Shown here piece by piece: positions 1 through 64,000 of a stretch of 64,000 nucleotides of DNA. The stretch covers positions 18,293,354-18,357,353 of the forward strand of contig NC_045142.1 in NCBI RefSeq assembly GCF_008831285.2. The letters run 5' to 3'. Each line of letters starts with the position of its first letter. The first letter of the stretch is position 1. Under the pieces are notes generated by a model. It was not told the origin of the DNA, made no database searches, and saw only the letters and a list, made by a program, of their open reading frames with translations. The position numbers were made by a program, and so were the translations under genes. This DNA is from Nymphaea colorata (taxonomy: Eukaryota; Streptophyta; Magnoliopsida; Nymphaeales; Nymphaeaceae).

Positions 1-1292
1 TCAACAAGGTAGATCGAGTAACCCTTAGTGCACAATCAGAACCATACGAATTCGAAGGGTACTCACGGGCCACCTTAGTATCTCCACAGCGTCAGATGCA
101 TCCTAAGGAGGGTGGCCACCATCCGTTCAGTAAATCAACTCTGGGACACTATATTGAAAAGCTTTACCCAGAGCGGTGGAGAGCTTATCAGTTTCCAGAC
201 TCTCCAAACTGCAGCCGAGAGTTGTGGAGTCCTTTCAGCCCACTTGGAACATGCACGTCAGAGTCACCTTTAGCCCAAGACTCTGAAAGAAGAAGCACAG
301 TGAAGGCACATCGGGCTATAGCAAAGGATAAAGAACGAGCACTAAGCATGGTGGAGCAACAAGCTCTACGAACAGGCCGCAGACTGTGGCAAGCCCACGA
401 TCGTGGCAAGGTCACCCCACAGTTTGAGGGTACAGAAATGAGCAAACAGCTGCAAGGGCAGCATGGTATTTACATCGGGCAACTGCCTCGTGACTATGGT
501 CCATGGTCCAGGGCAATCGCGACTCAGCCGAATGGAACGAAGAGATAGAATTACTCGGGCGATTACCAAGGTCTACTCTAGAGGCCCGAGAAGGTGTTTC
601 ATCTACTTGAGAAACTCTTTAGAGGTGCTACCTAGAGACTATGGACCAAAGAGGAAACGGAAAAAAGAGAGTGGCTGCGAACACCAAAAGAAATCTTTGT
701 TAAGAGCTTGGGGACAAGCTCCATTTCAGGAGGGTAGATTTGATACGAGTCAGCCTTCGACTTGGCCTAGAGCAGCCACTAATAAGGCTGAAAGCAGCCA
801 TAAAAGGCGGGGCAAGGCTGCCCTTCATACAGTCGGGGCCCAAGAAGGCCGAGTTGACCCAAGCGCGGGTCAAGAGGGAGGAGTGGGAGGCGTAGATCAA
901 GATCAGACCGATGGTGGGTTCACAAACAAGCTTAGAGCTGAAGCAGAGGGAGGAGCGGGAGGAAGTGCAACGACTCTAAGCCAGGCTCTTGAAGACCAAG
1001 GCGTCTAGTCCGGTCCAGGTCAGGTCCAGCCCAGGTCGTGGTTAAAACCCAGTCACTTAGGGTCAGTTTAGGGCGAGCCTAGGCAATTCGAGGTCCAAGT
1101 CAAGCCCAAGCACGCGCGGGCTAGAGGAGGACCAGTTTTAGGGATGAGACTTAAGTCTTGAGTTTGCTTTTGTGCGTTTTTGCTTTGGATTTGGAGTGCA
1201 CCATTTGCTTGAGTTATTTTGATCAAGTTTTAATCTGGATCAAGTGTTAGATCCGTTTTTTTAGTTCACATTTGATTTCGCATGCAAGTAAT
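1..1292. other. Unassigned, relatively GC-rich stretch
   Basis: No recognisable gene. The first kilobase is richer in G and C than the rest of the window. It has two overlapping open frames (96-548 and 463-1008) whose translations are rich in Arg, Gly and Gln and match no family I know. Around 1,010-1,110 there are short GGTCCAGGTCAGGTCCAG-like repeats. It could be the edge of a retroelement outside the window, but no LTR border or primer site is visible. Confidence 0.4.
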
Positions 1293-1415
1293 TTCAAGTA
1301 ACTAAATAGCATGTACAACAGTTCTCATAAAAGGAACAGTCCTTAAGATTTAAAACATGCACCCTGGCAACAAGAATACACATAACCTCAAGATTAGTAG
1401 GGAAGCTAACGGATC
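1293..1415 (+). repeat. Dispersed repeat, partner at 29,773-29,906
   Basis: This stretch is clearly homologous, in the same orientation, to 29,773-29,906. Both carry AAGTAACTAAATAGCATGTA, a variant of ACAGTCCTTAAG, and a CATAACCTCAAGATT block in the same order with small indels. It lies outside copy A, so it is a separate duplication. Confidence 0.8.
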
Positions 1416-1952
1416 GGACCAAGATGTTTAAAGGGGTAAGAATGTCTAAGGCTATTGGACTGCCAAGGGTTCAACTAAAGGAGAAACTGTGAGAGCTCTC
1501 TCAGGGGACTAGAAGAAAAATGCAGCATGTCCAACATGGGAAAGACTCCTAACTCTGGGACCACTGGAAAGTCCAACCAAGGTCTTGTCCACTAATTTTT
1601 TCACGCCGATGCCCCTATTCATCCGGACTACTTTCTCTCTCCTTTGTGTTCTCTCTCCTTGGTATTGCTGTTTATGAAGGAAGACCCAACACCGATGCCC
1701 CTATTCATTCCAAAATTCGTGTTCCAACTGACCATAAGGCCCTTTGGACACAGTACGCAATTAAAAGAAAGAAGTCATCACAACTTTCCTAATCTTCCTT
1801 TCCTAGTCTTCCAAGCACATGGTGTCGTCAAAAACAAATTTGAACAATTTTGTTCTTAACGCATAAAAAACCATCATCCATTGACCTGCAAAAATCTCGT
1901 TTACTTTCAGTTTCTTATTCAACTTCTTATACTTGAAGTCTCGCTTTCAACT
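1416..1952. other. Spacer left of duplication copy A
   Basis: No gene seen. The short open frame at 1,644-1,859 has no recognisable domain. The left edge of copy A falls at about 1,953: to its right the sequence tracks copy B (from 34,930), to its left the two differ completely. Confidence 0.5.
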
Positions 1953-2095
1953 ATCGTTCAGTTGATTGGTTGGTTCCGTGTTGCATGACTGATTTTGCTC
2001 CTTAAGCCTAATCGCAGATCCCATGTGCAAATAATAGTCAGACGATCAACATATTTGCAGTCAACATTGTAGTATACGACCTTTCTGTCCAGTAC

Positions 2096-2809
2096 CTTTA
2101 GAACGGACTGTGCCCCAGGTTCATTGAGATTAAGCAAACCATCAGCAACGGCAGCCAAGATCTCAGCACAAAGCTTCGCAGAAGTGGCTAAAAATTGCTC
2201 CGGTGCCATTTGTTTAAGTAATAATGTATAGATATGCACCCTTTGTAATTGTGTTTTGTTATCGCTGCCTCTGTAAGAAGGAAAAACGTTCATTAACAAC
2301 CCAAATAACTGCAGCAACGAACTGAGAAAGAGAAACCATTCAACGAACTGAGAAAGACGTTGTACCTCGTGCAATTCACTGTGGGCAGCATGGGCCTTGC
2401 AACCATTCAGCTTCCGCACCCACTCATTACGAAGCTGCTGAAGAGGAAATCAGCTAGTGTTCGGATCTTCTCTTACTCATCAACCAGAGCGAGAAGAAAT
2501 CGGTGAAAGAGGGCACCTCTCCACTTAACATATTGTCAACCACGTCAGCAAAAAAGGATTTTAACATTTTAAAGCAACAATGACAGGCTCAGGACTTGAG
2601 AGAGCCTTTTGTCTTAGAAGACACTATCAACAAAAGAAATTAAGACATCTTTGCATACCTACTAAGTTATTCCTTACATGTCTGTTTCTTGACGCACTGA
2701 GAAAGACGTTGTCCCTGGTGCAATTCACTGTGGGCAGCATGGGCCTTGCAACCATTCAGCAAGAGAATGACTTCAACGAAGCTGTTGTAAGCCAAAAGTG
2801 GTGCCTTAG
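2096..2809 (-). pseudogene. Condensin-II subunit D3 (CAP-D3) gene fragment, copy A
   Basis: CAP-D3 is a HEAT-repeat subunit of condensin II, a nuclear chromosome-compaction complex; the plant protein is about 1,300 residues. One exon is clear at 2,096-2,270 (minus): it has a TTACAG acceptor, a GTACTGG donor, and encodes LLKQMAPEQFLATSAKLCAE and ILAAVADGLLNLNEPGAQSV, a conserved segment of the plant protein. The exon before it (KAPLLAYNSFVEVIFLLN, high end 2,809) is broken. Its donor-side part is present twice, at 2,343-2,410 and 2,692-2,760, around 349 bp missing from copy B, and the inner copy has lost its donor GT. No 5' part of the gene is present. The family call rests on this exon plus the C-terminal segment kept in copy B. 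Confidence 0.72.
2343..2760 (+). repeat. About 67-bp direct repeat flanking 349 bp found only in copy A
   Basis: A segment ending GGGCCTTGCAACCATTCAGC occurs at 2,343-2,410 and again at 2,692-2,760. Copy B has it once (35,320-35,388). Either a partial tandem duplication took in 282 bp of foreign DNA in A, or B lost the interval by recombination between the repeats. Confidence 0.8.
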
Positions 2810-3229
2810 CTGCAAACATGCACAATCCCAAATTCAGAATATATTAGCTTCCGCGATCATCAAAAGCTTCTGCAGATTTATGTAATGATTGGAAGGAGCC
2901 AATGTAATGATGATCAGGAAGAACCCACTCAACCTTGATTTTACGGTAGAAAACAAGATCAAACTCCATGCAATAAAGGAAAGTATAGCTTTTTGAAACA
3001 TGAAGAACAAATTTTTTTTCTTTGATGAAGAATATGATTGAAAACAGCATGTTTCTCAAAGCAATTTTTTTTGTCCTTTTTCAATAAAAACAACAATCGT
3101 AAATCGAAATTCTCCACAACAATAAAAAAATATAAAGATTTAAGCTAAATATGCTATGCATGATGTGTGAAACCATAAAGCATGATCACCAATAGTGGAT
3201 GTTGGGAGTCTTCAAAGAAGTCTCAAAGG

Positions 3230-4540
3230 GAGGGAATGGTCCCCGTATTATGAGACATGGGAGATGAAAAAGATATAAATCATCACAATGTATTGCGTTT
3301 GAAAATGAGTGGATATGTTTGAGAGGCTTCATCCATTATGTGAACGGACTACCAGTTTGGTAATGAAAATGACAACATCCTTCAAGAACAAAAAGGGGTT
3401 GGGAGATCGCCTAAGAAGCCGGAAAACATAACAAAAGATGTCAAGTTTTTTACTTTGAAATAGCTTATAAATCATGAATTTAAATCATAGGCTTTAGTGC
3501 TCGTGTTGTGCAAATGATATGCCCTTCATTTATCCTCAATACCATACAAGCATCAGGATTCATTTGTCATTAATGTTGTTGAATCTGTAGAAGGGATGTC
3601 TTTAAAGTTCCAAAATATGAACATAAAGGAATCATCCTCGACGTCTTAGAAATCAAAAAATATGAGCAGATATTGACCTAATAATTGCACATCCACAAAC
3701 GATTGTCACATTTAATTCCTATGAGTTCAGCATTCATGCTATTCATTTCTTGGCAGGCACCTTTTTTTTCCTTTTTTCTTTTCATTTTTTTGTAACAGCT
3801 TTTTGCCTTTTTTTCTTGCTTTTGATTTTTTTTTTTTTTAGGCCGACCTTCACCTCTGAGGGAATACCTCACCACCCCAGAGGCTACTACAGAGCTCCAC
3901 CACTTTGGTGGTTATGTGTAGTTTTGTCACGTATCCAACCCGTTTCACCTTGCGGGTTTTCAATATGCCAAAAGTTCATAAGTCATCATCTTCGCAGCAT
4001 AGACATAAATCACCTTTATGCCTACCCAGTACTCTCGATTACTGACCCAGAGGAACGACTACACAAGCCCCGAGCCCACCCCTCAACTCTCATTTTGCTA
4101 CCTGCCAAGATTTTAAATGGCATTAGGATATTTTCCTGCTAAATCCTTGTAGACGCTTGATCGGTAGAGTCAATAACCTTTCCTAGTTTTGACTTTCTCA
4201 GCTTCATAGAATTTTTTCTCACCGTTCATATCTAGGATTTTTCTAGACTTGCTCTTCTAGTGATTGACAACAAAAATTTGAATCATTTTCCTTTTACTCA
4301 GAGAGGAAATAAGAATAAAATAAAGGCATATCATTTGTGTGAGAAGACATTTTTAAAATTCTTTTAATCAAAATTAAAAATTTCCTCATTCAAAAAATGT
4401 CCTTGACATCAAATGGTATGTTGCCAAAGTAGGAACTCTCCTCTATCTAAAGAGAGGAGTATTTATCAAACTAGATGGGCCTGTTAGGTAGAGCAACAAA
4501 CTTCATCAGCTCTCTAGACAAAGTATGGTCTTCTAGACAA
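3230..4540 (+). repeat. Left arm of a long inverted repeat, copy A
   Basis: About 1.3 kb that reappears in reverse complement at 14,245-15,104 plus 16,910-17,400, at roughly 70-80% identity by eye. Shared landmarks in order: GAGTGG-ATATGTTTGAG, GTGCTCGTGTTGTGCAAATG, a T/C-rich run, GGCCGACCTTCACCT, CGGGTTTTCAA-ATGCCAAAAG, and TTGACATCAAATG. It separates the CAP-D3 fragment from the FHA-AAA fragment. Several short frames exist, but stops interrupt all of them. Confidence 0.85.
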
Positions 4541-4764
4541 AAGGTTGGTTGATGGGTAATGAGTTCCCATAAATGTCATGTCACCAACAGCTTCAAAAGG
4601 TGTGCAGTCAGCAAAATCAGCACGGTATTAGTCTCCATGCAAGGGCAGCAGCAACCATTCCTCAAGGCTTAAGTAATTTCACTAAATAGTTGGTGAACAC
4701 CGTATTTATGAATCAACAAAAAGGTTGTACTCACAATCAGCAAAACAAAGCCCAAACCAGAGCT

Positions 4765-4800
4765 CTGATACCATGAAAATGTGACTGACAACAGTCACAT
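4765..4800 (-). other. LTR-type primer site remnant with short palindrome
   Basis: On the minus strand this reads TGGTATCAGAGCTC, the initiator-Met-tRNA primer-binding pattern of plant LTR retroelements. Next to it is a palindrome, ATGTGACTG-ACAA-CAGTCACAT, at 4,779-4,800. It lies about 250 bp beyond the point where the FHA-AAA gene fragment breaks off, so a retroelement insertion may have caused that break. Copy B has the same sequence near 37,393-37,430. No LTR could be delimited. Confidence 0.35.
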
Positions 4801-7192
4801 ATATACAGTGAAACTCCATGAAAAGCACCAAGGCCATGTGACCAAAAAAATAGAGAATGAAAAATATTATTGAGTCCTACCAAAAGCTGCAGAAAATGAC
4901 TTCCTCACAATGGCAAAAACAAGAGCAGTACATACACAACGAAGAACTAAGGAATAAAAAAAGAAAAAATAGAAGATAGAAGAGAACTAGCAGTTGGACT
5001 AGGTCCGATTGCTCCAAAAGGAGTCGTTGGGGCTAGCCAACTGAGCTGGACTAGGTTTTGGATGATGCAGTTGAAGCCTCCTGTTTCGGTGGGGATTTCG
5101 AGTTAATGGCAGAAGAGCAACCAATATCTGCTTCAACACTAGAAGTTGGCTTCTTCTGCTGCACAGCATCTGAATGTGAAGAACGATGTTTAACAGAACC
5201 GGATAACTTCTCAACTCTTACACCATCCTTGTTAACATCTGAATCCTTTGCCAACAGCCTCTGACCGAAATAAAGTTCTAAAGAAATTAAACAAGGAAAA
5301 ATAAATTGAAAAAAAAAAAAATCAAGACAAACATGTGCAAACACAATCATGCACTTACATTCGGTAATGAGTTTGCATCTACTATAAGCAATTTGGAACC
5401 AAAAAAGTTGGCAAGTGCTTTTGCCAATGTCTCCTGATATATGTCTGAACCCAAAAGAGAAATGACAGCATATGGTAACAACATTTGTAGATAAAACTAA
5501 CCTCCACTTAACACCCACAAATTTCCAAGAAGAGTACCTGAAGGACCCGATAACAAAATTCTTGCACTAACAGTAGGAAGATCTGTGGTAAACTTGGCAA
5601 ACTCCTTGCGCTTCAAATGTATGTAGATAGGACAAATCAACGCATTTTTTGTGTTTTCACTAAACAAAACAAGGATTATCAAACTGTACCTCAAAGTTTT
5701 GATAAATCAATACATATAAGCATATAATATTACTGCTTATCATAACAAGCAACTACAAGAAACGCTAAACATGTTTGCAAAATTAAGAAATATGATGCTA
5801 CTTTCTCGGAAACATGGGCAAGATAATGTTCAATTGCTGCTATCCAGATAGATACGAAGTCTAGTATAGAATTGTACAATTTCATTAATATTTTGTCTTC
5901 AGCTTATGGTTTATAGTACAGTTTCCTTAGCTTTATCTCTACAGTACCAATTCGACCATAACTTTTTCTCTTCATCTCAAGCACCACACTCTAATATGCA
6001 AAATACAAACTTCCTTAACTTCCTAAATTTTGTAATTTCAGGTCCATTTTGATCATGCAAAAGAAACAATCTCATACAACTTTACTCCCTAGTACCCTCT
6101 TCAAGTAAAGTTGATATGTAAATACTAGATACCAAGGTGCAACCAGATGCCCAATTTGGGGAAGGATACTGGAGATTGATTCTGCCATGCTTTTTACAAT
6201 GTTGGATGATGGATCCATGAGAGAAATGTTCTTTTTCTTGTCCCTATTCTACTTCGATTATATATAAGCAATAACATTGTATGCATGTAATTCTAGAGAC
6301 TATATAAAAGAGAGATTAGCTTGGCATATGGTGACTTAGACATAACAGATTCTCATCTCACATTTTGATATACGAAATCTCAAAAGAATAAACCAATTAT
6401 AATATGTAACAAAACAAGATATGGACACATCTCACATCATGAGACAAAAGCTAGTCTAAAGTCACAAAAAACAAAGGAATTTTTGCAGAAAGCGAATGGA
6501 TAGAATATGATACCTCAAATAATAAGGGAAGTTGTCAAATGACACTTGAGTGTTTTGACCATCCAGAATTCCCTCGCGCATGTTGTCCTTAAAAGCTTGA
6601 CATTTAGCAGACATTGGCAAAAGTGTTGATGAATCAGAATCCTTAAACATCTCCTTTCTATCTTCACGTAATTGTTTGAAAAAGGACCCACTTGGATCAA
6701 TGTCAGCTGTATCCTTCAGCATACGCATAAATTTTTTATGTGAAATGGACTTAAAGTTCCATCTGCCATTATCTGCATTCATACCACGATCCATGTTGCC
6801 AACATTAAGATCTACTCTGGATGTTTGTTCAGCTGGTGCGGGTGCATTGTCATCTAGTGGCACATCAGTTCCAGAATTTTGATCAGCACTGTCTTTCCTG
6901 GTGCAGGTATTGATATCAAGCACGGGAACAGAATCGTCTGGTACTTCAAAGGCAGTAGATAATGCTGGTCTCCGTATTGCTTGTTGGGCATCCTCATTGC
7001 TTTGGGAAGGTGGAGGCAGAAGTGACAGATCATTCCCAAGGTTTGATAGAAACGCCAATATTGATGCCCCTCCCACAGCAAGCAGATGGATCACGAGATC
7101 TTGCTTCAACTTGAACCTCATTTTAAAGGGGCACTGTGAGCCTCTGCAATACCGATAGAAGATGCAGCAGTAGGACTCTCAACTGTAAGCTG

Positions 7193-8287
7193 CTGAAAAA
7201 TCTAGACGCATTTTAAGGAATACCATGAAGCAAGGAGCAAAGAATGCCTAAAAGCAATGTTGTAAAGGCTTATTGTAACGCATATCGGTCGAGATAACCT
7301 ATACACCATATCATAAGTCATAACATACCATAGTGTATCATAAATTATTTTTTAACTCACCAAAAAAAAAAACCAGAAAAAATTTCAGAAAATCATGAAT
7401 ATTTGTTCTATATAAAACACTCATCACACACATAAATGAACATACACGATTCATCATTCATAAGCCACAATATGGTAACAACACATTAAAAGATAAAAAA
7501 AAATATCTCATAAAACAAACAGAAACTTATGGTAAACTTTAGAAAACAATAGAAATATATATAAACCTTGAAACTGAGAGATCGTATATCTTCTATATAA
7601 GAAAAAACACAAAAGACTTCTTTTTCCAAACATGAACGGGTTTCCCACGAGCAAATCTTCCTCTAAAATGACACTTTCTCTCTCAAATTGATGATTTATT
7701 TGGCAATTTCTCTCCAAAACCAGCAAAACTCTCTCCCAAAGCTCTCAAATGTGTCAGAAATGGAGAAGGGGTAGTTTTAAAAAAAAAAATCAATCAAAAG
7801 GTGCATCGTGCCCCTTTTTTAAAAATTGCACCGTATCATAAGACAAGGCAAGATATGGTCAAAACATATACGACACACATGAAAAATGTGTATGATATAT
7901 AATCAGCCAGGTTGCCAACCTATATGATATGTATCGTACAACACGCCTCCATATCATATAATGCAGCAGCCTAGAAGAAAGAACCTTAGAATTCAGCTAC
8001 TTCAGAGCTAACTACATAAAATTATAACCCAGAGATCAGACTATTTTGTGCATACTGCATACACATGTATTTCTATCAATAAACAGATGTGTGGCGAAAA
8101 GAAAAACAAAATAAAATTTTGATAAGATATGCAAAATGTTCTGCCACCATGACTAGTTTGTTAGACAGAGACACATGTCCAGTACCAAGTTAATGATAGA
8201 GAGAGGCAGAGAGCACCATGAAGTCCCATAGAACCAAATCTTAAGTTTAGTAAGCAACAGTGTGTTCCAGTAGCAAGTAAAGGATAC
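7193..8287. other. AT-rich intron of the FHA-AAA fragment
   Basis: The 1.1-kb intron between exons 6 and 5 (minus-strand gene). The part 7,260-7,960 is full of CATATC/GATATG words and looks like an old inserted element, but no terminal repeats or target duplication could be delimited. Copy B has the same sequence at about 39,885-40,590. Confidence 0.4.
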
Positions 8288-9209
8288 ATAAGAATGGTTG
8301 CCAGATGAACTAAACACCAGCTCATCCCCAGCCCAAAGGATGACATCTGAGTTCTTTTTGACAGGCTTTCCGTTGACTTCAATGGATCCTTTAGCTCCTG
8401 CATTTTCCAATATACTGGTGCATCCTTCCTCCCGCTGTTCCCATCACCAATAATGATTCCAGAGAAAACATGCCAGTCACAAGTTTAAGATAGTATTTGC
8501 AGAAAACAAGATAAATATATGCTATCTTGCAAATAATGTCACAAATAAGTTTAAGATAAATTTTAAGATTACCTGTACAAACTTCAGTCGACAAAGAACT
8601 GAACTCACAGATGAATCCTTCAAGTACAAGTTGCAGCTACGACTTTGACCAACCGTGAAAACAGGACCATACATGAGCAAATGAGGATTCTGAAAAAATA
8701 AAACTTGCAAAATTTCAGACTACATTAAAAAAGCAACACACAATTGACTAATACTTCCACCCTGTGTAATAAATCTGGAATTCTAATTTCTAAATCAACA
8801 TCTACAGCCCAAAAAGAAATGCGCACTGTAGAAGCATCATAAAGAGGAGGGAATAAACAGACTGAGGCACAATTGATTTCCTAGCTTTTAAAGGAGCAAT
8901 AACTTTAATCTAATCCTGCAGACAAATGTCTCCAAATCTCACCTTCAGAATATGATATCACACAAAAGTTAGCCAAGTCCCTAAAATCTAGTTGTACTAG
9001 TTGGTTTGAATCACTCAAAGTTGGTCAACTAAAACAAAAGAAAACAAAAAGAATGGAAACACAACATTAAAATGCCAAACGTAATAAAGACAAAATACCA
9101 TTATGTATAAACACATGTTTTTCTGTTATTGTACATATATACATATACAAACACATATCGCGCAATGTTTTAAAACTCAGTGACTCGGGACTCGACTCGT
9201 CCATTTACG

Positions 9210-9270
9210 ACTCGTGACTTAACGGGTCAACTTGATGACCCAGAACGGGTCAACTTGATGACCCAGACCG
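9210..9270 (+). repeat. 22-bp tandem repeat in intron 3
   Basis: CGGGTCAACTTGATGACCCAGA occurs twice in tandem between 9,222 and 9,268, and each unit contains the near-palindrome GGGTCA-ACTTGA-TGACCC. Copy B has the same pair at 41,851-41,897. No function is evident. Confidence 0.6.
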
Positions 9271-11534
9271 AGTTTCAATCAATGTCAGACCATCAGAGGG
9301 GATTCTCTTTTCTGTTTTCTCTTTCTATTTTCCACAATATATATAATCAGTATTATAGTACTAACTCAGTGGAGATTATCTTTTCTCTACATTTCTTCAG
9401 ATTTCTGTTTAACTACCAGAGTCACCATGTTGGCTCCTTAAACAAAAAACAAACAGCAATGGAAAATGTTATGTGCCAATATGCTGGATAACATCACATC
9501 TCAAGCATCAAGGTTATTTAAGAGAAGCAAAAAGGGCAAATTCATTTTGGATATATGGGAGAAAATATCTACCAGACGGACCAAGAAGCCCAACACTAAT
9601 TAGAAGACTTGAAGTGCCAGCCACTAGGCCACTTGAAGATTGCTTAAATATGAAATAATGCAATAAAAGCAAGGTAATGGAGTTTAAACCATTATACATC
9701 AAAACTCCTAAAACCTTCCCACTAATGTGGCAACACTGTATGCATTATCCACTAGTGCATCTCAATACTAATTTTCTAGGTGATTGAACTGTCTCAAGAC
9801 TCTCAACTCCCAACAGCTTGTGCAATTTACAACAATAAATTACCTTGAGAGCTTCTATGTATGAAGTAACTAACTGGTCAGAATTCGCATATTGAAAGCA
9901 TTCTCCAACATACTCGGAACCAACCACAACAATAAGTCGCATCCAGTTGCCAGGCTTCCTCTGACATGCCAGGTTTCAGCACAATAGGCTAATGAGGATG
10001 CTCTTTTCTACTCAAGTACCTTAGGTCCTTAACCTCATATAAATAACAAAATTGATTGGGAAGATGTACACTACTAAGCGATAACATTATTAGATTAACT
10101 ATAAAAGACGGTCTCTGACACTGGTTTCTAATCATTCACTTGCCCTCATCCGTTTATATAATTGGCTGACCATGGAAAGATGCCATAAATGAACTTAAAA
10201 TATATTCTTGACCACAAACTAATACAGCATTAGCAAAACACATCCAAACACAATGTCGTCGTACATGGAGGCATAATGGAATTGACTTCATTTCTGTCAT
10301 CTACCTACTCCTTACCATGACCTTATGCTGCCCTTCATATGTTGACTTGCGTCCTATTTGAGAGGTCTGTGAAAGGCCTGAACCAAGCTACACCTCTTAG
10401 AGAACTCATTTTCATACACTGACGACAAATGATAATCCTAGAGTTTACCTTCTACACTGTGAAATAGGACCAAGCGACAAGGCGAATCTCAAACTCTTGA
10501 ATCCAGTACAGAGAAAAAAATTATTAAGCTGATAACTGAGGAAACTGCTTCGCCTGAAACAGACATAGACTTCCAAATTTCCCGTCCAGAGCAACAGCAT
10601 ACAAGACTAACGATCTTGACGAGCATGACAGCGTAATTCAAATCAAGGCACCATATTTTATAAACACGGAAATCCCTGAAGGGACCTCAAGTCCATGTTA
10701 GTTAATGAATCAGAACAACATGCAACCGACCCAGCCGATGCCTACAACCGAAATCTGACCAAATTGCGGCAGAAAAAACCTCCCTATACATGACCTACAG
10801 CCGAAGTCAGGAGAATCAACAAAACAATGTACTCGATCAGCAATGAGGAAGTGGATCGGGGAACATTACATACCTGCGGATACTGTGATATAAGTCTTCC
10901 CCATGCAGTCAACGATTCCAAATTAGGCGTCCTTTTCTTCGACCTATTATTCCATGTCGATGGCACTGTCTTCAATTTCTCCACCTCCATCGGCGCAGAA
11001 CCTACAAGCCCAGGGTAAGCAAAACGGAAAAGGATTAAGGAAAGCAGGTTTTCACAATCATCGTTCTCCCCAAGTGGCACACGCAGAACTCGGGATACAA
11101 ACCTGGTGAAGGAGGTGGCATCGCAACCGGTTTGTCGACGGAGGCATCTGGATCGGAAGCTGGGGTTTCAGCCGGTGCCGGATCTTCCACAGAACCGGTC
11201 GCCGGATCAGAGGGGAGCTGGTATCGTGAAGACGACGACGCCAATTCCTTAGAGTTGAGCACATCGTCCCAGGGTGCTACGGGCACCTCTTTCGGATGCG
11301 AGTTCTCCGCCTGATTCCCCCAATTCAAGCCCCAAAGGAAAACAACCCCCCAAGAAAAACACAGAACCCAGACGTTGGGTTTCAGTAGACAACAAACACA
11401 AGTATGGGTAAACAATAACGAACAAGAATTGGGAAAGCTTTGCTTCATCCGAATACCTTGAGACGCTTGCCGCTTGGCGCCGGCGACGGCGTAGAAAGCT
11501 TCGCCGATGAAGAGCTGCGCCTGGTGGAAACCAT

Positions 11535-13320
11535 GACTCCCTTCTCTGATCGTGTTCCCTTCTCTCCCCTTTCTCCTACCCTTCTCCCCCACTTTCCTCC
11601 TCTCTGCGAGGACGAAAGTCGGTCGCTCTTCCTCTTTAAAAGGGAAGACGGGTCAGCCGCTATTTGTAAGCAACAAAGAAGGAAATACCATTTGATATTA
11701 AAAAATGACAGTGATGAGTCCTAATCCAATATTACAAGTAATTAATACGGATGAGACGATCGAGATTGAATCGGACGTGGAAATGTGAAAGAAAAAAAAA
11801 ATCTTCGGCGTGCGCTTGGGCATGGTCGAGTTCGACCCGTTTCTTGGTTTTTCTTTTCCATCGTTTTTCTTTTCCATCGGTTGTGGACTGAAAATGTTTT
11901 CTTAGTCGGTTCTTGGAAACTGTTGAAAGGTTTCCTGTTTGCATTTGATATGGAGAAAGCTTCTGATTTGTTTGTCTCATATCAAGGATGGGAATGGAAT
12001 CCTGGATGACCCTTCCAATGATGTTATTAAAAAGATGTGTCTAGGATGGCGGTCAGTTTCTGGATCTCTCTTTATTGTATCTGGTTTAACAAAGGATTCA
12101 ACTTAAATCTATGGTTTGAACAAATAGCGGATTTAAGAACCATGGTTTTTTGGATTGTTTGATGAGACGGGAATTTCATAATTCTATAATTAAAAATTTC
12201 CCTTTTGAGGAAATGAAAATTGCGTCATCGAACAAAGAATTTTGGTTTTAAAATTATAGTGTCATTCTTGAATCAAAATTTCGGAATAAAATTACAATTT
12301 CTGAAATGTATAATTTATTCATCTTTATTTAACGCACATGCCATGGCAATACATCATTTTCAATTTTATAATCAAAGCTCTAGACTATCAAATAAAAAAT
12401 AAAAATAAAACTGGAGTTTTCATTCTAATTCCAATTTGAAGTGCCGTCAAACACGCCTTTATGGTCACCACTATCTTTTAAATGCATTGATCTCAAGTTA
12501 GAAGAGATGAGATTTGATTTGAGATCCATGAACTTTAAGACGCAAGGCTTACAAAGCACATAATATTTGCATCTTTCAAGTATAAGATGTTGGATCATTT
12601 TATAACTCAATTGTTTAAAATCCTCGAACTTAATATCCTAAGATCTTGAATTGCCATGGATCTAAGATTCGAGGTAATCAAAATACTCTATACCTTCATA
12701 TGGTGATGGGGTTTATGACAAGCTATATAATTTACTTTTGTATTAATTTCTTGAGGTTGTGTTTGCTTGATGGCACAAACCATCCCATGATGCCCTATCA
12801 CAGAACAAGACATGGGCTACTCCTATTCTCTCCTGCACTTACGAGAGTTCATTTAATTTGTTGTCTTTAGAACAACATGTCCTATTATACTGTTTTTCAA
12901 AAAAAATGCAATGGTTCCAAGATGAATAGTCTTTGTTTGTCCTTTTCTTTTTCATTTCGATGAAGTAAGACAACATGTACCGACTGTTTATTGTTTGACG
13001 CTGCTTGTTATAACAGGTACATAATTGTTGTCTATTGTTTGGATGTGCATAAGACACGTACACATGAATATTTGTTTTGCTAGTTGAGCTTAAAATACAA
13101 TTAAGAAAATGACGTTGACCTTCTTGCGATGCTTAGTATTGTGTTTGATTGATGTGGTAAAAGAACACTGAATTTCATAACATTGTCTTATCAATTTCCT
13201 TTAGCCATTCAAACATGATAGATTGGGGTATTTGTAAGCATGAAAATAGTTGTTCATCAGTAACTTGTATGGTGTGTGAGATCTCCAGGATCTTAAATCC
13301 ATGGATTTAAGGTGGACCCC
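11535..13320. other. 5' flank of the FHA-AAA fragment, present only in copy A
   Basis: No gene seen. The first 100-200 bp would be the 5' UTR and promoter of the minus-strand FHA-AAA gene. The rest is AT-rich, with short frames of no recognisable content. A 20-bp perfect palindrome lies at 13,292-13,311, and a C run at 13,316-13,331 marks the point where homology with copy B resumes. Confidence 0.5.
13292..13311. repeat. 20-bp perfect palindrome beside a rearrangement breakpoint
   Basis: CTTAAATCCATGGATTTAAG is its own reverse complement. It ends about 10 bp before the C-rich junction at which copies A and B become homologous again. Confidence 0.8.
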
Positions 13321-14244
13321 CCCTCCCCCCCTTTCCATAAAAGAAAAATCATACATAAATAATATTTCAGATTTTTAAACAGCGAGATTTTTATCAGGTA
13401 TAATACGGCGAGTTTGAAAAAAAAGAAAAATGATAAAAGTTTAAAAATTTAGAAAACTAAAAATGGGAGAAAAATAAAATAAGTGAGAAATAACACAAAC
13501 ATCAAAAGGTAAGTAGATTTGCAACCAATAAAAATGAAAAAAAAAATTGTTTGACTTAAAAAAACCAAAAAACGCACAAAAAAATGGGTTAAAAATGCAT
13601 TAAAGACACGTTAAAAGCGCATTAAAAACGTTTTAACGTTTTTCTTTTAAAATGTGATTTTAAAAAATTTTAAACAGCTTGTTAATTTATCGTGTTTTTT
13701 TTGCATTTTTTCGAAAAAAAAGCATTTTGTGTGACTATGGACTTAAACTGAACATCTTCCAAAATTCATCTTTTTATAAACTCTCTCGAATTTTAGATTT
13801 GAGGCTATCAAACACAATCTAAAACAACAAATATCTTGGGTGGGTAGATAAAAGATAATAGCCTTATTGTTTTTTGTTTTGTTTTATGTGTTTGTAGTGC
13901 GGGTAACTTTTGTGGGGGACACGAGCCAAAAAAATCATGTCCCGAACCGATTGAGTAATGCCCCACATTCCACCATTGAATAGTGGTCCTCAAGTCCAAC
14001 TCTCAATGTCATTATGAGAATAGTGTCCATAAGAATTGAACATGAGACATGTCTAATATGTGCCTCTTGCCCTACCAGTTATAGAGAGAGAGGGAGAGAG
14101 ATCACTTTGCAAATAAGGGTTCAACTTAGTAAATATAGGTTCACTTCTTCGTTTTTAGGACGTGTTTATTTTCTTATAAACTGTTTTATTTATTTTTGCT
14201 TGAATTCTTGATTTATTTAGCATAAGGTGCAAGGAAGGAGTGAT

Positions 14245-15104
14245 TAGAGAGGTGGGGATAGAGTAGAATAGGTGATTTGTATTTGATTTTTGAATTGGAT
14301 AGTTTGATCTTCCCTACTTATATAAGAGAGCATATGGAGTTCTTCTTCTACCCAACAAATCAGTCTGGTTTCATAAAAACTCATCTTTTGGTAGAAGAGA
14401 GTTCCTACTTCCGTGTGATATGTCATTTGATGTCAAGTACTTTTTTGGAAGAGAAAATTTTTTATTGTCCGTAAAAACATTTTAAAAGTGTCTTGTCATG
14501 CAATGATATGCCTTCGTTTTGTTCTTACTACCTACCCAAGCAAAATGAAATTTTCAAGTTTTTTTTGTTGTCAATCATTAGAAGAGGAAATCTGGAAAAA
14601 TCCTATGAAGCTGAGAAGAGATGCTCTTGACTTCAGTGATCAAGTGTCTGTAAGAGTTTAACAGGAAAATATCGTAAGAGAGAAGCCATAATGCCTTGTA
14701 AAATATTGGCATGTAGCAAAATAAGAGTTGAGAGATGGGCTCGGGGCTTGTGTAGTTGTTCCTCTGGGTTAATAATCAAGAGTACCGGGTAGGCATATAG
14801 GTAATTTATGTCTATGCCATGAAGATAATGACTTACGAACTTTTGGCATGTTGAAAACCCGCAAGGTGAAACGGGTTGATATGTGACAAAACTACACCTG
14901 ACCGCCAAAGCGATGGAGCTTCGTAGTAGCCTTTGGGGTGGTGAGGTATTCCCTCAAAGGTGAAGGTCGGCCTGAAAAAGAAAACCAAAAGCAAGAAAAA
15001 ATGAAAAGGCAAAAAACCAAATGCAGAAAAAAAAAGAAAGAAAAAGAAGCAAAACCAAGAAAAACAAAAAAGGTGCATGTCAAAAGATAAATGGCATGAA
15101 GGCT
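14245..15104 (-). repeat. Right inverted arm (inner part), copy A
   Basis: Reverse-complement counterpart of about 3,740-4,540. It carries AAGGTCGGCC near 14,965, the CCCGCAAGGTGAAACGGGTT block, the GGGCTCGGGGCTTG block and TTTGATGTCAAGTAC. It is separated from its outer part (16,910-17,400) by a 1.8-kb insertion. Copy B has it at 43,890-44,769. Confidence 0.85.
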
Positions 15105-16924
15105 CCCCTCTCTCTCGCACTCCATACCCGTGGCGTGTTACTCTCCCCCCTTCGCACTCCCTTCCCGCGTGGTGCTCCCTTCCTCTCGTCATCCCTACGG
15201 CGTTCCCAGCGTCACAACGGCAAAGGCGATCATCTTCTCCAACCGGCAACCTCCCCTTCCTTCTCCTAACCTTGTCTTGCATTCTATCTTCAACCCCTTG
15301 GCCTAAGGAACGACGACAAGTATTCCCTCGGCGCTCCGGTGACTAGCGACTTCTTGACCACAGACAACCCCACTCAAGCAACAAGTAGATTTCGGTGCCT
15401 TCACCCGAGCCCCCACGGGTGTTGAAAGATCGGATTCTCAAAGGGAAGATTGAAGAGGAACGAGAGATCGGTCGGCTTCAATATCAACGTCAAAGGTTAG
15501 TCGTTTGATTTTTAAGTCTCCACGAGAGTTGTGTTGAGAAGGCTCTAACGGAGAGATCATCTAAGGGCAAGGTTCTTCCCTCGGCATACCCGAGAGTAGA
15601 GTCTTGGAGTTCCATGGTGAAATCTTCATTAGAACTACTCTTACACGACTTGGAGTGGCTTACCAATCGATAGGCTCAACCCAAGAAAGTTTTAGCGAGT
15701 TTGGACGGTGAAAAGCCCTTCAAATCCATCAAAAATACATTCGGCTTTTCTCTCTTGACTCTCGGTCCAGCAGCACAAAAGCTCACGGAAATAGCACTCT
15801 CAGACGAGATCAGAGCCCACCAATCATACCAGAAGCATCGCCGAGAAGAAAGGGTAAAAATACCAAAACTTGAGCTCAATCGGACCATTGTAAGTTGAGT
15901 TTCGACACTTGGCCGGAATTCCGGTTTTCCGGTGGCCGCTGCTACTATTCCGACCACCGCTGCATTTTCCGGTGAAGAAGACAAGTCAGCCCTCACGTCA
16001 GCAAAATCTCATTCAAGATCTCCAAGGGCACGGTGGTCTTTTGGTCTTCAAAAATCATCCCTAGCTGCCAACGCGCAAAGGCAAATCCGAGCTCCGGGTG
16101 CCAAATCCGGTAAGTCGATCTCTTGCCCTAGCTCAGCCCTTCCCTATCCGTCCATTCATCCACATGTCTCTCATCCGGCCTATCCCCTTGCCACGTCGCC
16201 ATCCTTCTGAATCCTCCCTTTCCCGCCTAATGCTACCTCAAATCTACGAGATCTCGCAAGATAGCTTATTTCCTATTACGTAGGCAAAAAAATTTCGTTG
16301 GACCCTTTCCCATCTTGTCACCTTTCCACGTCACCCAAACCCTAACCCGCACTCTTCCTAATCCCTCCATCATACCACATGTCGGCATCTCCCAGCCTCA
16401 TCATCCAACTCGTCCGCCACCTCACCAGCTAGGTCCCGTGGTTTGACGCGTCTTCACCACGTGGCTCCCATGCGGCATCCACATGGCTCCACCTCGGCGA
16501 CACTTGGAGAAAGTTTTCCTCCACGCGTCTTCCCTTTCCTTTTTCTTTCCCCCCGCAATCTTTCCTAACTCTGCTACCTAATCTCACACGCAATCTCTCC
16601 CGCCCAATCCACCACGCGTCCTCCATCAGAGCTCGAGAGGATCTCGCGAGTTTTCCCCCTTGATTCCCTCGTCCGATCGCAATCTTCCTTTCCTAATCAT
16701 TAGGGAGGAAATCAGATCTCTTTCTCCTTTTTCGTTAGCTTCTTCCTAGCAAGACTCTTGTGGCCGTTGGATGTGCCACGTGTTTTGATCTCAGCACACC
16801 CACCTAGGCGAGACCAGCCTATCATCACCCGAATCCCTTAGACAAGCCTCGCGCGCCAGCTCATCAACCCGAATAGGCAACTCCCAATCATTAGCCTCCC
16901 TCATCCCACAATGGCATGAAGGCT
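15090..16924. mobile_element. 1.8-kb insertion flanked by 15-bp direct repeats, copy A
   Basis: The inverted arm is interrupted by 1,805 bp (15,105-16,909) between two exact copies of AATGGCATGAAGGCT (15,090-15,104 and 16,910-16,924). The uninterrupted left arm has a single variant of this sequence near 3,735-3,750, so the direct repeats look like a target-site duplication. The insert is clearly more GC-rich than its surroundings. No TG/CA LTR ends, terminal inverted repeats, poly(A) tail or transposase could be seen. A minus-strand frame of 106 codons at 15,676-15,996 stays open in copy B, but the copies are too similar for that to mean much. A 15-bp duplication is too long for LTR elements (4-6 bp) and unusual for most DNA transposons, and is in the range of target-primed retroposition. 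The class is unresolved. Confidence 0.7.
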
Positions 16925-17400
16925 GAACTCGAAGGAATTGAAATGCGACAATCTTTCATGGATGTGTGATCCTTGGGTCAATATCTGCTCTTTCTTTTTG
17001 ATTTCCTAAGACATTGAGGATGATAACTTTATGTTCATTTTTTTGAAAATTGAAAGGCTTCCCTTCTAGAGATTCAACAACATTGATGCGAAATGAATCC
17101 CAATGCTTGTACGGTATTGAGGGTAAATGAAAGGCATATCATTTGCACAACACGAGCACTTTCTGCTTATGATTTAAATTGATGATTTATAAACTATTTA
17201 AAAATAAACACTTGATATCTCTTTTGTAATGTTTTTTGACTTCATGGGCATATGAGGAACTCCCAGCCCCTCTCTATTTTTGAAAAATGTTATCCTTTTT
17301 ATTACCAAACCGCTAGTCCATTCATAGAATAGATGAAACCCCTCAAACATATTCCACTCATGCTGAGTGTAATGAAATGTTCCCATCACAATTTGTTTTC
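16910..17400 (-). repeat. Right inverted arm (outer part), copy A
   Basis: Reverse-complement counterpart of about 3,230-3,740, displaced from the inner part by the 1.8-kb insertion. On the minus strand it keeps two protein-like stretches, EWNMFEGFHLFYEWTSGLVI and RINVVESLEGKPFNFQKNEH, suggesting that the arm family once coded for a protein that I do not recognise. Copy B has it at 46,546-47,036. Confidence 0.8.
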
Positions 17401-17933
17401 TTGTGAAGGCTAGGCAGTATTTTTGTTGATTTCTCTTTTAAGGTTTGCTTAGGAAAGGGTTTGAAAGAGTCGTTAGCTTTTAAATTTTCTATCATTAGTG
17501 CAGCTGATGTCGAAGTTTAAAGCCCAACTCATCAGTGTTCTTGTGGACATACAATGGTTTTGGAAAAGCCGATTCATGTGGCATGAGAGTTTGATCTTGT
17601 ACTTCAAAATCAAGTTTTTATTGTAGGTTATGATTGTCAAATGTCTTGTTTTACCTAATCATAAATCATGGTACATTTTGGATGTACGTGAAGTTCATCC
17701 AACTCTTTGTAGGCACTGGGGGCCAAATTAGAGCTCTATAGATAAGGTTGTTGTCAAGCTTGAATGTTCCAATGAATGGACCAACATGTCACTACTTAGC
17801 AATGGCTTGTCTATTGACCATGCTTTTGGTCTCCCTAGAGTATTATGCATGCATTCTTTCTAGTTGGCATGTGTTGTTGCATTTAAGTTTCAGTTGTGCT
17901 TTATTATTTATTAACTATATATATTCTTGGTAG

Positions 17934-18840
17934 GTTTGGAACACATTCTTGAGGTTCTTGGAGTTGCTGCAATAGAAGACCGTCTGCAGGTGATTATCTT
18001 TTTCCTTCTCTGGGGGGGTATTGTTTCGTGCGAGAGCTTTCATTATGGTTTGACTTAAGTAGATTGTCTTCATTTTCTTTTGGATGCCATTGCAGGAAGG
18101 TGTTCCTGAAACAATCGATATGCTTCGGAAGGCTGAAATCAACTTTTGGATGCTTACTGGTGATAAACAAAATACAGCCATTCAGATAGCGCTCTCTTGC
18201 AACCTAATGTCTCCTGGTTAGTCATGCTTCATTCTTCTTTTCTCACGAGCCCAGGTCACTTTGTCTCATTAGCGCAGATTGTCACAAAGAGTGAGCTGAA
18301 ATGTTTTCTCTTTTTGGCATTTGACAACTTTCGTAAAGAAAATAATAATCTTTTACTATATAAGATCATAAACTTTCTTCTGTGTGCAAGTCTGTGCAAG
18401 CTGTATGTGGATGTGATCAAAATGTGGTCTTAGTTCTCTTTTCTTCCTTCATGCAAGATCTTCAGTATGTGGATGAAGGGAAGATGCCCTTGATCTTGTT
18501 TTGTGCTGCTGTTGGTGGATACTCAGGCATGCACAGATGGTGTAGGCATACGTGAGAAAGCTAATAAGAAGACTGCCATCCATATCTAAAAGTATGGTTC
18601 CTTTTGATAAACTTGTTGATGTTGTTTCTGTTGGACCTGATCCTGTTTATTTCTTGCGCTTTCTATTACAAACTACTTAGTCATGCATAAGCTATCAAAT
18701 GGTAGTAGAACTTATGTCAGTTAGATCATGCAGAGCCAAAAGGACAGCTTCTGTTAATAAATGGGAGGACAGAAGATGAAGTTGCAAGGAGCTTGGAAAG
18801 GGTGTTGCTTGCAATGTGAATAAGCACCTCAGAGCCTAAG
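17934..18840 (+). pseudogene. P4-ATPase (ALA2-like flippase) fragment, copy A
   Basis: Three consecutive exons of a phospholipid-transporting P-type ATPase closest in memory to plant ALA2 (about 1,100 residues, endomembrane lipid flippase). Exon 17,934-17,989 encodes LEVLGVAAIEDRLQ; exon 18,096-18,216 encodes [20 protein letters not shown] followed by the P-type [15 protein letters not shown] motif; exon 18,734-18,840 encodes EPKGQLLLINGRTEDEVARS. All have AG/GT borders and compatible phases. The third exon carries a nonsense TGA at 18,817-18,819 where copy B has CGA. The phosphorylation site, the membrane segments and the rest of the gene are absent, so this is a captured internal fragment. 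Confidence 0.85.
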
Positions 18841-21729
18841 GTGCAAACTTTGTCACACAACTTTTTTTTAACTTTAGTTGAGCTGCATGTAGGCCATATC
18901 AGCCAATTGTGCCTCATAAAATAAGCTATCGGTTTTATGTCTGCATTTCTTTTGTTGCAGGTTTTGAGGAGTGCTTTCAAAAAAATGCACATCTATGTTC
19001 ATCAGAAGTACGGTTATTCGTATGAATGGAATGAGTAGTATATACCATGTTGCATGGATACTTATGTTACATTGGTATGGATACGAGTGCCTGGTGTGGG
19101 TGTGATTGTTCAATTGAGTGTTTATTTCTGTGTTTTGATGTGCTAATATCATTTGTTTTTATTGGAGAACATTGAACTTTTATTTGTAGGATCGTTTTTG
19201 AAGTAGACTAGGAATTGTAGCTGTTGTCTTGTGTTTCTGGTAGAATTTTCACCAAATTAAAAATCGTTTTTAAATATAAAAACGACGTTCAAGTTTGTGC
19301 TGAAGTTTGCTAATAACAAGGATCTTTCTTTGTAGAAACACAAGTAGGTTGCAATTGTATGATTGACCTACATCCAACTCAAGCAGCAAATTAGAGAGGC
19401 TGCTAACATGTAATAGTCCAAGTAAGGTGGATATATATCTATGATTTCTTTAGTCGTGTATCTATGAGGAGATGGTTGAAATTACAGGCAAGTCTGCTGA
19501 TAGTCCAAGGTCTGTGGCAAAGAGGTCATTTTTTATATAATCTACTAGTTTTTGATTGAAAGACTGAAGCTGGTTTTTGCTGGGTAATGCCGTCATGGCA
19601 ACGGCTTTAGTTTCTGTTTTCATTGTCAACCAATACTTCTTTCAATTTTTCATGATTTCCAAGTGCAATACTATGTTATGAGGATTTTTTATCAAAGGTT
19701 TTTTATGGCTTAATTGGTTATGTTCTTTCTTTACACCTTCCCCTTCCTGAGTTTTTACTAAAACCTGAATTAAGAGATGCACTTTCATTCTAATTTGAGT
19801 GCCTTTTATGTGGTTGTCCAACCATTACATGGTTGGATTTATTGAGTTTCAATTTCATCCGTACTTCAAACATACACTAGATGAAGTTTAAATTGTTTTA
19901 CAGCCACACAAAATCTTGGGCTAAAAGCATGGACAAAAAAGCACAAAGTCACAAACACACATCTGTCTGGAAACATTCCTCTTTCATTTTCAAGTCTTAT
20001 GGGAGCTATTGATGTGCATTATCTAATCCAGAACCAAGATACATTAAACTAACTAACTTGGGACCTGTGTTTTTAGGAGCTCCATGGTTAAGTCAAGTCA
20101 GGCTCCATGAATGTCAAAGTGGTGAGGAAGGGAGAAATCAAGCTTTATGTTGGACAACCACTAGAGGAAGTTGAGAGAAAATTGCGTTCCCTCTAGACCA
20201 ACTCTCCAAGATGTAGAAAAGGAAACAGGGAGAAGAAATCAAACAGGTTAACATTTCTTTGTGTTTCCTTGTGGTGGTTTAATTTTACTTATTGACAAAG
20301 CACAATCATGGAGAGAAGAAGAATCTGAAAAAAAGCAGAAAGATGGTGATACGTTTACCCATTTCATGGTCAATCTATATGGGGGCTATATAAAAGAACA
20401 ATCATGCCGTCAAGTGCTTTTTCCATCGTAGCTTTTCATAGCTATATCAACATAGTCTACTTGTGCAAGGTTTCAATACTCTTACCTCTTATTCATCCCT
20501 TATAGATTTAGAATATCAGAATGTAATTCTTTCAGATAGTTCATAGCTTTTTTTGTATGTCCAGGAAAGAAAAGGATGTAGCAAGGTTGTAATTGAGATT
20601 CTTAATGAGGATCCTCAAAATCCCTAGGTTTGAGGTGATTTACATCATATTTATTTGTAAGCTATCAATTTTGAGAAAATAAGATCCATCATTCAGTTTC
20701 TTTGAAGCCACAAAACATGCAAAATTGTTTTTATGACACAAGAATCCCACTAACCTTCATGCCAACATGATATGGAAGTTAGTACGTCAGGTTGTTATCT
20801 CATTATCTGTTTTGTAGCTTGTAAGATTTGGGCCTGAATAGGTACTGGGATTTCCGTCTGGAGGTTCTTTTGCGTACTGCAGCTGGTAAAGTACACTAGT
20901 TATGGACTGGAAGGGAAATTGTCCCTTAAAAGGGAAATTGTCCCTTACCTGCAACTGCAAGATATTATCTGGTCACCTCTAAATTTGGAATTTCTTTTCT
21001 TCTTTGGTTTGTTGTTTGTTTCACGTTTTTCACGTGAAAGGTTTGGATAACAAGGAAGTCTACAAGAACCAGACTACTTAGTGGACCTGCCTGTGGGGAG
21101 TAAGCCTCGGTGAGTCTGGACCACCAGGCTTATGAGAATGCAGAAGATTTCTGGGGCGCGGAGTATCATTGGGACTTGAACTTTAGCTTTTTTTTTTACC
21201 TCACTACCTTTCTTAACTCTTTACTTTCTACCAGTTTAGAACACGTTGTTCGTATTGGATATCAATCTGCAGAAGGTGCATCAAGTCTATCAATTTTATG
21301 ATGTCTTATTCATATTAATACGGTTTGAGATTGGTCGGCAGTGGGTAGAACTGAGATCAGTTGTAAGCAAATTAAGCTTCGGTTTCAGCGTTCATCAATT
21401 TTGCTCCATACAAGTTTTTAGTGGACGTAAGCTCAGGGTTACTCTATCCAGTAATTTGAGGTACGCTTATTCTTGCCAGTAAAAAACTATGTTGTTAAGC
21501 TCAACACTTGTTCGTACATCAGGATCACATGGTTCCCTAGTTAAAGCTTAAAACAAGGCAGAGTAAAGTGGACATTCACTTTTGTCTTAATTATTCCACT
21601 ATTTACTCCATCGTAACTGATGCAGTATGTACATTTGTGTCGCATGCCAAAACGGTTGGCTTCCAATATGTCAAAGGACTTCTCAGTTGTGAGGTGGTGG
21701 CCACAACAGTAAACCTTCAAAGATCTTCC
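18841..21729. other. Non-coding right part of copy A
   Basis: No further ALA2 exon could be recognised. A short frame after a TTGTTGCAG acceptor (18,961-19,038) is open, but its translation does not fit the family. At 20,911-20,947 the palindromic word AAGGGAAATTGTCCCTT is repeated twice. The remainder is AT-rich with only short frames. Confidence 0.5.
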
Positions 21730-21853
21730 TTCTGCAGTTCATCCATCTACGTCGACGAGTCACCCGCCATGGATAGATGCCTTGCTTTAGATGACATGGA
21801 ATCTGCACAGTAGTCTCAAAGCTAGTGATACATATTGAATCCAGTTGCAATGA

Positions 21854-22640
21854 CTCTTCAGTGATACTCCAACATATCAACTAGGTTTAAGCACTCTTCA
21901 AAACCTAACTTGTTCATCTAATTTCCAGTCACATGCAGTCCGTGCTAGCTACATGAAAGCGACGAAATCTAATTGATGCATTTGTTTAGTCATCTATATA
22001 GCTTTGACAAAAATTTTACACTCAGTTTATGACTAGAGACCTATTATGACACGTCTAGACAATTGCATAAATGAAAGGAATTGCATCATGGATACATAAA
22101 TACATACATCAGTGTCCAGTGAAAGCAGTCTACAACTTTCTATAGATTGAGCGAGAGAGAGACACAGTACAACAATGTTTTGCAGTAAGTACACATGAAA
22201 AGTTAGAAAATGCACTCTCAAGGTTTCTGTATGTGATTGTGGTTTTATGAGATACAATGTGCTTTTTGTCTGTAAGAAAGCTAAACATTGCACAGAAATT
22301 CATGAGAATGAGGGGAAATGATCTCTCAAGCTTCCCATATGCGATTAATGATCATTAACATCAATGAGGAAACACATAGGTTTCTCTTTAATGAAAGCAG
22401 TCTCTTGCACAGAAATTCAAGAGAAATGTTGGACATTGGTGTATCATGGTTCCAATATGTGATTACTAATCATTGTTACCAACAAGGAAAAATGTTTTTC
22501 TAGAGCATATCCTTCCCTTAAGTAAAATGTGTACAATCATGGCCAAGCTTGTCTATAGCTGAATATTGAACTTTCCACAAGCTTTACTTGAAAATCATTG
22601 TTCATATATGGCACAATCAAAACTAAAGCTGTTTCTATAT
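21854..22640. other. Spacer after copy A
   Basis: No gene seen. An imperfect tandem repeat of about 118 bp covers 22,290-22,490, with CACAGAAATTCATGAGAA recurring as CACAGAAATTCAAGAGAA near 22,408. Confidence 0.4.
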
Positions 22641-23104
22641 TTAACAAGGATTTGAACTAACCTTTCTTTCTAAAGACAGAAATGATTTGTCTGCTTTAGT
22701 ACTTGTGTAAATCAATGATGGGTTTCCTTGGTATTTCAGCACGTGCAAATCAACATTTTCACTTACCAATTTGGGGCATTTATCAGCACCTCGCTTTCCA
22801 TTGGTCAACGAATTTATGAACTGTTCTATGCCCGCTGCCTGGTTCACCACAGCTTAAGAGTGGCCCTCCACATCAGTATATATGCATTCTTTACCGTCGA
22901 AGGTGTGCTCTCCTTGTACGTACCGTCTTGCATTAGGAATGGCCACTAGGACCTTCTCCCTATCAATTTTTGAGAAAGGACCTTTATGAGGCTTTTCCCT
23001 TATTCATAGACTTGCCATTGGTAAGAGAATGCCCAACGTTGAACTTGCTCATTTTTGGAACATGATTGCAAATCACCAAGGGAAAAATGTCACCAACTGT
23101 AATA

Positions 23105-24330
23105 TCAAATAGTGGTGCCTGAGATCTTCGTTCCCTCGCGTCCCTGCATCTTGCTTTGAGTCGCCAGCCTCACCTCCTCCTTGATCGCCTGACTATTCAT
23201 GTCATTCCCCCATGGAGGTTTCCATGGCTGCTTTGCACTCCTTCCATTCGCATGTGAGGCCTCCAGCAAAGCGACATGGCGCTCTGCCGATAACTCCACA
23301 TAAACATAAGAAGAATTATGCGTACCTTGCCGTTTGACTATTGGCGATAATGCAATGGTGCCTTTCTTGGGTGATCAAAAAGAATGTGCCCCCATGGCCT
23401 AAATGGTGCTTCCCAATTCCAACTACTTCTTTTTCCAACTTGAATCCACATGAAGTATGAACGAACATCCAAGATTTCATAAAATCTGGCTCGTTCCTTT
23501 TTCATCAACATTAACGATTTTATGGCCATTTTCTTGTAGGTTCTCTTCACTTCCTGCAATCTCTTGCTTCATGACCTCAACGCAAGGGAAATTATTGTTG
23601 CTACCATAAAAAACGAGTTGATGACAGACCTTAACCGTCTCTTCGTCTTGAGAGGCAGACACTACCTTTGCTATTTGTTCTCCATCCTTGTATGACAACT
23701 CTAGAATGTTCTCAGTTCTGATCACCTTACCATCTAAGTTGTTAAGCAATTGTTCCAGCAGGTCTTTGAAAGCCTTTTGCTGTGCCATTATCATTCCCAA
23801 TCTCTTATCCATGGATTATCGGGACTGCTCGATCTTCCCAACCTTCCTTTCCATCGCCTCTGTGAACTAGTCCATCATTTGGTGCTCTTCCTCCAATTGC
23901 TTGCAGAAGGATTCAAGAACTGTAGGATCCTCATCCTCATCAGCAGACAATGTGAAGAGGTGGTTTGGTTTGGTGAATAAGAAGACCGGCTCTGATACCA
24001 TTGTTAGCCACCACCTGCTACAAAAAAATAGTCACCCACACACACTGCCCTAACCCTGTTAGAGCAACCCTCACCAGAGGAAAATCCTAGTTCATCGAAA
24101 ACCTCTGGTGAAATCCCTACTTCATCGATAACCCTAATGACCCCCACAATTCCCTTACTTATAGTGAACTTCTGGATCGGTCCAGTAGACCCGATTCTTG
24201 ATCCGAACCCTAGACTGTAACAGTCTCCAACCTGGTTCTTGAAATCGAGAGGCTCCTCAATTCGAACCGAGATGTCTCCCCAACTTGGTTCTTGAAAACC
24301 GAGTTACTCCCCGACCCGGTTCACATTTGT
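23105..24330 (-). mobile_element. Remnant of a minus-strand LTR retrotransposon (LTR, primer site, leader)
   Basis: On the minus strand the order is an LTR-like stretch (about 24,330-24,006) ending GGTGGCTAACA, then TGGTATCAGAGCC, a standard initiator-Met-tRNA primer-binding site (23,988-24,000), then a leader and a short coding piece (23,812-23,477). That piece includes MDKRLGMIMAQQKAFKDLLE and resembles the start of a gag reading frame, but it has no recognisable capsid, zinc knuckle or pol. The LTR segment 24,213-24,325 recurs at 30,479-30,590. About 650 bp of the body (23,220-23,880) recurs inside copy B at 42,318-42,968. The 3' part and the second LTR were not found. Confidence 0.55.
23988..24000 (-). 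promoter_or_regulatory. Retroelement primer-binding site
   Basis: GGCTCTGATACCA on the plus strand is the reverse complement of TGGTATCAGAGCC, which pairs with the 3' end of initiator methionine tRNA and primes minus-strand DNA synthesis. It directly follows an LTR-like end (CTAACA, plus one base), which sets the element's orientation. Confidence 0.75.
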
Positions 24331-24667
24331 ACACAGAAGACATGTGATTAACTGATATATAGGTGAGCTATCCAATCCAGTTGATATCTCATCCATGAAT
24401 AGTCTTTGTGGCCCCAATCATCTCTCCTAATAAATAGACCAAGACAAAGTCAATTTGTCAAATTGTGCAACTCTTCTAGACTACTAATCATTGTGGAAAA
24501 TAAATATATAAGCCCACAGTCACACTTAAATTGGAAAATGGCAGGCTTCAAGAGGATTCAGTTGGTTATAGGACCCTGAGATTTATTTTGCAAACAAAAA
24601 GGGATATGTTAATGACATCTAAAGCAACAAAAGAAATGATAAAAAGCAAGCACTGAGCAAACATAAC

Positions 24668-24773
24668 CTGAGAGAGCAAATCAGCAGCAGTGTGAACAGG
24701 GTTAGCATGCTTATCAGCAATAACCAATACTTCTGATGGGCCAGCAGGCATGTCTATGGAAACCATAGCCTCA
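24668..24773 (-). pseudogene. Single exon of histidinol dehydrogenase
   Basis: A 106-bp minus-strand exon encodes [20 protein letters not shown] followed by [16 protein letters not shown]. This is a highly conserved block of histidinol dehydrogenase, the plastid enzyme of the last two steps of histidine synthesis. It has an AG acceptor side (GTGAG before TGAGGC) and a GTTATG donor after DLLSQ. No neighbouring exons of this gene were found, so it is an isolated captured exon. A degraded copy of about 40 bp lies near 25,530-25,570. Confidence 0.85.
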
Positions 24774-25860
24774 CTCACTATTATGGAGAAAAAAGAACAT
24801 CTGGTTGATGTGTTCTTTTGATATGACAACTACTCGACATGGTAGTGCAGTTATTGAGTTGGAAAGGTCATCTTTAGTGATTCAGTCTGTTCATGGATAA
24901 AGTCTCATGGGAACACAATTTTTTGAAGTTGCGTACTTTTCATTTGGGTAGCAATGCGGTAGAATTAAACTTCCAGATTTAATAAAAGGGCTTGTGTGCA
25001 ATGGGATGGAACTTTCTAGGCATCTTACTTCCTTGTTTGATGGTATGGAAGTTTTACCTATGCCGTTTTTTCCTCCACCACCACTACACAAAGCCCCCCC
25101 CCCCCCCCACACCCACTTTGTCAACGTGCCTGTTTGATGGCTAGAATTGAACTTCAAAATTTCTCCTTCACATATTTAACAGAAATAAATAGTATTTTCA
25201 CAAAATAAAAATAAAAATTGTAATCTGAAACATCAAGGGCAACCATCTCATTCATCTTTACAAAAGGAAGAAAATAACCTTCTTATCCAAATGGTTAATT
25301 GTACATTTCAATATTCATACATATAGAGCAAAATATGAGTGAAGAAAAGGTTAGCACTTTGCATTCCGTTAGCTGCAAAGTAACTCAATGAATAGAAGAG
25401 AAGATATTACAAAGGACAATTGTGTATAGAGTCAAAGATGTTGCATGACGTAAAAAATTAGCCAAGTAAGCCTAAATTCAATATAACAATTTTTCTCTTG
25501 ATGCACCCATCAATTTAACTTCCCCTAACTGCATCCTGATGGGCCAGTCAGGCATGTCTATGGAAACTAACCTCATTTCCACTGGAAACAGAATAGTAGT
25601 TCTTGAAGACAATTTGTAGGAAATAAATATCTTAAAACCCAGTAAAAAATAAGGAAAAATCAATAAGCTATACTAACATGCAAGATGACTATTATGCTTG
25701 CAACGAAGATGAACATGCAACTCTCACGAAGGGATTTCTTTCCATTTTCAAGGTGTGAGCATAAAGAAATTATTCTCTGCTTCATAGGAAACCAAAGAAA
25801 AGGAGTAGATATTAACCTCGAATCATTCATTCACAAAGGATCTGCAATCAATGCTAGAGA
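24774..25860. other. Spacer with short degraded exon copy
   Basis: No gene. A 17-base C run starts near 25,091. At 25,530-25,570 a sequence matches part of the histidinol dehydrogenase exon (GATGGGCCAG-CAGGCATGTCTATGGAAAC) with mutations, so this region probably holds a second, decayed copy of the same fragment. Confidence 0.5.
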
Positions 25861-25879
25861 CTTCAGCTTTCATGTCCTT

Positions 25880-26590
25880 CATCCCTTGGCAGACACTTTT
25901 TCTTTCTTGCTTTCTTTTGCCATTGATTTTCTTTTGCTTTTTCTTGCTTTTTTTTTCTTGTCTTCTTAGTCATTTCGATTTTTTTTTTTAGGCCGACCTT
26001 CACCTTTGAGGGAAATACCTCACCACCCCAAAGGCTACTACAGAACGCCATCTCTTTGATGGTTTTATGTAGCTTTGTCAAGTGTCATACCTACTTCAAC
26101 TTATTAGCCATCTCTTTGATGGTTTTGTGTAGCTTTGTCACGTGTCATACCCACTTCAACTTATGAGTTTCAACGAGACAAAATGTTCATAGGTTGTTAT
26201 CTTCGTGAAATACACATAATCACCTTTATGCATACCAAGTACTCTCGCTTACTAACCTAGAGGAACAACTACACTCGCCCTGAGCCCATCTCTCAATACT
26301 CATTTTACTACTTGCCAAGGTTACAAAGAACACTCGGGCTTCCACGTCTTCACACTTTCATGTCTGATTCTTGCATATGTTTGATTGCAAAGGCGAATAA
26401 TAAATCACCTTTATGCATGCCCAGTACTCTCGATTACTAACCTAGAGGAACAACTACACTCGCCCCGAGCCCATCTCTCAATACTCATTTTGCTACTTGC
26501 CAAGGTTTCAAAGAACACTCGGGCTTCCACGTCTTCGCACTTTCATGTTTGATTCTTGCATATGTTTGATTGCAAAGGCGAATAACATTT
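25880..26590 (+). repeat. Third copy of the arm repeat, with internal tandem duplications
   Basis: In the same orientation as the left arm, this carries the T/C-rich run, GGCCGACCTTCACCT and the GAGCCCATCTCTCAA block. It has expanded internally: a 60-bp unit is repeated at 26,048-26,107 and 26,108-26,167, and a 185-bp unit at 26,221-26,405 and 26,406-26,590. It lacks a nearby inverted partner. Confidence 0.8.
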
Positions 26591-27890
26591 CGTAATCATT
26601 GAGCTCCTCGAGATCACTGAACCAATCTTCATCACTCACACAAAGAATCTTTCTAGTCTTCTCCTTCAATTGACTGATAGCAAGGGCTTGAAACTTCCTA
26701 CTTAACCCTCAAAGGAATACCTAAGACAAATCGAAGGTACATCGTAGTGCAGCAAAATTCCTTTCCAAAAATAGTTGGTTTATTAAAACTTCTTTACGTC
26801 AAGTGATATACGTTTTCCCTTTTCCTTCGAGAAGAGTACGTTTATAAAACCAAGTGAGCTATGGTTGGAACAAGAGAAATGACTAGGATGGTTTTTGCAA
26901 ACTAAACATAACAAGAAATCATTCCCCTTGAACTCACCCTGTAAATATAGGGCTTTGTGATGGAAGGGTTCATAACAAGATGAATTCCTTAGACTTCTCC
27001 TATTGTAAGGGTTCCTTGAGAAAAAGGGAAAAAAATGACTAGGAGAAAAGGCTAATTCCAACTCCGTTACCCACTAAAACACCACTGAGGCGAAAGTTGA
27101 AGGTTGACAAGATGAAAGGATGGATTCCATGGCCCATGACACATAATAATGTAGGTGTAACTTTGAGGAATGTTAGGAGGGAAAGGTACTCTTTGCCTTC
27201 CATTTCATATAAAATAAATTAACTCAGATTATTGAAGAGATATAACACACTAGAAATGAAAAACATGACAGCTCAATCCTCTCAACCTAATCAGCAGCAG
27301 CAATATTCAATCTACTTGTTGTCAAAAACCGTAACATATACAACATGTCTTCTAATTGCCACAACAATTGGTACTGAAGCAGATCTTCAAATAAGTCAAC
27401 AACTAATTCAGAATCAATCAGTAAAATTTATAGCAGTAAACTGTCTCATTTTTTCTTTGAGAAAGAAGCCCCACATTGGCGAACAAAACAAATCACACAA
27501 GCTATGATACCATGTGAACAAACTAAATATCTCACAAATAGGCAAATCTATGACACTTCTGAATCGCAAATTAATTTATTAAGAACCTCACAAATAGCCC
27601 TTTAAGAACTTGATCGACCAACAAACAGAAAACAACATGAGCTGTTGGGATCTCCAACAGCTTGAAACATAGCCCATGCAGAGTCATCGGCTCTCTACAG
27701 CTAAGATATTCAGCTGGTAAAGCAGAAAAAAAAAGAAAATAAAATAAAATAAAAGACCACAAAGATAAGAAAAATAAAAATAAGAGATTACAGAAATAAA
27801 ACTAAGCATTCAATCAAAATATTGATATACTACATACAAAAAGAGAATTTGGTCCAGGAACATAGATTTTCTTGCTTCCCCCACCCCCCT
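26591..27890. other. Non-coding stretch
   Basis: AT-rich with no recognisable gene. CTATGATACCATGTG near 27,505 resembles a decayed, reversed LTR primer site (GCTCTGATACCATG) and is only a hint of another retroelement scrap. Confidence 0.35.
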
Positions 27891-28044
27891 TCTAAAGATT
27901 GATCAGAGAATCAGATGTAGATCTAGTGCGCCGGACCTGGATCACCAACTTTGGTAATATCCTAACCCATCTACACATTTACTTTTGTTTTTCCGCTGGC
28001 GGCCTTTCTTTTCTTGCTCTAATAAGTCCCGCATCCTTCCTCTC

Positions 28045-28385
28045 CTCTTTCCCCAACATCGCTCCTTCCTTTCCTCTCTCGCTGCTCTCTCGCTCCCTCC
28101 TTCCTTTCTTCTTTCCCCAACCTCGCTCCCTCCTTCCTCTCTCGCTGCTGTCTCACTCCCTCCTTCCTCTCTCGCTGCTGTCTCGCTCCCTCCTTCCTCT
28201 CCCCTTTCCCCAACCTCGCTCCCTTCTTTCCTCTCTCGCTGCTCTCTCGCTCCCTCCTTCCTCTCCTTTTTCCCCAACCTCGCTCCCTCCTTCCTCTCTC
28301 GCTCCCTCCTTCATCTCCTCTTTCCCCAACCTCACTCCCTCCTTTCCTCTCTCGCTGCTCTCTCGCTCCCTCCTTCCCCAACGTC
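28045..28385 (+). repeat. Polypyrimidine minisatellite
   Basis: About 340 bp of almost pure C/T on the plus strand, built from recurring blocks such as CTCTCGCTGCTCTCTCGCTC, CCTCCTTCCTCTC and CCCCAACCTCGCTCC in irregular order, with units of about 30-60 bp. Both strands stay open in several frames only because of the biased composition; these frames are not genes. Such a tract can form triplex or other non-B DNA, and similar CT-rich tracts are common in plant 5' UTRs. Confidence 0.85.
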
Positions 28386-29437
28386 GCCCGCTTGCATCCC
28401 TAGGTGAGCCCTATGCGTCTCTCTGTCGCTCTCACACACACACGTTCTGTCAATAACCCATCTCTCTCTCTTCACACACAGGACTTAGGCACCATCTTCA
28501 ACAAGAAATTTGGGTTTATCCCTCTTGGCTGATGCTTTACTCAGGTATGCCTCTCACTGAATCTTTATTTTGTGCTTTCTGCAATTCAAGCATGTATTAT
28601 CCTGAGAAATGCCCTTTTTGTTGTAGTTTACAGTCCAGTTGATAAAATGTCTCTGTTTCTTTGAGGACTTGTATATATGGAGGTAGGTGTTGAACATCAC
28701 AACTTTGGGAGCAAGATAATGGCAATCACACATGTTTATGAATAAAGTTGTTAATCCCGATGGAGTTTTTTTATTTATGTTCTTTAACATCAATTGTGGT
28801 CCAATTTGCCTATTAGAGGAAATCATATGTTTTATATTACAATTAGTTGCTTCTTTCGTAATTCAACATGCTCGGGTCTTTGTTTTATTACTCCTTGATG
28901 GCAATATGAAAAGAAAAAGACAATGTTTCATTTGGTTTTCTGGCTGTTTTCATACATAAAATGGCAGAACATGTTTGACACCTACAACCTGGTTTTTTAC
29001 CAGGACCAGTTTTTGGGTGGCATCCAAAAAACCACCCAAGCGTATTACAACATTTCAAACACGCATACAACTATGGGTCGGTATCGGGCCGGCCCGGACC
29101 GGACCGCTATCCCGACCCCCTTTCCAATTTTTTTCTGGACTAGCACTCTATCAGTTTTCCGCAGTATTATGTTTTCCATATCCATCATCATTAGCCAGAA
29201 GAGGAAAGGAAAGATTTGTGCCAAGAAGAGAAGAAGGAGAATAGAAAATCCCTTCACTTGCTCAATCATATCTTGCAACTCTCCAAATCTCAATATTATT
29301 CCATCAACAGGACTAACCTATTACCCAAGAACAATAAAGTGATAAACAGTAACTGAGCACTTAGTACACACCCCAGAAAAAGCAAACAGAAAAGAAATGT
29401 TACAGGAGACAAGATAGAAGGGCAGGTTACCAGTTAC
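28386..29437. other. Non-coding stretch with a possible small exon
   Basis: A segment at about 28,483-28,543 has an AG before it (CACACAG) and a donor-like GGTATGCC after it, and could be a 5' exon downstream of the CT-rich tract; no protein is recognisable. A GC-rich patch at 29,080-29,115 (GGGCCGGCCCGGACCGGACC) interrupts otherwise AT-rich DNA. Nothing else stands out. Confidence 0.3.
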
Positions 29438-29547
29438 CAGACAATTTGGATCAGGCTCAATAGGCCGTGAGCTTACTTTAAGGGAGTGTATAAAAAACTC
29501 TTGTAATGAAGCATATTCCTCCAACAGTAAACCAACTTCTTCAATAT
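29438..29547 (-). pseudogene. Probable phosphatidylserine decarboxylase exon
   Basis: A 110-bp minus-strand exon with a TTATAG acceptor and a GTAACTG donor encodes LLLEEYASLQEFFIHSLKV followed by SSRPIEPDPNCL. This resembles the segment of the mitochondrial-type phosphatidylserine decarboxylase just before its conserved SPVDG block. That enzyme makes phosphatidylethanolamine from phosphatidylserine. No other exon of the gene was found nearby. The match is from memory and rests on about 35 residues. Confidence 0.55.
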
Positions 29548-29772
29548 CTATAAAAAAGAGATGGTTATTGATACTCTTTCAACCTTAGAATGCATGACAG
29601 ACAAAATGTAGCATAGCAACAACAATACAGGGTGTCCAATATTACATATTTTATTGGTCAGGCATACACTTTGGAAAATCATATCATTTCAGAAGATGAC
29701 AACACAAAGTTCACAGTAAACAAACCCAAAATTCAAAGCATTATGACATTTTTAAAAGCAGGATTCTTACGG

Positions 29773-29906
29773 TTCCAAGTAACTAAATAGCATGTACCAC
29801 AGTTCTCTGGTCATAAAAGGGACAGTCCTTAAGGTTTAAAACATGCTCCCATATTACGCAACAAGAATACACATAACCTCAAGATTGGTAGGGAAGCTAA
29901 CGATCA
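29773..29906 (+). repeat. Dispersed repeat, partner at 1,293-1,415
   Basis: Same orientation and order of landmarks as the copy near the window start, with an extra CTGGT and a few substitutions. It shows that the region between the duplication copies also received pieces found left of copy A. Confidence 0.8.
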
Positions 29907-30233
29907 GACACCACAATTCTATTTAAAGATGTTCACATATTCAAATTCGAACTCGAATATGGATGAAGAAGTTTCTATACCATATAGAAATCCAACTTTA
30001 TAAACTTGTTGAAAAATTTTAACCAGAGCGAGTTTTATGCCCACGCAATCTATCCCCGATTGACTTGACTACGCCCTAGGCAGCATTCGTTGCAGATGCA
30101 TGATAAAACACAAGGAAACTCGCATTGTGATTCTATTCCTACAGTTCGAGAGGGTCAGGACAAATGAGATGAACAACATGAATCAACAAATAGAGGCGAA
30201 GTAATAAGAATGACAGAGATCAGATCGGAGGTC

Positions 30234-30400
30234 TAACCTGCTCAACCATAGCTGCGGAGAAGGAGATGCCTTTTCCAACCGAACTACCTTCTTGGTGCCC
30301 AATTCTCAACCCCAAAATCCATGATGCCTCCTCCCCTACTCTCTCTCTCTCTCTCTTCACTCTCTTGGGTTTTGATGAAGAAGAGATGGAGGGTTGCCCA
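30234..30400 (-). other. Possible 5' exon with GA-rich leader
   Basis: On the minus strand a (GA)n tract (30,338-30,358) is followed by two in-context ATGs and then by GGTTGAGCAG before a GTTAGACC donor-like site at about 30,237. It looks like a first exon with a GA-rich 5' UTR. The coding part is too short to name, and a link with the phosphatidylserine decarboxylase exon 700 bp downstream is possible but unproven. Confidence 0.3.
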
Positions 30401-30478
30401 ACGTCTATTTCTCTCCTACCGTGTTTTTAAATTCTAAAATCTAAAAAGGAAGGTGAGAAGATTGCTCTTTAAAAAAAT

Positions 30479-30650
30479 AGACTGTAACAGTCTCCAACCT
30501 GGTTCTTGAAATCGAGAGGCTCCTCAACTCGAACCGAGATGTCTCCCCAACTTGGTTCTTGAAACCGAGTTGCTCCCCGACCCGGTTCTTGAAGCTGATA
30601 CGTCACTCCAACTCGGTTCTTCAAACTGAGATGCCTCCCCAACCTGGTTC
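30479..30650 (-). mobile_element. LTR scrap related to the 24-kb remnant
   Basis: Positions 30,479-30,590 match 24,213-24,325 nearly base for base (GACTGTAACAGTCTCCAACC and following). The next 60 bp continue as degenerate repeats of CCCAACTCGGTTCTTGAAAC. It is a fragment of the same LTR family, without a primer site or coding region. Confidence 0.7.
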
Positions 30651-31318
30651 TATGAAACGACCCCCACAACTAAACTCTGCTATGCCGAGAGGTAAAACTC
30701 CATTTTGGGAGGTCGATGCAAGGGTGAATTCATACCTGGGTTATGTGGAGGATTGGAGGTGTCATGATGAGAGCTGCTAGAGCCAGTCTAGACTATGGAG
30801 TACCTGTCACGACATTCCAGTCAACCTGCAGAGTGCTGCCAGACATCTCCTCTCCATCATCAGTCTGTATCCTTGTATACACGTCTGTCAATCTCAATCT
30901 CTGCAATTTTTTTTATCATCTGCACATCAATCTCTACTAGTTTCATTGTGTCCTCCAAGCGCTGCGAGTTTCGTCATGTCCTCCAAGCGCTACGAGTACC
31001 TACCATTGTTAGCACTGATTCTGGTTCACTTGCAATTAAGCGATTAACCAAGCACCCTCCCAACTCTAAGTTAGGCCAGGAAAAGAGTCTCAGAGAGGTA
31101 AGCCTCATTAAGTTTTTGTGTAACCCTAAATTCTTCAAGGGTATCTATGGAGCGTGAAGACTTCTGGGGTCGACAACATCTCCATACGGCTGCGCTCCAA
31201 TGCATCGCACATGTTCCAATGCATCACACATCCTTGACTGCATGAATCTTTCATCCAAATCTCCTTAAAAATCAACAAGCACATGACTTTGAACTGTATA
31301 ACATGCATGAAAGCCTAC
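30651..31318. other. Non-coding stretch
   Basis: No gene recognised. CTCCAAGCGCTGCGAGTTTCG and CTCCAAGCGCTACGAGTACC form a short tandem repeat near 30,954-31,003. Confidence 0.35.
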
Positions 31319-31500
31319 CTGCAAACCATGCAAGACACCAGCTTTGCACAGAACTGCATCAGGTTTTATACTTAGAAGAGCCAATATTTTATCCTTTGTT
31401 GAAGAACATCTAGCAGAAATTGACAACCAGCCGTACTTGCTCTGAACAGATGATGGCTTTATACAAAGCTCTCTCCACTTTCGGTGTTGGGGGACAGAAA
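31319..31500 (-). other. Unidentified exon-like open stretch
   Basis: On the minus strand a frame is open for about 60 codons and ends at a clean GCAG|GTAGGC donor (low end 31,319). It includes STKDKILALLSIKPDAVLCK. The Ser/Arg-rich first part resembles an organelle transit peptide. I do not recognise the protein. It may be another captured exon. Confidence 0.35.
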
Positions 31501-31884
31501 CATGACATCTTATTTGGAGAGGGTAAGAAATTCTATGTTCCCTTGATAATAAAGGAAAGGCTAAGATAATTCTCTCCCTGAACTGTGATTCTAAAAGAGG
31601 CCTAGTTTTTTATCATGCTGGGTATAAAGAAAAGCTCACAAACTAAAATAAGAGCGTGCTCTGTTTCCATCAAAGCCACCAAGGAAGTTTGAGTTTTTTT
31701 TATTCTAGCCCTTTTCTTGTCTTGATCATCTGTAGCAAAATTAGGAGCACACATGCAAGATATCAAATGAGGCTTTCCTAGAGAAAAAAAAATGACCCAG
31801 CTTCTTCCACAATTGCCATGGAAGAGGACGCCCCGATTTTCCCACTTATCATGACATCTATCACAGTCAAAGAGAGAGGTCACC

Positions 31885-32260
31885 CTTTTTCAATAAAAAC
31901 AACAACCATAAATCGAAATTCTCCACAATAATAAAAAAATATAAAGATTTAAGCTAAATATGCTATGCATGATGTGTGAAACCATAAAGTTTATCTAAAC
32001 TAATGCAATGCTACACTTCCTTTGATGAATAAAGTTTTATCTAAACTAATGCAATGTTACACTTCCTTTGATGAATACTCTGCTGCTCACAAACCAGTGA
32101 AGTGGATGAAGCATTCCTCATTTGGAATGCACGAGGAAGACTGAATGGATCAGGTTAGGAGGGGACATTGAGAGCATGATCGCCAATAGTGGATGTTGGG
32201 AGTTTTCAAAGAAGACTCAAAAGGAGGGAATGGTCCACGTATTTTGAGACAAAGGAGTTG
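31885..32260 (+). repeat. Third partial copy of the 3.07-3.26 kb segment
   Basis: 31,885-31,990 matches 3,073-3,180 and 32,175-32,260 matches 3,177-3,262 (also in copy B from about 35,703). Between the two halves lie about 185 bp containing a 50-bp tandem repeat (TTATCTAAACTAATGCAATG twice). So this segment exists at least three times in the window. Confidence 0.8.
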
Positions 32261-32609
32261 AAATGTGGTTGCCCCTGGTAGCGAATAAATATCAGACCAC
32301 CCACCCATTAGCGATCTTCTGATGTAATTGAAATATCGTGGTTGATGGACTACGATTACAAACTTCCTGATACGGATCGTGAAAAATTTGGTCACGGACT
32401 CTTTTCTATTCAATGAAGCCTCAACGTAGTCCCACCTGAAGAAGGTAACATTCTTCTGTCAAAAGACACTTCAGACAGATTGAACTTGTTTTGTTCATCG
32501 ATTGGTTGACAACAGGAGTCTGAATTTCAATACTCGCTTTCAAGTAACTCCATAACAATAGAAACAGCCTGACCTTAGTGTTTGAGTGATTGAAGTCAGA
32601 CAAAATATA

Positions 32610-33344
32610 GTAGTGCAAAAATTCCTCTTTGTTCCCAAGCCCTGTGCCTGGCTCTGTAAATGTTCGCATTGTGGAAGACTTCTTCCTGTGAACCGAAAAA
32701 AAACGAACGGAAGACCTCGTCTGGGTCGAAATCCTCATCAAAGAAGTCGTTCCTGGCTCTTCTTCTTCTCCTCCTCATATGGTGTTGCTGGTTAAACTGA
32801 AAATCTTCAACCAGACCTGTTTGGTTCGTACTGCCTCTGCAATTCCTCATCACTCAAGCACTTGAAAGCTTTCGATACTATCTTGAATGCCTCGTCGACA
32901 CCCGGGGCCTTGTTCTTATCTGGATGAACTTTAAGGGACAATTTCCAGTAGGCTTTCTTGACTTCCTCCACAGAGCAGGTCTTCTCAAGGCAAAGAATTT
33001 CATAGTAATCCTTGCTCCTTGAGACTTGCCGTGCCGAATCAATGCAGCATGTTCTCGGTGAAATCACATCTACCATTCGAAGAACCCGCGCGTGCCTTCT
33101 TTTCTTGCCGATTCAAATTCCCCTCTCATTCATAGTCTCATTTACCCTGAGATATTTCTTCCTTGGAAACTTCAGAATCACGATTCATTCTCTCACAAGC
33201 AGCCAGAAGATCATCAACCTGCAAATTACCATCGAGGCGCCGCGCAATTCGAATGAACTTCAGCGCTCGGGATTCAACACCAGAAGCGAGTGACTCTTTC
33301 GCGATACTGATGCATCTCAATGCCTCATCCTTATTACCATCCAT
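32610..33344 (-). pseudogene. DnaJ protein (J-domain/DUF1977, dnaJ 49 type), broken
   Basis: The minus strand, read across three frames, gives the order of a plant chaperone of the dnaJ 49/DNAJB12-14 family, an ER-membrane Hsp70 co-chaperone of about 350 residues. The start is MDGNKDEALRCISIAKESL (ATG at 33,344-33,342), then ALKFIRIARRLDGNLQVDDL. The J-domain (32,820-33,020) has DYYEILCLEKTCSVEEVKKA and an intact HPD in KVHPDKNKAPG. After it come QTGLVEDFQFNQQH and DFDPDEVFRSFFFG (ending near 32,650). The usual linker before the J-domain is missing, frame changes occur between 33,138 and 33,076 and near 32,820, and the membrane segment and DUF1977 are not found. No introns are visible, so a retrocopy cannot be excluded. 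Confidence 0.85.
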
Positions 33345-34199
33345 GGATGAAACCATGAGTACCTCACACCAAATCCTTCACTCCCCTATTGGTATCGATT
33401 TCTACACCTACTATACAAAATTAACCCCCTAATTTTGGTACCAAGATCAGAAAAGAACACCAAAATTCACTGGACACAAACCATGTTCCTCTAAGTAAAG
33501 AAGGTCACCAATGGTACGAACAAAAACAATGAATGGTACGAACAAAAACAATGAAGCCCATGAAAAATTGGAGATACCCAGAAAAAGTAACCAAAAAAAT
33601 TCAATAAAATGAAATAAATTTCCAGAAAACAGAACTCGGGGACGATCTAAAACTCCAAAACTGATAAAAATTCCGATCTGTGAGTCCAATGAAGGCCCAA
33701 TCCGACAAACCCCCGTGAACTTGACTCTCAGTTTAAATCAAGCCTTAGTTCAATGACGATAACTAGCCAAATTCAACAAATCCTGGAAGGGGGCGGGCAT
33801 GGAAGAGCTTTGAAGTCAGACAAAATATTAAAAAGCTACTCCTGACAAATAGAGGGCAGGAGCTGGTCATGGCCAGCGAAAATGGAGATCCTCGAGCATC
33901 TCGTTAATGTTGTAACCAGCCCTGAATCCTAGACTGATAGATCATCTCCTCCTCATCCTTGTTCTTGTTGGTATGAAAATTTTATAGTTTCCGTCGAATT
34001 GAATTGGGTAGTGATTGGAAGTAGACCAGTCTTAACAGACTTTCTTATGAGGATGGAGTTCGGTTTAGGGATGGCGTCGAATCTGAGCCAGAAACTTATG
34101 TATTGGGTTTCTGAAAATAATCTTTTCCTGGTTTTGGTGTCCGTGAAGATGGGTTTTCGCTTGTTTTCTATGTGGGGTTACAGTGTGATTTAACATCTT
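33345..34199. other. Spacer between DnaJ and condensin fragments
   Basis: No gene seen. A 22-bp tandem repeat (ATGGTACGAACAAAAACAATGA) lies at about 33,510-33,555. The region would be the 5' flank of the DnaJ gene and the 3' flank of the CAP-D3 fragment. Confidence 0.4.
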
Positions 34200-35437
34200 T
34201 AATGTGGCGAGGGTTGATGAGCCTTCACTGTCTAAATCAAAAGTCTGTCTTCTCCTCAAGGACTCCAACCTACTAGAGTTTCTTCTAGAGACTGCCTTGA
34301 CCTTCGGTATGCTCATCGAATCCAGGCGTGGGGTGGGCACCCCATTGCTGACATCCTTAAGTACGGTATTAGCAGATTGGCAGCTATATCAGCCACTGCA
34401 GATACCACCCTGCTAGCATCACCACTTCTCAAATGTCCACCAGCACTCCCAGATACAGCTGCAGCTGCAGCAGATTGGCGAGTGAGTGATCTTGGACCAC
34501 TGCACATTACCCCTGAAACTGCCGACTTAGCCGTGGCTTCTTCATCCTTTTGAAATCGCATTCTGGACCAGGTTCTTCTTTGCTACCTGACTGATTACCT
34601 GACCTAGCTGCTACAAGTGTTCCATTGCTGTTCCCTGGTTCTTCGTCCATCTCAGTTGTATCAGCTGCTGCTCCTGAACCTCGATGGGTTGAATCCTCAT
34701 TTCTTTGCATGCTAGTACTTGTAGAGCATCCTGTCAAGGAAAAGATTTAGCAAGCTGTAGACGATATTGAAGTATTTTAGCACCTTCAGGCACACATTCA
34801 TAGATTTTAGGTGCTCAATTAAAACTGAAAGAACAAACAGACACCAGATTGGATGTGAATAACCAATTTTTTTGGAAGTGCTCAACTAAGTGCAACTAAT
34901 GTTCAACTGATCAGTGTGATCATCCACATTACTTTCAGTTGATTGGTTGGTTTCGTGTTGCATGACTGATTTTGCTCCTTAAGCCTAATCGCGGATCCCA
35001 TGTGCAAATAATAGTCAGACGATCAATATATTTGCAGTCAACATTGTAGTATACGACCTTTCTGTCCAGTACCTTTAGAACGGACTGTGCCCCAGGTTCA
35101 TTGAGATTAAGCAAACCATCAGCAACGGCAGCCAAGATCTCAGCACAAAGCTTCGCAGAAGTGGCTAAAAGTTGCTCCGGTGCCATTTGTTTAAGTAATA
35201 ATGTATAGATATGCACCCTTTGTAATTGTGTTTTGTTATCGCTGCCTCTGTAAGAAGGAAAAACGTTCATTAACAACCCAAATAACTGCAGCAACGAACT
35301 GAGAAAGAGAAACCATTCAACGAACTGAGAAAGACGTTGTACCTCGTGCAATTCACTGTGGGCAGCATGGGCCATGCAACCATTCAGCAAGAAAATGACT
35401 TCAACGAAGCTGTTGTAAGCCAAAAGTGGTGCCTTAG
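34200..35437 (-). pseudogene. Condensin-II subunit D3 (CAP-D3) 3' part, copy B
   Basis: Minus-strand exons: 35,437-35,343 (KAPLLAYNSFVEVIFLLNGC; TTTGCAG acceptor, GTACAAC donor); 35,247-35,073 (LLKQMAPEQLLATSAKLCAE to AQSVLK); and from 34,730 an exon starting DALQVLACKEMRI after a TTGACAG acceptor. The last exon continues in another frame as RGSGAAADTTEMDEEPGNSN. It then jumps to FQKDEEATAKSAVSG and a C-terminal tail with RVVSAVADIAA, PTPRLDSMSIPKVKA and RLESLRRRQTFDLDSE. This tail is typical of plant CAP-D3 and confirms the family. The long stretch expected between the acidic loop and the tail is deleted at about 34,560, and there are at least two frame changes. Copy B therefore extends further 3' than copy A. 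Confidence 0.82.
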
Positions 35438-35857
35438 CTGCAAACATGCACAATCCCAAATTCAGAATATATTAGCTTATGCGATCATCAAAAGCTTCTG
35501 GAGATTTATGTAATGATTGGAAAGAGCCAATGTAATGATGATCAGGAAGAACCCACTCAACCTTGATTTTACGGTAGAAAACAAGATCAAACTCCATGCA
35601 ATAGAGGAAAGTATAGCTTTTTGAAACATGAAGAACAAATTTTTTTTCTTTGATGAAGAATATGATTGAAAACAGCATGTTTCTCAAAGCAATTTTTTTT
35701 GTCCTTTTTCAATAAAAACAACAATCGTAAATCGAAATTCTCCACAACAATAAAAATATATAAAGATTTAAGCTAAATATGCTATGCATGATGTGTGAAA
35801 CCATAAAGCATGATCACCAATAGTGGATGTTGGGAGACTTCAAAGAAGTCTGAAAGG

Positions 35858-37160
35858 GAGGGAATGGTCCCCGTATTATGAGACACGGGAGATGAAAAAG
35901 ATATAAATCATCACAATGTATTGCGTTTGAAAATGAGCGGATATGTTTGAGAGGCTTCATCCATTATGTGAACGGACTACCAGTTTGGTAATGAAAATGC
36001 CAACATCCTTCAAGAACAAAAAGGGGTTGGGACATCGCCTAAGAAGCCGGAAAACATAACAAGAGATGTCAAGTTTTTTACTTTGAAATAGCTTATAAAT
36101 CATGAATTTAAATCATAGGCTTTAGTGCTCGTGTTGTGCAAATGATATGCCCTTCATTTATCCTCAATACCATACAAGCATCAGGATTCATTTGGCATTA
36201 ATGTTGTTGAATCTCTAGAAGGGATGTCCTTAAAGTTCCAAAATATGAACATAAAGGAATCATCCTCGACGTCTTAGAAATCAAAAAATATGAGCAGATA
36301 TTGACCTAATAATTGCACATCCACAAACGATTGTCACATTTAGTTCCTATGAGTTCAGCATTCATTCTATTCATTTCTTGGCAGGCACCTTTTTTTTTCC
36401 TTTTTTCTTTTCATTTTTTTGTAGTGGCTTTTTTTGCCTTTTTTTATTGCTTTTGATTTTTTTTTTTTTAGGCCGACCTTTACCTCTGAGAGAATACCGC
36501 ACCACCCCAGAGGCTGCTACAGAGCTCCACCACTTTGGTGGTTATGTGTAGCTTTGTCACGTATCCAACCCGTTTCACCTTGCGGGTTTTCAATATGCCA
36601 AAAGTTCATAAGTCATCATCTTCGCAGCATAGACATAAATCACTTTTATGCCTACCCGGTACTATCGATTACTGACCCAGAGGAACGACTACACAAGCCC
36701 CGAGCCCACCTCTCAACTCTCATTTTGCTACCTGCCAAGATTTTAAATGGCATTATGGCCTCTCTCTTAGGATATTTTCCTGCTAAATCCTTGTAGACAC
36801 TTGATCGATAGAGTCAATAACCTTTCCTAGTTTTGACTTTCTCAGCTTCATAGAATTTTTTCTCACCGTTCATATCTAGGATTTTTCTAGACTTGCTCTT
36901 CTAGTGATTGACAACAAAAATTTGAATCATTTTCCTTTTACTCAGAGAGGAAATAAGAATAAAATAAAGGCATATCATTTGTGTGAGAAGACATTTTTAA
37001 AATTCTTTTAATCAAAATTAAAAATTTCCTCATTCAAAAAATGTCCTTGACATCAAATGGTATGTTGCCAGAAGTAGGAACTCTCCTCTATCTAAAGAGA
37101 GGAGTATTTATCAAACTAGATGGGCCTGTTAGGTAGAGCAACAAACTTCATCAGCTCTCT
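35858..37160 (+). repeat. Left arm of the inverted repeat, copy B
   Basis: Same sequence as 3,230-4,540, with GGCCGACCTT at 36,471. Small changes include variation in the poly-T run length near 36,390-36,470 and 20 extra bases (GGCATTATGGCCTCTCTCTT region) near 36,749-36,768 that copy A lost. Confidence 0.85.
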
Positions 37161-37682
37161 AGACAAAGTATGGTCTTCGTTGGTTGATGGGTAATGAGTT
37201 CCCAAAAATGTCATGTCACCAACAGCTTCAAAAGGTGTGCAGTTAGCAAAATCAGCACGGTATTAGTCTCCATGTAAGGGCAGCAGCAACCATTCCTCAA
37301 GGCTTAAGTAATTTCACTAAATAATTGGTGAACACCGTATTTATGAACCAACAAAAAGGTTGTACTCACAATCAGCAAATCAAAGCCACCAGAGCTCTGA
37401 TACCATGAAAATGTGACTGACAACAGTCACATATATACAGTGAAACTCCATGAAAAGCACCAAGGCCATGTGACCAAAAAAATAGAGAATGAAAAATATT
37501 ATTGAGTCCTACCAAAAGCTGCAGAAAATGACTTCCTCACAATGGCAAAAACAAGAGCAGTACATACACAACGAAGAACTAAGGAATAAAAAAAGAAAAA
37601 ATAGAAGATAGAAGAGAACTAGCAGTTGGACTAGGTCCGATTGCTCCAAAAGGAGTCGTTGGGGCTAGCCAACTGAGCTGGA

Positions 37683-40600
37683 CTAGGTTTTGGATGATGC
37701 AGTTGAAGCCTCCTGTTTCGGTGGGGATTTCGAGTTAATGGCAGAAGAGCAAACAATATCTGCTTCAACACTAGAAGTTGGCTTCTTCTGCTGCACAGCA
37801 TCTGAATGTGAAGAACGATGTTTAACAAAACCGGATAACTTCTCAACTCTTACACCATCCTTGTTAACATCTGAATCCTTTGCCAACAGCCTCTGACCGA
37901 AATAAAGTTCTAAAGAAATTAAACAAGGAAAAATAAATTGAAAAAAAAAAAAATCAAGACAAACATGTGCAAACACAATCATGCACTTACATTCGGTAAT
38001 GAGTTTGCATCTACTATAAGCAATTTGGAACCAAAAAAGTTGGCAAGTGCTTTTGCCAATGTCTCCTGATATATGTCTGAACCCAAAAGAGAAATGACAG
38101 CATATGGTAACAACATTTGTAGATAAAACTAACCTCCACTTAACACCCACAAATTTCCAAGAAGAGTACCTGAAGGACCCGATAACAATATTCTTGCACT
38201 AACAGTAGGAAGATCTGTGGTAAACTTGGCAAAGTCCTTGCGCTTCAAATGTATGTAGATAGGACAAATCAACGCTTTTTTTTTGTTTTCACTAAACAAA
38301 ACAAGGATTATCAAACTGTAGCTCAAAGTTTTGATAAATCAATACATATAAGCATATAATATTACTGCTTATCATAACAAGCAACTACAAGAAACGCTAA
38401 ACATGTTTGCAAAATTAAGAAATATGATGCTACTTTCTCGGAAACATGGGCAAGATAATGTTCAATTGCTGCTATCCAGATAGATACGAAGTCTAGTATA
38501 GAATTGTACAATTTCATTAATATTTTGTCTTTAGCTTATAGTTTATAGTACAGTTTCCTTAGCTTTATCTCTACGGTACCAATTCGACCATAACTTTTTT
38601 TCTTCATCTCAAGCACCACACTATAATATGCAAAATACAAACTTCCTTAACTTCCTAAATTGTGTAAATTCAGGTCCATTTTGATCATGCAAAAGAAACA
38701 CTCTCATACAACTTTACTCCCTAGTACCCTCTTCAAGTAAAGTTGATATGTAAATACTAGATACCAAGGTGCAACCAGATGCCCAAATTGGGGAAGGATA
38801 CTGGAGATTGATTCTGCCATGCTTTTTACAATGTTGGATGATGGATCCATGAGAGAAATGTTCTTTTTCTTGTCCCTATTCTACTTTGATTATATATAAG
38901 CAATAACATTGTATGCATGTAATTCTAGAGACTATATAAAAGAGAGATTAGCTTGGCATATGGTGACTTAGAGATAACAGATTCTCATCTCACATTTTGA
39001 TATACGAAATCTCAAAAGAATAAACCAATTATAATATGTAACAAAACAAGACATGGACACATCTCACATCATGAGACAAAAGCTAGTCTAAAACCACAAA
39101 AAACAAAGGAATTTTTGCAGAAAGCAAATGGATAGAATATGATACCTCAAATAATAAGGGAAGTTGTCAAATGACACTTGAGTGTTTTGACCATCCCCTC
39201 GCACATGTTGTCCTTAAAAGCTTGACATTTAGCAGACATTGGCAAAAGTGTTGATGAATCAGAATCCTCAAACATCTCCTTTCTATCTTCACGTAATTGT
39301 TTGAAAAAGGACCCACTTGGATCAATGTCAGCTGTATCCTTCAGCATACGCATAAATTTTTTATGTGAAATGGACTTAAAGTTCCATCTGCCATTATCTG
39401 CATTCATACCACGATCCATGTTGCCAACATTAAGATCTACTCTGGATGTTTGTTCAGCTGGTGCGGGTGCATTATCATCTAGTGGCACATCAGTTCCAGA
39501 ATTTTGATCAGCACTGTCTTTCCTGGTGCAGGTATTGATATCAAGCACGGGAACAGAATCGTCTGGTACTTCAAAGGCAGTAGATAATGCTGGTCTCCCT
39601 CTTGCTTGTTGGGCATCCTCATTGCTTTGGGAAGGTGGAGGCAGAAGTGACAGATCATTCCAAAGGTTTGATAGAGACGCCAATATTGATGCCCCTCCCA
39701 CAGCAAGCAGATGGATCACGAGATCTTGCTTCAACTTGAACCTCATTTTAAAGGGGCACTGTGAGCCTCTGCAATACCGACAGAAGATGCAGCAGTAGGA
39801 CTCTCAACTGTAAGCTGCTGGAAAATCTAGACACATTTTAAGGAATACCATGAAGCAAGGATGCAAAGAATGCCTAAAATCAATGTTGTAAAGGCTTATT
39901 GTAACGCATATCGGTCGAGATAACCTATACACCATATCATAAGTCATAACATACCACAGTGTATCATAAATTATTTTTTAACTCACCAAAAAAAAAAACC
40001 AGAAAAAATTTCAGAAAATCATGAATATTTGTTCTATATAAAACACTCATCACACACATAAATGAACATACACGATTCATCATTCATAAGCCACAATATG
40101 GTAACAACACATTAAAAGATAAAAATAAAATATCTCATAAAACAAACAGAAACTTATGGTAAACTTTAGAAAACAATAGAAATATATATAAACCTTGAAA
40201 GTGAGAGATCGTATATCTTTTATATAAGAAAAAACACAAAAGACTTCTTTTTCCAAACATGAACGGGTTTCCCACGAGCAAATCTTCCTCTAAAATGACA
40301 CTTTCTCTCTCAAATTGATGATTTATTTGGCAATTTCTCTCCAAAACCAGCAAAACTCTCTCCCAAAGCTCTCAAATGTGTAAGAAATGGAGAAGAGGTA
40401 GTTTAAAAAAAAAAAAAATAAATCAAAAGGTGCATCGTGCCCCTTTTTTAAAAATTGCACCGTATCGTAAGACAAGGCAAGATATGGTCAAAACATATAC
40501 GACACACATGAAAAATGCGTATGATATATAATCAGCCAAGTTGCCAACCTATATGATATGTATCGTACAACACGCCTCCATATCATATAATGCAGCGGCC

Positions 40601-41318
40601 TAGAAGAAAGAACCTTAGAATTCAGCTACTTCAGAGCTAACTACATAAAATTATAACCCAGAGATCAGACTATTTTGTGCATACTGCATACACATGTATT
40701 TCTATCAATAAACAGATGTGTGGCGAAAAGAAAAACAAAATAAAATTTTGATAAGATATGCAAAATGTTCTGCCACCATGACTAGTTTGTTAGACAGAGA
40801 CACATGTCCAGTACCAAGTTAATGATAGAGAGAGGCAGAGAGCACCATGAAGTCCCATATAACCAAATCTTAAGTTTAGTAAGCAACAGTGTGTTCCAGT
40901 AGCAAGTAAAGGATACATAAGAATGGTTGCCAGATGAACTAAACACCAGCTCATCCCCAGCCCGAAGGATGACATCTGAGTTCTTTTTGACAGGCTTTCC
41001 GTTGACTTCAATGGATCCTTTAGCTCCTGCATTTTCCAATATACTGGTGCATCCTTCCTCCCACTGTTCCCATCACCAATAATGATTCCAGAGAAAACAT
41101 GCCAGTCACAAGTTTAAGATAGTATTTGCAGAAAACAAGATAAATATATGCTATCTTGCAAATAATGTCACAAATAAATTTAAGATAAATTTTAAGATTA
41201 CCTGTACAAACTTCAGTCGACAAAGAACTGAACTCACAGATGAATCCTTCAAGTACAAGTTGCAGCTACGACTTTGACCAACCGTGAAAACAGGACCATA
41301 CATGAGCAATTGAGGATT
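37683..41318 (-). pseudogene. FHA-domain AAA ATPase fragment, copy B
   Basis: Exons 4-9 of the gene described in copy A: 41,318-41,202; 41,063-40,917; 39,817-39,146; 38,291-38,170; 38,076-37,991; 37,892-about 37,683. Exons 1-3 are missing because copy B switches to unrelated sequence at about 42,310, inside intron 3; there is no start codon or promoter. It shares the exon 6 TGA and frame change with copy A and adds a 7-bp deletion near 39,195 (AGAATTC in A at 6,565-6,571), which shifts the frame before the conserved VSFDNFPYY end. The break after STASSKT is the same as in A. Confidence 0.85.
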
Positions 41319-42317
41319 CTGAAAAAATAAAACTTGCAAAATTTCAGACTACATTAAAAAAGCAACACACAATTGACTAATACTTCCACCCTGTGTAATA
41401 AATCTGGAATTCTAATTTCTAAATCAACTTCTACAGCCCAAAAAGAAATGCGCACTGTTGAAGCGTCATAAAGAGGAGGGAATAAACAGACTGAGGCACA
41501 ATTGATTTCCTAGCTTTTAAAGGAGCAATAACTTTAATCTAATCCTGCAGACAAATGTCTCCAAATCTCACCTTCAGAATATGATATCACACAAAAGTTA
41601 GCCAAGTCCCTAAAATCTAGTTGTACTAATTGGTTTGAATCACTCAAAGTTGGTCAACTAAAACAAAAGAAAACAAAAAGAATGGAAACACAACATTAAA
41701 ATGCCAAACGTAATAAAGACAAAATACCATTATGTATAAACACATGTTTTTCTGTTATTGTACATATATACATATACAAACACATATCGCGCAATGTTTT
41801 AAAACTCAGTGACTCAGGACTCGACTCGTCCATTTACGACTCGTGACTTAACGGGTCAACTTGATGACCCAGAATGGGTCAACTTGATGACCCAGACCGA
41901 GTTTCAATCAATGTCAGACCATCAGAGGGGATTCTGTTTTCTGTTTTCTCTTTCTATTTTCCACAATATATATAATCAGTATTTTAGTACTAACTCAGTG
42001 GAGATTATCTTTTCTCTACATTTTTTCAGATTTCTGGTTAACTACCAGAGTCACCATGTTGGCTCCTTAAACAAAAAACAAACAGCAATGGAAAATGTTA
42101 TGTGCCAATGTGCTGGATAACATCACATCTCAAGCATCAAGGTTATTTAAGAGAAGCAAAAAGGGCAAATTCATTTTGGATATATGGGAGAAAATATCTA
42201 CCAGACGGACCAAGAAGCCCAACACTAATTAGAAGACTTGAAGTGCCTGCCGCTAGGCCACTTGAAGATTGCTTAAATATGAAATAATGCAATAAAATCA
42301 AGGGAATGGAGTACCTT

Positions 42318-42968
42318 GCCGCATGGCTGCTTTGCACTCCTTCCATTCTCATGTGAGGCCTCCAGCAAAGCGACTTGGCGCTCTGCCTATAACTCCACAT
42401 AAACATAAGAAGAATTATGTGTACCTTGCCGTTTGACTATTGGCGATAGGGCAATGGTGCCTTTCTTGGGTGATCGAACGAATGTGCCCCCATGGCCTAA
42501 ATGGTGCTTCCCAATTCCAACTACTTCTTTTTCCAACTTTAATCGACATGAAGTATGAACGAACATCCAAGATTTCATAAAATCTGGCTCGTTCCTTTTT
42601 CATCAACATTAACGATTTTATGGCCATTTTCTTGTAGGTTCTCTTCACTTCCTGCAATCTCTTGCTTCATGACCTCAACGCAAGGGAAATTATTGTTGCT
42701 ACCATAAAAAACGAGTTGACGACAGACCTTAACCGTCTCTTCGTCTTGAGAGGCAGACACTACCTTTGCTATTTGTTCTCCATCCTTGTATGACAACTCT
42801 AGAATGTTCTCAGTTCCTGATCACCTTACCATCTAAGTTGTTAAGCAATTGTTTCAGCAGGTCTTTGAAAGCCTTTTGCTGTGCCATTATCATTCCCAAT
42901 CTCTTATCCATGGATTATCGGGACTGTTCGATCTTCCCAACCTTCCTTTCCATCGCCTCCGTGAACTT
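42318..42968 (-). mobile_element. Piece of the LTR-element remnant inserted in copy B
   Basis: This block matches 23,220-23,880 (start CATGGCTGCTTTGCACTCC, end near GTGAACT) with few changes, and replaces A's 9,680-13,320. The left junction carries about 11 bases (TACCTTGCCGC) found at neither parental edge but present again 100 bp inside the block (GTACCTTGCCGTTT). The right junction joins at TCC in a C-rich run. On the minus strand the gag-like frame persists. Confidence 0.85.
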
Positions 42969-43889
42969 GTCCCTCCCCCCTTTCCATAAAAGAAAAATCA
43001 TACATAAATAATATTTCGAAGTTTTAAACAGCGAGATTTTTATCGGATATAATACGGCGAGTTTGAAAAAAAAGAAAAATGATAAAAGTTTAAAAATTTA
43101 GAAAACTAAAAATGAGAGAAAAATAAAATAAGTGAGAAATAATACAAACATCAAAAGATAAGTAGATTTTCAGCCAATAAAAATGAAAAAAAAAATTGTT
43201 TGACTTAAAAAAACCAAAAAACGCACAAAAAATGGGTTAAAAATGCATTAAAGACATGTTAAAAGCGCATTAAAAACGTTTTAACGTTTTTCTTTTAAAA
43301 TGTGATTTTTAAAAATTTTAAACAGCCTGTTAATTTATCGTGTTTTTTTTTCATTTTTTCGAAAAAAAAGCGTTTTGTGTGACTATGGACTTAAACTGAA
43401 CATCTTCCAAAATTTATCTTTTTATAAACTCTCGAATTTTAGATTTGAGGGTATCAAACACAATCTAAAACAACAAATATCTTGGGTGGGTAGATAAAAG
43501 ATAATAGCCTTATTGTTTTTTGTTTTGTTTTATGTGTTTGTAGTGAGGGTAACTTTTGTGGGGGACACGAGCCAAAAAAATCCTGTCCCGAACCCATTGA
43601 GTAATGCTCCACATTCCACCATTGAATAGTGGTCCTCAAGTCCAACTCTCAATGTCATTATGAGATTAGCGTCCATAAGAATCGAACATGAGACATGTCT
43701 AATATGTGCCTCTTGCCCTACCAGTTATAGAGAGAGAGGGAGAGAGATCACTTTGCAAATAAGGGTTCAACTTAGTAAATATAGGTTCACTTCTTCATTT
43801 TTAGGACGTGTTTATGTTCTTATAAACTGTTTTATTTTTTTTTGCTTGAATTCTTTATTTATTTAGCATAAGGTGCAAGAAAGGAGTGA

Positions 43890-44769
43890 TTAGAGAGGTG
43901 GGGATAGAGTAGAATAGGTGATTTGTATTTGATTTTTGAATTCGATAGTTTGATTTTTAAATTGGATAGTTTGATCTTCCCTACTTCTATAGGAGAGCAT
44001 ATGGAGTTCTTCTTCTACCCAACAAATCAGTCTGGTTTCATAAAAACTCCTCTTTTGGTAGAAGAGAGTTCCTACTTCCACGTGATATGTCATTTGATGT
44101 CAGGTACTTTTTTGGAAGAGAAAATTTTTTATTGTGCGTAAAAACATTTTAAAAGTGTCTTGTCATGAAATGATATGCCTTCGTTTTGTTCTTACTACAT
44201 ACCCAAGCAAAATGAAATTTTCAAGTTTTTTTGTTGTCAATCATTAGAAGAGGAAATCTGGAAAAATCCTATGAAGCTTAGAAGAGATGCTATTGACTTT
44301 AGTGATCAAGTGTCTGTAAGAGTTTAGTAAGAAAATATCCTAAGAGAGAAGCCATAATGCCTTGTAAAATATTGGCATGTAGCAAAATAAGAGTTGAGAG
44401 ATGGGCTCGGGGCTTATGTAGTTGTTCTTCTTGGTTAATAATCAAGAGTACCGGGTAGGCATATAGGTGATTTACGTCTATGCTATGAAGATAATGACTT
44501 ACGAACTTTTGGCATGTTTAAAACCCGCAAGGTGAAACGGGTTGATATGTGACAAAACTACACCTGACCACCAAAGCGATGGAGCTTCGTAGTAGCCTTT
44601 GGGGTGGTGAGGTATTCCCTCAAAGGTGAAGGTCGGCCTGAAAAAGAAAATCAAAAGCAAGAAAAAATGAAAAGGCAAAACACCAAATGCAGAAAAAAAA
44701 GAAAGAAAAAGAAGCAAAAACAAGAAAAACAAAAAAGGTGCATGTCAAAAGATAAATGGCATGAAGGCT
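43890..44769 (-). repeat. Right inverted arm (inner part), copy B
   Basis: Counterpart of 14,245-15,104. A 21-bp tandem duplication (GATAGTTTGATTTTTAAATTG region, about 43,940-43,982) is private to this copy. Confidence 0.85.
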
Positions 44770-46560
44770 CCCCTCTCTCTCGCACTCCATACCCGTGGCG
44801 TGTTACTCTCCCCCTTTCGCACTCCCTTCCCGCGTGGTGCTCCCTTCCTCTCGTCATCCCTACGGCGTTCTCGGCATCACAACGGCAAAGGCGATCATCT
44901 TCTCCAACCGGCGGCCTCCCCTTCCTTCTCCTAACCTTGTCTTGCATTCTATCTTCAACCCCTTGGCCTAAGGAACAACGGCAAGTATTCCCTCGGCGCT
45001 CCGGCGACTAGCGACTTCTTGACCACAAACAACCCCACTCAAGCAACAAGTAGATTTCGGTCCCTTCACCCGAGCCCCCACGGGTGTTGAAAGATCGGAT
45101 TCTCAAAGGGAAGATTGAAGAGGAACGAGAGATCGGTCGGCTTCAATATCAACGTCAAAGGTTAGTCGTTTGATTTTTAAGTCTCCACGAGAGTTGTGTT
45201 GAGAAGGCTCTAACGGAGAGATCATCTAAGGGCAAGGTTCTTCCCTCGGCATACTCGAGAGTAGAGTCTTGGAGTTCCATGGTGAAATCTTCATTAGAAC
45301 TACTCTTACACGACTTGGAGTGGCTTACCAATCGATAGGCTCAACCCAAGAAAGTTTTAGCGAGTTCGGACGGTGAAAAGCCCTTCAAATCCATCAAAAA
45401 TACATTCGGCTTTTCTCTCTTGACTCTCGGTCCAGCACCACAAAAGCTCACGGAAATAGCACTCTCGGACGAGATCAGAGCCCACCAATCATACCAGAAG
45501 CATCGCCGAGAAGAAAGGGTAAAAATACCAAAACTTGAGCTCAATCGGACCATTGTAAGTTGAGTTTCGACACTTGGCCGGAATTCCGGTTTTCCAGTGG
45601 CCGCTGCTACTATTCTGACTACCGCTGCATTTTTCGGTGAAGAAGACAAGTCTGCCCTCGTGTCAGCAAAATCTCATTCAAGATCTCCAAGGGCACGGTG
45701 GTCTTTTGGTCTTCGGAAATCATCGCTAGCTGCCAGCCAAATCCGGTAAGTCGATCTCTTGCCCTAGCTCCGCCCTTCCCTATCCGTCCATTCATCCACA
45801 TGTCTCTCATCCGGCCTATCCCCTTGCCACGTCGCCATCCTTCTGAATCCTCCCTTTCCCGCCTAATGCTACCTCAAATCTACGAGATCTCGCAAGATAG
45901 CTTCTTTCCTATTACGTAGGCAAGAAAATCTCGTTGGACCCTTTCCCATCTTGTCACCTTTCCACGTCACCCAAACCCTAACCCGCACTCTTCCTAATCC
46001 CTCCATCATACCACGTGTCGTCATCTCCCAGCTTCATCATCCAACTCGTCCGCCACCTCACCAGCTAGGTCCCACGGTTTGACGCGTCTTCACCACGTGG
46101 CTCCCATGCGGCATCCACACGGCTCCACCTCGGTGACACTTGGAGAAAGTTTTCCTCCATGCGTCTTCCCTTTCCTTTTTCTTTCCCCTCACAATCTTTC
46201 CTAAATCTGCTACCTAATCTCACACGCAATCTCTCCTGCCCAATCCGCCACGCGTTCTCCATCAGAGCTCGAGAGGATCTCGCGAGTTTTCCCCCTTGAT
46301 TCCCTCGTCTGATCGCAATCTTCCTTTCCTAATCATTAGGGAGGAAATCGGATCTCTTTCTCCTTTTTCGTTAGCTTCTTCCTAGCAAGACTCTTGTGGC
46401 CGTTGGATGTGCCACGTGTTTTGATCTCGGCACACCCACCTAGGCGAAACCAGCCTATCATCACCCGAATCCCTTAGACAAGCCTCGCGTGCCACCTCAT
46501 CAACCCGAATAGGCAACTCCCAATTATTAGCCTCCCTCGTCCCACAATGGCATGAAGGCT
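44755..46560. mobile_element. 1.8-kb insertion flanked by 15-bp direct repeats, copy B
   Basis: Same insertion as in copy A: body 44,770-46,545 between two exact copies of AATGGCATGAAGGCT (44,755-44,769 and 46,546-46,560). Its presence in both copies with identical flanks means it entered before the segmental duplication. The body is 1,776 bp here; most of the length difference is a deletion near 45,735 (A: GCCAACGCGCAAAGGC). Confidence 0.7.
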
Positions 46561-47036
46561 GAACTTGAAGCAATTGAAATGCGACAATCTTTCATGGATG
46601 TGTGATCCTTGGGTCAATATCTGCTCTTTCTTTTTTATTTCCTAAGACATTGAAGATGATTACTTTATGTTCATTTTTTTGGAAATTTAAAGGCTTCCCT
46701 TCTAGAGATTCAACAACATTGATGCGAAATGAGTCCCAATGCTTGTACGGTATTGAGGGTAAATGAAAGGCATATCATTTGCACAACACGAGCACTTTCT
46801 GCTTATGATTTAAATTGATGATTTATAAACTATTTAAAAGTAAACACTTGATATCTCTTTTGTAACGTTTTTTGACTTCATGGGCATATGAGGAACTCCC
46901 AGCCTCTCTCTATTTTTGAAAAATGTTGTCCTTTTTATTACCAAACCGCTAGTCCATTCATAGAATAGATGAAACCCCTCAAACATATTCCACTCATGCT
47001 GAGTGTAATGAAATGTTCCCATCACAATTTGTTTTC
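46546..47036 (-). repeat. Right inverted arm (outer part), copy B
   Basis: Counterpart of 16,910-17,400, nearly identical, with the same protein-like minus-strand stretch starting MMGTFHYTQHEWNMFEGF. Confidence 0.8.
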
Positions 47037-47569
47037 TTGTGAAGGCTAGGCAGTATTTTTGTTGATTTCTCTTTTAAGGTTTGCTTAGGAAAGGGTTTGA
47101 AAGAGTCGTTAGCTTTTAAATTTTCTATCATTAGTGCAGCTAATGTCGAAGTTTAAAGCCCAACTCATCAGTGTTCTTGTGGACGTACAATGGTTGTGGA
47201 AAAGCCGATTCATGTGGCACGAGAGTTTGATCTTGTACTTCAAAATCAAGTTTTTATTGTAGGTTATGATTGTCAAATGTCTTGTTTTACCTAATCATAA
47301 ATCATGGTACATTTTGGATGTACGTGAAGTTCATCCAACTCTTTGTAGGCACTGGGGGCCAAATTAGAGCTCTATAGATGAGGTTGTTCTCAAGCTTGAA
47401 TGTTCCAATGAATGGACCAACATGTCGCTACTTAGCAATGGCTTGTCTATTGGCCACGCTTTTGGTCTCCCTAGAGTATTATGCATGCATTCTTTCTAGT
47501 TGGCATGTGTTGTTGCATTTAAGTTTCAGTTGTGCTTTATTATTTATTAACTATATATATTCTTGGTAG

Positions 47570-48466
47570 GTTTGGAACACATTCTTGAGGTTCTTGGAGT
47601 TGCTGCAATAGAAGACCGTCTGCAGGTGATTCTCTTTTTCCTTCTCTGGGGGGTATTGTTTCGTGTGAGAGCTTTCATTATGGCTTGACTTAAGTAGATT
47701 GTCTTCATTTTCTTTTGGATGCCATTGCATGAAGGTGTTCCTAAAACAATCAATCTGCTTTGGAAGGCTGAAATCAACTTTTGGATGCTTACTGGTGATA
47801 AACAAAATACAGCCATTCAGATAGCGCTCTCTTGCAACCTATTGTCTCCTGGTTAGTCATGCTTCATTCTTCTTTTCTCACGAGCCCAGGTCACTTTGTC
47901 TCATTAGCGCAGATTGTCACAAAGAGTGAGCTGAAATGTTTTCTCTTTTTGGCTTTTGACAACTTTCGTAAAGAAAATTAATAATCTTTTACTATATAAA
48001 ATCATAAACTTTCTTCTGTGTGCAAGCTGTATGTGGATGTGATCAGAATGTGGTCTTAGTTCTCTTTTCTTCCTTCATGCAAGATCTTCAGTATGTGGAT
48101 GAAGGGAAGATGCCCTTGATCTTGTTTTGTGTTGCTGTTGGTGGAGACTCAGGCATGCACAGATGGTGTAGGCATACGTGAGAAAGCTAATAGGAAGACT
48201 GCCATCCAGATCTAAAAGTATGGTTCCTTTTGATAAACTTGTTGATGTTGTTTCTGTTGGACCTGATCCTGTTTATTTCTTGTGCTTTCTATTACAAACT
48301 ACTTAGTCATGCATAAGCTATCAAATGGTAGTAGAACTTATGTCAGTTAGATCATGCAGAGCCAAAAGGACAACTTCTGTTAATAAATGGGAGGACAGAA
48401 GATGAAGTTGCAAAGAGCTTGGAAAGGGTGTTGCTTGCAATGCGAATAAGCACCTCAGAGCCTAAG
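47570..48466 (+). pseudogene. P4-ATPase (ALA2-like flippase) fragment, copy B
   Basis: Exons 47,570-47,625, 47,731-47,851 and 48,360-48,466, as in copy A. The lesions differ. The acceptor before exon 2 is CAT where A has CAG, so normal splicing is lost, and exon 2 has missense changes (ETIDMLRK to KTINLLWK). Exon 3 is intact, with CGA where copy A has the stop TGA. The [15 protein letters not shown] motif is kept. As in A, the rest of the ATPase is absent. Confidence 0.85.
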
Positions 48467-51400
48467 GTGCAAACTTTGTCACACAACTTTTTTTTAACTT
48501 TAGTTGAGCTGCATGTAGGCCATATCAGCCAATTATGCCTCATAAAATAAGCTATCGGTTTTATGTCTGCATTTCTTTTGCTGCAGGTTTTGTGGAGTGC
48601 TTTCAAAAAAATGCACATCTATGTTCATCAGAAGTACGGTTATTCGTATGAATGGAATGAGTAGTATATACCATGTTGCATGGATACTTATGTTACATTG
48701 GTATGGATACGAGTGCCCGGTGTGGGTGTGATTGTTCAATTGAGTGTTTATTTCTGTTTTTTGACGTGCTAATATCATTTGTTTTTACTGGAGAACATTG
48801 AACTTTTATTTGTAGGATCGTTTTTGAAGTAGACTAGGAATTGTAGCTGTTGTCTTGTGTTTCTGGTAGAATTTTCACCAAATTAAAAATCGTTTTTAAA
48901 TATAAAAACGACGTTCAAGTTTGTGCTGAAGTTTGCTAATAACAAGGATCTTTCTTTGTAGAAACACAAGTAGGTTGCAATTGTATGATTGACCTACATC
49001 CAACTCAAGCAGCAAATTAGAGAGGCTGCTAACATGTAATAGTCCAAGTAAGGTGGATATATATCTATGATTTCTTTAGTCGTGTATCTATGAGGAGATG
49101 GTTGAAATTACAGGCAAGTCTGCTGATAGTCCAGGGTCTGTGGCAAAGAGGTCATTTTTTATATAATCTACTAGTTTCTGATTGAAAGACTGAAGCTGGT
49201 TTTTGCTGGGTAATGCCGTCATGGCAACGGCTTTAGTTTCTATTTTCATTGTCAACCAATACTTCTTTTAATTTTTCATGATTTCCAAGTGCAATACTAT
49301 GTTATGAGGATTTTTATCAAAGGTTTTTTATGGCTTAATTGGTTATGTTCTTTCTTTACACCTTCCCCTTCCTAAGTTTTTACTAAAACCTGAATTAAGA
49401 GATGCACTTTCATTCTAATTTGAGTGCCTTTTATGTGGTTGTCCAACCATTACATGGTTGGATTTATTGAGTTTCAATTTCATCCGTACTTCAAACATAC
49501 ACTAGAAGTTTAAATTGTTTTACAGCCACACAAAATCTTGGGCTAAAAGCATGGACAAAAAAGCACAAAGTCACAAACACACATCTGTCTGGAAACATTC
49601 CTCTTTCATTTTCAGTCTTATGGGAGCTAATGATGTGCATTATCTAATCCAGAACCAAGATACACTAAACTAACTAACTTGGGACCTGTGTTTTTAGGAG
49701 CTCCATGGTTAAGTCAAGTCAGGCTCCATGAATGTCAAAGTGGTGAGGAAGGGAGAACTCAAGCTTTATGTTGGACAACCACTAGAGGAAGTTGAGAGAA
49801 AATTGTGTTCCCTCTAGACCAACTCTCCAAGATGTAGAAAAGGAAACAGGGAGAAGAAATCAAACAGGCTAATATTTCTTTGTGTTTCCTTGTGGTGGTT
49901 TAATTTTACTTATTGACAAAGCACAATCATGGAGAGAAGAAGAATCTGAAAAAAAGCAGAAAGATGGTGATACGTTTACCCATTTCATGGTCAATCTATA
50001 TGGGGGCTATATAAAAGAACAATCATGCTGTCAAGTGCTTTTTCGATCGTAGCTTTTCATAGCTATGTCAACATAGTCTACTTGTGCAAGGTTTCAATAC
50101 TCTTACCTCTTATTCATCCCTTATAGATTTAGAATATCAGAATGTAATTCTTTCAGATAGTTCATATCTTTTTTTGTATGTCCAGGAAAGAAAAGGATGT
50201 AGCATGGTTGTAATTGAGATTCTTAATGAGGATCCTCAAAATCCCTAGGTTTGAGGTGATTTACATCATATTTATTTGTAAGCTATCAATTTTGAGAAAA
50301 TAAGATCCATCATTCAGTTTCTTTGAAGCCACAAAACATGCAAAATTGTTTTTATGACACAAGAATCCCACTAACCTTCATGCCAACATGATATGGAAGT
50401 TAGTACGTCAGGTTGTTATCTCATTATTTGTTTTGTAGCTTGTAAGATTTGGGCCTGAATAGGTACTGGGATTTCCGTCTAGAGGTTCTTTTGCGTACTG
50501 CAGCTGGTAAAGTACACTAGTTATGGACTGGAAGGGAAATTGTCCCTTACCTGCAACTGGTAAAGTATACTAGTTATGGACTGGAAGGGAAATTGTCCCT
50601 TACCTGCAACTGCAAGATATTATCTGGTCACCTCTAAATTTGGAATTTCTTTTCTTCTTTGGTTTGTTGTTTGTTTTTACGTTTTTCACGTGAAAGGTTT
50701 GGATAACAAGGAAGTCTACAAGGACCAGACTACTTAGTGGACCTGCCTGTGGGGAGTAAGCCTCGGTGAGTCTAGACCACCAGGCTTATGAGAATGCAGA
50801 AGATTTCTGGGGCGCGGAGTATCATTGGGACTTGAACTTTAGCTTTTTTTTTTTACCTCACTACCTTTCTTAACTCTTTACTTTCTGCCAGTTTAGAACA
50901 CGTTGTTCGTATTGGATATCAATCTGCAGAAGGTGCATCAAGTCTATCAATTTTATGATGTCTTATTCATATTAATACGGTTTGAGATTGGTCGGCAGTG
51001 GGTAGAACTGAGATCAGTTGTAAGCAAATTAAGCTTTGGTTTCAGCGTTCATCAGTTTTGCTCCATACAAGTTTTTAGTGGACATAAGCTCAGGGTTACT
51101 CTATCCAGATGAAGCAGATGTCCAGTAAAAATTATGAGCATAGATCAACCTTGAACTAGTATCTATGAGAAACATAAGAACTGATTTCCCGATCTATTTC
51201 TCAATAAGATGTGGCCTGCTAGAGGCTACATTGTGTTTCTCTTTCCTGTAATTTGTGGTACGCTTATTCTTGCCAGTAAAAAACTATGTTGTTAAGCTCA
51301 ACGCTTGTTCGTACATCAGGATCACATGGTTCCCTAGTTAAAACTTAAAACAAGGCAGAGTAAAGTGGACATTCACTTTTGTCTTAATTATTCCACTATT

Positions 51401-51526
51401 TACTCCATCGTAACTGATGCAGTATGTACATTTGTGTCGCATGCCAAAACGGTTGGCTTCCAATATGTCAAAGGACTTCTCAGTTGTGAGGTGGTGGCCA
51501 CAACAGTAAACCTTCAAAGATCTTCC
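48467..51526. other. Non-coding right part of copy B
   Basis: Matches 18,841-21,729 of copy A with no recognisable gene. Private features are a tandem duplication around 50,515-50,610 (the unit containing ACTGGAAGGGAAATTGTCCC is doubled differently from A) and 140 bp at 51,109-51,248 with no counterpart in A. Confidence 0.6.
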
Positions 51527-52000
51527 TGTAAGATCATTTGGTGGGCCGACATATGTCTATGAGGAATTTCAGACATTATGGTTGTCTTAACGTAAATATC
51601 CGCTTAAGTGATTGCATTTTTGGATATTACGTCATTTTAGATGGTATGGGGTAATTTTAGAATGTATAGATACCAGTATGCAATTACGGACTCTTTGATT
51701 GGTTGAATCTGTAATTGTCCTTATTATATAATGGTAGTGGTCCCTGGGGTCGTGCAAGGGTTGCATGAAACATTGGTTTCTAGGGTTTTCATCTTTCCCA
51801 TCTGAGAGAGACCTCAAGCGCGCCGCACGTACCCTGGAAGACCGTGCTGCGATCTTCCCGTGCACCAGATCAGATGGATTCAGGTACGCTTCCGCTTCAG
51901 TTTAAGGTTTCGTTTATTTCAATGATTTAGCATGAGCATGATCCTGTTTAGGGTATATACATTTGGTTTTGTATATGCGCTATGGGGAGAAATCCCAACA
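51527..52000 (+). repeat. 5' LTR of the copia element
   Basis: 474 bp, starting TGTAAGATCATTTGG and ending AATCCCAACA. It differs from the 3' LTR at seven single bases, mostly transitions. It contains a TATA-like TATATAA at 51,725-51,731. Confidence 0.95.
51725..51731 (+). promoter_or_regulatory. TATA-like box in the 5' LTR
   Basis: TATATAA in the middle of the LTR, unchanged in the 3' LTR (57,256-57,262). This is the expected position for the promoter of the retroelement transcript; activity is inferred only. Confidence 0.5.
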
Positions 52001-52001
52001 T

Positions 52002-52014
52002 TTGGTATCAGAGC
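52002..52014 (+). promoter_or_regulatory. Primer-binding site of the copia element
   Basis: TTGGTATCAGAGCC begins one base after the LTR end and is complementary to the 3' end of initiator methionine tRNA, the usual primer of plant copia elements. Confidence 0.9.
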
Positions 52015-52099
52015 CTATGTTCTTCATTAAATCGTTGAATTTTTGGATGATTTTGTGCGTTCTTCCCTCGGATGTTCCTCATTTGGTTCTTGGGCTGCA

Positions 52100-53330
52100 A
52101 GTTTTTTCAAAAAAAAAAAAAAAAAAAATTGGTTGAGTGCGTGCGACGGAAGCCGTCGGGTTTCCGTTGCAGCCGTATGAGGACTCTAGAGGATCGAAGA
52201 ACGAGACGCTGGATCGGCGATCGTCGGTTGCCGTTGGGCAACGGCGAGCCTCCGGCGCGTTCCTGTCGGCGGCACTCACGCCGTTGGGTGCCCTCCGTGC
52301 CTCCGTCGCAGACACGAAAGAGGAAGAAGAACGAAAAGGGGACGGCTGGGAAGGCGACGGCAGGGAGAAGTGATGGCCGGCAGAGGGCGACCGCCGGCGA
52401 CTCTGCTGTCGCCGGACGGGCCCGTGCGACCCGCCGCCATCCACCCATAGTCACCGATGGCCTCCTCGCCGTTTCAGGCGCCCAAAATCAGAAAAGGGAA
52501 AATCTCAGGCGAGGGCCAAAACCGGCCGATTCCGGCCGGTTTTGGGCGGGCGATGGCCGGCCATCGCAGCGGCGACGGCCGGCCGTCGAGGCGGCACCCG
52601 CCGGCAGCCACCCACGCAGTTGGGTGGCCTGCCGGAGGATCACCCCCGCACGCCTGCCGTTCGGCAGGCAAGCGGTGGAGACGACGCCCGCGACCGCTCA
52701 AGCGGTCGTGCGGGCGGGTCGACCCGGGTCGGGTCGTGACAGACCCGATCCGGGTCCATCAGATTTAAAAAAAAAAAAAAAAAAAATTCCCGCCTCGCGC
52801 CCGAGCCCCTGCGTTTTATTTTTCGGACCGAGTCGGGTCCTGTCGGACCCGACCCGTATCCATTTGGTTTAAGTAAATCGGTTCATTTTTTTAAACCGGT
52901 TTTGGAAAAGACTCGAACCGGTTCATTACGATTCAGAACCGATTCAATCCGATTCAGACCGGTTCGGACCTTCTAGGGACCGGTTCGGACCTTTCAGATC
53001 CGATTCGGACCATTTTGGGACCGGTTCATTCATTTCAGAACCGATTCGGACCGATTCAGGGCTTTTCAGAACCGGTTCATTCAGTTTTAGAACCGATTCT
53101 AGCATTTCAGAATTGATTAAGTTGATTTTCGAACCGATTCGGGCATTTTCAGACCGGTTCATTGAGTTCTGGAACCGTTTTTAGCCAATTTTAACCGGTT
53201 CAGTGGGTTTTAGAACCGATACAGTCTAATTTTGACCGGTTTGTCCAATTTTTAGACCGGTTCAGCTCTATTTAGGGGCATGTGGGTGTTCTAGTTGCGG
53301 TTTAAGAACGATAAGGGCCACTTTAAGGCC
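52100..53330 (+). repeat. GC-rich leader and ACCGGTTC/ACCGATTC repeat array
   Basis: Between primer site and gag, a GC-rich part (about 52,135-52,760) is bounded by A-runs at 52,110-52,128 and 52,767-52,786. It is followed at 52,860-53,290 by more than 20 copies of ACCGGTTC or ACCGATTC at irregular spacing of 12-45 bp. The full form GAACCGGTTC is a 10-bp palindrome. Long frames here (for example 52,072-52,872) are products of composition and have no known domain. Such arrays could be packaging, dimerisation or protein-binding sites of the RNA leader. Confidence 0.75.
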
Positions 53331-54004
53331 GATTCAGTGGTTCTTGACTCACTTAAACACAATTATGGTATCGGTTTATAAAATTTTGGACTCTTTTGGG
53401 CCCATATCATTGAATCATTTGGTTTTGGATTCAATGAATGACAAATTTTGTAAGTAAATTTTAATTCATGTATCATGTTTTGCATGTTATTAAAATTATG
53501 GGTGTACTTTAGATGAATGTTTGGATTATGAATTTTGATCTTTTGCCATGTCTGTTGTTTTAAATGAGTACGTTTGTACTTTATGTCGCCAAAGTGACCT
53601 CTGTTGTACGAATTTGCTTGTTTTAAACATTAGATGATAGTATACTTGATCCATGCGGACAATGATCAGCCCAAAGGAGGATTGTTGTTTGGTCAGGTTT
53701 AAGTATACAGGGCAATCAATATGTGATAATTTTTTCAGGTTTCCATGTGAATAGCGAGTCAATCCAAAGATAGGCTCGTTGTTTGACAGGGTTAATCATC
53801 TATATTCATTGTTGACCAAGAATATCACTTGCAGTTAGTATTTCAATCCAAAGATTGGATATTAATGTTGCACCGGTACCTTGTGATGGGATTCAGGCCA
53901 TTGTATTTAAATTCATTTATATTTGTTATTTCATCTTTGTACATGTATTGATTGTGAGCATGTTTGGTATTTTTGTTGTTCTTTGTATAGTGAGTTCTGC
54001 TTCT

Positions 54005-55003
54005 ATGATATCTACAAATTTGAGTACTGTTCCTGAGTTAAATGGTTCGAATTTTAAGGACTGGAAAGAAACTGTTATGATTGTTCTGGGTTGTATGGAT
54101 CTTGACCTTGCATTTAGGGAGTTGTGCCCACCTCATCCAACAGATCAAAGTTCCCATGAGGATAAGCGGTACTTTGAACGGTGGGAACGCTCAAACCGCA
54201 TGTGTCTAATGATCATGAAGAGGTCAATCCCAGAAAATTTTAGGGGCTCTATTACTGAAAAGGCTAGTGTCAAGGCGTTCCTTGAAGAGATTGAAAAACG
54301 TTTTGCTAAAAATGAAAAGGCTGAAACAAGCACTCTTTTGAGTAAACTTGTGACGCTGAAGTATAAAAATAAGGGGAACATACGGGAGCACATTATGAAA
54401 ATGTCTCATCTTGCTTCAAAATTATAGGCGCTAGATCTGAGGTTACCCGATGACTTTATAGTGCATATGGTTCTTCTTTTTCTTCCACCACAGTTTGGAC
54501 AGTTTAAAGTTAGTTATAACTGTCAGAAGGAGAAATGGACTCTTAATGAGCTCATTTCGCACTGTGTGGAAGAAGATGAGAGATTGAAGCATGATAGGAT
54601 AGAAAGTGCTCACTTGGCTAGTACGCCTAAAAGTAAGAAAAGGAAGGCTATTAAGGAAATTGCAGTTGATCACGCATCCATTAAGAAACAGAAGAAGCAT
54701 AAGGAAGGCAAATCAAGCTGCTTCTTTTGCAAGGATGAAGGTCATATGAAGAAGGATTGTACTAAGTATCACGCATGGCGTGCAAAAAAAGGTACGATTC
54801 TTACTTTGGTTTGTTCTGAGGTTAATTTAATTTCAGTACCAAGGCACTTGTGGGTAGATTCAGTTGCTACTACTCACATAAGTGTTTCTGTGCAGGGCTG
54901 CCTAAATTGTCGGACGCCAATTGATGCTGAAAGATTCATCTATGAGGGCGATGACATGAAGGCGAAGATTGAAGCCATAGCAGATTTTTTGAGTTATTGT
55001 TAA
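54005..55003 (+). pseudogene. copia gag and protease frame
   Basis: From ATG 54,005 the frame encodes a copia-type gag: STVPELNGSNFKDWKETVMI, then ERSNRMCLMIMKRSIPENF, and later FGQFKVSYNCQKEKWTLNEL. A CCHC zinc knuckle, CFFCKDEGHMKKDC, lies at about 54,720-54,760. One in-frame TAG at 54,425-54,427 splits it, after which the same frame goes on. The protease start reads LWVDSVATTHIS: the catalytic Asp is there, but the usual Gly of the DSGA motif is Val (54,863-54,865). The frame ends at 55,003. Gag forms the virus-like particle and protease cleaves the polyprotein in the cytoplasm; here both are probably non-functional. Confidence 0.85.
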
Positions 55004-55269
55004 AGACTGGTTGTTATTTGAATTTGATAGAAACTTATGTAATACCGCCTTTTAGACGGAATTTGGTTGTTATTTCCTTACTGAACAAATTTGGTTATTA
55101 TTGTTCATTTGGAGGAAATAAATTTAAGTAGTTTCTGCATTCAAATTTGAATTCCACTGGTTCTTTGTCTAGTAGCGATAACCTTTATTTGCTTGATACG
55201 GTTGCTTCATATAATGAAACTTTGCATGTTACGTTTAGTGGTACTAAAAGAAAATTAGCCAAAGAGAAT

Positions 55270-56640
55270 TCTGCTATGTTATGACATTGGCGCTTAGGAC
55301 ATATCTCTGAAAAGAGAATATAAAGGCTTATGTCAAAAGGAATTCTTGAGTCCCTTGATTTTGCAAACTTTAATATCTGCACTGAATGTATAAAGGGAAA
55401 ATGAACAAACATTAAGGGGTTATAAGTTTTATTTAATCCATTCAGTAAGTCTTTCTTTGAAAGGGAAACGCCCATTTCTTTGAAGATATTGAGTTTGGGA
55501 GGTGATCAGGTTATGAACATTGTTTTTTGAAGAGGGACCTGAGTCCACTCTATTCAGAAGTAGGCAATGATGTCGATCTCCATACTGAAGAACAAACTCA
55601 ACAACCTCAAGAAAATTAAGTAGAGGTGTCACTAAGGAAATCCATATATGGACTAAAGCAAGTTTTCCAGTCAATGGTATTACAAACTTCATCAAGTTAT
55701 AGTTTCATTTGGTTTCGAAATTAATATGGTTGATGAATGTGTATACTAAAAGTTCAGTGGGGGCAAATTTATCTTTCTGGTTTTATATGTCGATGATATA
55801 TTGTTGGCAAGTAATGATGTTGGCATATTGCATGAAACTAAGATTTTTAGTCAACAAAGTTTGACATGAAGGATCTTGGTTGTGCATCTTTTGTATTGGG
55901 GATCCAAATATTTCGAGATCGTTCTCGGGGTATTCTTAGATCATCACAAAAGACCTACATTGATAAGGTGCTTCAGCGATATGACATGAAGGATTGTAAA
56001 CCATGAAAGACTCCAGTTGCTAAAGGAGACAAGTTTAGTCTCAAACAGTGCCCTAAAAGTAAAATCGAATCTAAAGAAATGGAAAGGATTCCCTATTTGT
56101 CTGTTGTGGGAAGCCTTATGTATGTTCAGGTTTGTACTCGTTTGGATATTGCATTTATCATTGGAATGTTAGGCAGATACTTAAGTGATCCTGGTATGGG
56201 TCATTGGAAAGCAGCCAAAAGAGTTTTGAGGTATTTAAAAAGAACATAAGATTTTATGCTCACATACAGGAAGTCAGACCAATGGAAGATCATTAGGTAT
56301 TCAGATTCTGACTTTGCTGGGTGCCAAGATAATGGCATTCAATCAGGTTTTGTGATTGCAGAATTTTGTCACGAGGCTGCGCATTATGTATGGTATATAA
56401 AGACCACTAAGGTTGTTGTGTGACAATAATTCAGCAGTCATATACTCTTATAACAGCCACAGTTTGTCAAAGTCGAAGCACATCGACATTAAGTTTTTTA
56501 GGCTGTAAAAGAGGGGATACAGAATGGTCAGGTGTCTTTAGAGCATATTGGGACAAACTCTATGATTTGCGGATCCGCTTACCAAGGGTTTAACACATAA
56601 GGTCTTTCACGAACATGTTGTTCGTATCGGGGTGTTATCC
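55270..56640 (+). pseudogene. copia pol remnants (integrase, reverse transcriptase, RNase H)
   Basis: Across several frames: the pre-integrase zinc-binding piece HWRLGHISEKRI (about 55,284-55,320) and a following CTECIKGK; almost nothing of the integrase core; then KFIFLVLYVDDILLAS, with the reverse-transcriptase YVDD at 55,786-55,797; DLGCASFVLGIQIFRDRSRG; YDMKDCKP; VGSLMYVQVCTRLDIAF; and the RNase H start YSDSDFAGCQDN at about 56,299-56,334. There are many stops and frame changes. Only about 450 bp lie between the integrase zinc piece and YVDD, where a complete element has over 1.5 kb, so a large deletion is present. Confidence 0.85.
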
Positions 56641-57043
56641 TTGGATGATGTGCTGGTTTAGTGGGAGTTTGTATTTTGTTTGCTCTTATGTATGGACACA
56701 TATTCAGTTTTCTGCAGAATAAAGTTTAAAGTTCTTTGGTTCCATTCTGTGTTTGTGTTTTGATCTCCATAAGGTTTTTTAAAGTTGGACCAGTTGAGAA
56801 TAGACATGTTGTAATCACATTGCATGTAATTCTCATGCTATACATCCATATCAGATCTATGTCATTGGTTATGTTAACATTTGTGATCATTGAAGGTTTA
56901 GCTAACTTTTAATATAGCGAAAGCCGCTTTGGTTATGTGTTGATATGATCATGGACGAGATTGGTGAAATGACATTTAATAAGATAGCAGTTATGAGCTC
57001 TTAAGGTTTTGTGTAATGTCTGAATGTATTAAGACATATTTGG

Positions 57044-57057
57044 TCCAAGTGGGAGAT
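57044..57057 (+). promoter_or_regulatory. Polypurine tract of the copia element
   Basis: AAGTGGGAGAT directly before the 3' LTR is the usual copia polypurine tract that primes plus-strand DNA synthesis. Confidence 0.75.
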
Positions 57058-57531
57058 TGTAAGATCATTTGGTGGGCCGACATATGTCTATGAGGAATTT
57101 CAGACATTATGGCTGTCTTAACGTAAATATCTGCTTAAGTGATTGCATTTTTGGATATTACGTCATTTTAGATGGTATGGGGTAATTTTAGAATGTATAG
57201 ATACCAGTATGCAATTACGGACTCTTTGATGGGTTGAATCTGTAATTGTCCTTATTATATAATGGTAGTGGTCCCTGGGGTCGTGCAAGGGTTGCATGAA
57301 ACATTGGTTTCTAGGGTTTTCATCTTCCCCATCTGAGAGAGACCTCAAGCGCGCCGCACGTACCCTGGAAGACCGTGCTGCGATCTTCCCGTGCACCAGA
57401 TCAGATGGATTCAGGTATGCTTCCGCTTCAGTTTAAGGTTTCGTTTATTTCAATGATTTAGCATGAGCATGATCCTGTTTAGGGTATATACGTTTGGTTT
57501 TGTATATGCGCTATGGGGAAAAATCCCAACA
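57058..57531 (+). repeat. 3' LTR of the copia element
   Basis: 474 bp, TGTAAGATC...CCCAACA, seven differences from the 5' LTR and the same length. It is followed by the CTTCC target duplication and by copy B sequence that matches 21,725 onward. Confidence 0.95.
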
Positions 57532-57659
57532 CTTCCTTCTGCAGTTCATCCATCTACGTCGACGAGTCACCCGCCATGGATAGATGCCTTGCTTTAGATG
57601 ACATGGAATCTGCACAGTAGTCTCAAAGCTATTGATACATATTGAATCTAGTTGCAATG

Positions 57660-58758
57660 AATGGTTGTAAGGCTCGATTACTGGTGGTTGGCTGCCTCTC
57701 ATCTACATGAAGAAATGGCAGCCGGGATGCACTGAGCTGATTGCTGCCTTATTTGAAATATACTACTGTAATGGCACTGGATGAAAAATTAAAATGGTTG
57801 TTAGGTTATGAGCATCTGAACATAATTCATAAGCTTGAACTTAGGGCACATCTGATCTTTATCAAGGAGTCTCAGATCTCTTGGCTTTGAATTGTGAGTA
57901 TGAGAGTTGGTATATGGTGGAAGCTCGACGTGTGTTTACTTCACAGATCAAGCACGCTAGTTGGTTTGATGTGATAGGAGTCCCCCATTGTCATAGAAGA
58001 AAAGGGGAAATGAAAAGGGCATTCATATTGTTTAGGAGATGAAATGTTGGTAGGAAGAATATTGTTCGAACCCTTTGGTGCGAAATGTTAATGCACGAAA
58101 TCTCTTGCAGAAAGCCATGTAACACCCTTAAAAGTTTAAACATGATATATATATATATATATTAAACCATCTCTCATGCTTTCCTATATACTTCTCGTGC
58201 TATCAGCGTGTGAAATCTGTATTTTCTAAGTGAAGGTCAGCTTCGACCATCTGCAGAGAAATAAGAACAATGGTCATGGAAAAGAGGTGAGACAGAAATT
58301 TTAAATTTTTAAGCATAAATTTGCAGCATCGTTAAATTCATTTAAACAGTTGAAAAAAATTCAAAACCCAATTTCTAAAATTCAAACGCTGGTGAAAGAT
58401 AGTTTACTTTTTATAACATAAATTTCGAGGGATTTAAACGGGTTAGTTTCAATAAGTGCTTTAAAAAATCATAGCTGGATGAATTGGTACTAACAGAAAA
58501 CCAGGAAAAAAAATCAAAATCCTAGAATCGTATCCAGGCTCAATTACATCCTTATTCATGAGATTGTCCAAATAATAACTTGGACTGACAATCATCAGTT
58601 ATGAGCTTTAAATTTTAAAATTCTCTAAGCAGTTCTTTTGAGTTGGGATCAGGACAATTTAAAATAGTCAAGTTTTTAACTTATAATTTGGCAGTGACAA
58701 CCAATGTTCAAAATCACAGAGATGATGAACGGCAGTGCCTCATTAAGAAACATTAAGG
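57660..58758. other. Spacer between copy B and the TOC159-like pseudogene
   Basis: No gene recognised. There is a short AT microsatellite at 58,141-58,160. This would be the promoter side of the TOC159-like gene. Confidence 0.45.
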
Positions 58759-61277
58759 ATGAAGTTTTTTGACGGTGGGCAGGGAAAATCTGATTTTATA
58801 AGTGACCCAATTGCTGAAACCCTTGGTTCTTTTGGCACGAGCTCTCTGGAGGTAGAGGATAATGGCGGGAAGTTGGGATCAATAGAGACCAAAGTGGCTG
58901 GTGGCACCAGGGTAATTGCAGAACTTGGTCGTGAATAAGTAGATTCGTCCATTATCTGCGTAGATGTTGCTGGAGTTGATGGAGATGAGGTTCGTAGCAT
59001 AGAGGAGATGAAACGAACTGTACCTTTTAGTAGAGAGTTTGACAAAGAGGCTGCGGCAACAAGTCAACATGTGAAGTACTCACCTTCCATGGATACCATT
59101 ATGGTTGAGGCTTCCGTGAGCGGTGTGGTTGGTGAGCCGGTGTATGAAGAACCTTTCATGACGTTAGGCTCCAAGGGTTCTACTGTTGCCAAGAGGGAAG
59201 ACCCCAACGGTGCTGCCTCGTGTATAAACGTCGGTTTTGGCAAAGAGACTGTTGTTTTAGATGAGGCCCTGATGGAGGGAATGGTTGAAGCTGGTTCAAG
59301 TGATGATGGTTCAACGTGCTTGGTGATTGAACCAGAGTTGGAACCGGTTTCTGAGGCAATAGATGCTGCTGACTGGGAGTTCCAAACCAGTTCCTATGTT
59401 GGGATGTGTGGGAACGATACTGAAGTTGATGGTTCTGATCCAACGGGCCGATTGCAAGACAACCAGTTAACACCCCGAACTAGTTCACAGGGGCCAAATG
59501 ATTCCGAAATTAGAAACAAGCAAGAGCTGGATAGAGCTGGATGCTGATGATGGATCAATTGCTACAGGTGACAACAGTGACGATGTGAATTTCGTCAGGG
59601 AGTTGGAGAATTTCGTGAAGTTCTCCAGAAACTCTGACGTCAGATTTGCTGAGAACGGGTCTACCGCATCTCACATCATTGAGGCAGCAGATAGTGAAGA
59701 AGAAGAAGAATATGGTGATGATGATTAAAGTGTTGTTTGATTCAGCTACCCTGACTGCTTTGTTGAAGGCCGCGAGCAATGTTAATGCCAGATCCACCTC
59801 TCAAAACCCTGCCGGTTTGGGATCATCAGTTCCGGCATTAGGTCTGTCTGCACCTCGCAGAATTAGTAGTGCGGGTAATTTTGCTTCTTCAGCCACGAGA
59901 GAATCAGAAACAGAGAACATGGATGATGAAGAGAAGAAGCTTCATGACAAGATAAACATGATCAGGATGAATTTTTTGCGCCTTGTCTACAGATTAGGAC
60001 AGTCACTCGACGAGTCGGCTGTTGCTCAGGTTCTTTACAGGTTAGCTCTTGCTGAAGGAACGAGGAATAGTAAAACTACTAGACTCTTCAGCCTAGACAC
60101 CGCTTTCCAAACTGCAAAAAAGCTAGAAGAAGATGGCAAAGAGGAGATCGACTTCTCCTGCACTATTTTGGTCATTGGAAGGACTGGAGTTGGCAAGAGT
60201 GCAACCATCAATTCTATATTTGGTGAAGACAAAGTTCCAACCGATGCCTTTCAGCCAGCTACAAGTATGGTGCGAGTGATCACTGGCATTGTGGATGGTG
60301 TGAAACTTCGAGTGATTGATACTCCAGGATTAAGACCTTCAGTTATGGAACAGCGTACCAACAGGGAATTTCTTTCGTCGGTGAAGAAATTCATGAAGAA
60401 ATTCCCACCAGATATTATCTTTTATGTCGATCAGATGGACACCTGTTCACGTGACACCAATAGTCTTCCATTGTTAGAGTCGATCACCTCTAAGCTTGGG
60501 ACATCCATATGGTTCAATGTCACCGTGGCTCTCACTCATGCATCTTCTGCACCACCAGAAGGTCCCAGCGGCTCTCCACTTCCTTATGAAACATTGGTTT
60601 CACATAGGTCGCAAGCCGTTCAGAATTCCATCCGGCAGGCAGCTGGAGATATGCGTCTCATGAATCAGGTGGTGCTTGTTGAGAACCACCCATCATGCAG
60701 ACGGAATCAACGCGGCCACCAGGTGCTGCCCAATGGGCAGAGTTGGCAGCCGCGGTTGCTCCTGTTATGCTACTCTTCTAAGATATTAACAGAAGTAAAT
60801 TCTCTACTGAGACCGCAAGATCCTGCCATCACAAAACTCTTGTTCGGTGGTCATCGTTATCGTTCAGTACCGGTTCCATTTCTGCTGTCCTCATTGTTGC
60901 AGTCAAGATCCCATCCTAGTCTTGCCTCTGCAGATCATGAGGAAGCGTACTTTGAGATGGAGGAAGAGTTGCCTGAAGCTGATACTGACGAAGAAGAATA
61001 TGATCAGCTTCCACCATTCAAACCTTTGGGAAAATCTCAGATAGCTAAGCTGCGCAAGGAACAGAGGAAGGCCTATTTCCAGGAGTATGACTATCGAGTG
61101 AAACTATTCCAGAAGAAGCAATTGAAGGAGGAATTGAGCCAGAGGAGAGAAGCCGAGAAGCCCTCTGGTTCGTGCCCAAGAAGTAGATCAGATGAATCTG
61201 ATCCCGAGAATGGGGACCCCCCTCTATTCAAGTCCCACTTCCCGACATGCTATCCCCATCTACATTTGATGGGGATA
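58759..61277 (+). pseudogene. TOC159-family chloroplast import receptor, acidic and GTPase domains, truncated
   Basis: TOC159-family proteins are GTPase receptors of the chloroplast outer membrane that bind precursor proteins (acidic A, GTPase G and membrane M domains). Here an acidic region runs from ATG 58,759 to about 59,720, then KVLFDSATLTALLKAAS, then the G domain: P-loop GRTGVGKSATINSIFGED (from 60,177), DAFQPATSMVRVITG, DTPGL (60,318-60,332), and the conserved VENHPSC and KVLPNGQSW-like blocks (here QVLPNGQSWQPRLLLLC). It goes on to EEYDQLPPFKPLGKSQIAKL and YFQEYDYRVKLFQKKQ. Lesions: an in-frame TAA at 58,936; a 10-bp tandem duplication (AGAGCTGGAT, 59,523-59,542) that shifts the frame; an extra T at 59,725; and a one-base loss in the C run at 61,218-61,223. 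After VPLPDMLSPSTFDGDK homology stops, so about 300 residues of M domain are absent. The frame 59,728-61,325 is open through the whole G domain. Confidence 0.92.
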
Positions 61278-61640
61278 AGCTATTATGCTAACAAAATTAT
61301 ATATTTGCATGTATTTGATTGTTGATATATATATATAATCCACCTTATATACCATGCATTTAAACACTCCCTAGTTTATATGTGGCGTAGGTTCTTATTG
61401 GAACTCTAAATCCAAAACGCAAACTGATTTTCTTTGTTCATTTACAATTGATTGCATGGAAAAGCTAGTTTGGGTTTCACAAATTGAGTTTCTTTGGCCA
61501 AAATAAAACAGTACACCATGGTTTGAAACGTATATACGTGTGCATCATAACATATTTAAAACAATTTCATTTGCACAAATTTTGCAAGAATAACTATTTA
61601 TGGTTTATGTTCTTGATACAATATAAGTCATTCATTTCGT

Positions 61641-61702
<62 letters not shown>

Positions 61703-64000
61703 TATTTTTTGAGTTGAAAGTTATTTTGGAATCTGAATGATTTTATGCTACACTTTTTAACATCAATGCCACTACCCATATGAATTAGATTGAAGAGGCA
61801 TCAATAACGCACCACTCAACTCGATGCAAAGCACATTTAAGCGTGAGAACATAATTTTTTTTTCAAAGTTTTCGTCTTTGTCATTGTTTTACAGTTTAGC
61901 TTGTAGTCACGATGTCGCATTTGAGATTATGTTGAAAAAGTGGGTTCGAAATATGAAACAAAGTCTTCCTAAAACTCAAGGGTTTGCTTTGATATATACA
62001 GCCCACTTGAAGGAGCATGTGAAAGATACATTCGTCAGCGGTTTCTGTTCTCAACCTTGACGAGGTGCCAAAAATGTAACATCTTGCTTTGAAAAGTTTA
62101 GTTTATATTTAAAATTATGAAAAAACATTGTTAAGTGATTGGTTGTAAACTGAAACTACTAGGGGATGAATTGTGTTATGCTAAATGGATAGCTCGAACC
62201 CTATGTTAGATTGGGTTGAGTCATTACAATGGTATCAAAGTCAATTCAACACTTGGACCTCCAGTCCCTCATGAACATATGCATGTTCCTTAAAGGGAGT
62301 GGATCCCTACGTCCCACTTTGAAACTGCTAAAGGCAGGTTGAATTCCACTAGACCAGGAGCACAAGCCCTAGGCTGAATAGGTACAAGGAAAATCAAACC
62401 CTTCTTTCTTTTGTACATCTTTGTCAACGTCCCTTTGCCATGGTATACTATTAGAGTTTCTGCCCTTACCCTGGTACTATATGTAGCCAGGCATTAACCG
62501 TGTTCTCCTGAACGCAGGAGCTTATTTGGGGCCTTCGTAGACATAGATCAATATTGCAAACTACGTATTGCTTTTCCAAGTATGCTCATCATATGCACCG
62601 CAACGTTCAACATTGCCTTGTGTGTGGAGATTGAGGCTCTCAGGGGGTTGAACTCTCTACATGGTACCGGAGTCCATAGCGTCTGAAGGCTAAGCTCAAT
62701 CAGGTCGTCCTCATCTCAATTTAGGATCTCAAGGTACCCTTGCCTCTGTCTTGCTTCAAGAAGTTACACCCAAATTTACATCACTTTAGACTGTTATGAA
62801 AATAAAATCTGTAGAACAGATCGTGTTGGTAACAAAGACTCTCATGAGTGGTTTCTTTTATGCAGACATACGCACAGAGAGAGAGAGAGAGAGAGAGAAG
62901 ACGCTGGTGTTGGTCTAGTTCCCCAAATTTCCTCCTGCAAAAGAATAATTCAGTCCCCTTCAGGGGTAGAAGAAACATGCATAAATGGCACCCATGAAGG
63001 CCACCTTACGGACCAGTGCTAAATTACAGACTCTGCAGGTATATAGAACTCAATGGTGTGCCGGCCAGTGAACTATATACCATGTTATGAATTTAATACG
63101 GCCATAAATTTATTTCTATCTATGGATACAACAAGTACGGGTGACCATGCATAAATATTCTTGCTCGTGCATCTGACGCTGAGATGTGATCAGTACACCC
63201 GTAAGATCATCATTCTACATATTTCTGCACGTGGTGTCTTGCGATCAAATGCTGATGACGCAACCAGCCGAAGAAAAAGTATAGTAAGCAGGCATTTGTT
63301 GTAGATGCTTTAGTTCTTGCTCATGTGCGACTATTTTCGCTGGGGCGATCTGATCGATTCTGTTGATTCTGTTTTTTTATTTGCAGCGCCGACCTTGCCA
63401 CCAGAATCATGCCACACCATTTCCATCTAATGCACGGAAAAAGACCATCAGTGTCCACTACAAAAGTGAGGAAAACCTACCGTGGTACTTGATCAAGCTG
63501 CTCCAAACTTGAGAGAGAGAAAATGAGTAATAGGTGTCCATATTATTCTCAATGATAAAAAAAACTTGTCGGTCCGTAGGCAGCAAGGACATAAAAAGCC
63601 TGATCCAGCTCAAAATACCTTCAAGAAAATGAACTCGAAGATCCTAGTGAACTTTTAAGTTGAACAACAATTGAAAATGCACGATATATTACAAACACTT
63701 CTGAATCTTTGATAGTCGCTGGGTCATGGGTAAAGGTTTTCATTCAGGTCGGCTCTTAGACAGACCCTTCTATTGGTAGTAAATATAAACAAGCAGGGTG
63801 GGACAGGGGGTTTATCAGATGTCATTGAGTTGTATTCCCTCTGGGGGGATTACCCTAATATGGGATCAGGGTTGTGTGTGAGTTATAGGGTTTCTTTGTG
63901 TTAAAGTTGTGTCAGGGTAGCAGACAGCTGCCAACTTTAAATTCACTTGTATTTCAAAAGGGAACTTGACCAAAGGTTTTTTTGTATGTAGATGTTTTAC
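61278..64000. other. Non-coding right end with primer-site-like scraps
   Basis: No gene seen. TGGTATCAAAGTC at 62,230-62,242 and TGGTACCGGAGTCC at 62,662-62,675 resemble decayed initiator-tRNA primer sites and suggest old LTR-element junctions, but no LTR pair could be delimited. A GA microsatellite lies at 62,876-62,899. Confidence 0.4.
61646..61700. repeat. (AT)n microsatellite
   Basis: About 55 bp of uninterrupted AT dinucleotides. It creates a false frame of alternating Ile and Tyr. Confidence 0.95.

Follow-up and report, generated by a model that had tools for sequence, protein, structure and literature searches.

The 64,000 nucleotides of Nymphaea colorata DNA analysed here (contig NC_045142.1, positions 18,293,354 to 18,357,353; hereafter the window) create a puzzle: How did pieces of seven nuclear genes come to be packed together in a single stretch? 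The preliminary description of the sequence considered the genes unrelated and their pieces collected one by one by an unidentified carrier. The explanation we favor, with a probability of roughly 0.8, is that the window belongs to a mosaic segmental duplicon, which end joining put together and which then multiplied from one chromosome to another.

Gene Fragments and Layout of the Window

All seven genes are present as fragments (table 1), CAP-D3 weakly so, and the limits originally proposed for the cluster, 1953 and 61277, lie close to real edges at 1955 and 61277. Pfam gave no match for CAP-D3, phosphatidylserine decarboxylase (PSD) or the flippase, the latter being missed again on a repeat search; these three were recovered with solved structures (PDB) and NCBIfam instead, CAP-D3 by PDB alone, with NCBIfam returning nothing for it. 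The FHA domain has weak Pfam scores (0.093 and 0.022); the identity of the FHA-AAA ATPase is firm through its relative on C10 (71% of amino acids, colinear DNA). The region 10787-11652 could be taken for a gene of its own, lying between those for FHA-AAA and TOC159, but is more probably the first exon of FHA-AAA, to judge from an N-terminal motif.

Table 1. Features of the window (positions counted from its first nucleotide)
Feature	Position	Strand	Evidence or remark
Duplicon copy A	1955..21853	+	Self-BLAST; genome matches start at 1955-1957
CAP-D3-like exon fragment, copy A	1958..2449	-	PDB condensin-2 D3, E 0.0066
Left founding junction, copy A	5051..5052		Join between CAP-D3-type repeat and FHA-AAA source DNA
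FHA-AAA ATPase 5' part with introns, copy A	5052..11700	-	Colinear with C10:24.2969-24.3027 Mb and C5:26.69 Mb source
FHA part, copy A	8156-8443	-	Within 5052..11700
Probable FHA-AAA first-exon region, copy A	10787-11652	-	Within 5052..11700
Module with flippase exon	14114..19292	+	Matches tandemly repeated pieces on C4, C8, C14
P4-ATPase (flippase) exon fragment	18087..18236	+	PDB DRS2 8e-8; TIGR01652 7.3e-18
Duplicon copy B	21855..61961	+	Left modules 21855-24322 and 30478-34990, then 34934-61961
Stretch with HDH and PSD	24323..30477		Missing at this place in C5:13.91 and C5:21.13 copies
Histidinol dehydrogenase (HDH) exon, bits of both introns	24592..24799	-	Pfam 7.8e-13; 93% to parent at C1:32.773 Mb
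PSD	29048..29578	-	TIGR00163 1.8e-7; PDB 0.0087
DnaJ fragment	32624..33798	-	Pfam 9.6e-22
CAP-D3-like exon fragment, copy B	34938..35471	-	Self-BLAST
Left founding junction, copy B	37683..37684		Same join as copy A
FHA-AAA part, copy B, shortened	37684..42312	-	Self-BLAST and comparison with source
Copia-type LTR retrotransposon, broken frames	51527..57531	+	In copy B only
TOC159 fragment with GTPase domain (AIG1)	58758..61277	+	Pfam 1.1e-17
Right founding junction	61277..61278		TOC159 source meets partner DNA, 1-bp overlap
Right partner DNA	61278..61961	+	Also on C4, C8, C9, C10 without insert

The window is formed by two duplicon blocks arranged head to tail, A and B, plus the stretch containing HDH and PSD. 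CAP-D3, FHA-AAA and flippase pieces are each present twice because most of 1957-21853 recurs at 34934-57660. The pieces aligned by self-BLAST are 96.8-98.9% identical, and their offsets would place the second flippase piece near 47.72-47.87 kb. Copy A is truncated at both ends, having neither the DnaJ part on the left nor TOC159 on the right, while copy B is broken up by local insertion and by the copia element, whose LTRs (51527-52000 and 57058-57531) are accompanied by a 5-bp target duplication, CTTCC, and whose empty site is visible in copy A. A 650-bp piece following the FHA-AAA part of copy B is also present at 23223-23873, and the flippase module has 1.8 kb extra (15105-16909) relative to the C4, C8 and C14 pieces. 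Neither Rfam, at gathering scores, nor a tRNA search gave any match in the window.

On either side of the stretch with HDH and PSD lies a direct repeat of 112 bp (24211-24322 and 30478-30588), and parts of the stretch recur elsewhere in the genome. Its HDH piece has 208 bp with intron sequence at both ends, and the only multi-exon match in the genome is the unlinked parent on C1; PSD is represented by two conserved pieces separated by an intron-like unmatched stretch ending in a stop, within DNA that is itself dispersed in the genome. As to introns, the exon pieces of FHA-AAA are colinear with C10 and the DNA between them also matches the source described below. Intron sequence is thus found in three fragments, FHA-AAA, HDH and PSD, where intact exon borders had been claimed for five, so that the movement of genomic DNA rather than mRNA is confirmed, the three fragments differing in this from retroposed copies, with introns removed and a poly-A tail. 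TOC159 is uninformative in this regard because a single open frame of the source runs through the copied part.

Source Locus of FHA-AAA and TOC159

FHA-AAA and TOC159 lie in one contiguous stretch of about 22.8 kb at C5:26.67 Mb, on the same contig as the window. At this locus TOC159 has an uninterrupted frame of 1315 amino acids that includes the membrane anchor (TOC159_MAD, 2.1e-115) and the FHA-AAA block runs on into AAA-domain sequence past the copied part; the TOC159 of the window is cut ahead of the membrane-anchor domain and has one stop and three indels with respect to the source. The edges of the copied part, at source positions 3150 and 25955, are identical in the window and in the copies at C5:13.9, C5:21.1 and C10:8.6. 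An older relative of the source, at C10:24.28-24.31 Mb, has the two genes in the same order and orientation and is colinear with it for more than 30 kb, past both copied edges. The Ks between source and C10 block is 1.33 by a simple method, to be read beside the peak of about 0.9 that passages on the Nymphaea colorata whole-genome duplication give from CODEML (PMC7015852).

Hence, the supposed lack of relationship among the seven genes, which stands for HDH with its parent on C1, fails for FHA-AAA and TOC159, neighbors at the source that came as one stretch and not one by one. Parent loci were located for these two and for HDH, and none among the genome matches for the CAP-D3, flippase and PSD pieces. 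A match at C6:16.858 Mb was rejected as the CAP-D3 parent, since it spans only 132 bp of the fragment; the copy-A fragment has 43 genome matches, many of which are pieces of unit copies. A related DnaJ locus at C7:3.783 Mb additionally carries DUF1977, whereas the minus frames of 24000-33900 in the window gave no match to this domain.

Could the window be a duplicated syntenic region decayed in place, and not moved DNA? Adjoining parents in the same order, as this idea requires, are indeed found for FHA-AAA and TOC159 within the same genome (C5:26.67 and C10:24.28-24.31), the two loci being old paralogues, but not for HDH. We consider the idea extremely improbable, for the window differs from the C5 source by only 2.0-2.5% over the FHA part and shares both cut points, to the base, with the other copies, its left junction being common to 13 places. 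Very improbable too is that seven independent captures were gathered at this site by repeated filler-DNA repair. Such repair would suit the HDH piece, which comes from an unlinked parent and was found by genome search only in the window and 44 kb upstream of it, but the idea is refuted for FHA-AAA and TOC159, which arrived together, while the CAP-D3, DnaJ, PSD and flippase pieces recur at many other genome places and therefore were not captured here.

Founding Junctions

The left junction contains one untemplated base, matching neither side, and is present at 13 genome places including A and B of the window (12 within 3 mismatches, plus the C5:13.9 copy, which carries an indel); it was read in all eight copies fetched. 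Its left partner occurs without the insert at 3/3 loci read; these lie in regions of C10 and C3 that also contain unit copies, and so may not be untouched ancestors. The right junction is identical in nine of nine copies read, and its partner lies without TOC159 in the four loci read. Because every copy read keeps both junctions, the evidence points to one founding event.

End joining, as in the formation of filler DNA, is characterized by little or no homology at junctions, possibly a few untemplated bases and no target duplication. The founding junctions have these features: scant homology, a single untemplated base and, by eye, no inverted repeats, Helitron ends, direct repeats or target duplications. 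The absence of classical transposon ends noted earlier was thus borne out by inspection of these junctions. Pack-MULEs have terminal inverted repeats and 8-11 bp target duplications, neither of which was seen at the founding junctions by eye, the outer ends having been read in part. Helitrons begin with 5' TC, finish with 3' CTRR and a hairpin, and insert between A and T; with the same extent of inspection, the copied stretch starts with TAGG and finishes with GATA. Moreover, a Helitron would have a constant 3' end, while in four copies (the window, C5:21.1, C10:8.6 and C5:13.9) the shared sequence stops on the right at a different point in each, in the window at about 61961. The edges at 1955 and 61961 are sharp enough to suggest transposon ends, a reading rejected because comparison with other copies shows them to be limits of the window's own copies.

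These observations bear on the possibility of a giant Helitron or TIR element that would have picked up the gene pieces and would transport the unit as a whole. Such elements typically contain intron-bearing gene fragments, and the copies are dispersed over several chromosomes with star-like divergence; a very large element may have remote ends, the outer ends having been partly read. We nonetheless regard this possibility as improbable, given the junctions, the varying right limit and the absence of transposase or helicase in Pfam searches of the frames and stretches scanned. A carrier would not be needed for a segmental duplicon that spread after being founded at junctions that look like end joining.

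Copies across the Genome

Copies of the chimera lie on C5, C7, C3 and C10 as well as on two small contigs (C56, C84), and its fragments are not due to chance because the block recurs at many genome places. Over the FHA part, copies differ from each other by 1.3-3.1% and from the source by 1.8-2.8%. In a tree of eight sequences (seven copies and the source) the copies do not cluster by chromosome: C5:13.9 pairs with C7 (support 0.99) and C3 with the window (0.89), while the source falls among the copies (0.74). Source-to-copy distances are no larger than those between copies, and so the tree gives no support to a direction of copying; it is the completeness of the C5:26.67 Mb locus that suggests copying from there.

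Exon-like and intron-like sequences of FHA-AAA, with approximate exon limits, differ similarly from the source (2.4% and 2.5% in copy A, 3.0% and 2.6% in C10:8.6, 3.3% and 3.2% in C5:13.9), with no sign of constraint, and TOC159 has stops and indels in all three copies tested. For TOC159 the distance from the source is 0.8-2.0% in the copies of the window and C5:21.1, 1.3-1.6% in C10:8.6 (4.1% over a part of 145 sites) and about 4.7% in C5:13.9; the intergenic DNA beside it is 6.1-6.6% from the source and 2.0-2.5% between copies. These distances do not fit one simple clock. Left out were copy-B averages and the later C5:21.1 segments from the comparison of exon-like and intron-like sequences, and the C5:13.9 value for 24159-25200 (0.21) from that of TOC159, because alignment across deletions or insertions inflated them.

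That the copies are assembly artefacts, haplotypes or mis-joins, might be suspected from the two small contigs and from 100 N in the C5:13.9 copy region; it is scarcely credible for a window containing no N, with copies 1.3-3.1% apart on C3, C5, C7 and C10, and with the copia element in B facing its empty site in A.

An Evolutionary Scenario

Segmental duplications are blocks of more than 1 kb and more than 90% identity in two or more places, with no known transposon explaining them. The block under study has this size and identity, lies in several places and is not one known transposon; it also combines pieces of several ancestral loci with junctions common to its copies, as mosaic duplicons do. 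In the chimera a contiguous stretch of about 22.8 kb, from the 5' part of FHA-AAA through most of TOC159 and with its introns, is joined on the left to the repeat bearing the CAP-D3 fragment, on the right to a repeat present also on C4, C8, C9 and C10. In the scenario that we favor, this stretch would have been copied from C5:26.67 Mb, where it is present in full. End joining of broken DNA, or template switching in the course of repair, may have produced the joins; sequence does not separate template switching from two-ended break repair, and the copying step itself is deduced from it. Later spread would have followed unequal crossing-over and ectopic repair between repeats. Specific to the window are its duplication in tandem as A and B, its stretch with HDH and PSD, and the copia insertion in B. 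In this scenario the gene pieces are passengers, and TOC159 is decaying.

An unlikely, though not far-fetched, variant is a burst in which the chimeric block passed as a whole from chromosome to chromosome, for example as extrachromosomal circular DNA or by repeated long-range template switching. If true, this would make it a gene-fragment duplicon that acts as a mobile element does, with neither the coding content nor the ends of one.

Among known systems, mosaic segmental duplications are best known in primates. The Nymphaea block resembles those of core-duplicon type in its large blocks of more than 90% identity, pieces of several loci, common junctions, spread within and between chromosomes, and tandem and inverted copies. 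It differs in belonging to a plant, in which the fuller source and unjoined partner loci persist. The short HDH piece with intron ends and the junctions with 0-1 bp of overlap resemble filler DNA at plant double-strand breaks, whereas here the main piece extends over 22.8 kb and amplification followed the joining. Pack-MULEs likewise have intron-bearing fragments of several genes side by side, but the present block is far larger and shows no TIRs or 8-11 bp duplications at its founding junctions; gene-capturing Helitrons share multigene fragments, retained introns and dispersed copies, but neither a Helitron end at those junctions nor a constant right outer end in four copies is seen here.

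The duplicon is therefore ordinary in kind but unusually well resolved: its founding junctions are readable to the base because the fuller source, loci with each partner alone and 13 left-junction places are all in one genome. An apparent cluster of many captures can come from one copying event of 22.8 kb and older repeats, and this carries a caution for annotating Nymphaea colorata, in which such fragments should not be counted as genes or as cargo of Pack-MULEs or Helitrons.

Gene Fragments and the Common Source of Two of Them

The gene pieces previously noted in the window are real, and their collection is a mosaic segmental duplicon, lying here in two tandem blocks, copy A (1955-21853) and copy B (about 21855-61961). 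The window itself is C5:18293354-18357353, in a genome that has 407.8 Mb and 783 contigs. Histidinol dehydrogenase (HDH), DnaJ, and TOC159 are clear in Pfam; the flippase exon and the phosphatidylserine decarboxylase (PSD) piece are located in the table below. The CAP-D3 piece has a single hit, a weak one with condensin-2 D3 (E 0.0066), and a unit of ~520 bp from this side (window 2418-2930) is repeated head to tail at C10:8621308-8631462 (C numbers denote contigs of the same genome). The identity of FHA-AAA is secure, because its C10 relative has 71% amino-acid identity and colinear DNA, and because the source gene runs on into an AAA domain.

Features located in the window
Feature	Position	Strand	Block	Remarks
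Flippase exon	18087-18236	+		
PSD	29048-29578			
Copia-type element	51527-57531		copy B	LTRs 98.5% alike; 5-bp duplication CTTCC

The preliminary description took all seven genes to be unrelated, which cannot be maintained for TOC159 and FHA-AAA: They are one copied neighbouring pair, with common source edges in the copies. Their C10 relatives lie within one stretch of ~24 kb, with order and orientation matching the window, and a closer, fuller locus is found at C5:26.666-26.702 Mb (the source), which is colinear with C10 for >30 kb in all, past both edges of the copied part. The source TOC159 is a single frame of 1315 aa including the membrane-anchor domain, and the window piece matches it at 98.4%. 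Its Ks with C10 is 1.33; given the Ks of ~0.9 reported for the whole-genome duplication of N. colorata in PMC7015852, the split between source and C10 would be older than, or near, that duplication, the two values coming from different methods. Source homology starts at source position 3150 and stops at 25955 in the window, C5:13.9, C5:21.1, and C10:8.6 Mb copies alike. An insertion of ~370 bp with an 8-bp direct repeat, ATCAGAGG, is present in the source (locus L025, rc positions 7334-7709) and missing in the four copies shown (window A, window B, C5:13.9, and C10:8.6); most simply, it would have entered the source later than the copying.

Founding Junctions

A 36-base pattern across the left junction, where source DNA meets the CAP-D3-type repeat, occurs with ≤3 mismatches at 12 places in the whole genome, window A and B included (backward control, 0 matches); counting the C5:13.9 copy, whose junction contains an indel, the total is 13 places. 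The left junction was read in all eight copies fetched, and the right one is identical in all nine copies read. The left one reads GAGCTGGA-C-TAGGTTTT, its C belonging to neither side, and at the right one a single A is common to both sides; no inverted repeat, Helitron end, or direct repeat was seen by eye on either side of these junctions. Judging from these sequences, the shared source edges and both junctions indicate one event behind the copied stretch. The left partner occurs without source DNA at C10:8.628, C3:5.201, and C3:5.218 Mb (3/3 read), loci that share their regions with unit copies, and the right partner without TOC159 on C4, C8, C9, and at C10:6.04 Mb (4/4 read).

Spread and Divergence of the Copies

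Parts of the unit match C5 (several clusters), C7, C3, C10, C4, C8, C9, C6, C14, and small contigs, among others, the match counts being lower bounds. The eight aligned sequences of the FHA part, seven copies plus the source, differ by 1.3-3.1%, with 1.8-2.8% between source and copy and the least, 1.3%, between window A and B. Copies are not grouped by chromosome: The partner of C5:13.9 is C7 (support 0.99), and that of C3 is the window (0.89). The source is placed among the copies (support 0.74), so it is from its completeness that the direction of copying is taken. The right outer limits are unequal: Shared sequence ends at 61961 in the window, sooner in C5:21.1, and sooner still in C10:8.6, which then picks up again in a later part of the C4 locus; C5:13.9 runs on with C4 and C8. 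C7 has the TOC159 piece in two parts on different strands with an inverted FHA block in between, as would be expected from an inversion of ~17 kb. Pieces of the flippase module stand in tandem on C4, C8, and C14. Unit copies also lie ~64 kb apart on C5 (21089395, 21153639) and ~62 kb apart on C7 (11474199, 11535999), a spacing that suggests larger nested duplications.

Relative to the source, the window TOC159 has one stop and three indels, and the C5:21.1 and C10:8.6 copies have stops and indels of their own. Divergence from the source is similar for exon-like and intron-like parts in copy A (2.4% and 2.5%), C10:8.6 (3.0% and 2.6%), and C5:13.9 (3.3% and 3.2%). For TOC159, the distance to the source is 0.8-2.0% in the window and C5:21.1 copies, 1.3-1.6% in C10:8.6, where a part of 145 sites has 4.1%, and about 4.7% in C5:13.9, whereas the intergenic DNA beside it differs by 6.1-6.6% from the source and only 2.0-2.5% from copy to copy. 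This contrast does not fit a simple history; constraint on the source gene would account for part of it, and the rest may reflect later exchange with the source.

Other Components of the Window

The HDH exon, with its intron ends, matches C1:32.773 Mb at 93% over 211 aligned bases, and HDH fragments were found only in the window and at C5:18.274 Mb. The stretch 24323-30477, carrying HDH and PSD, is flanked by a 112-bp direct repeat and is not at this place in the C5:13.9 and C5:21.1 copies; it would have arrived later. Parts of it are found elsewhere, for example at C10:8.70 Mb, and C12, C13, C8, and C10 are among the contigs with repeats of PSD-region DNA. Longer single-stretch PS decarboxylase matches, some with stops, occur on the small contigs C160, C593, and C531, possibly as contaminant DNA. 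The DnaJ piece is common to the unit copies and to C7:3.78, C8:12.97, and C5:25.06 Mb; a DUF1977 domain is present at the C7 locus and was not found in the minus frames of window 24000-33900. The stretches C7:3780501-3786500 (L029) and C8:12965501-12971500 (L030) have 5.9 kb bearing DnaJ in common (94%), and on C8 PSD-region DNA lies ~12 kb beyond.

In the window self-comparison, 34934-57660 repeats most of 1957-21853, aligned pieces being 96.8-98.9% identical. The copia-type element is in copy B only, its empty site being in copy A, and has gag, pre-integrase, and RVT_2 remnants spread over several frames. Window 1-1268 is a repeat of its own, for which C6 has a copy pair at 94%, C5 a partial copy at 96% directly upstream, and many small contigs have copies of ~83-86%; the one frame scanned, 3-545, gave no Pfam match.

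Formation of the Duplicon

That transposon ends are invisible here, as first described, was borne out: At the founding junctions that could be read, the outer ends having been read in part, the unit shows the family features of neither Pack-MULEs nor Helitrons. The duplicon would instead have formed when the neighbouring pair of FHA-AAA and TOC159 was copied once and attached to older repeats already holding gene pieces, most probably through end joining, the resulting chimera being then amplified.
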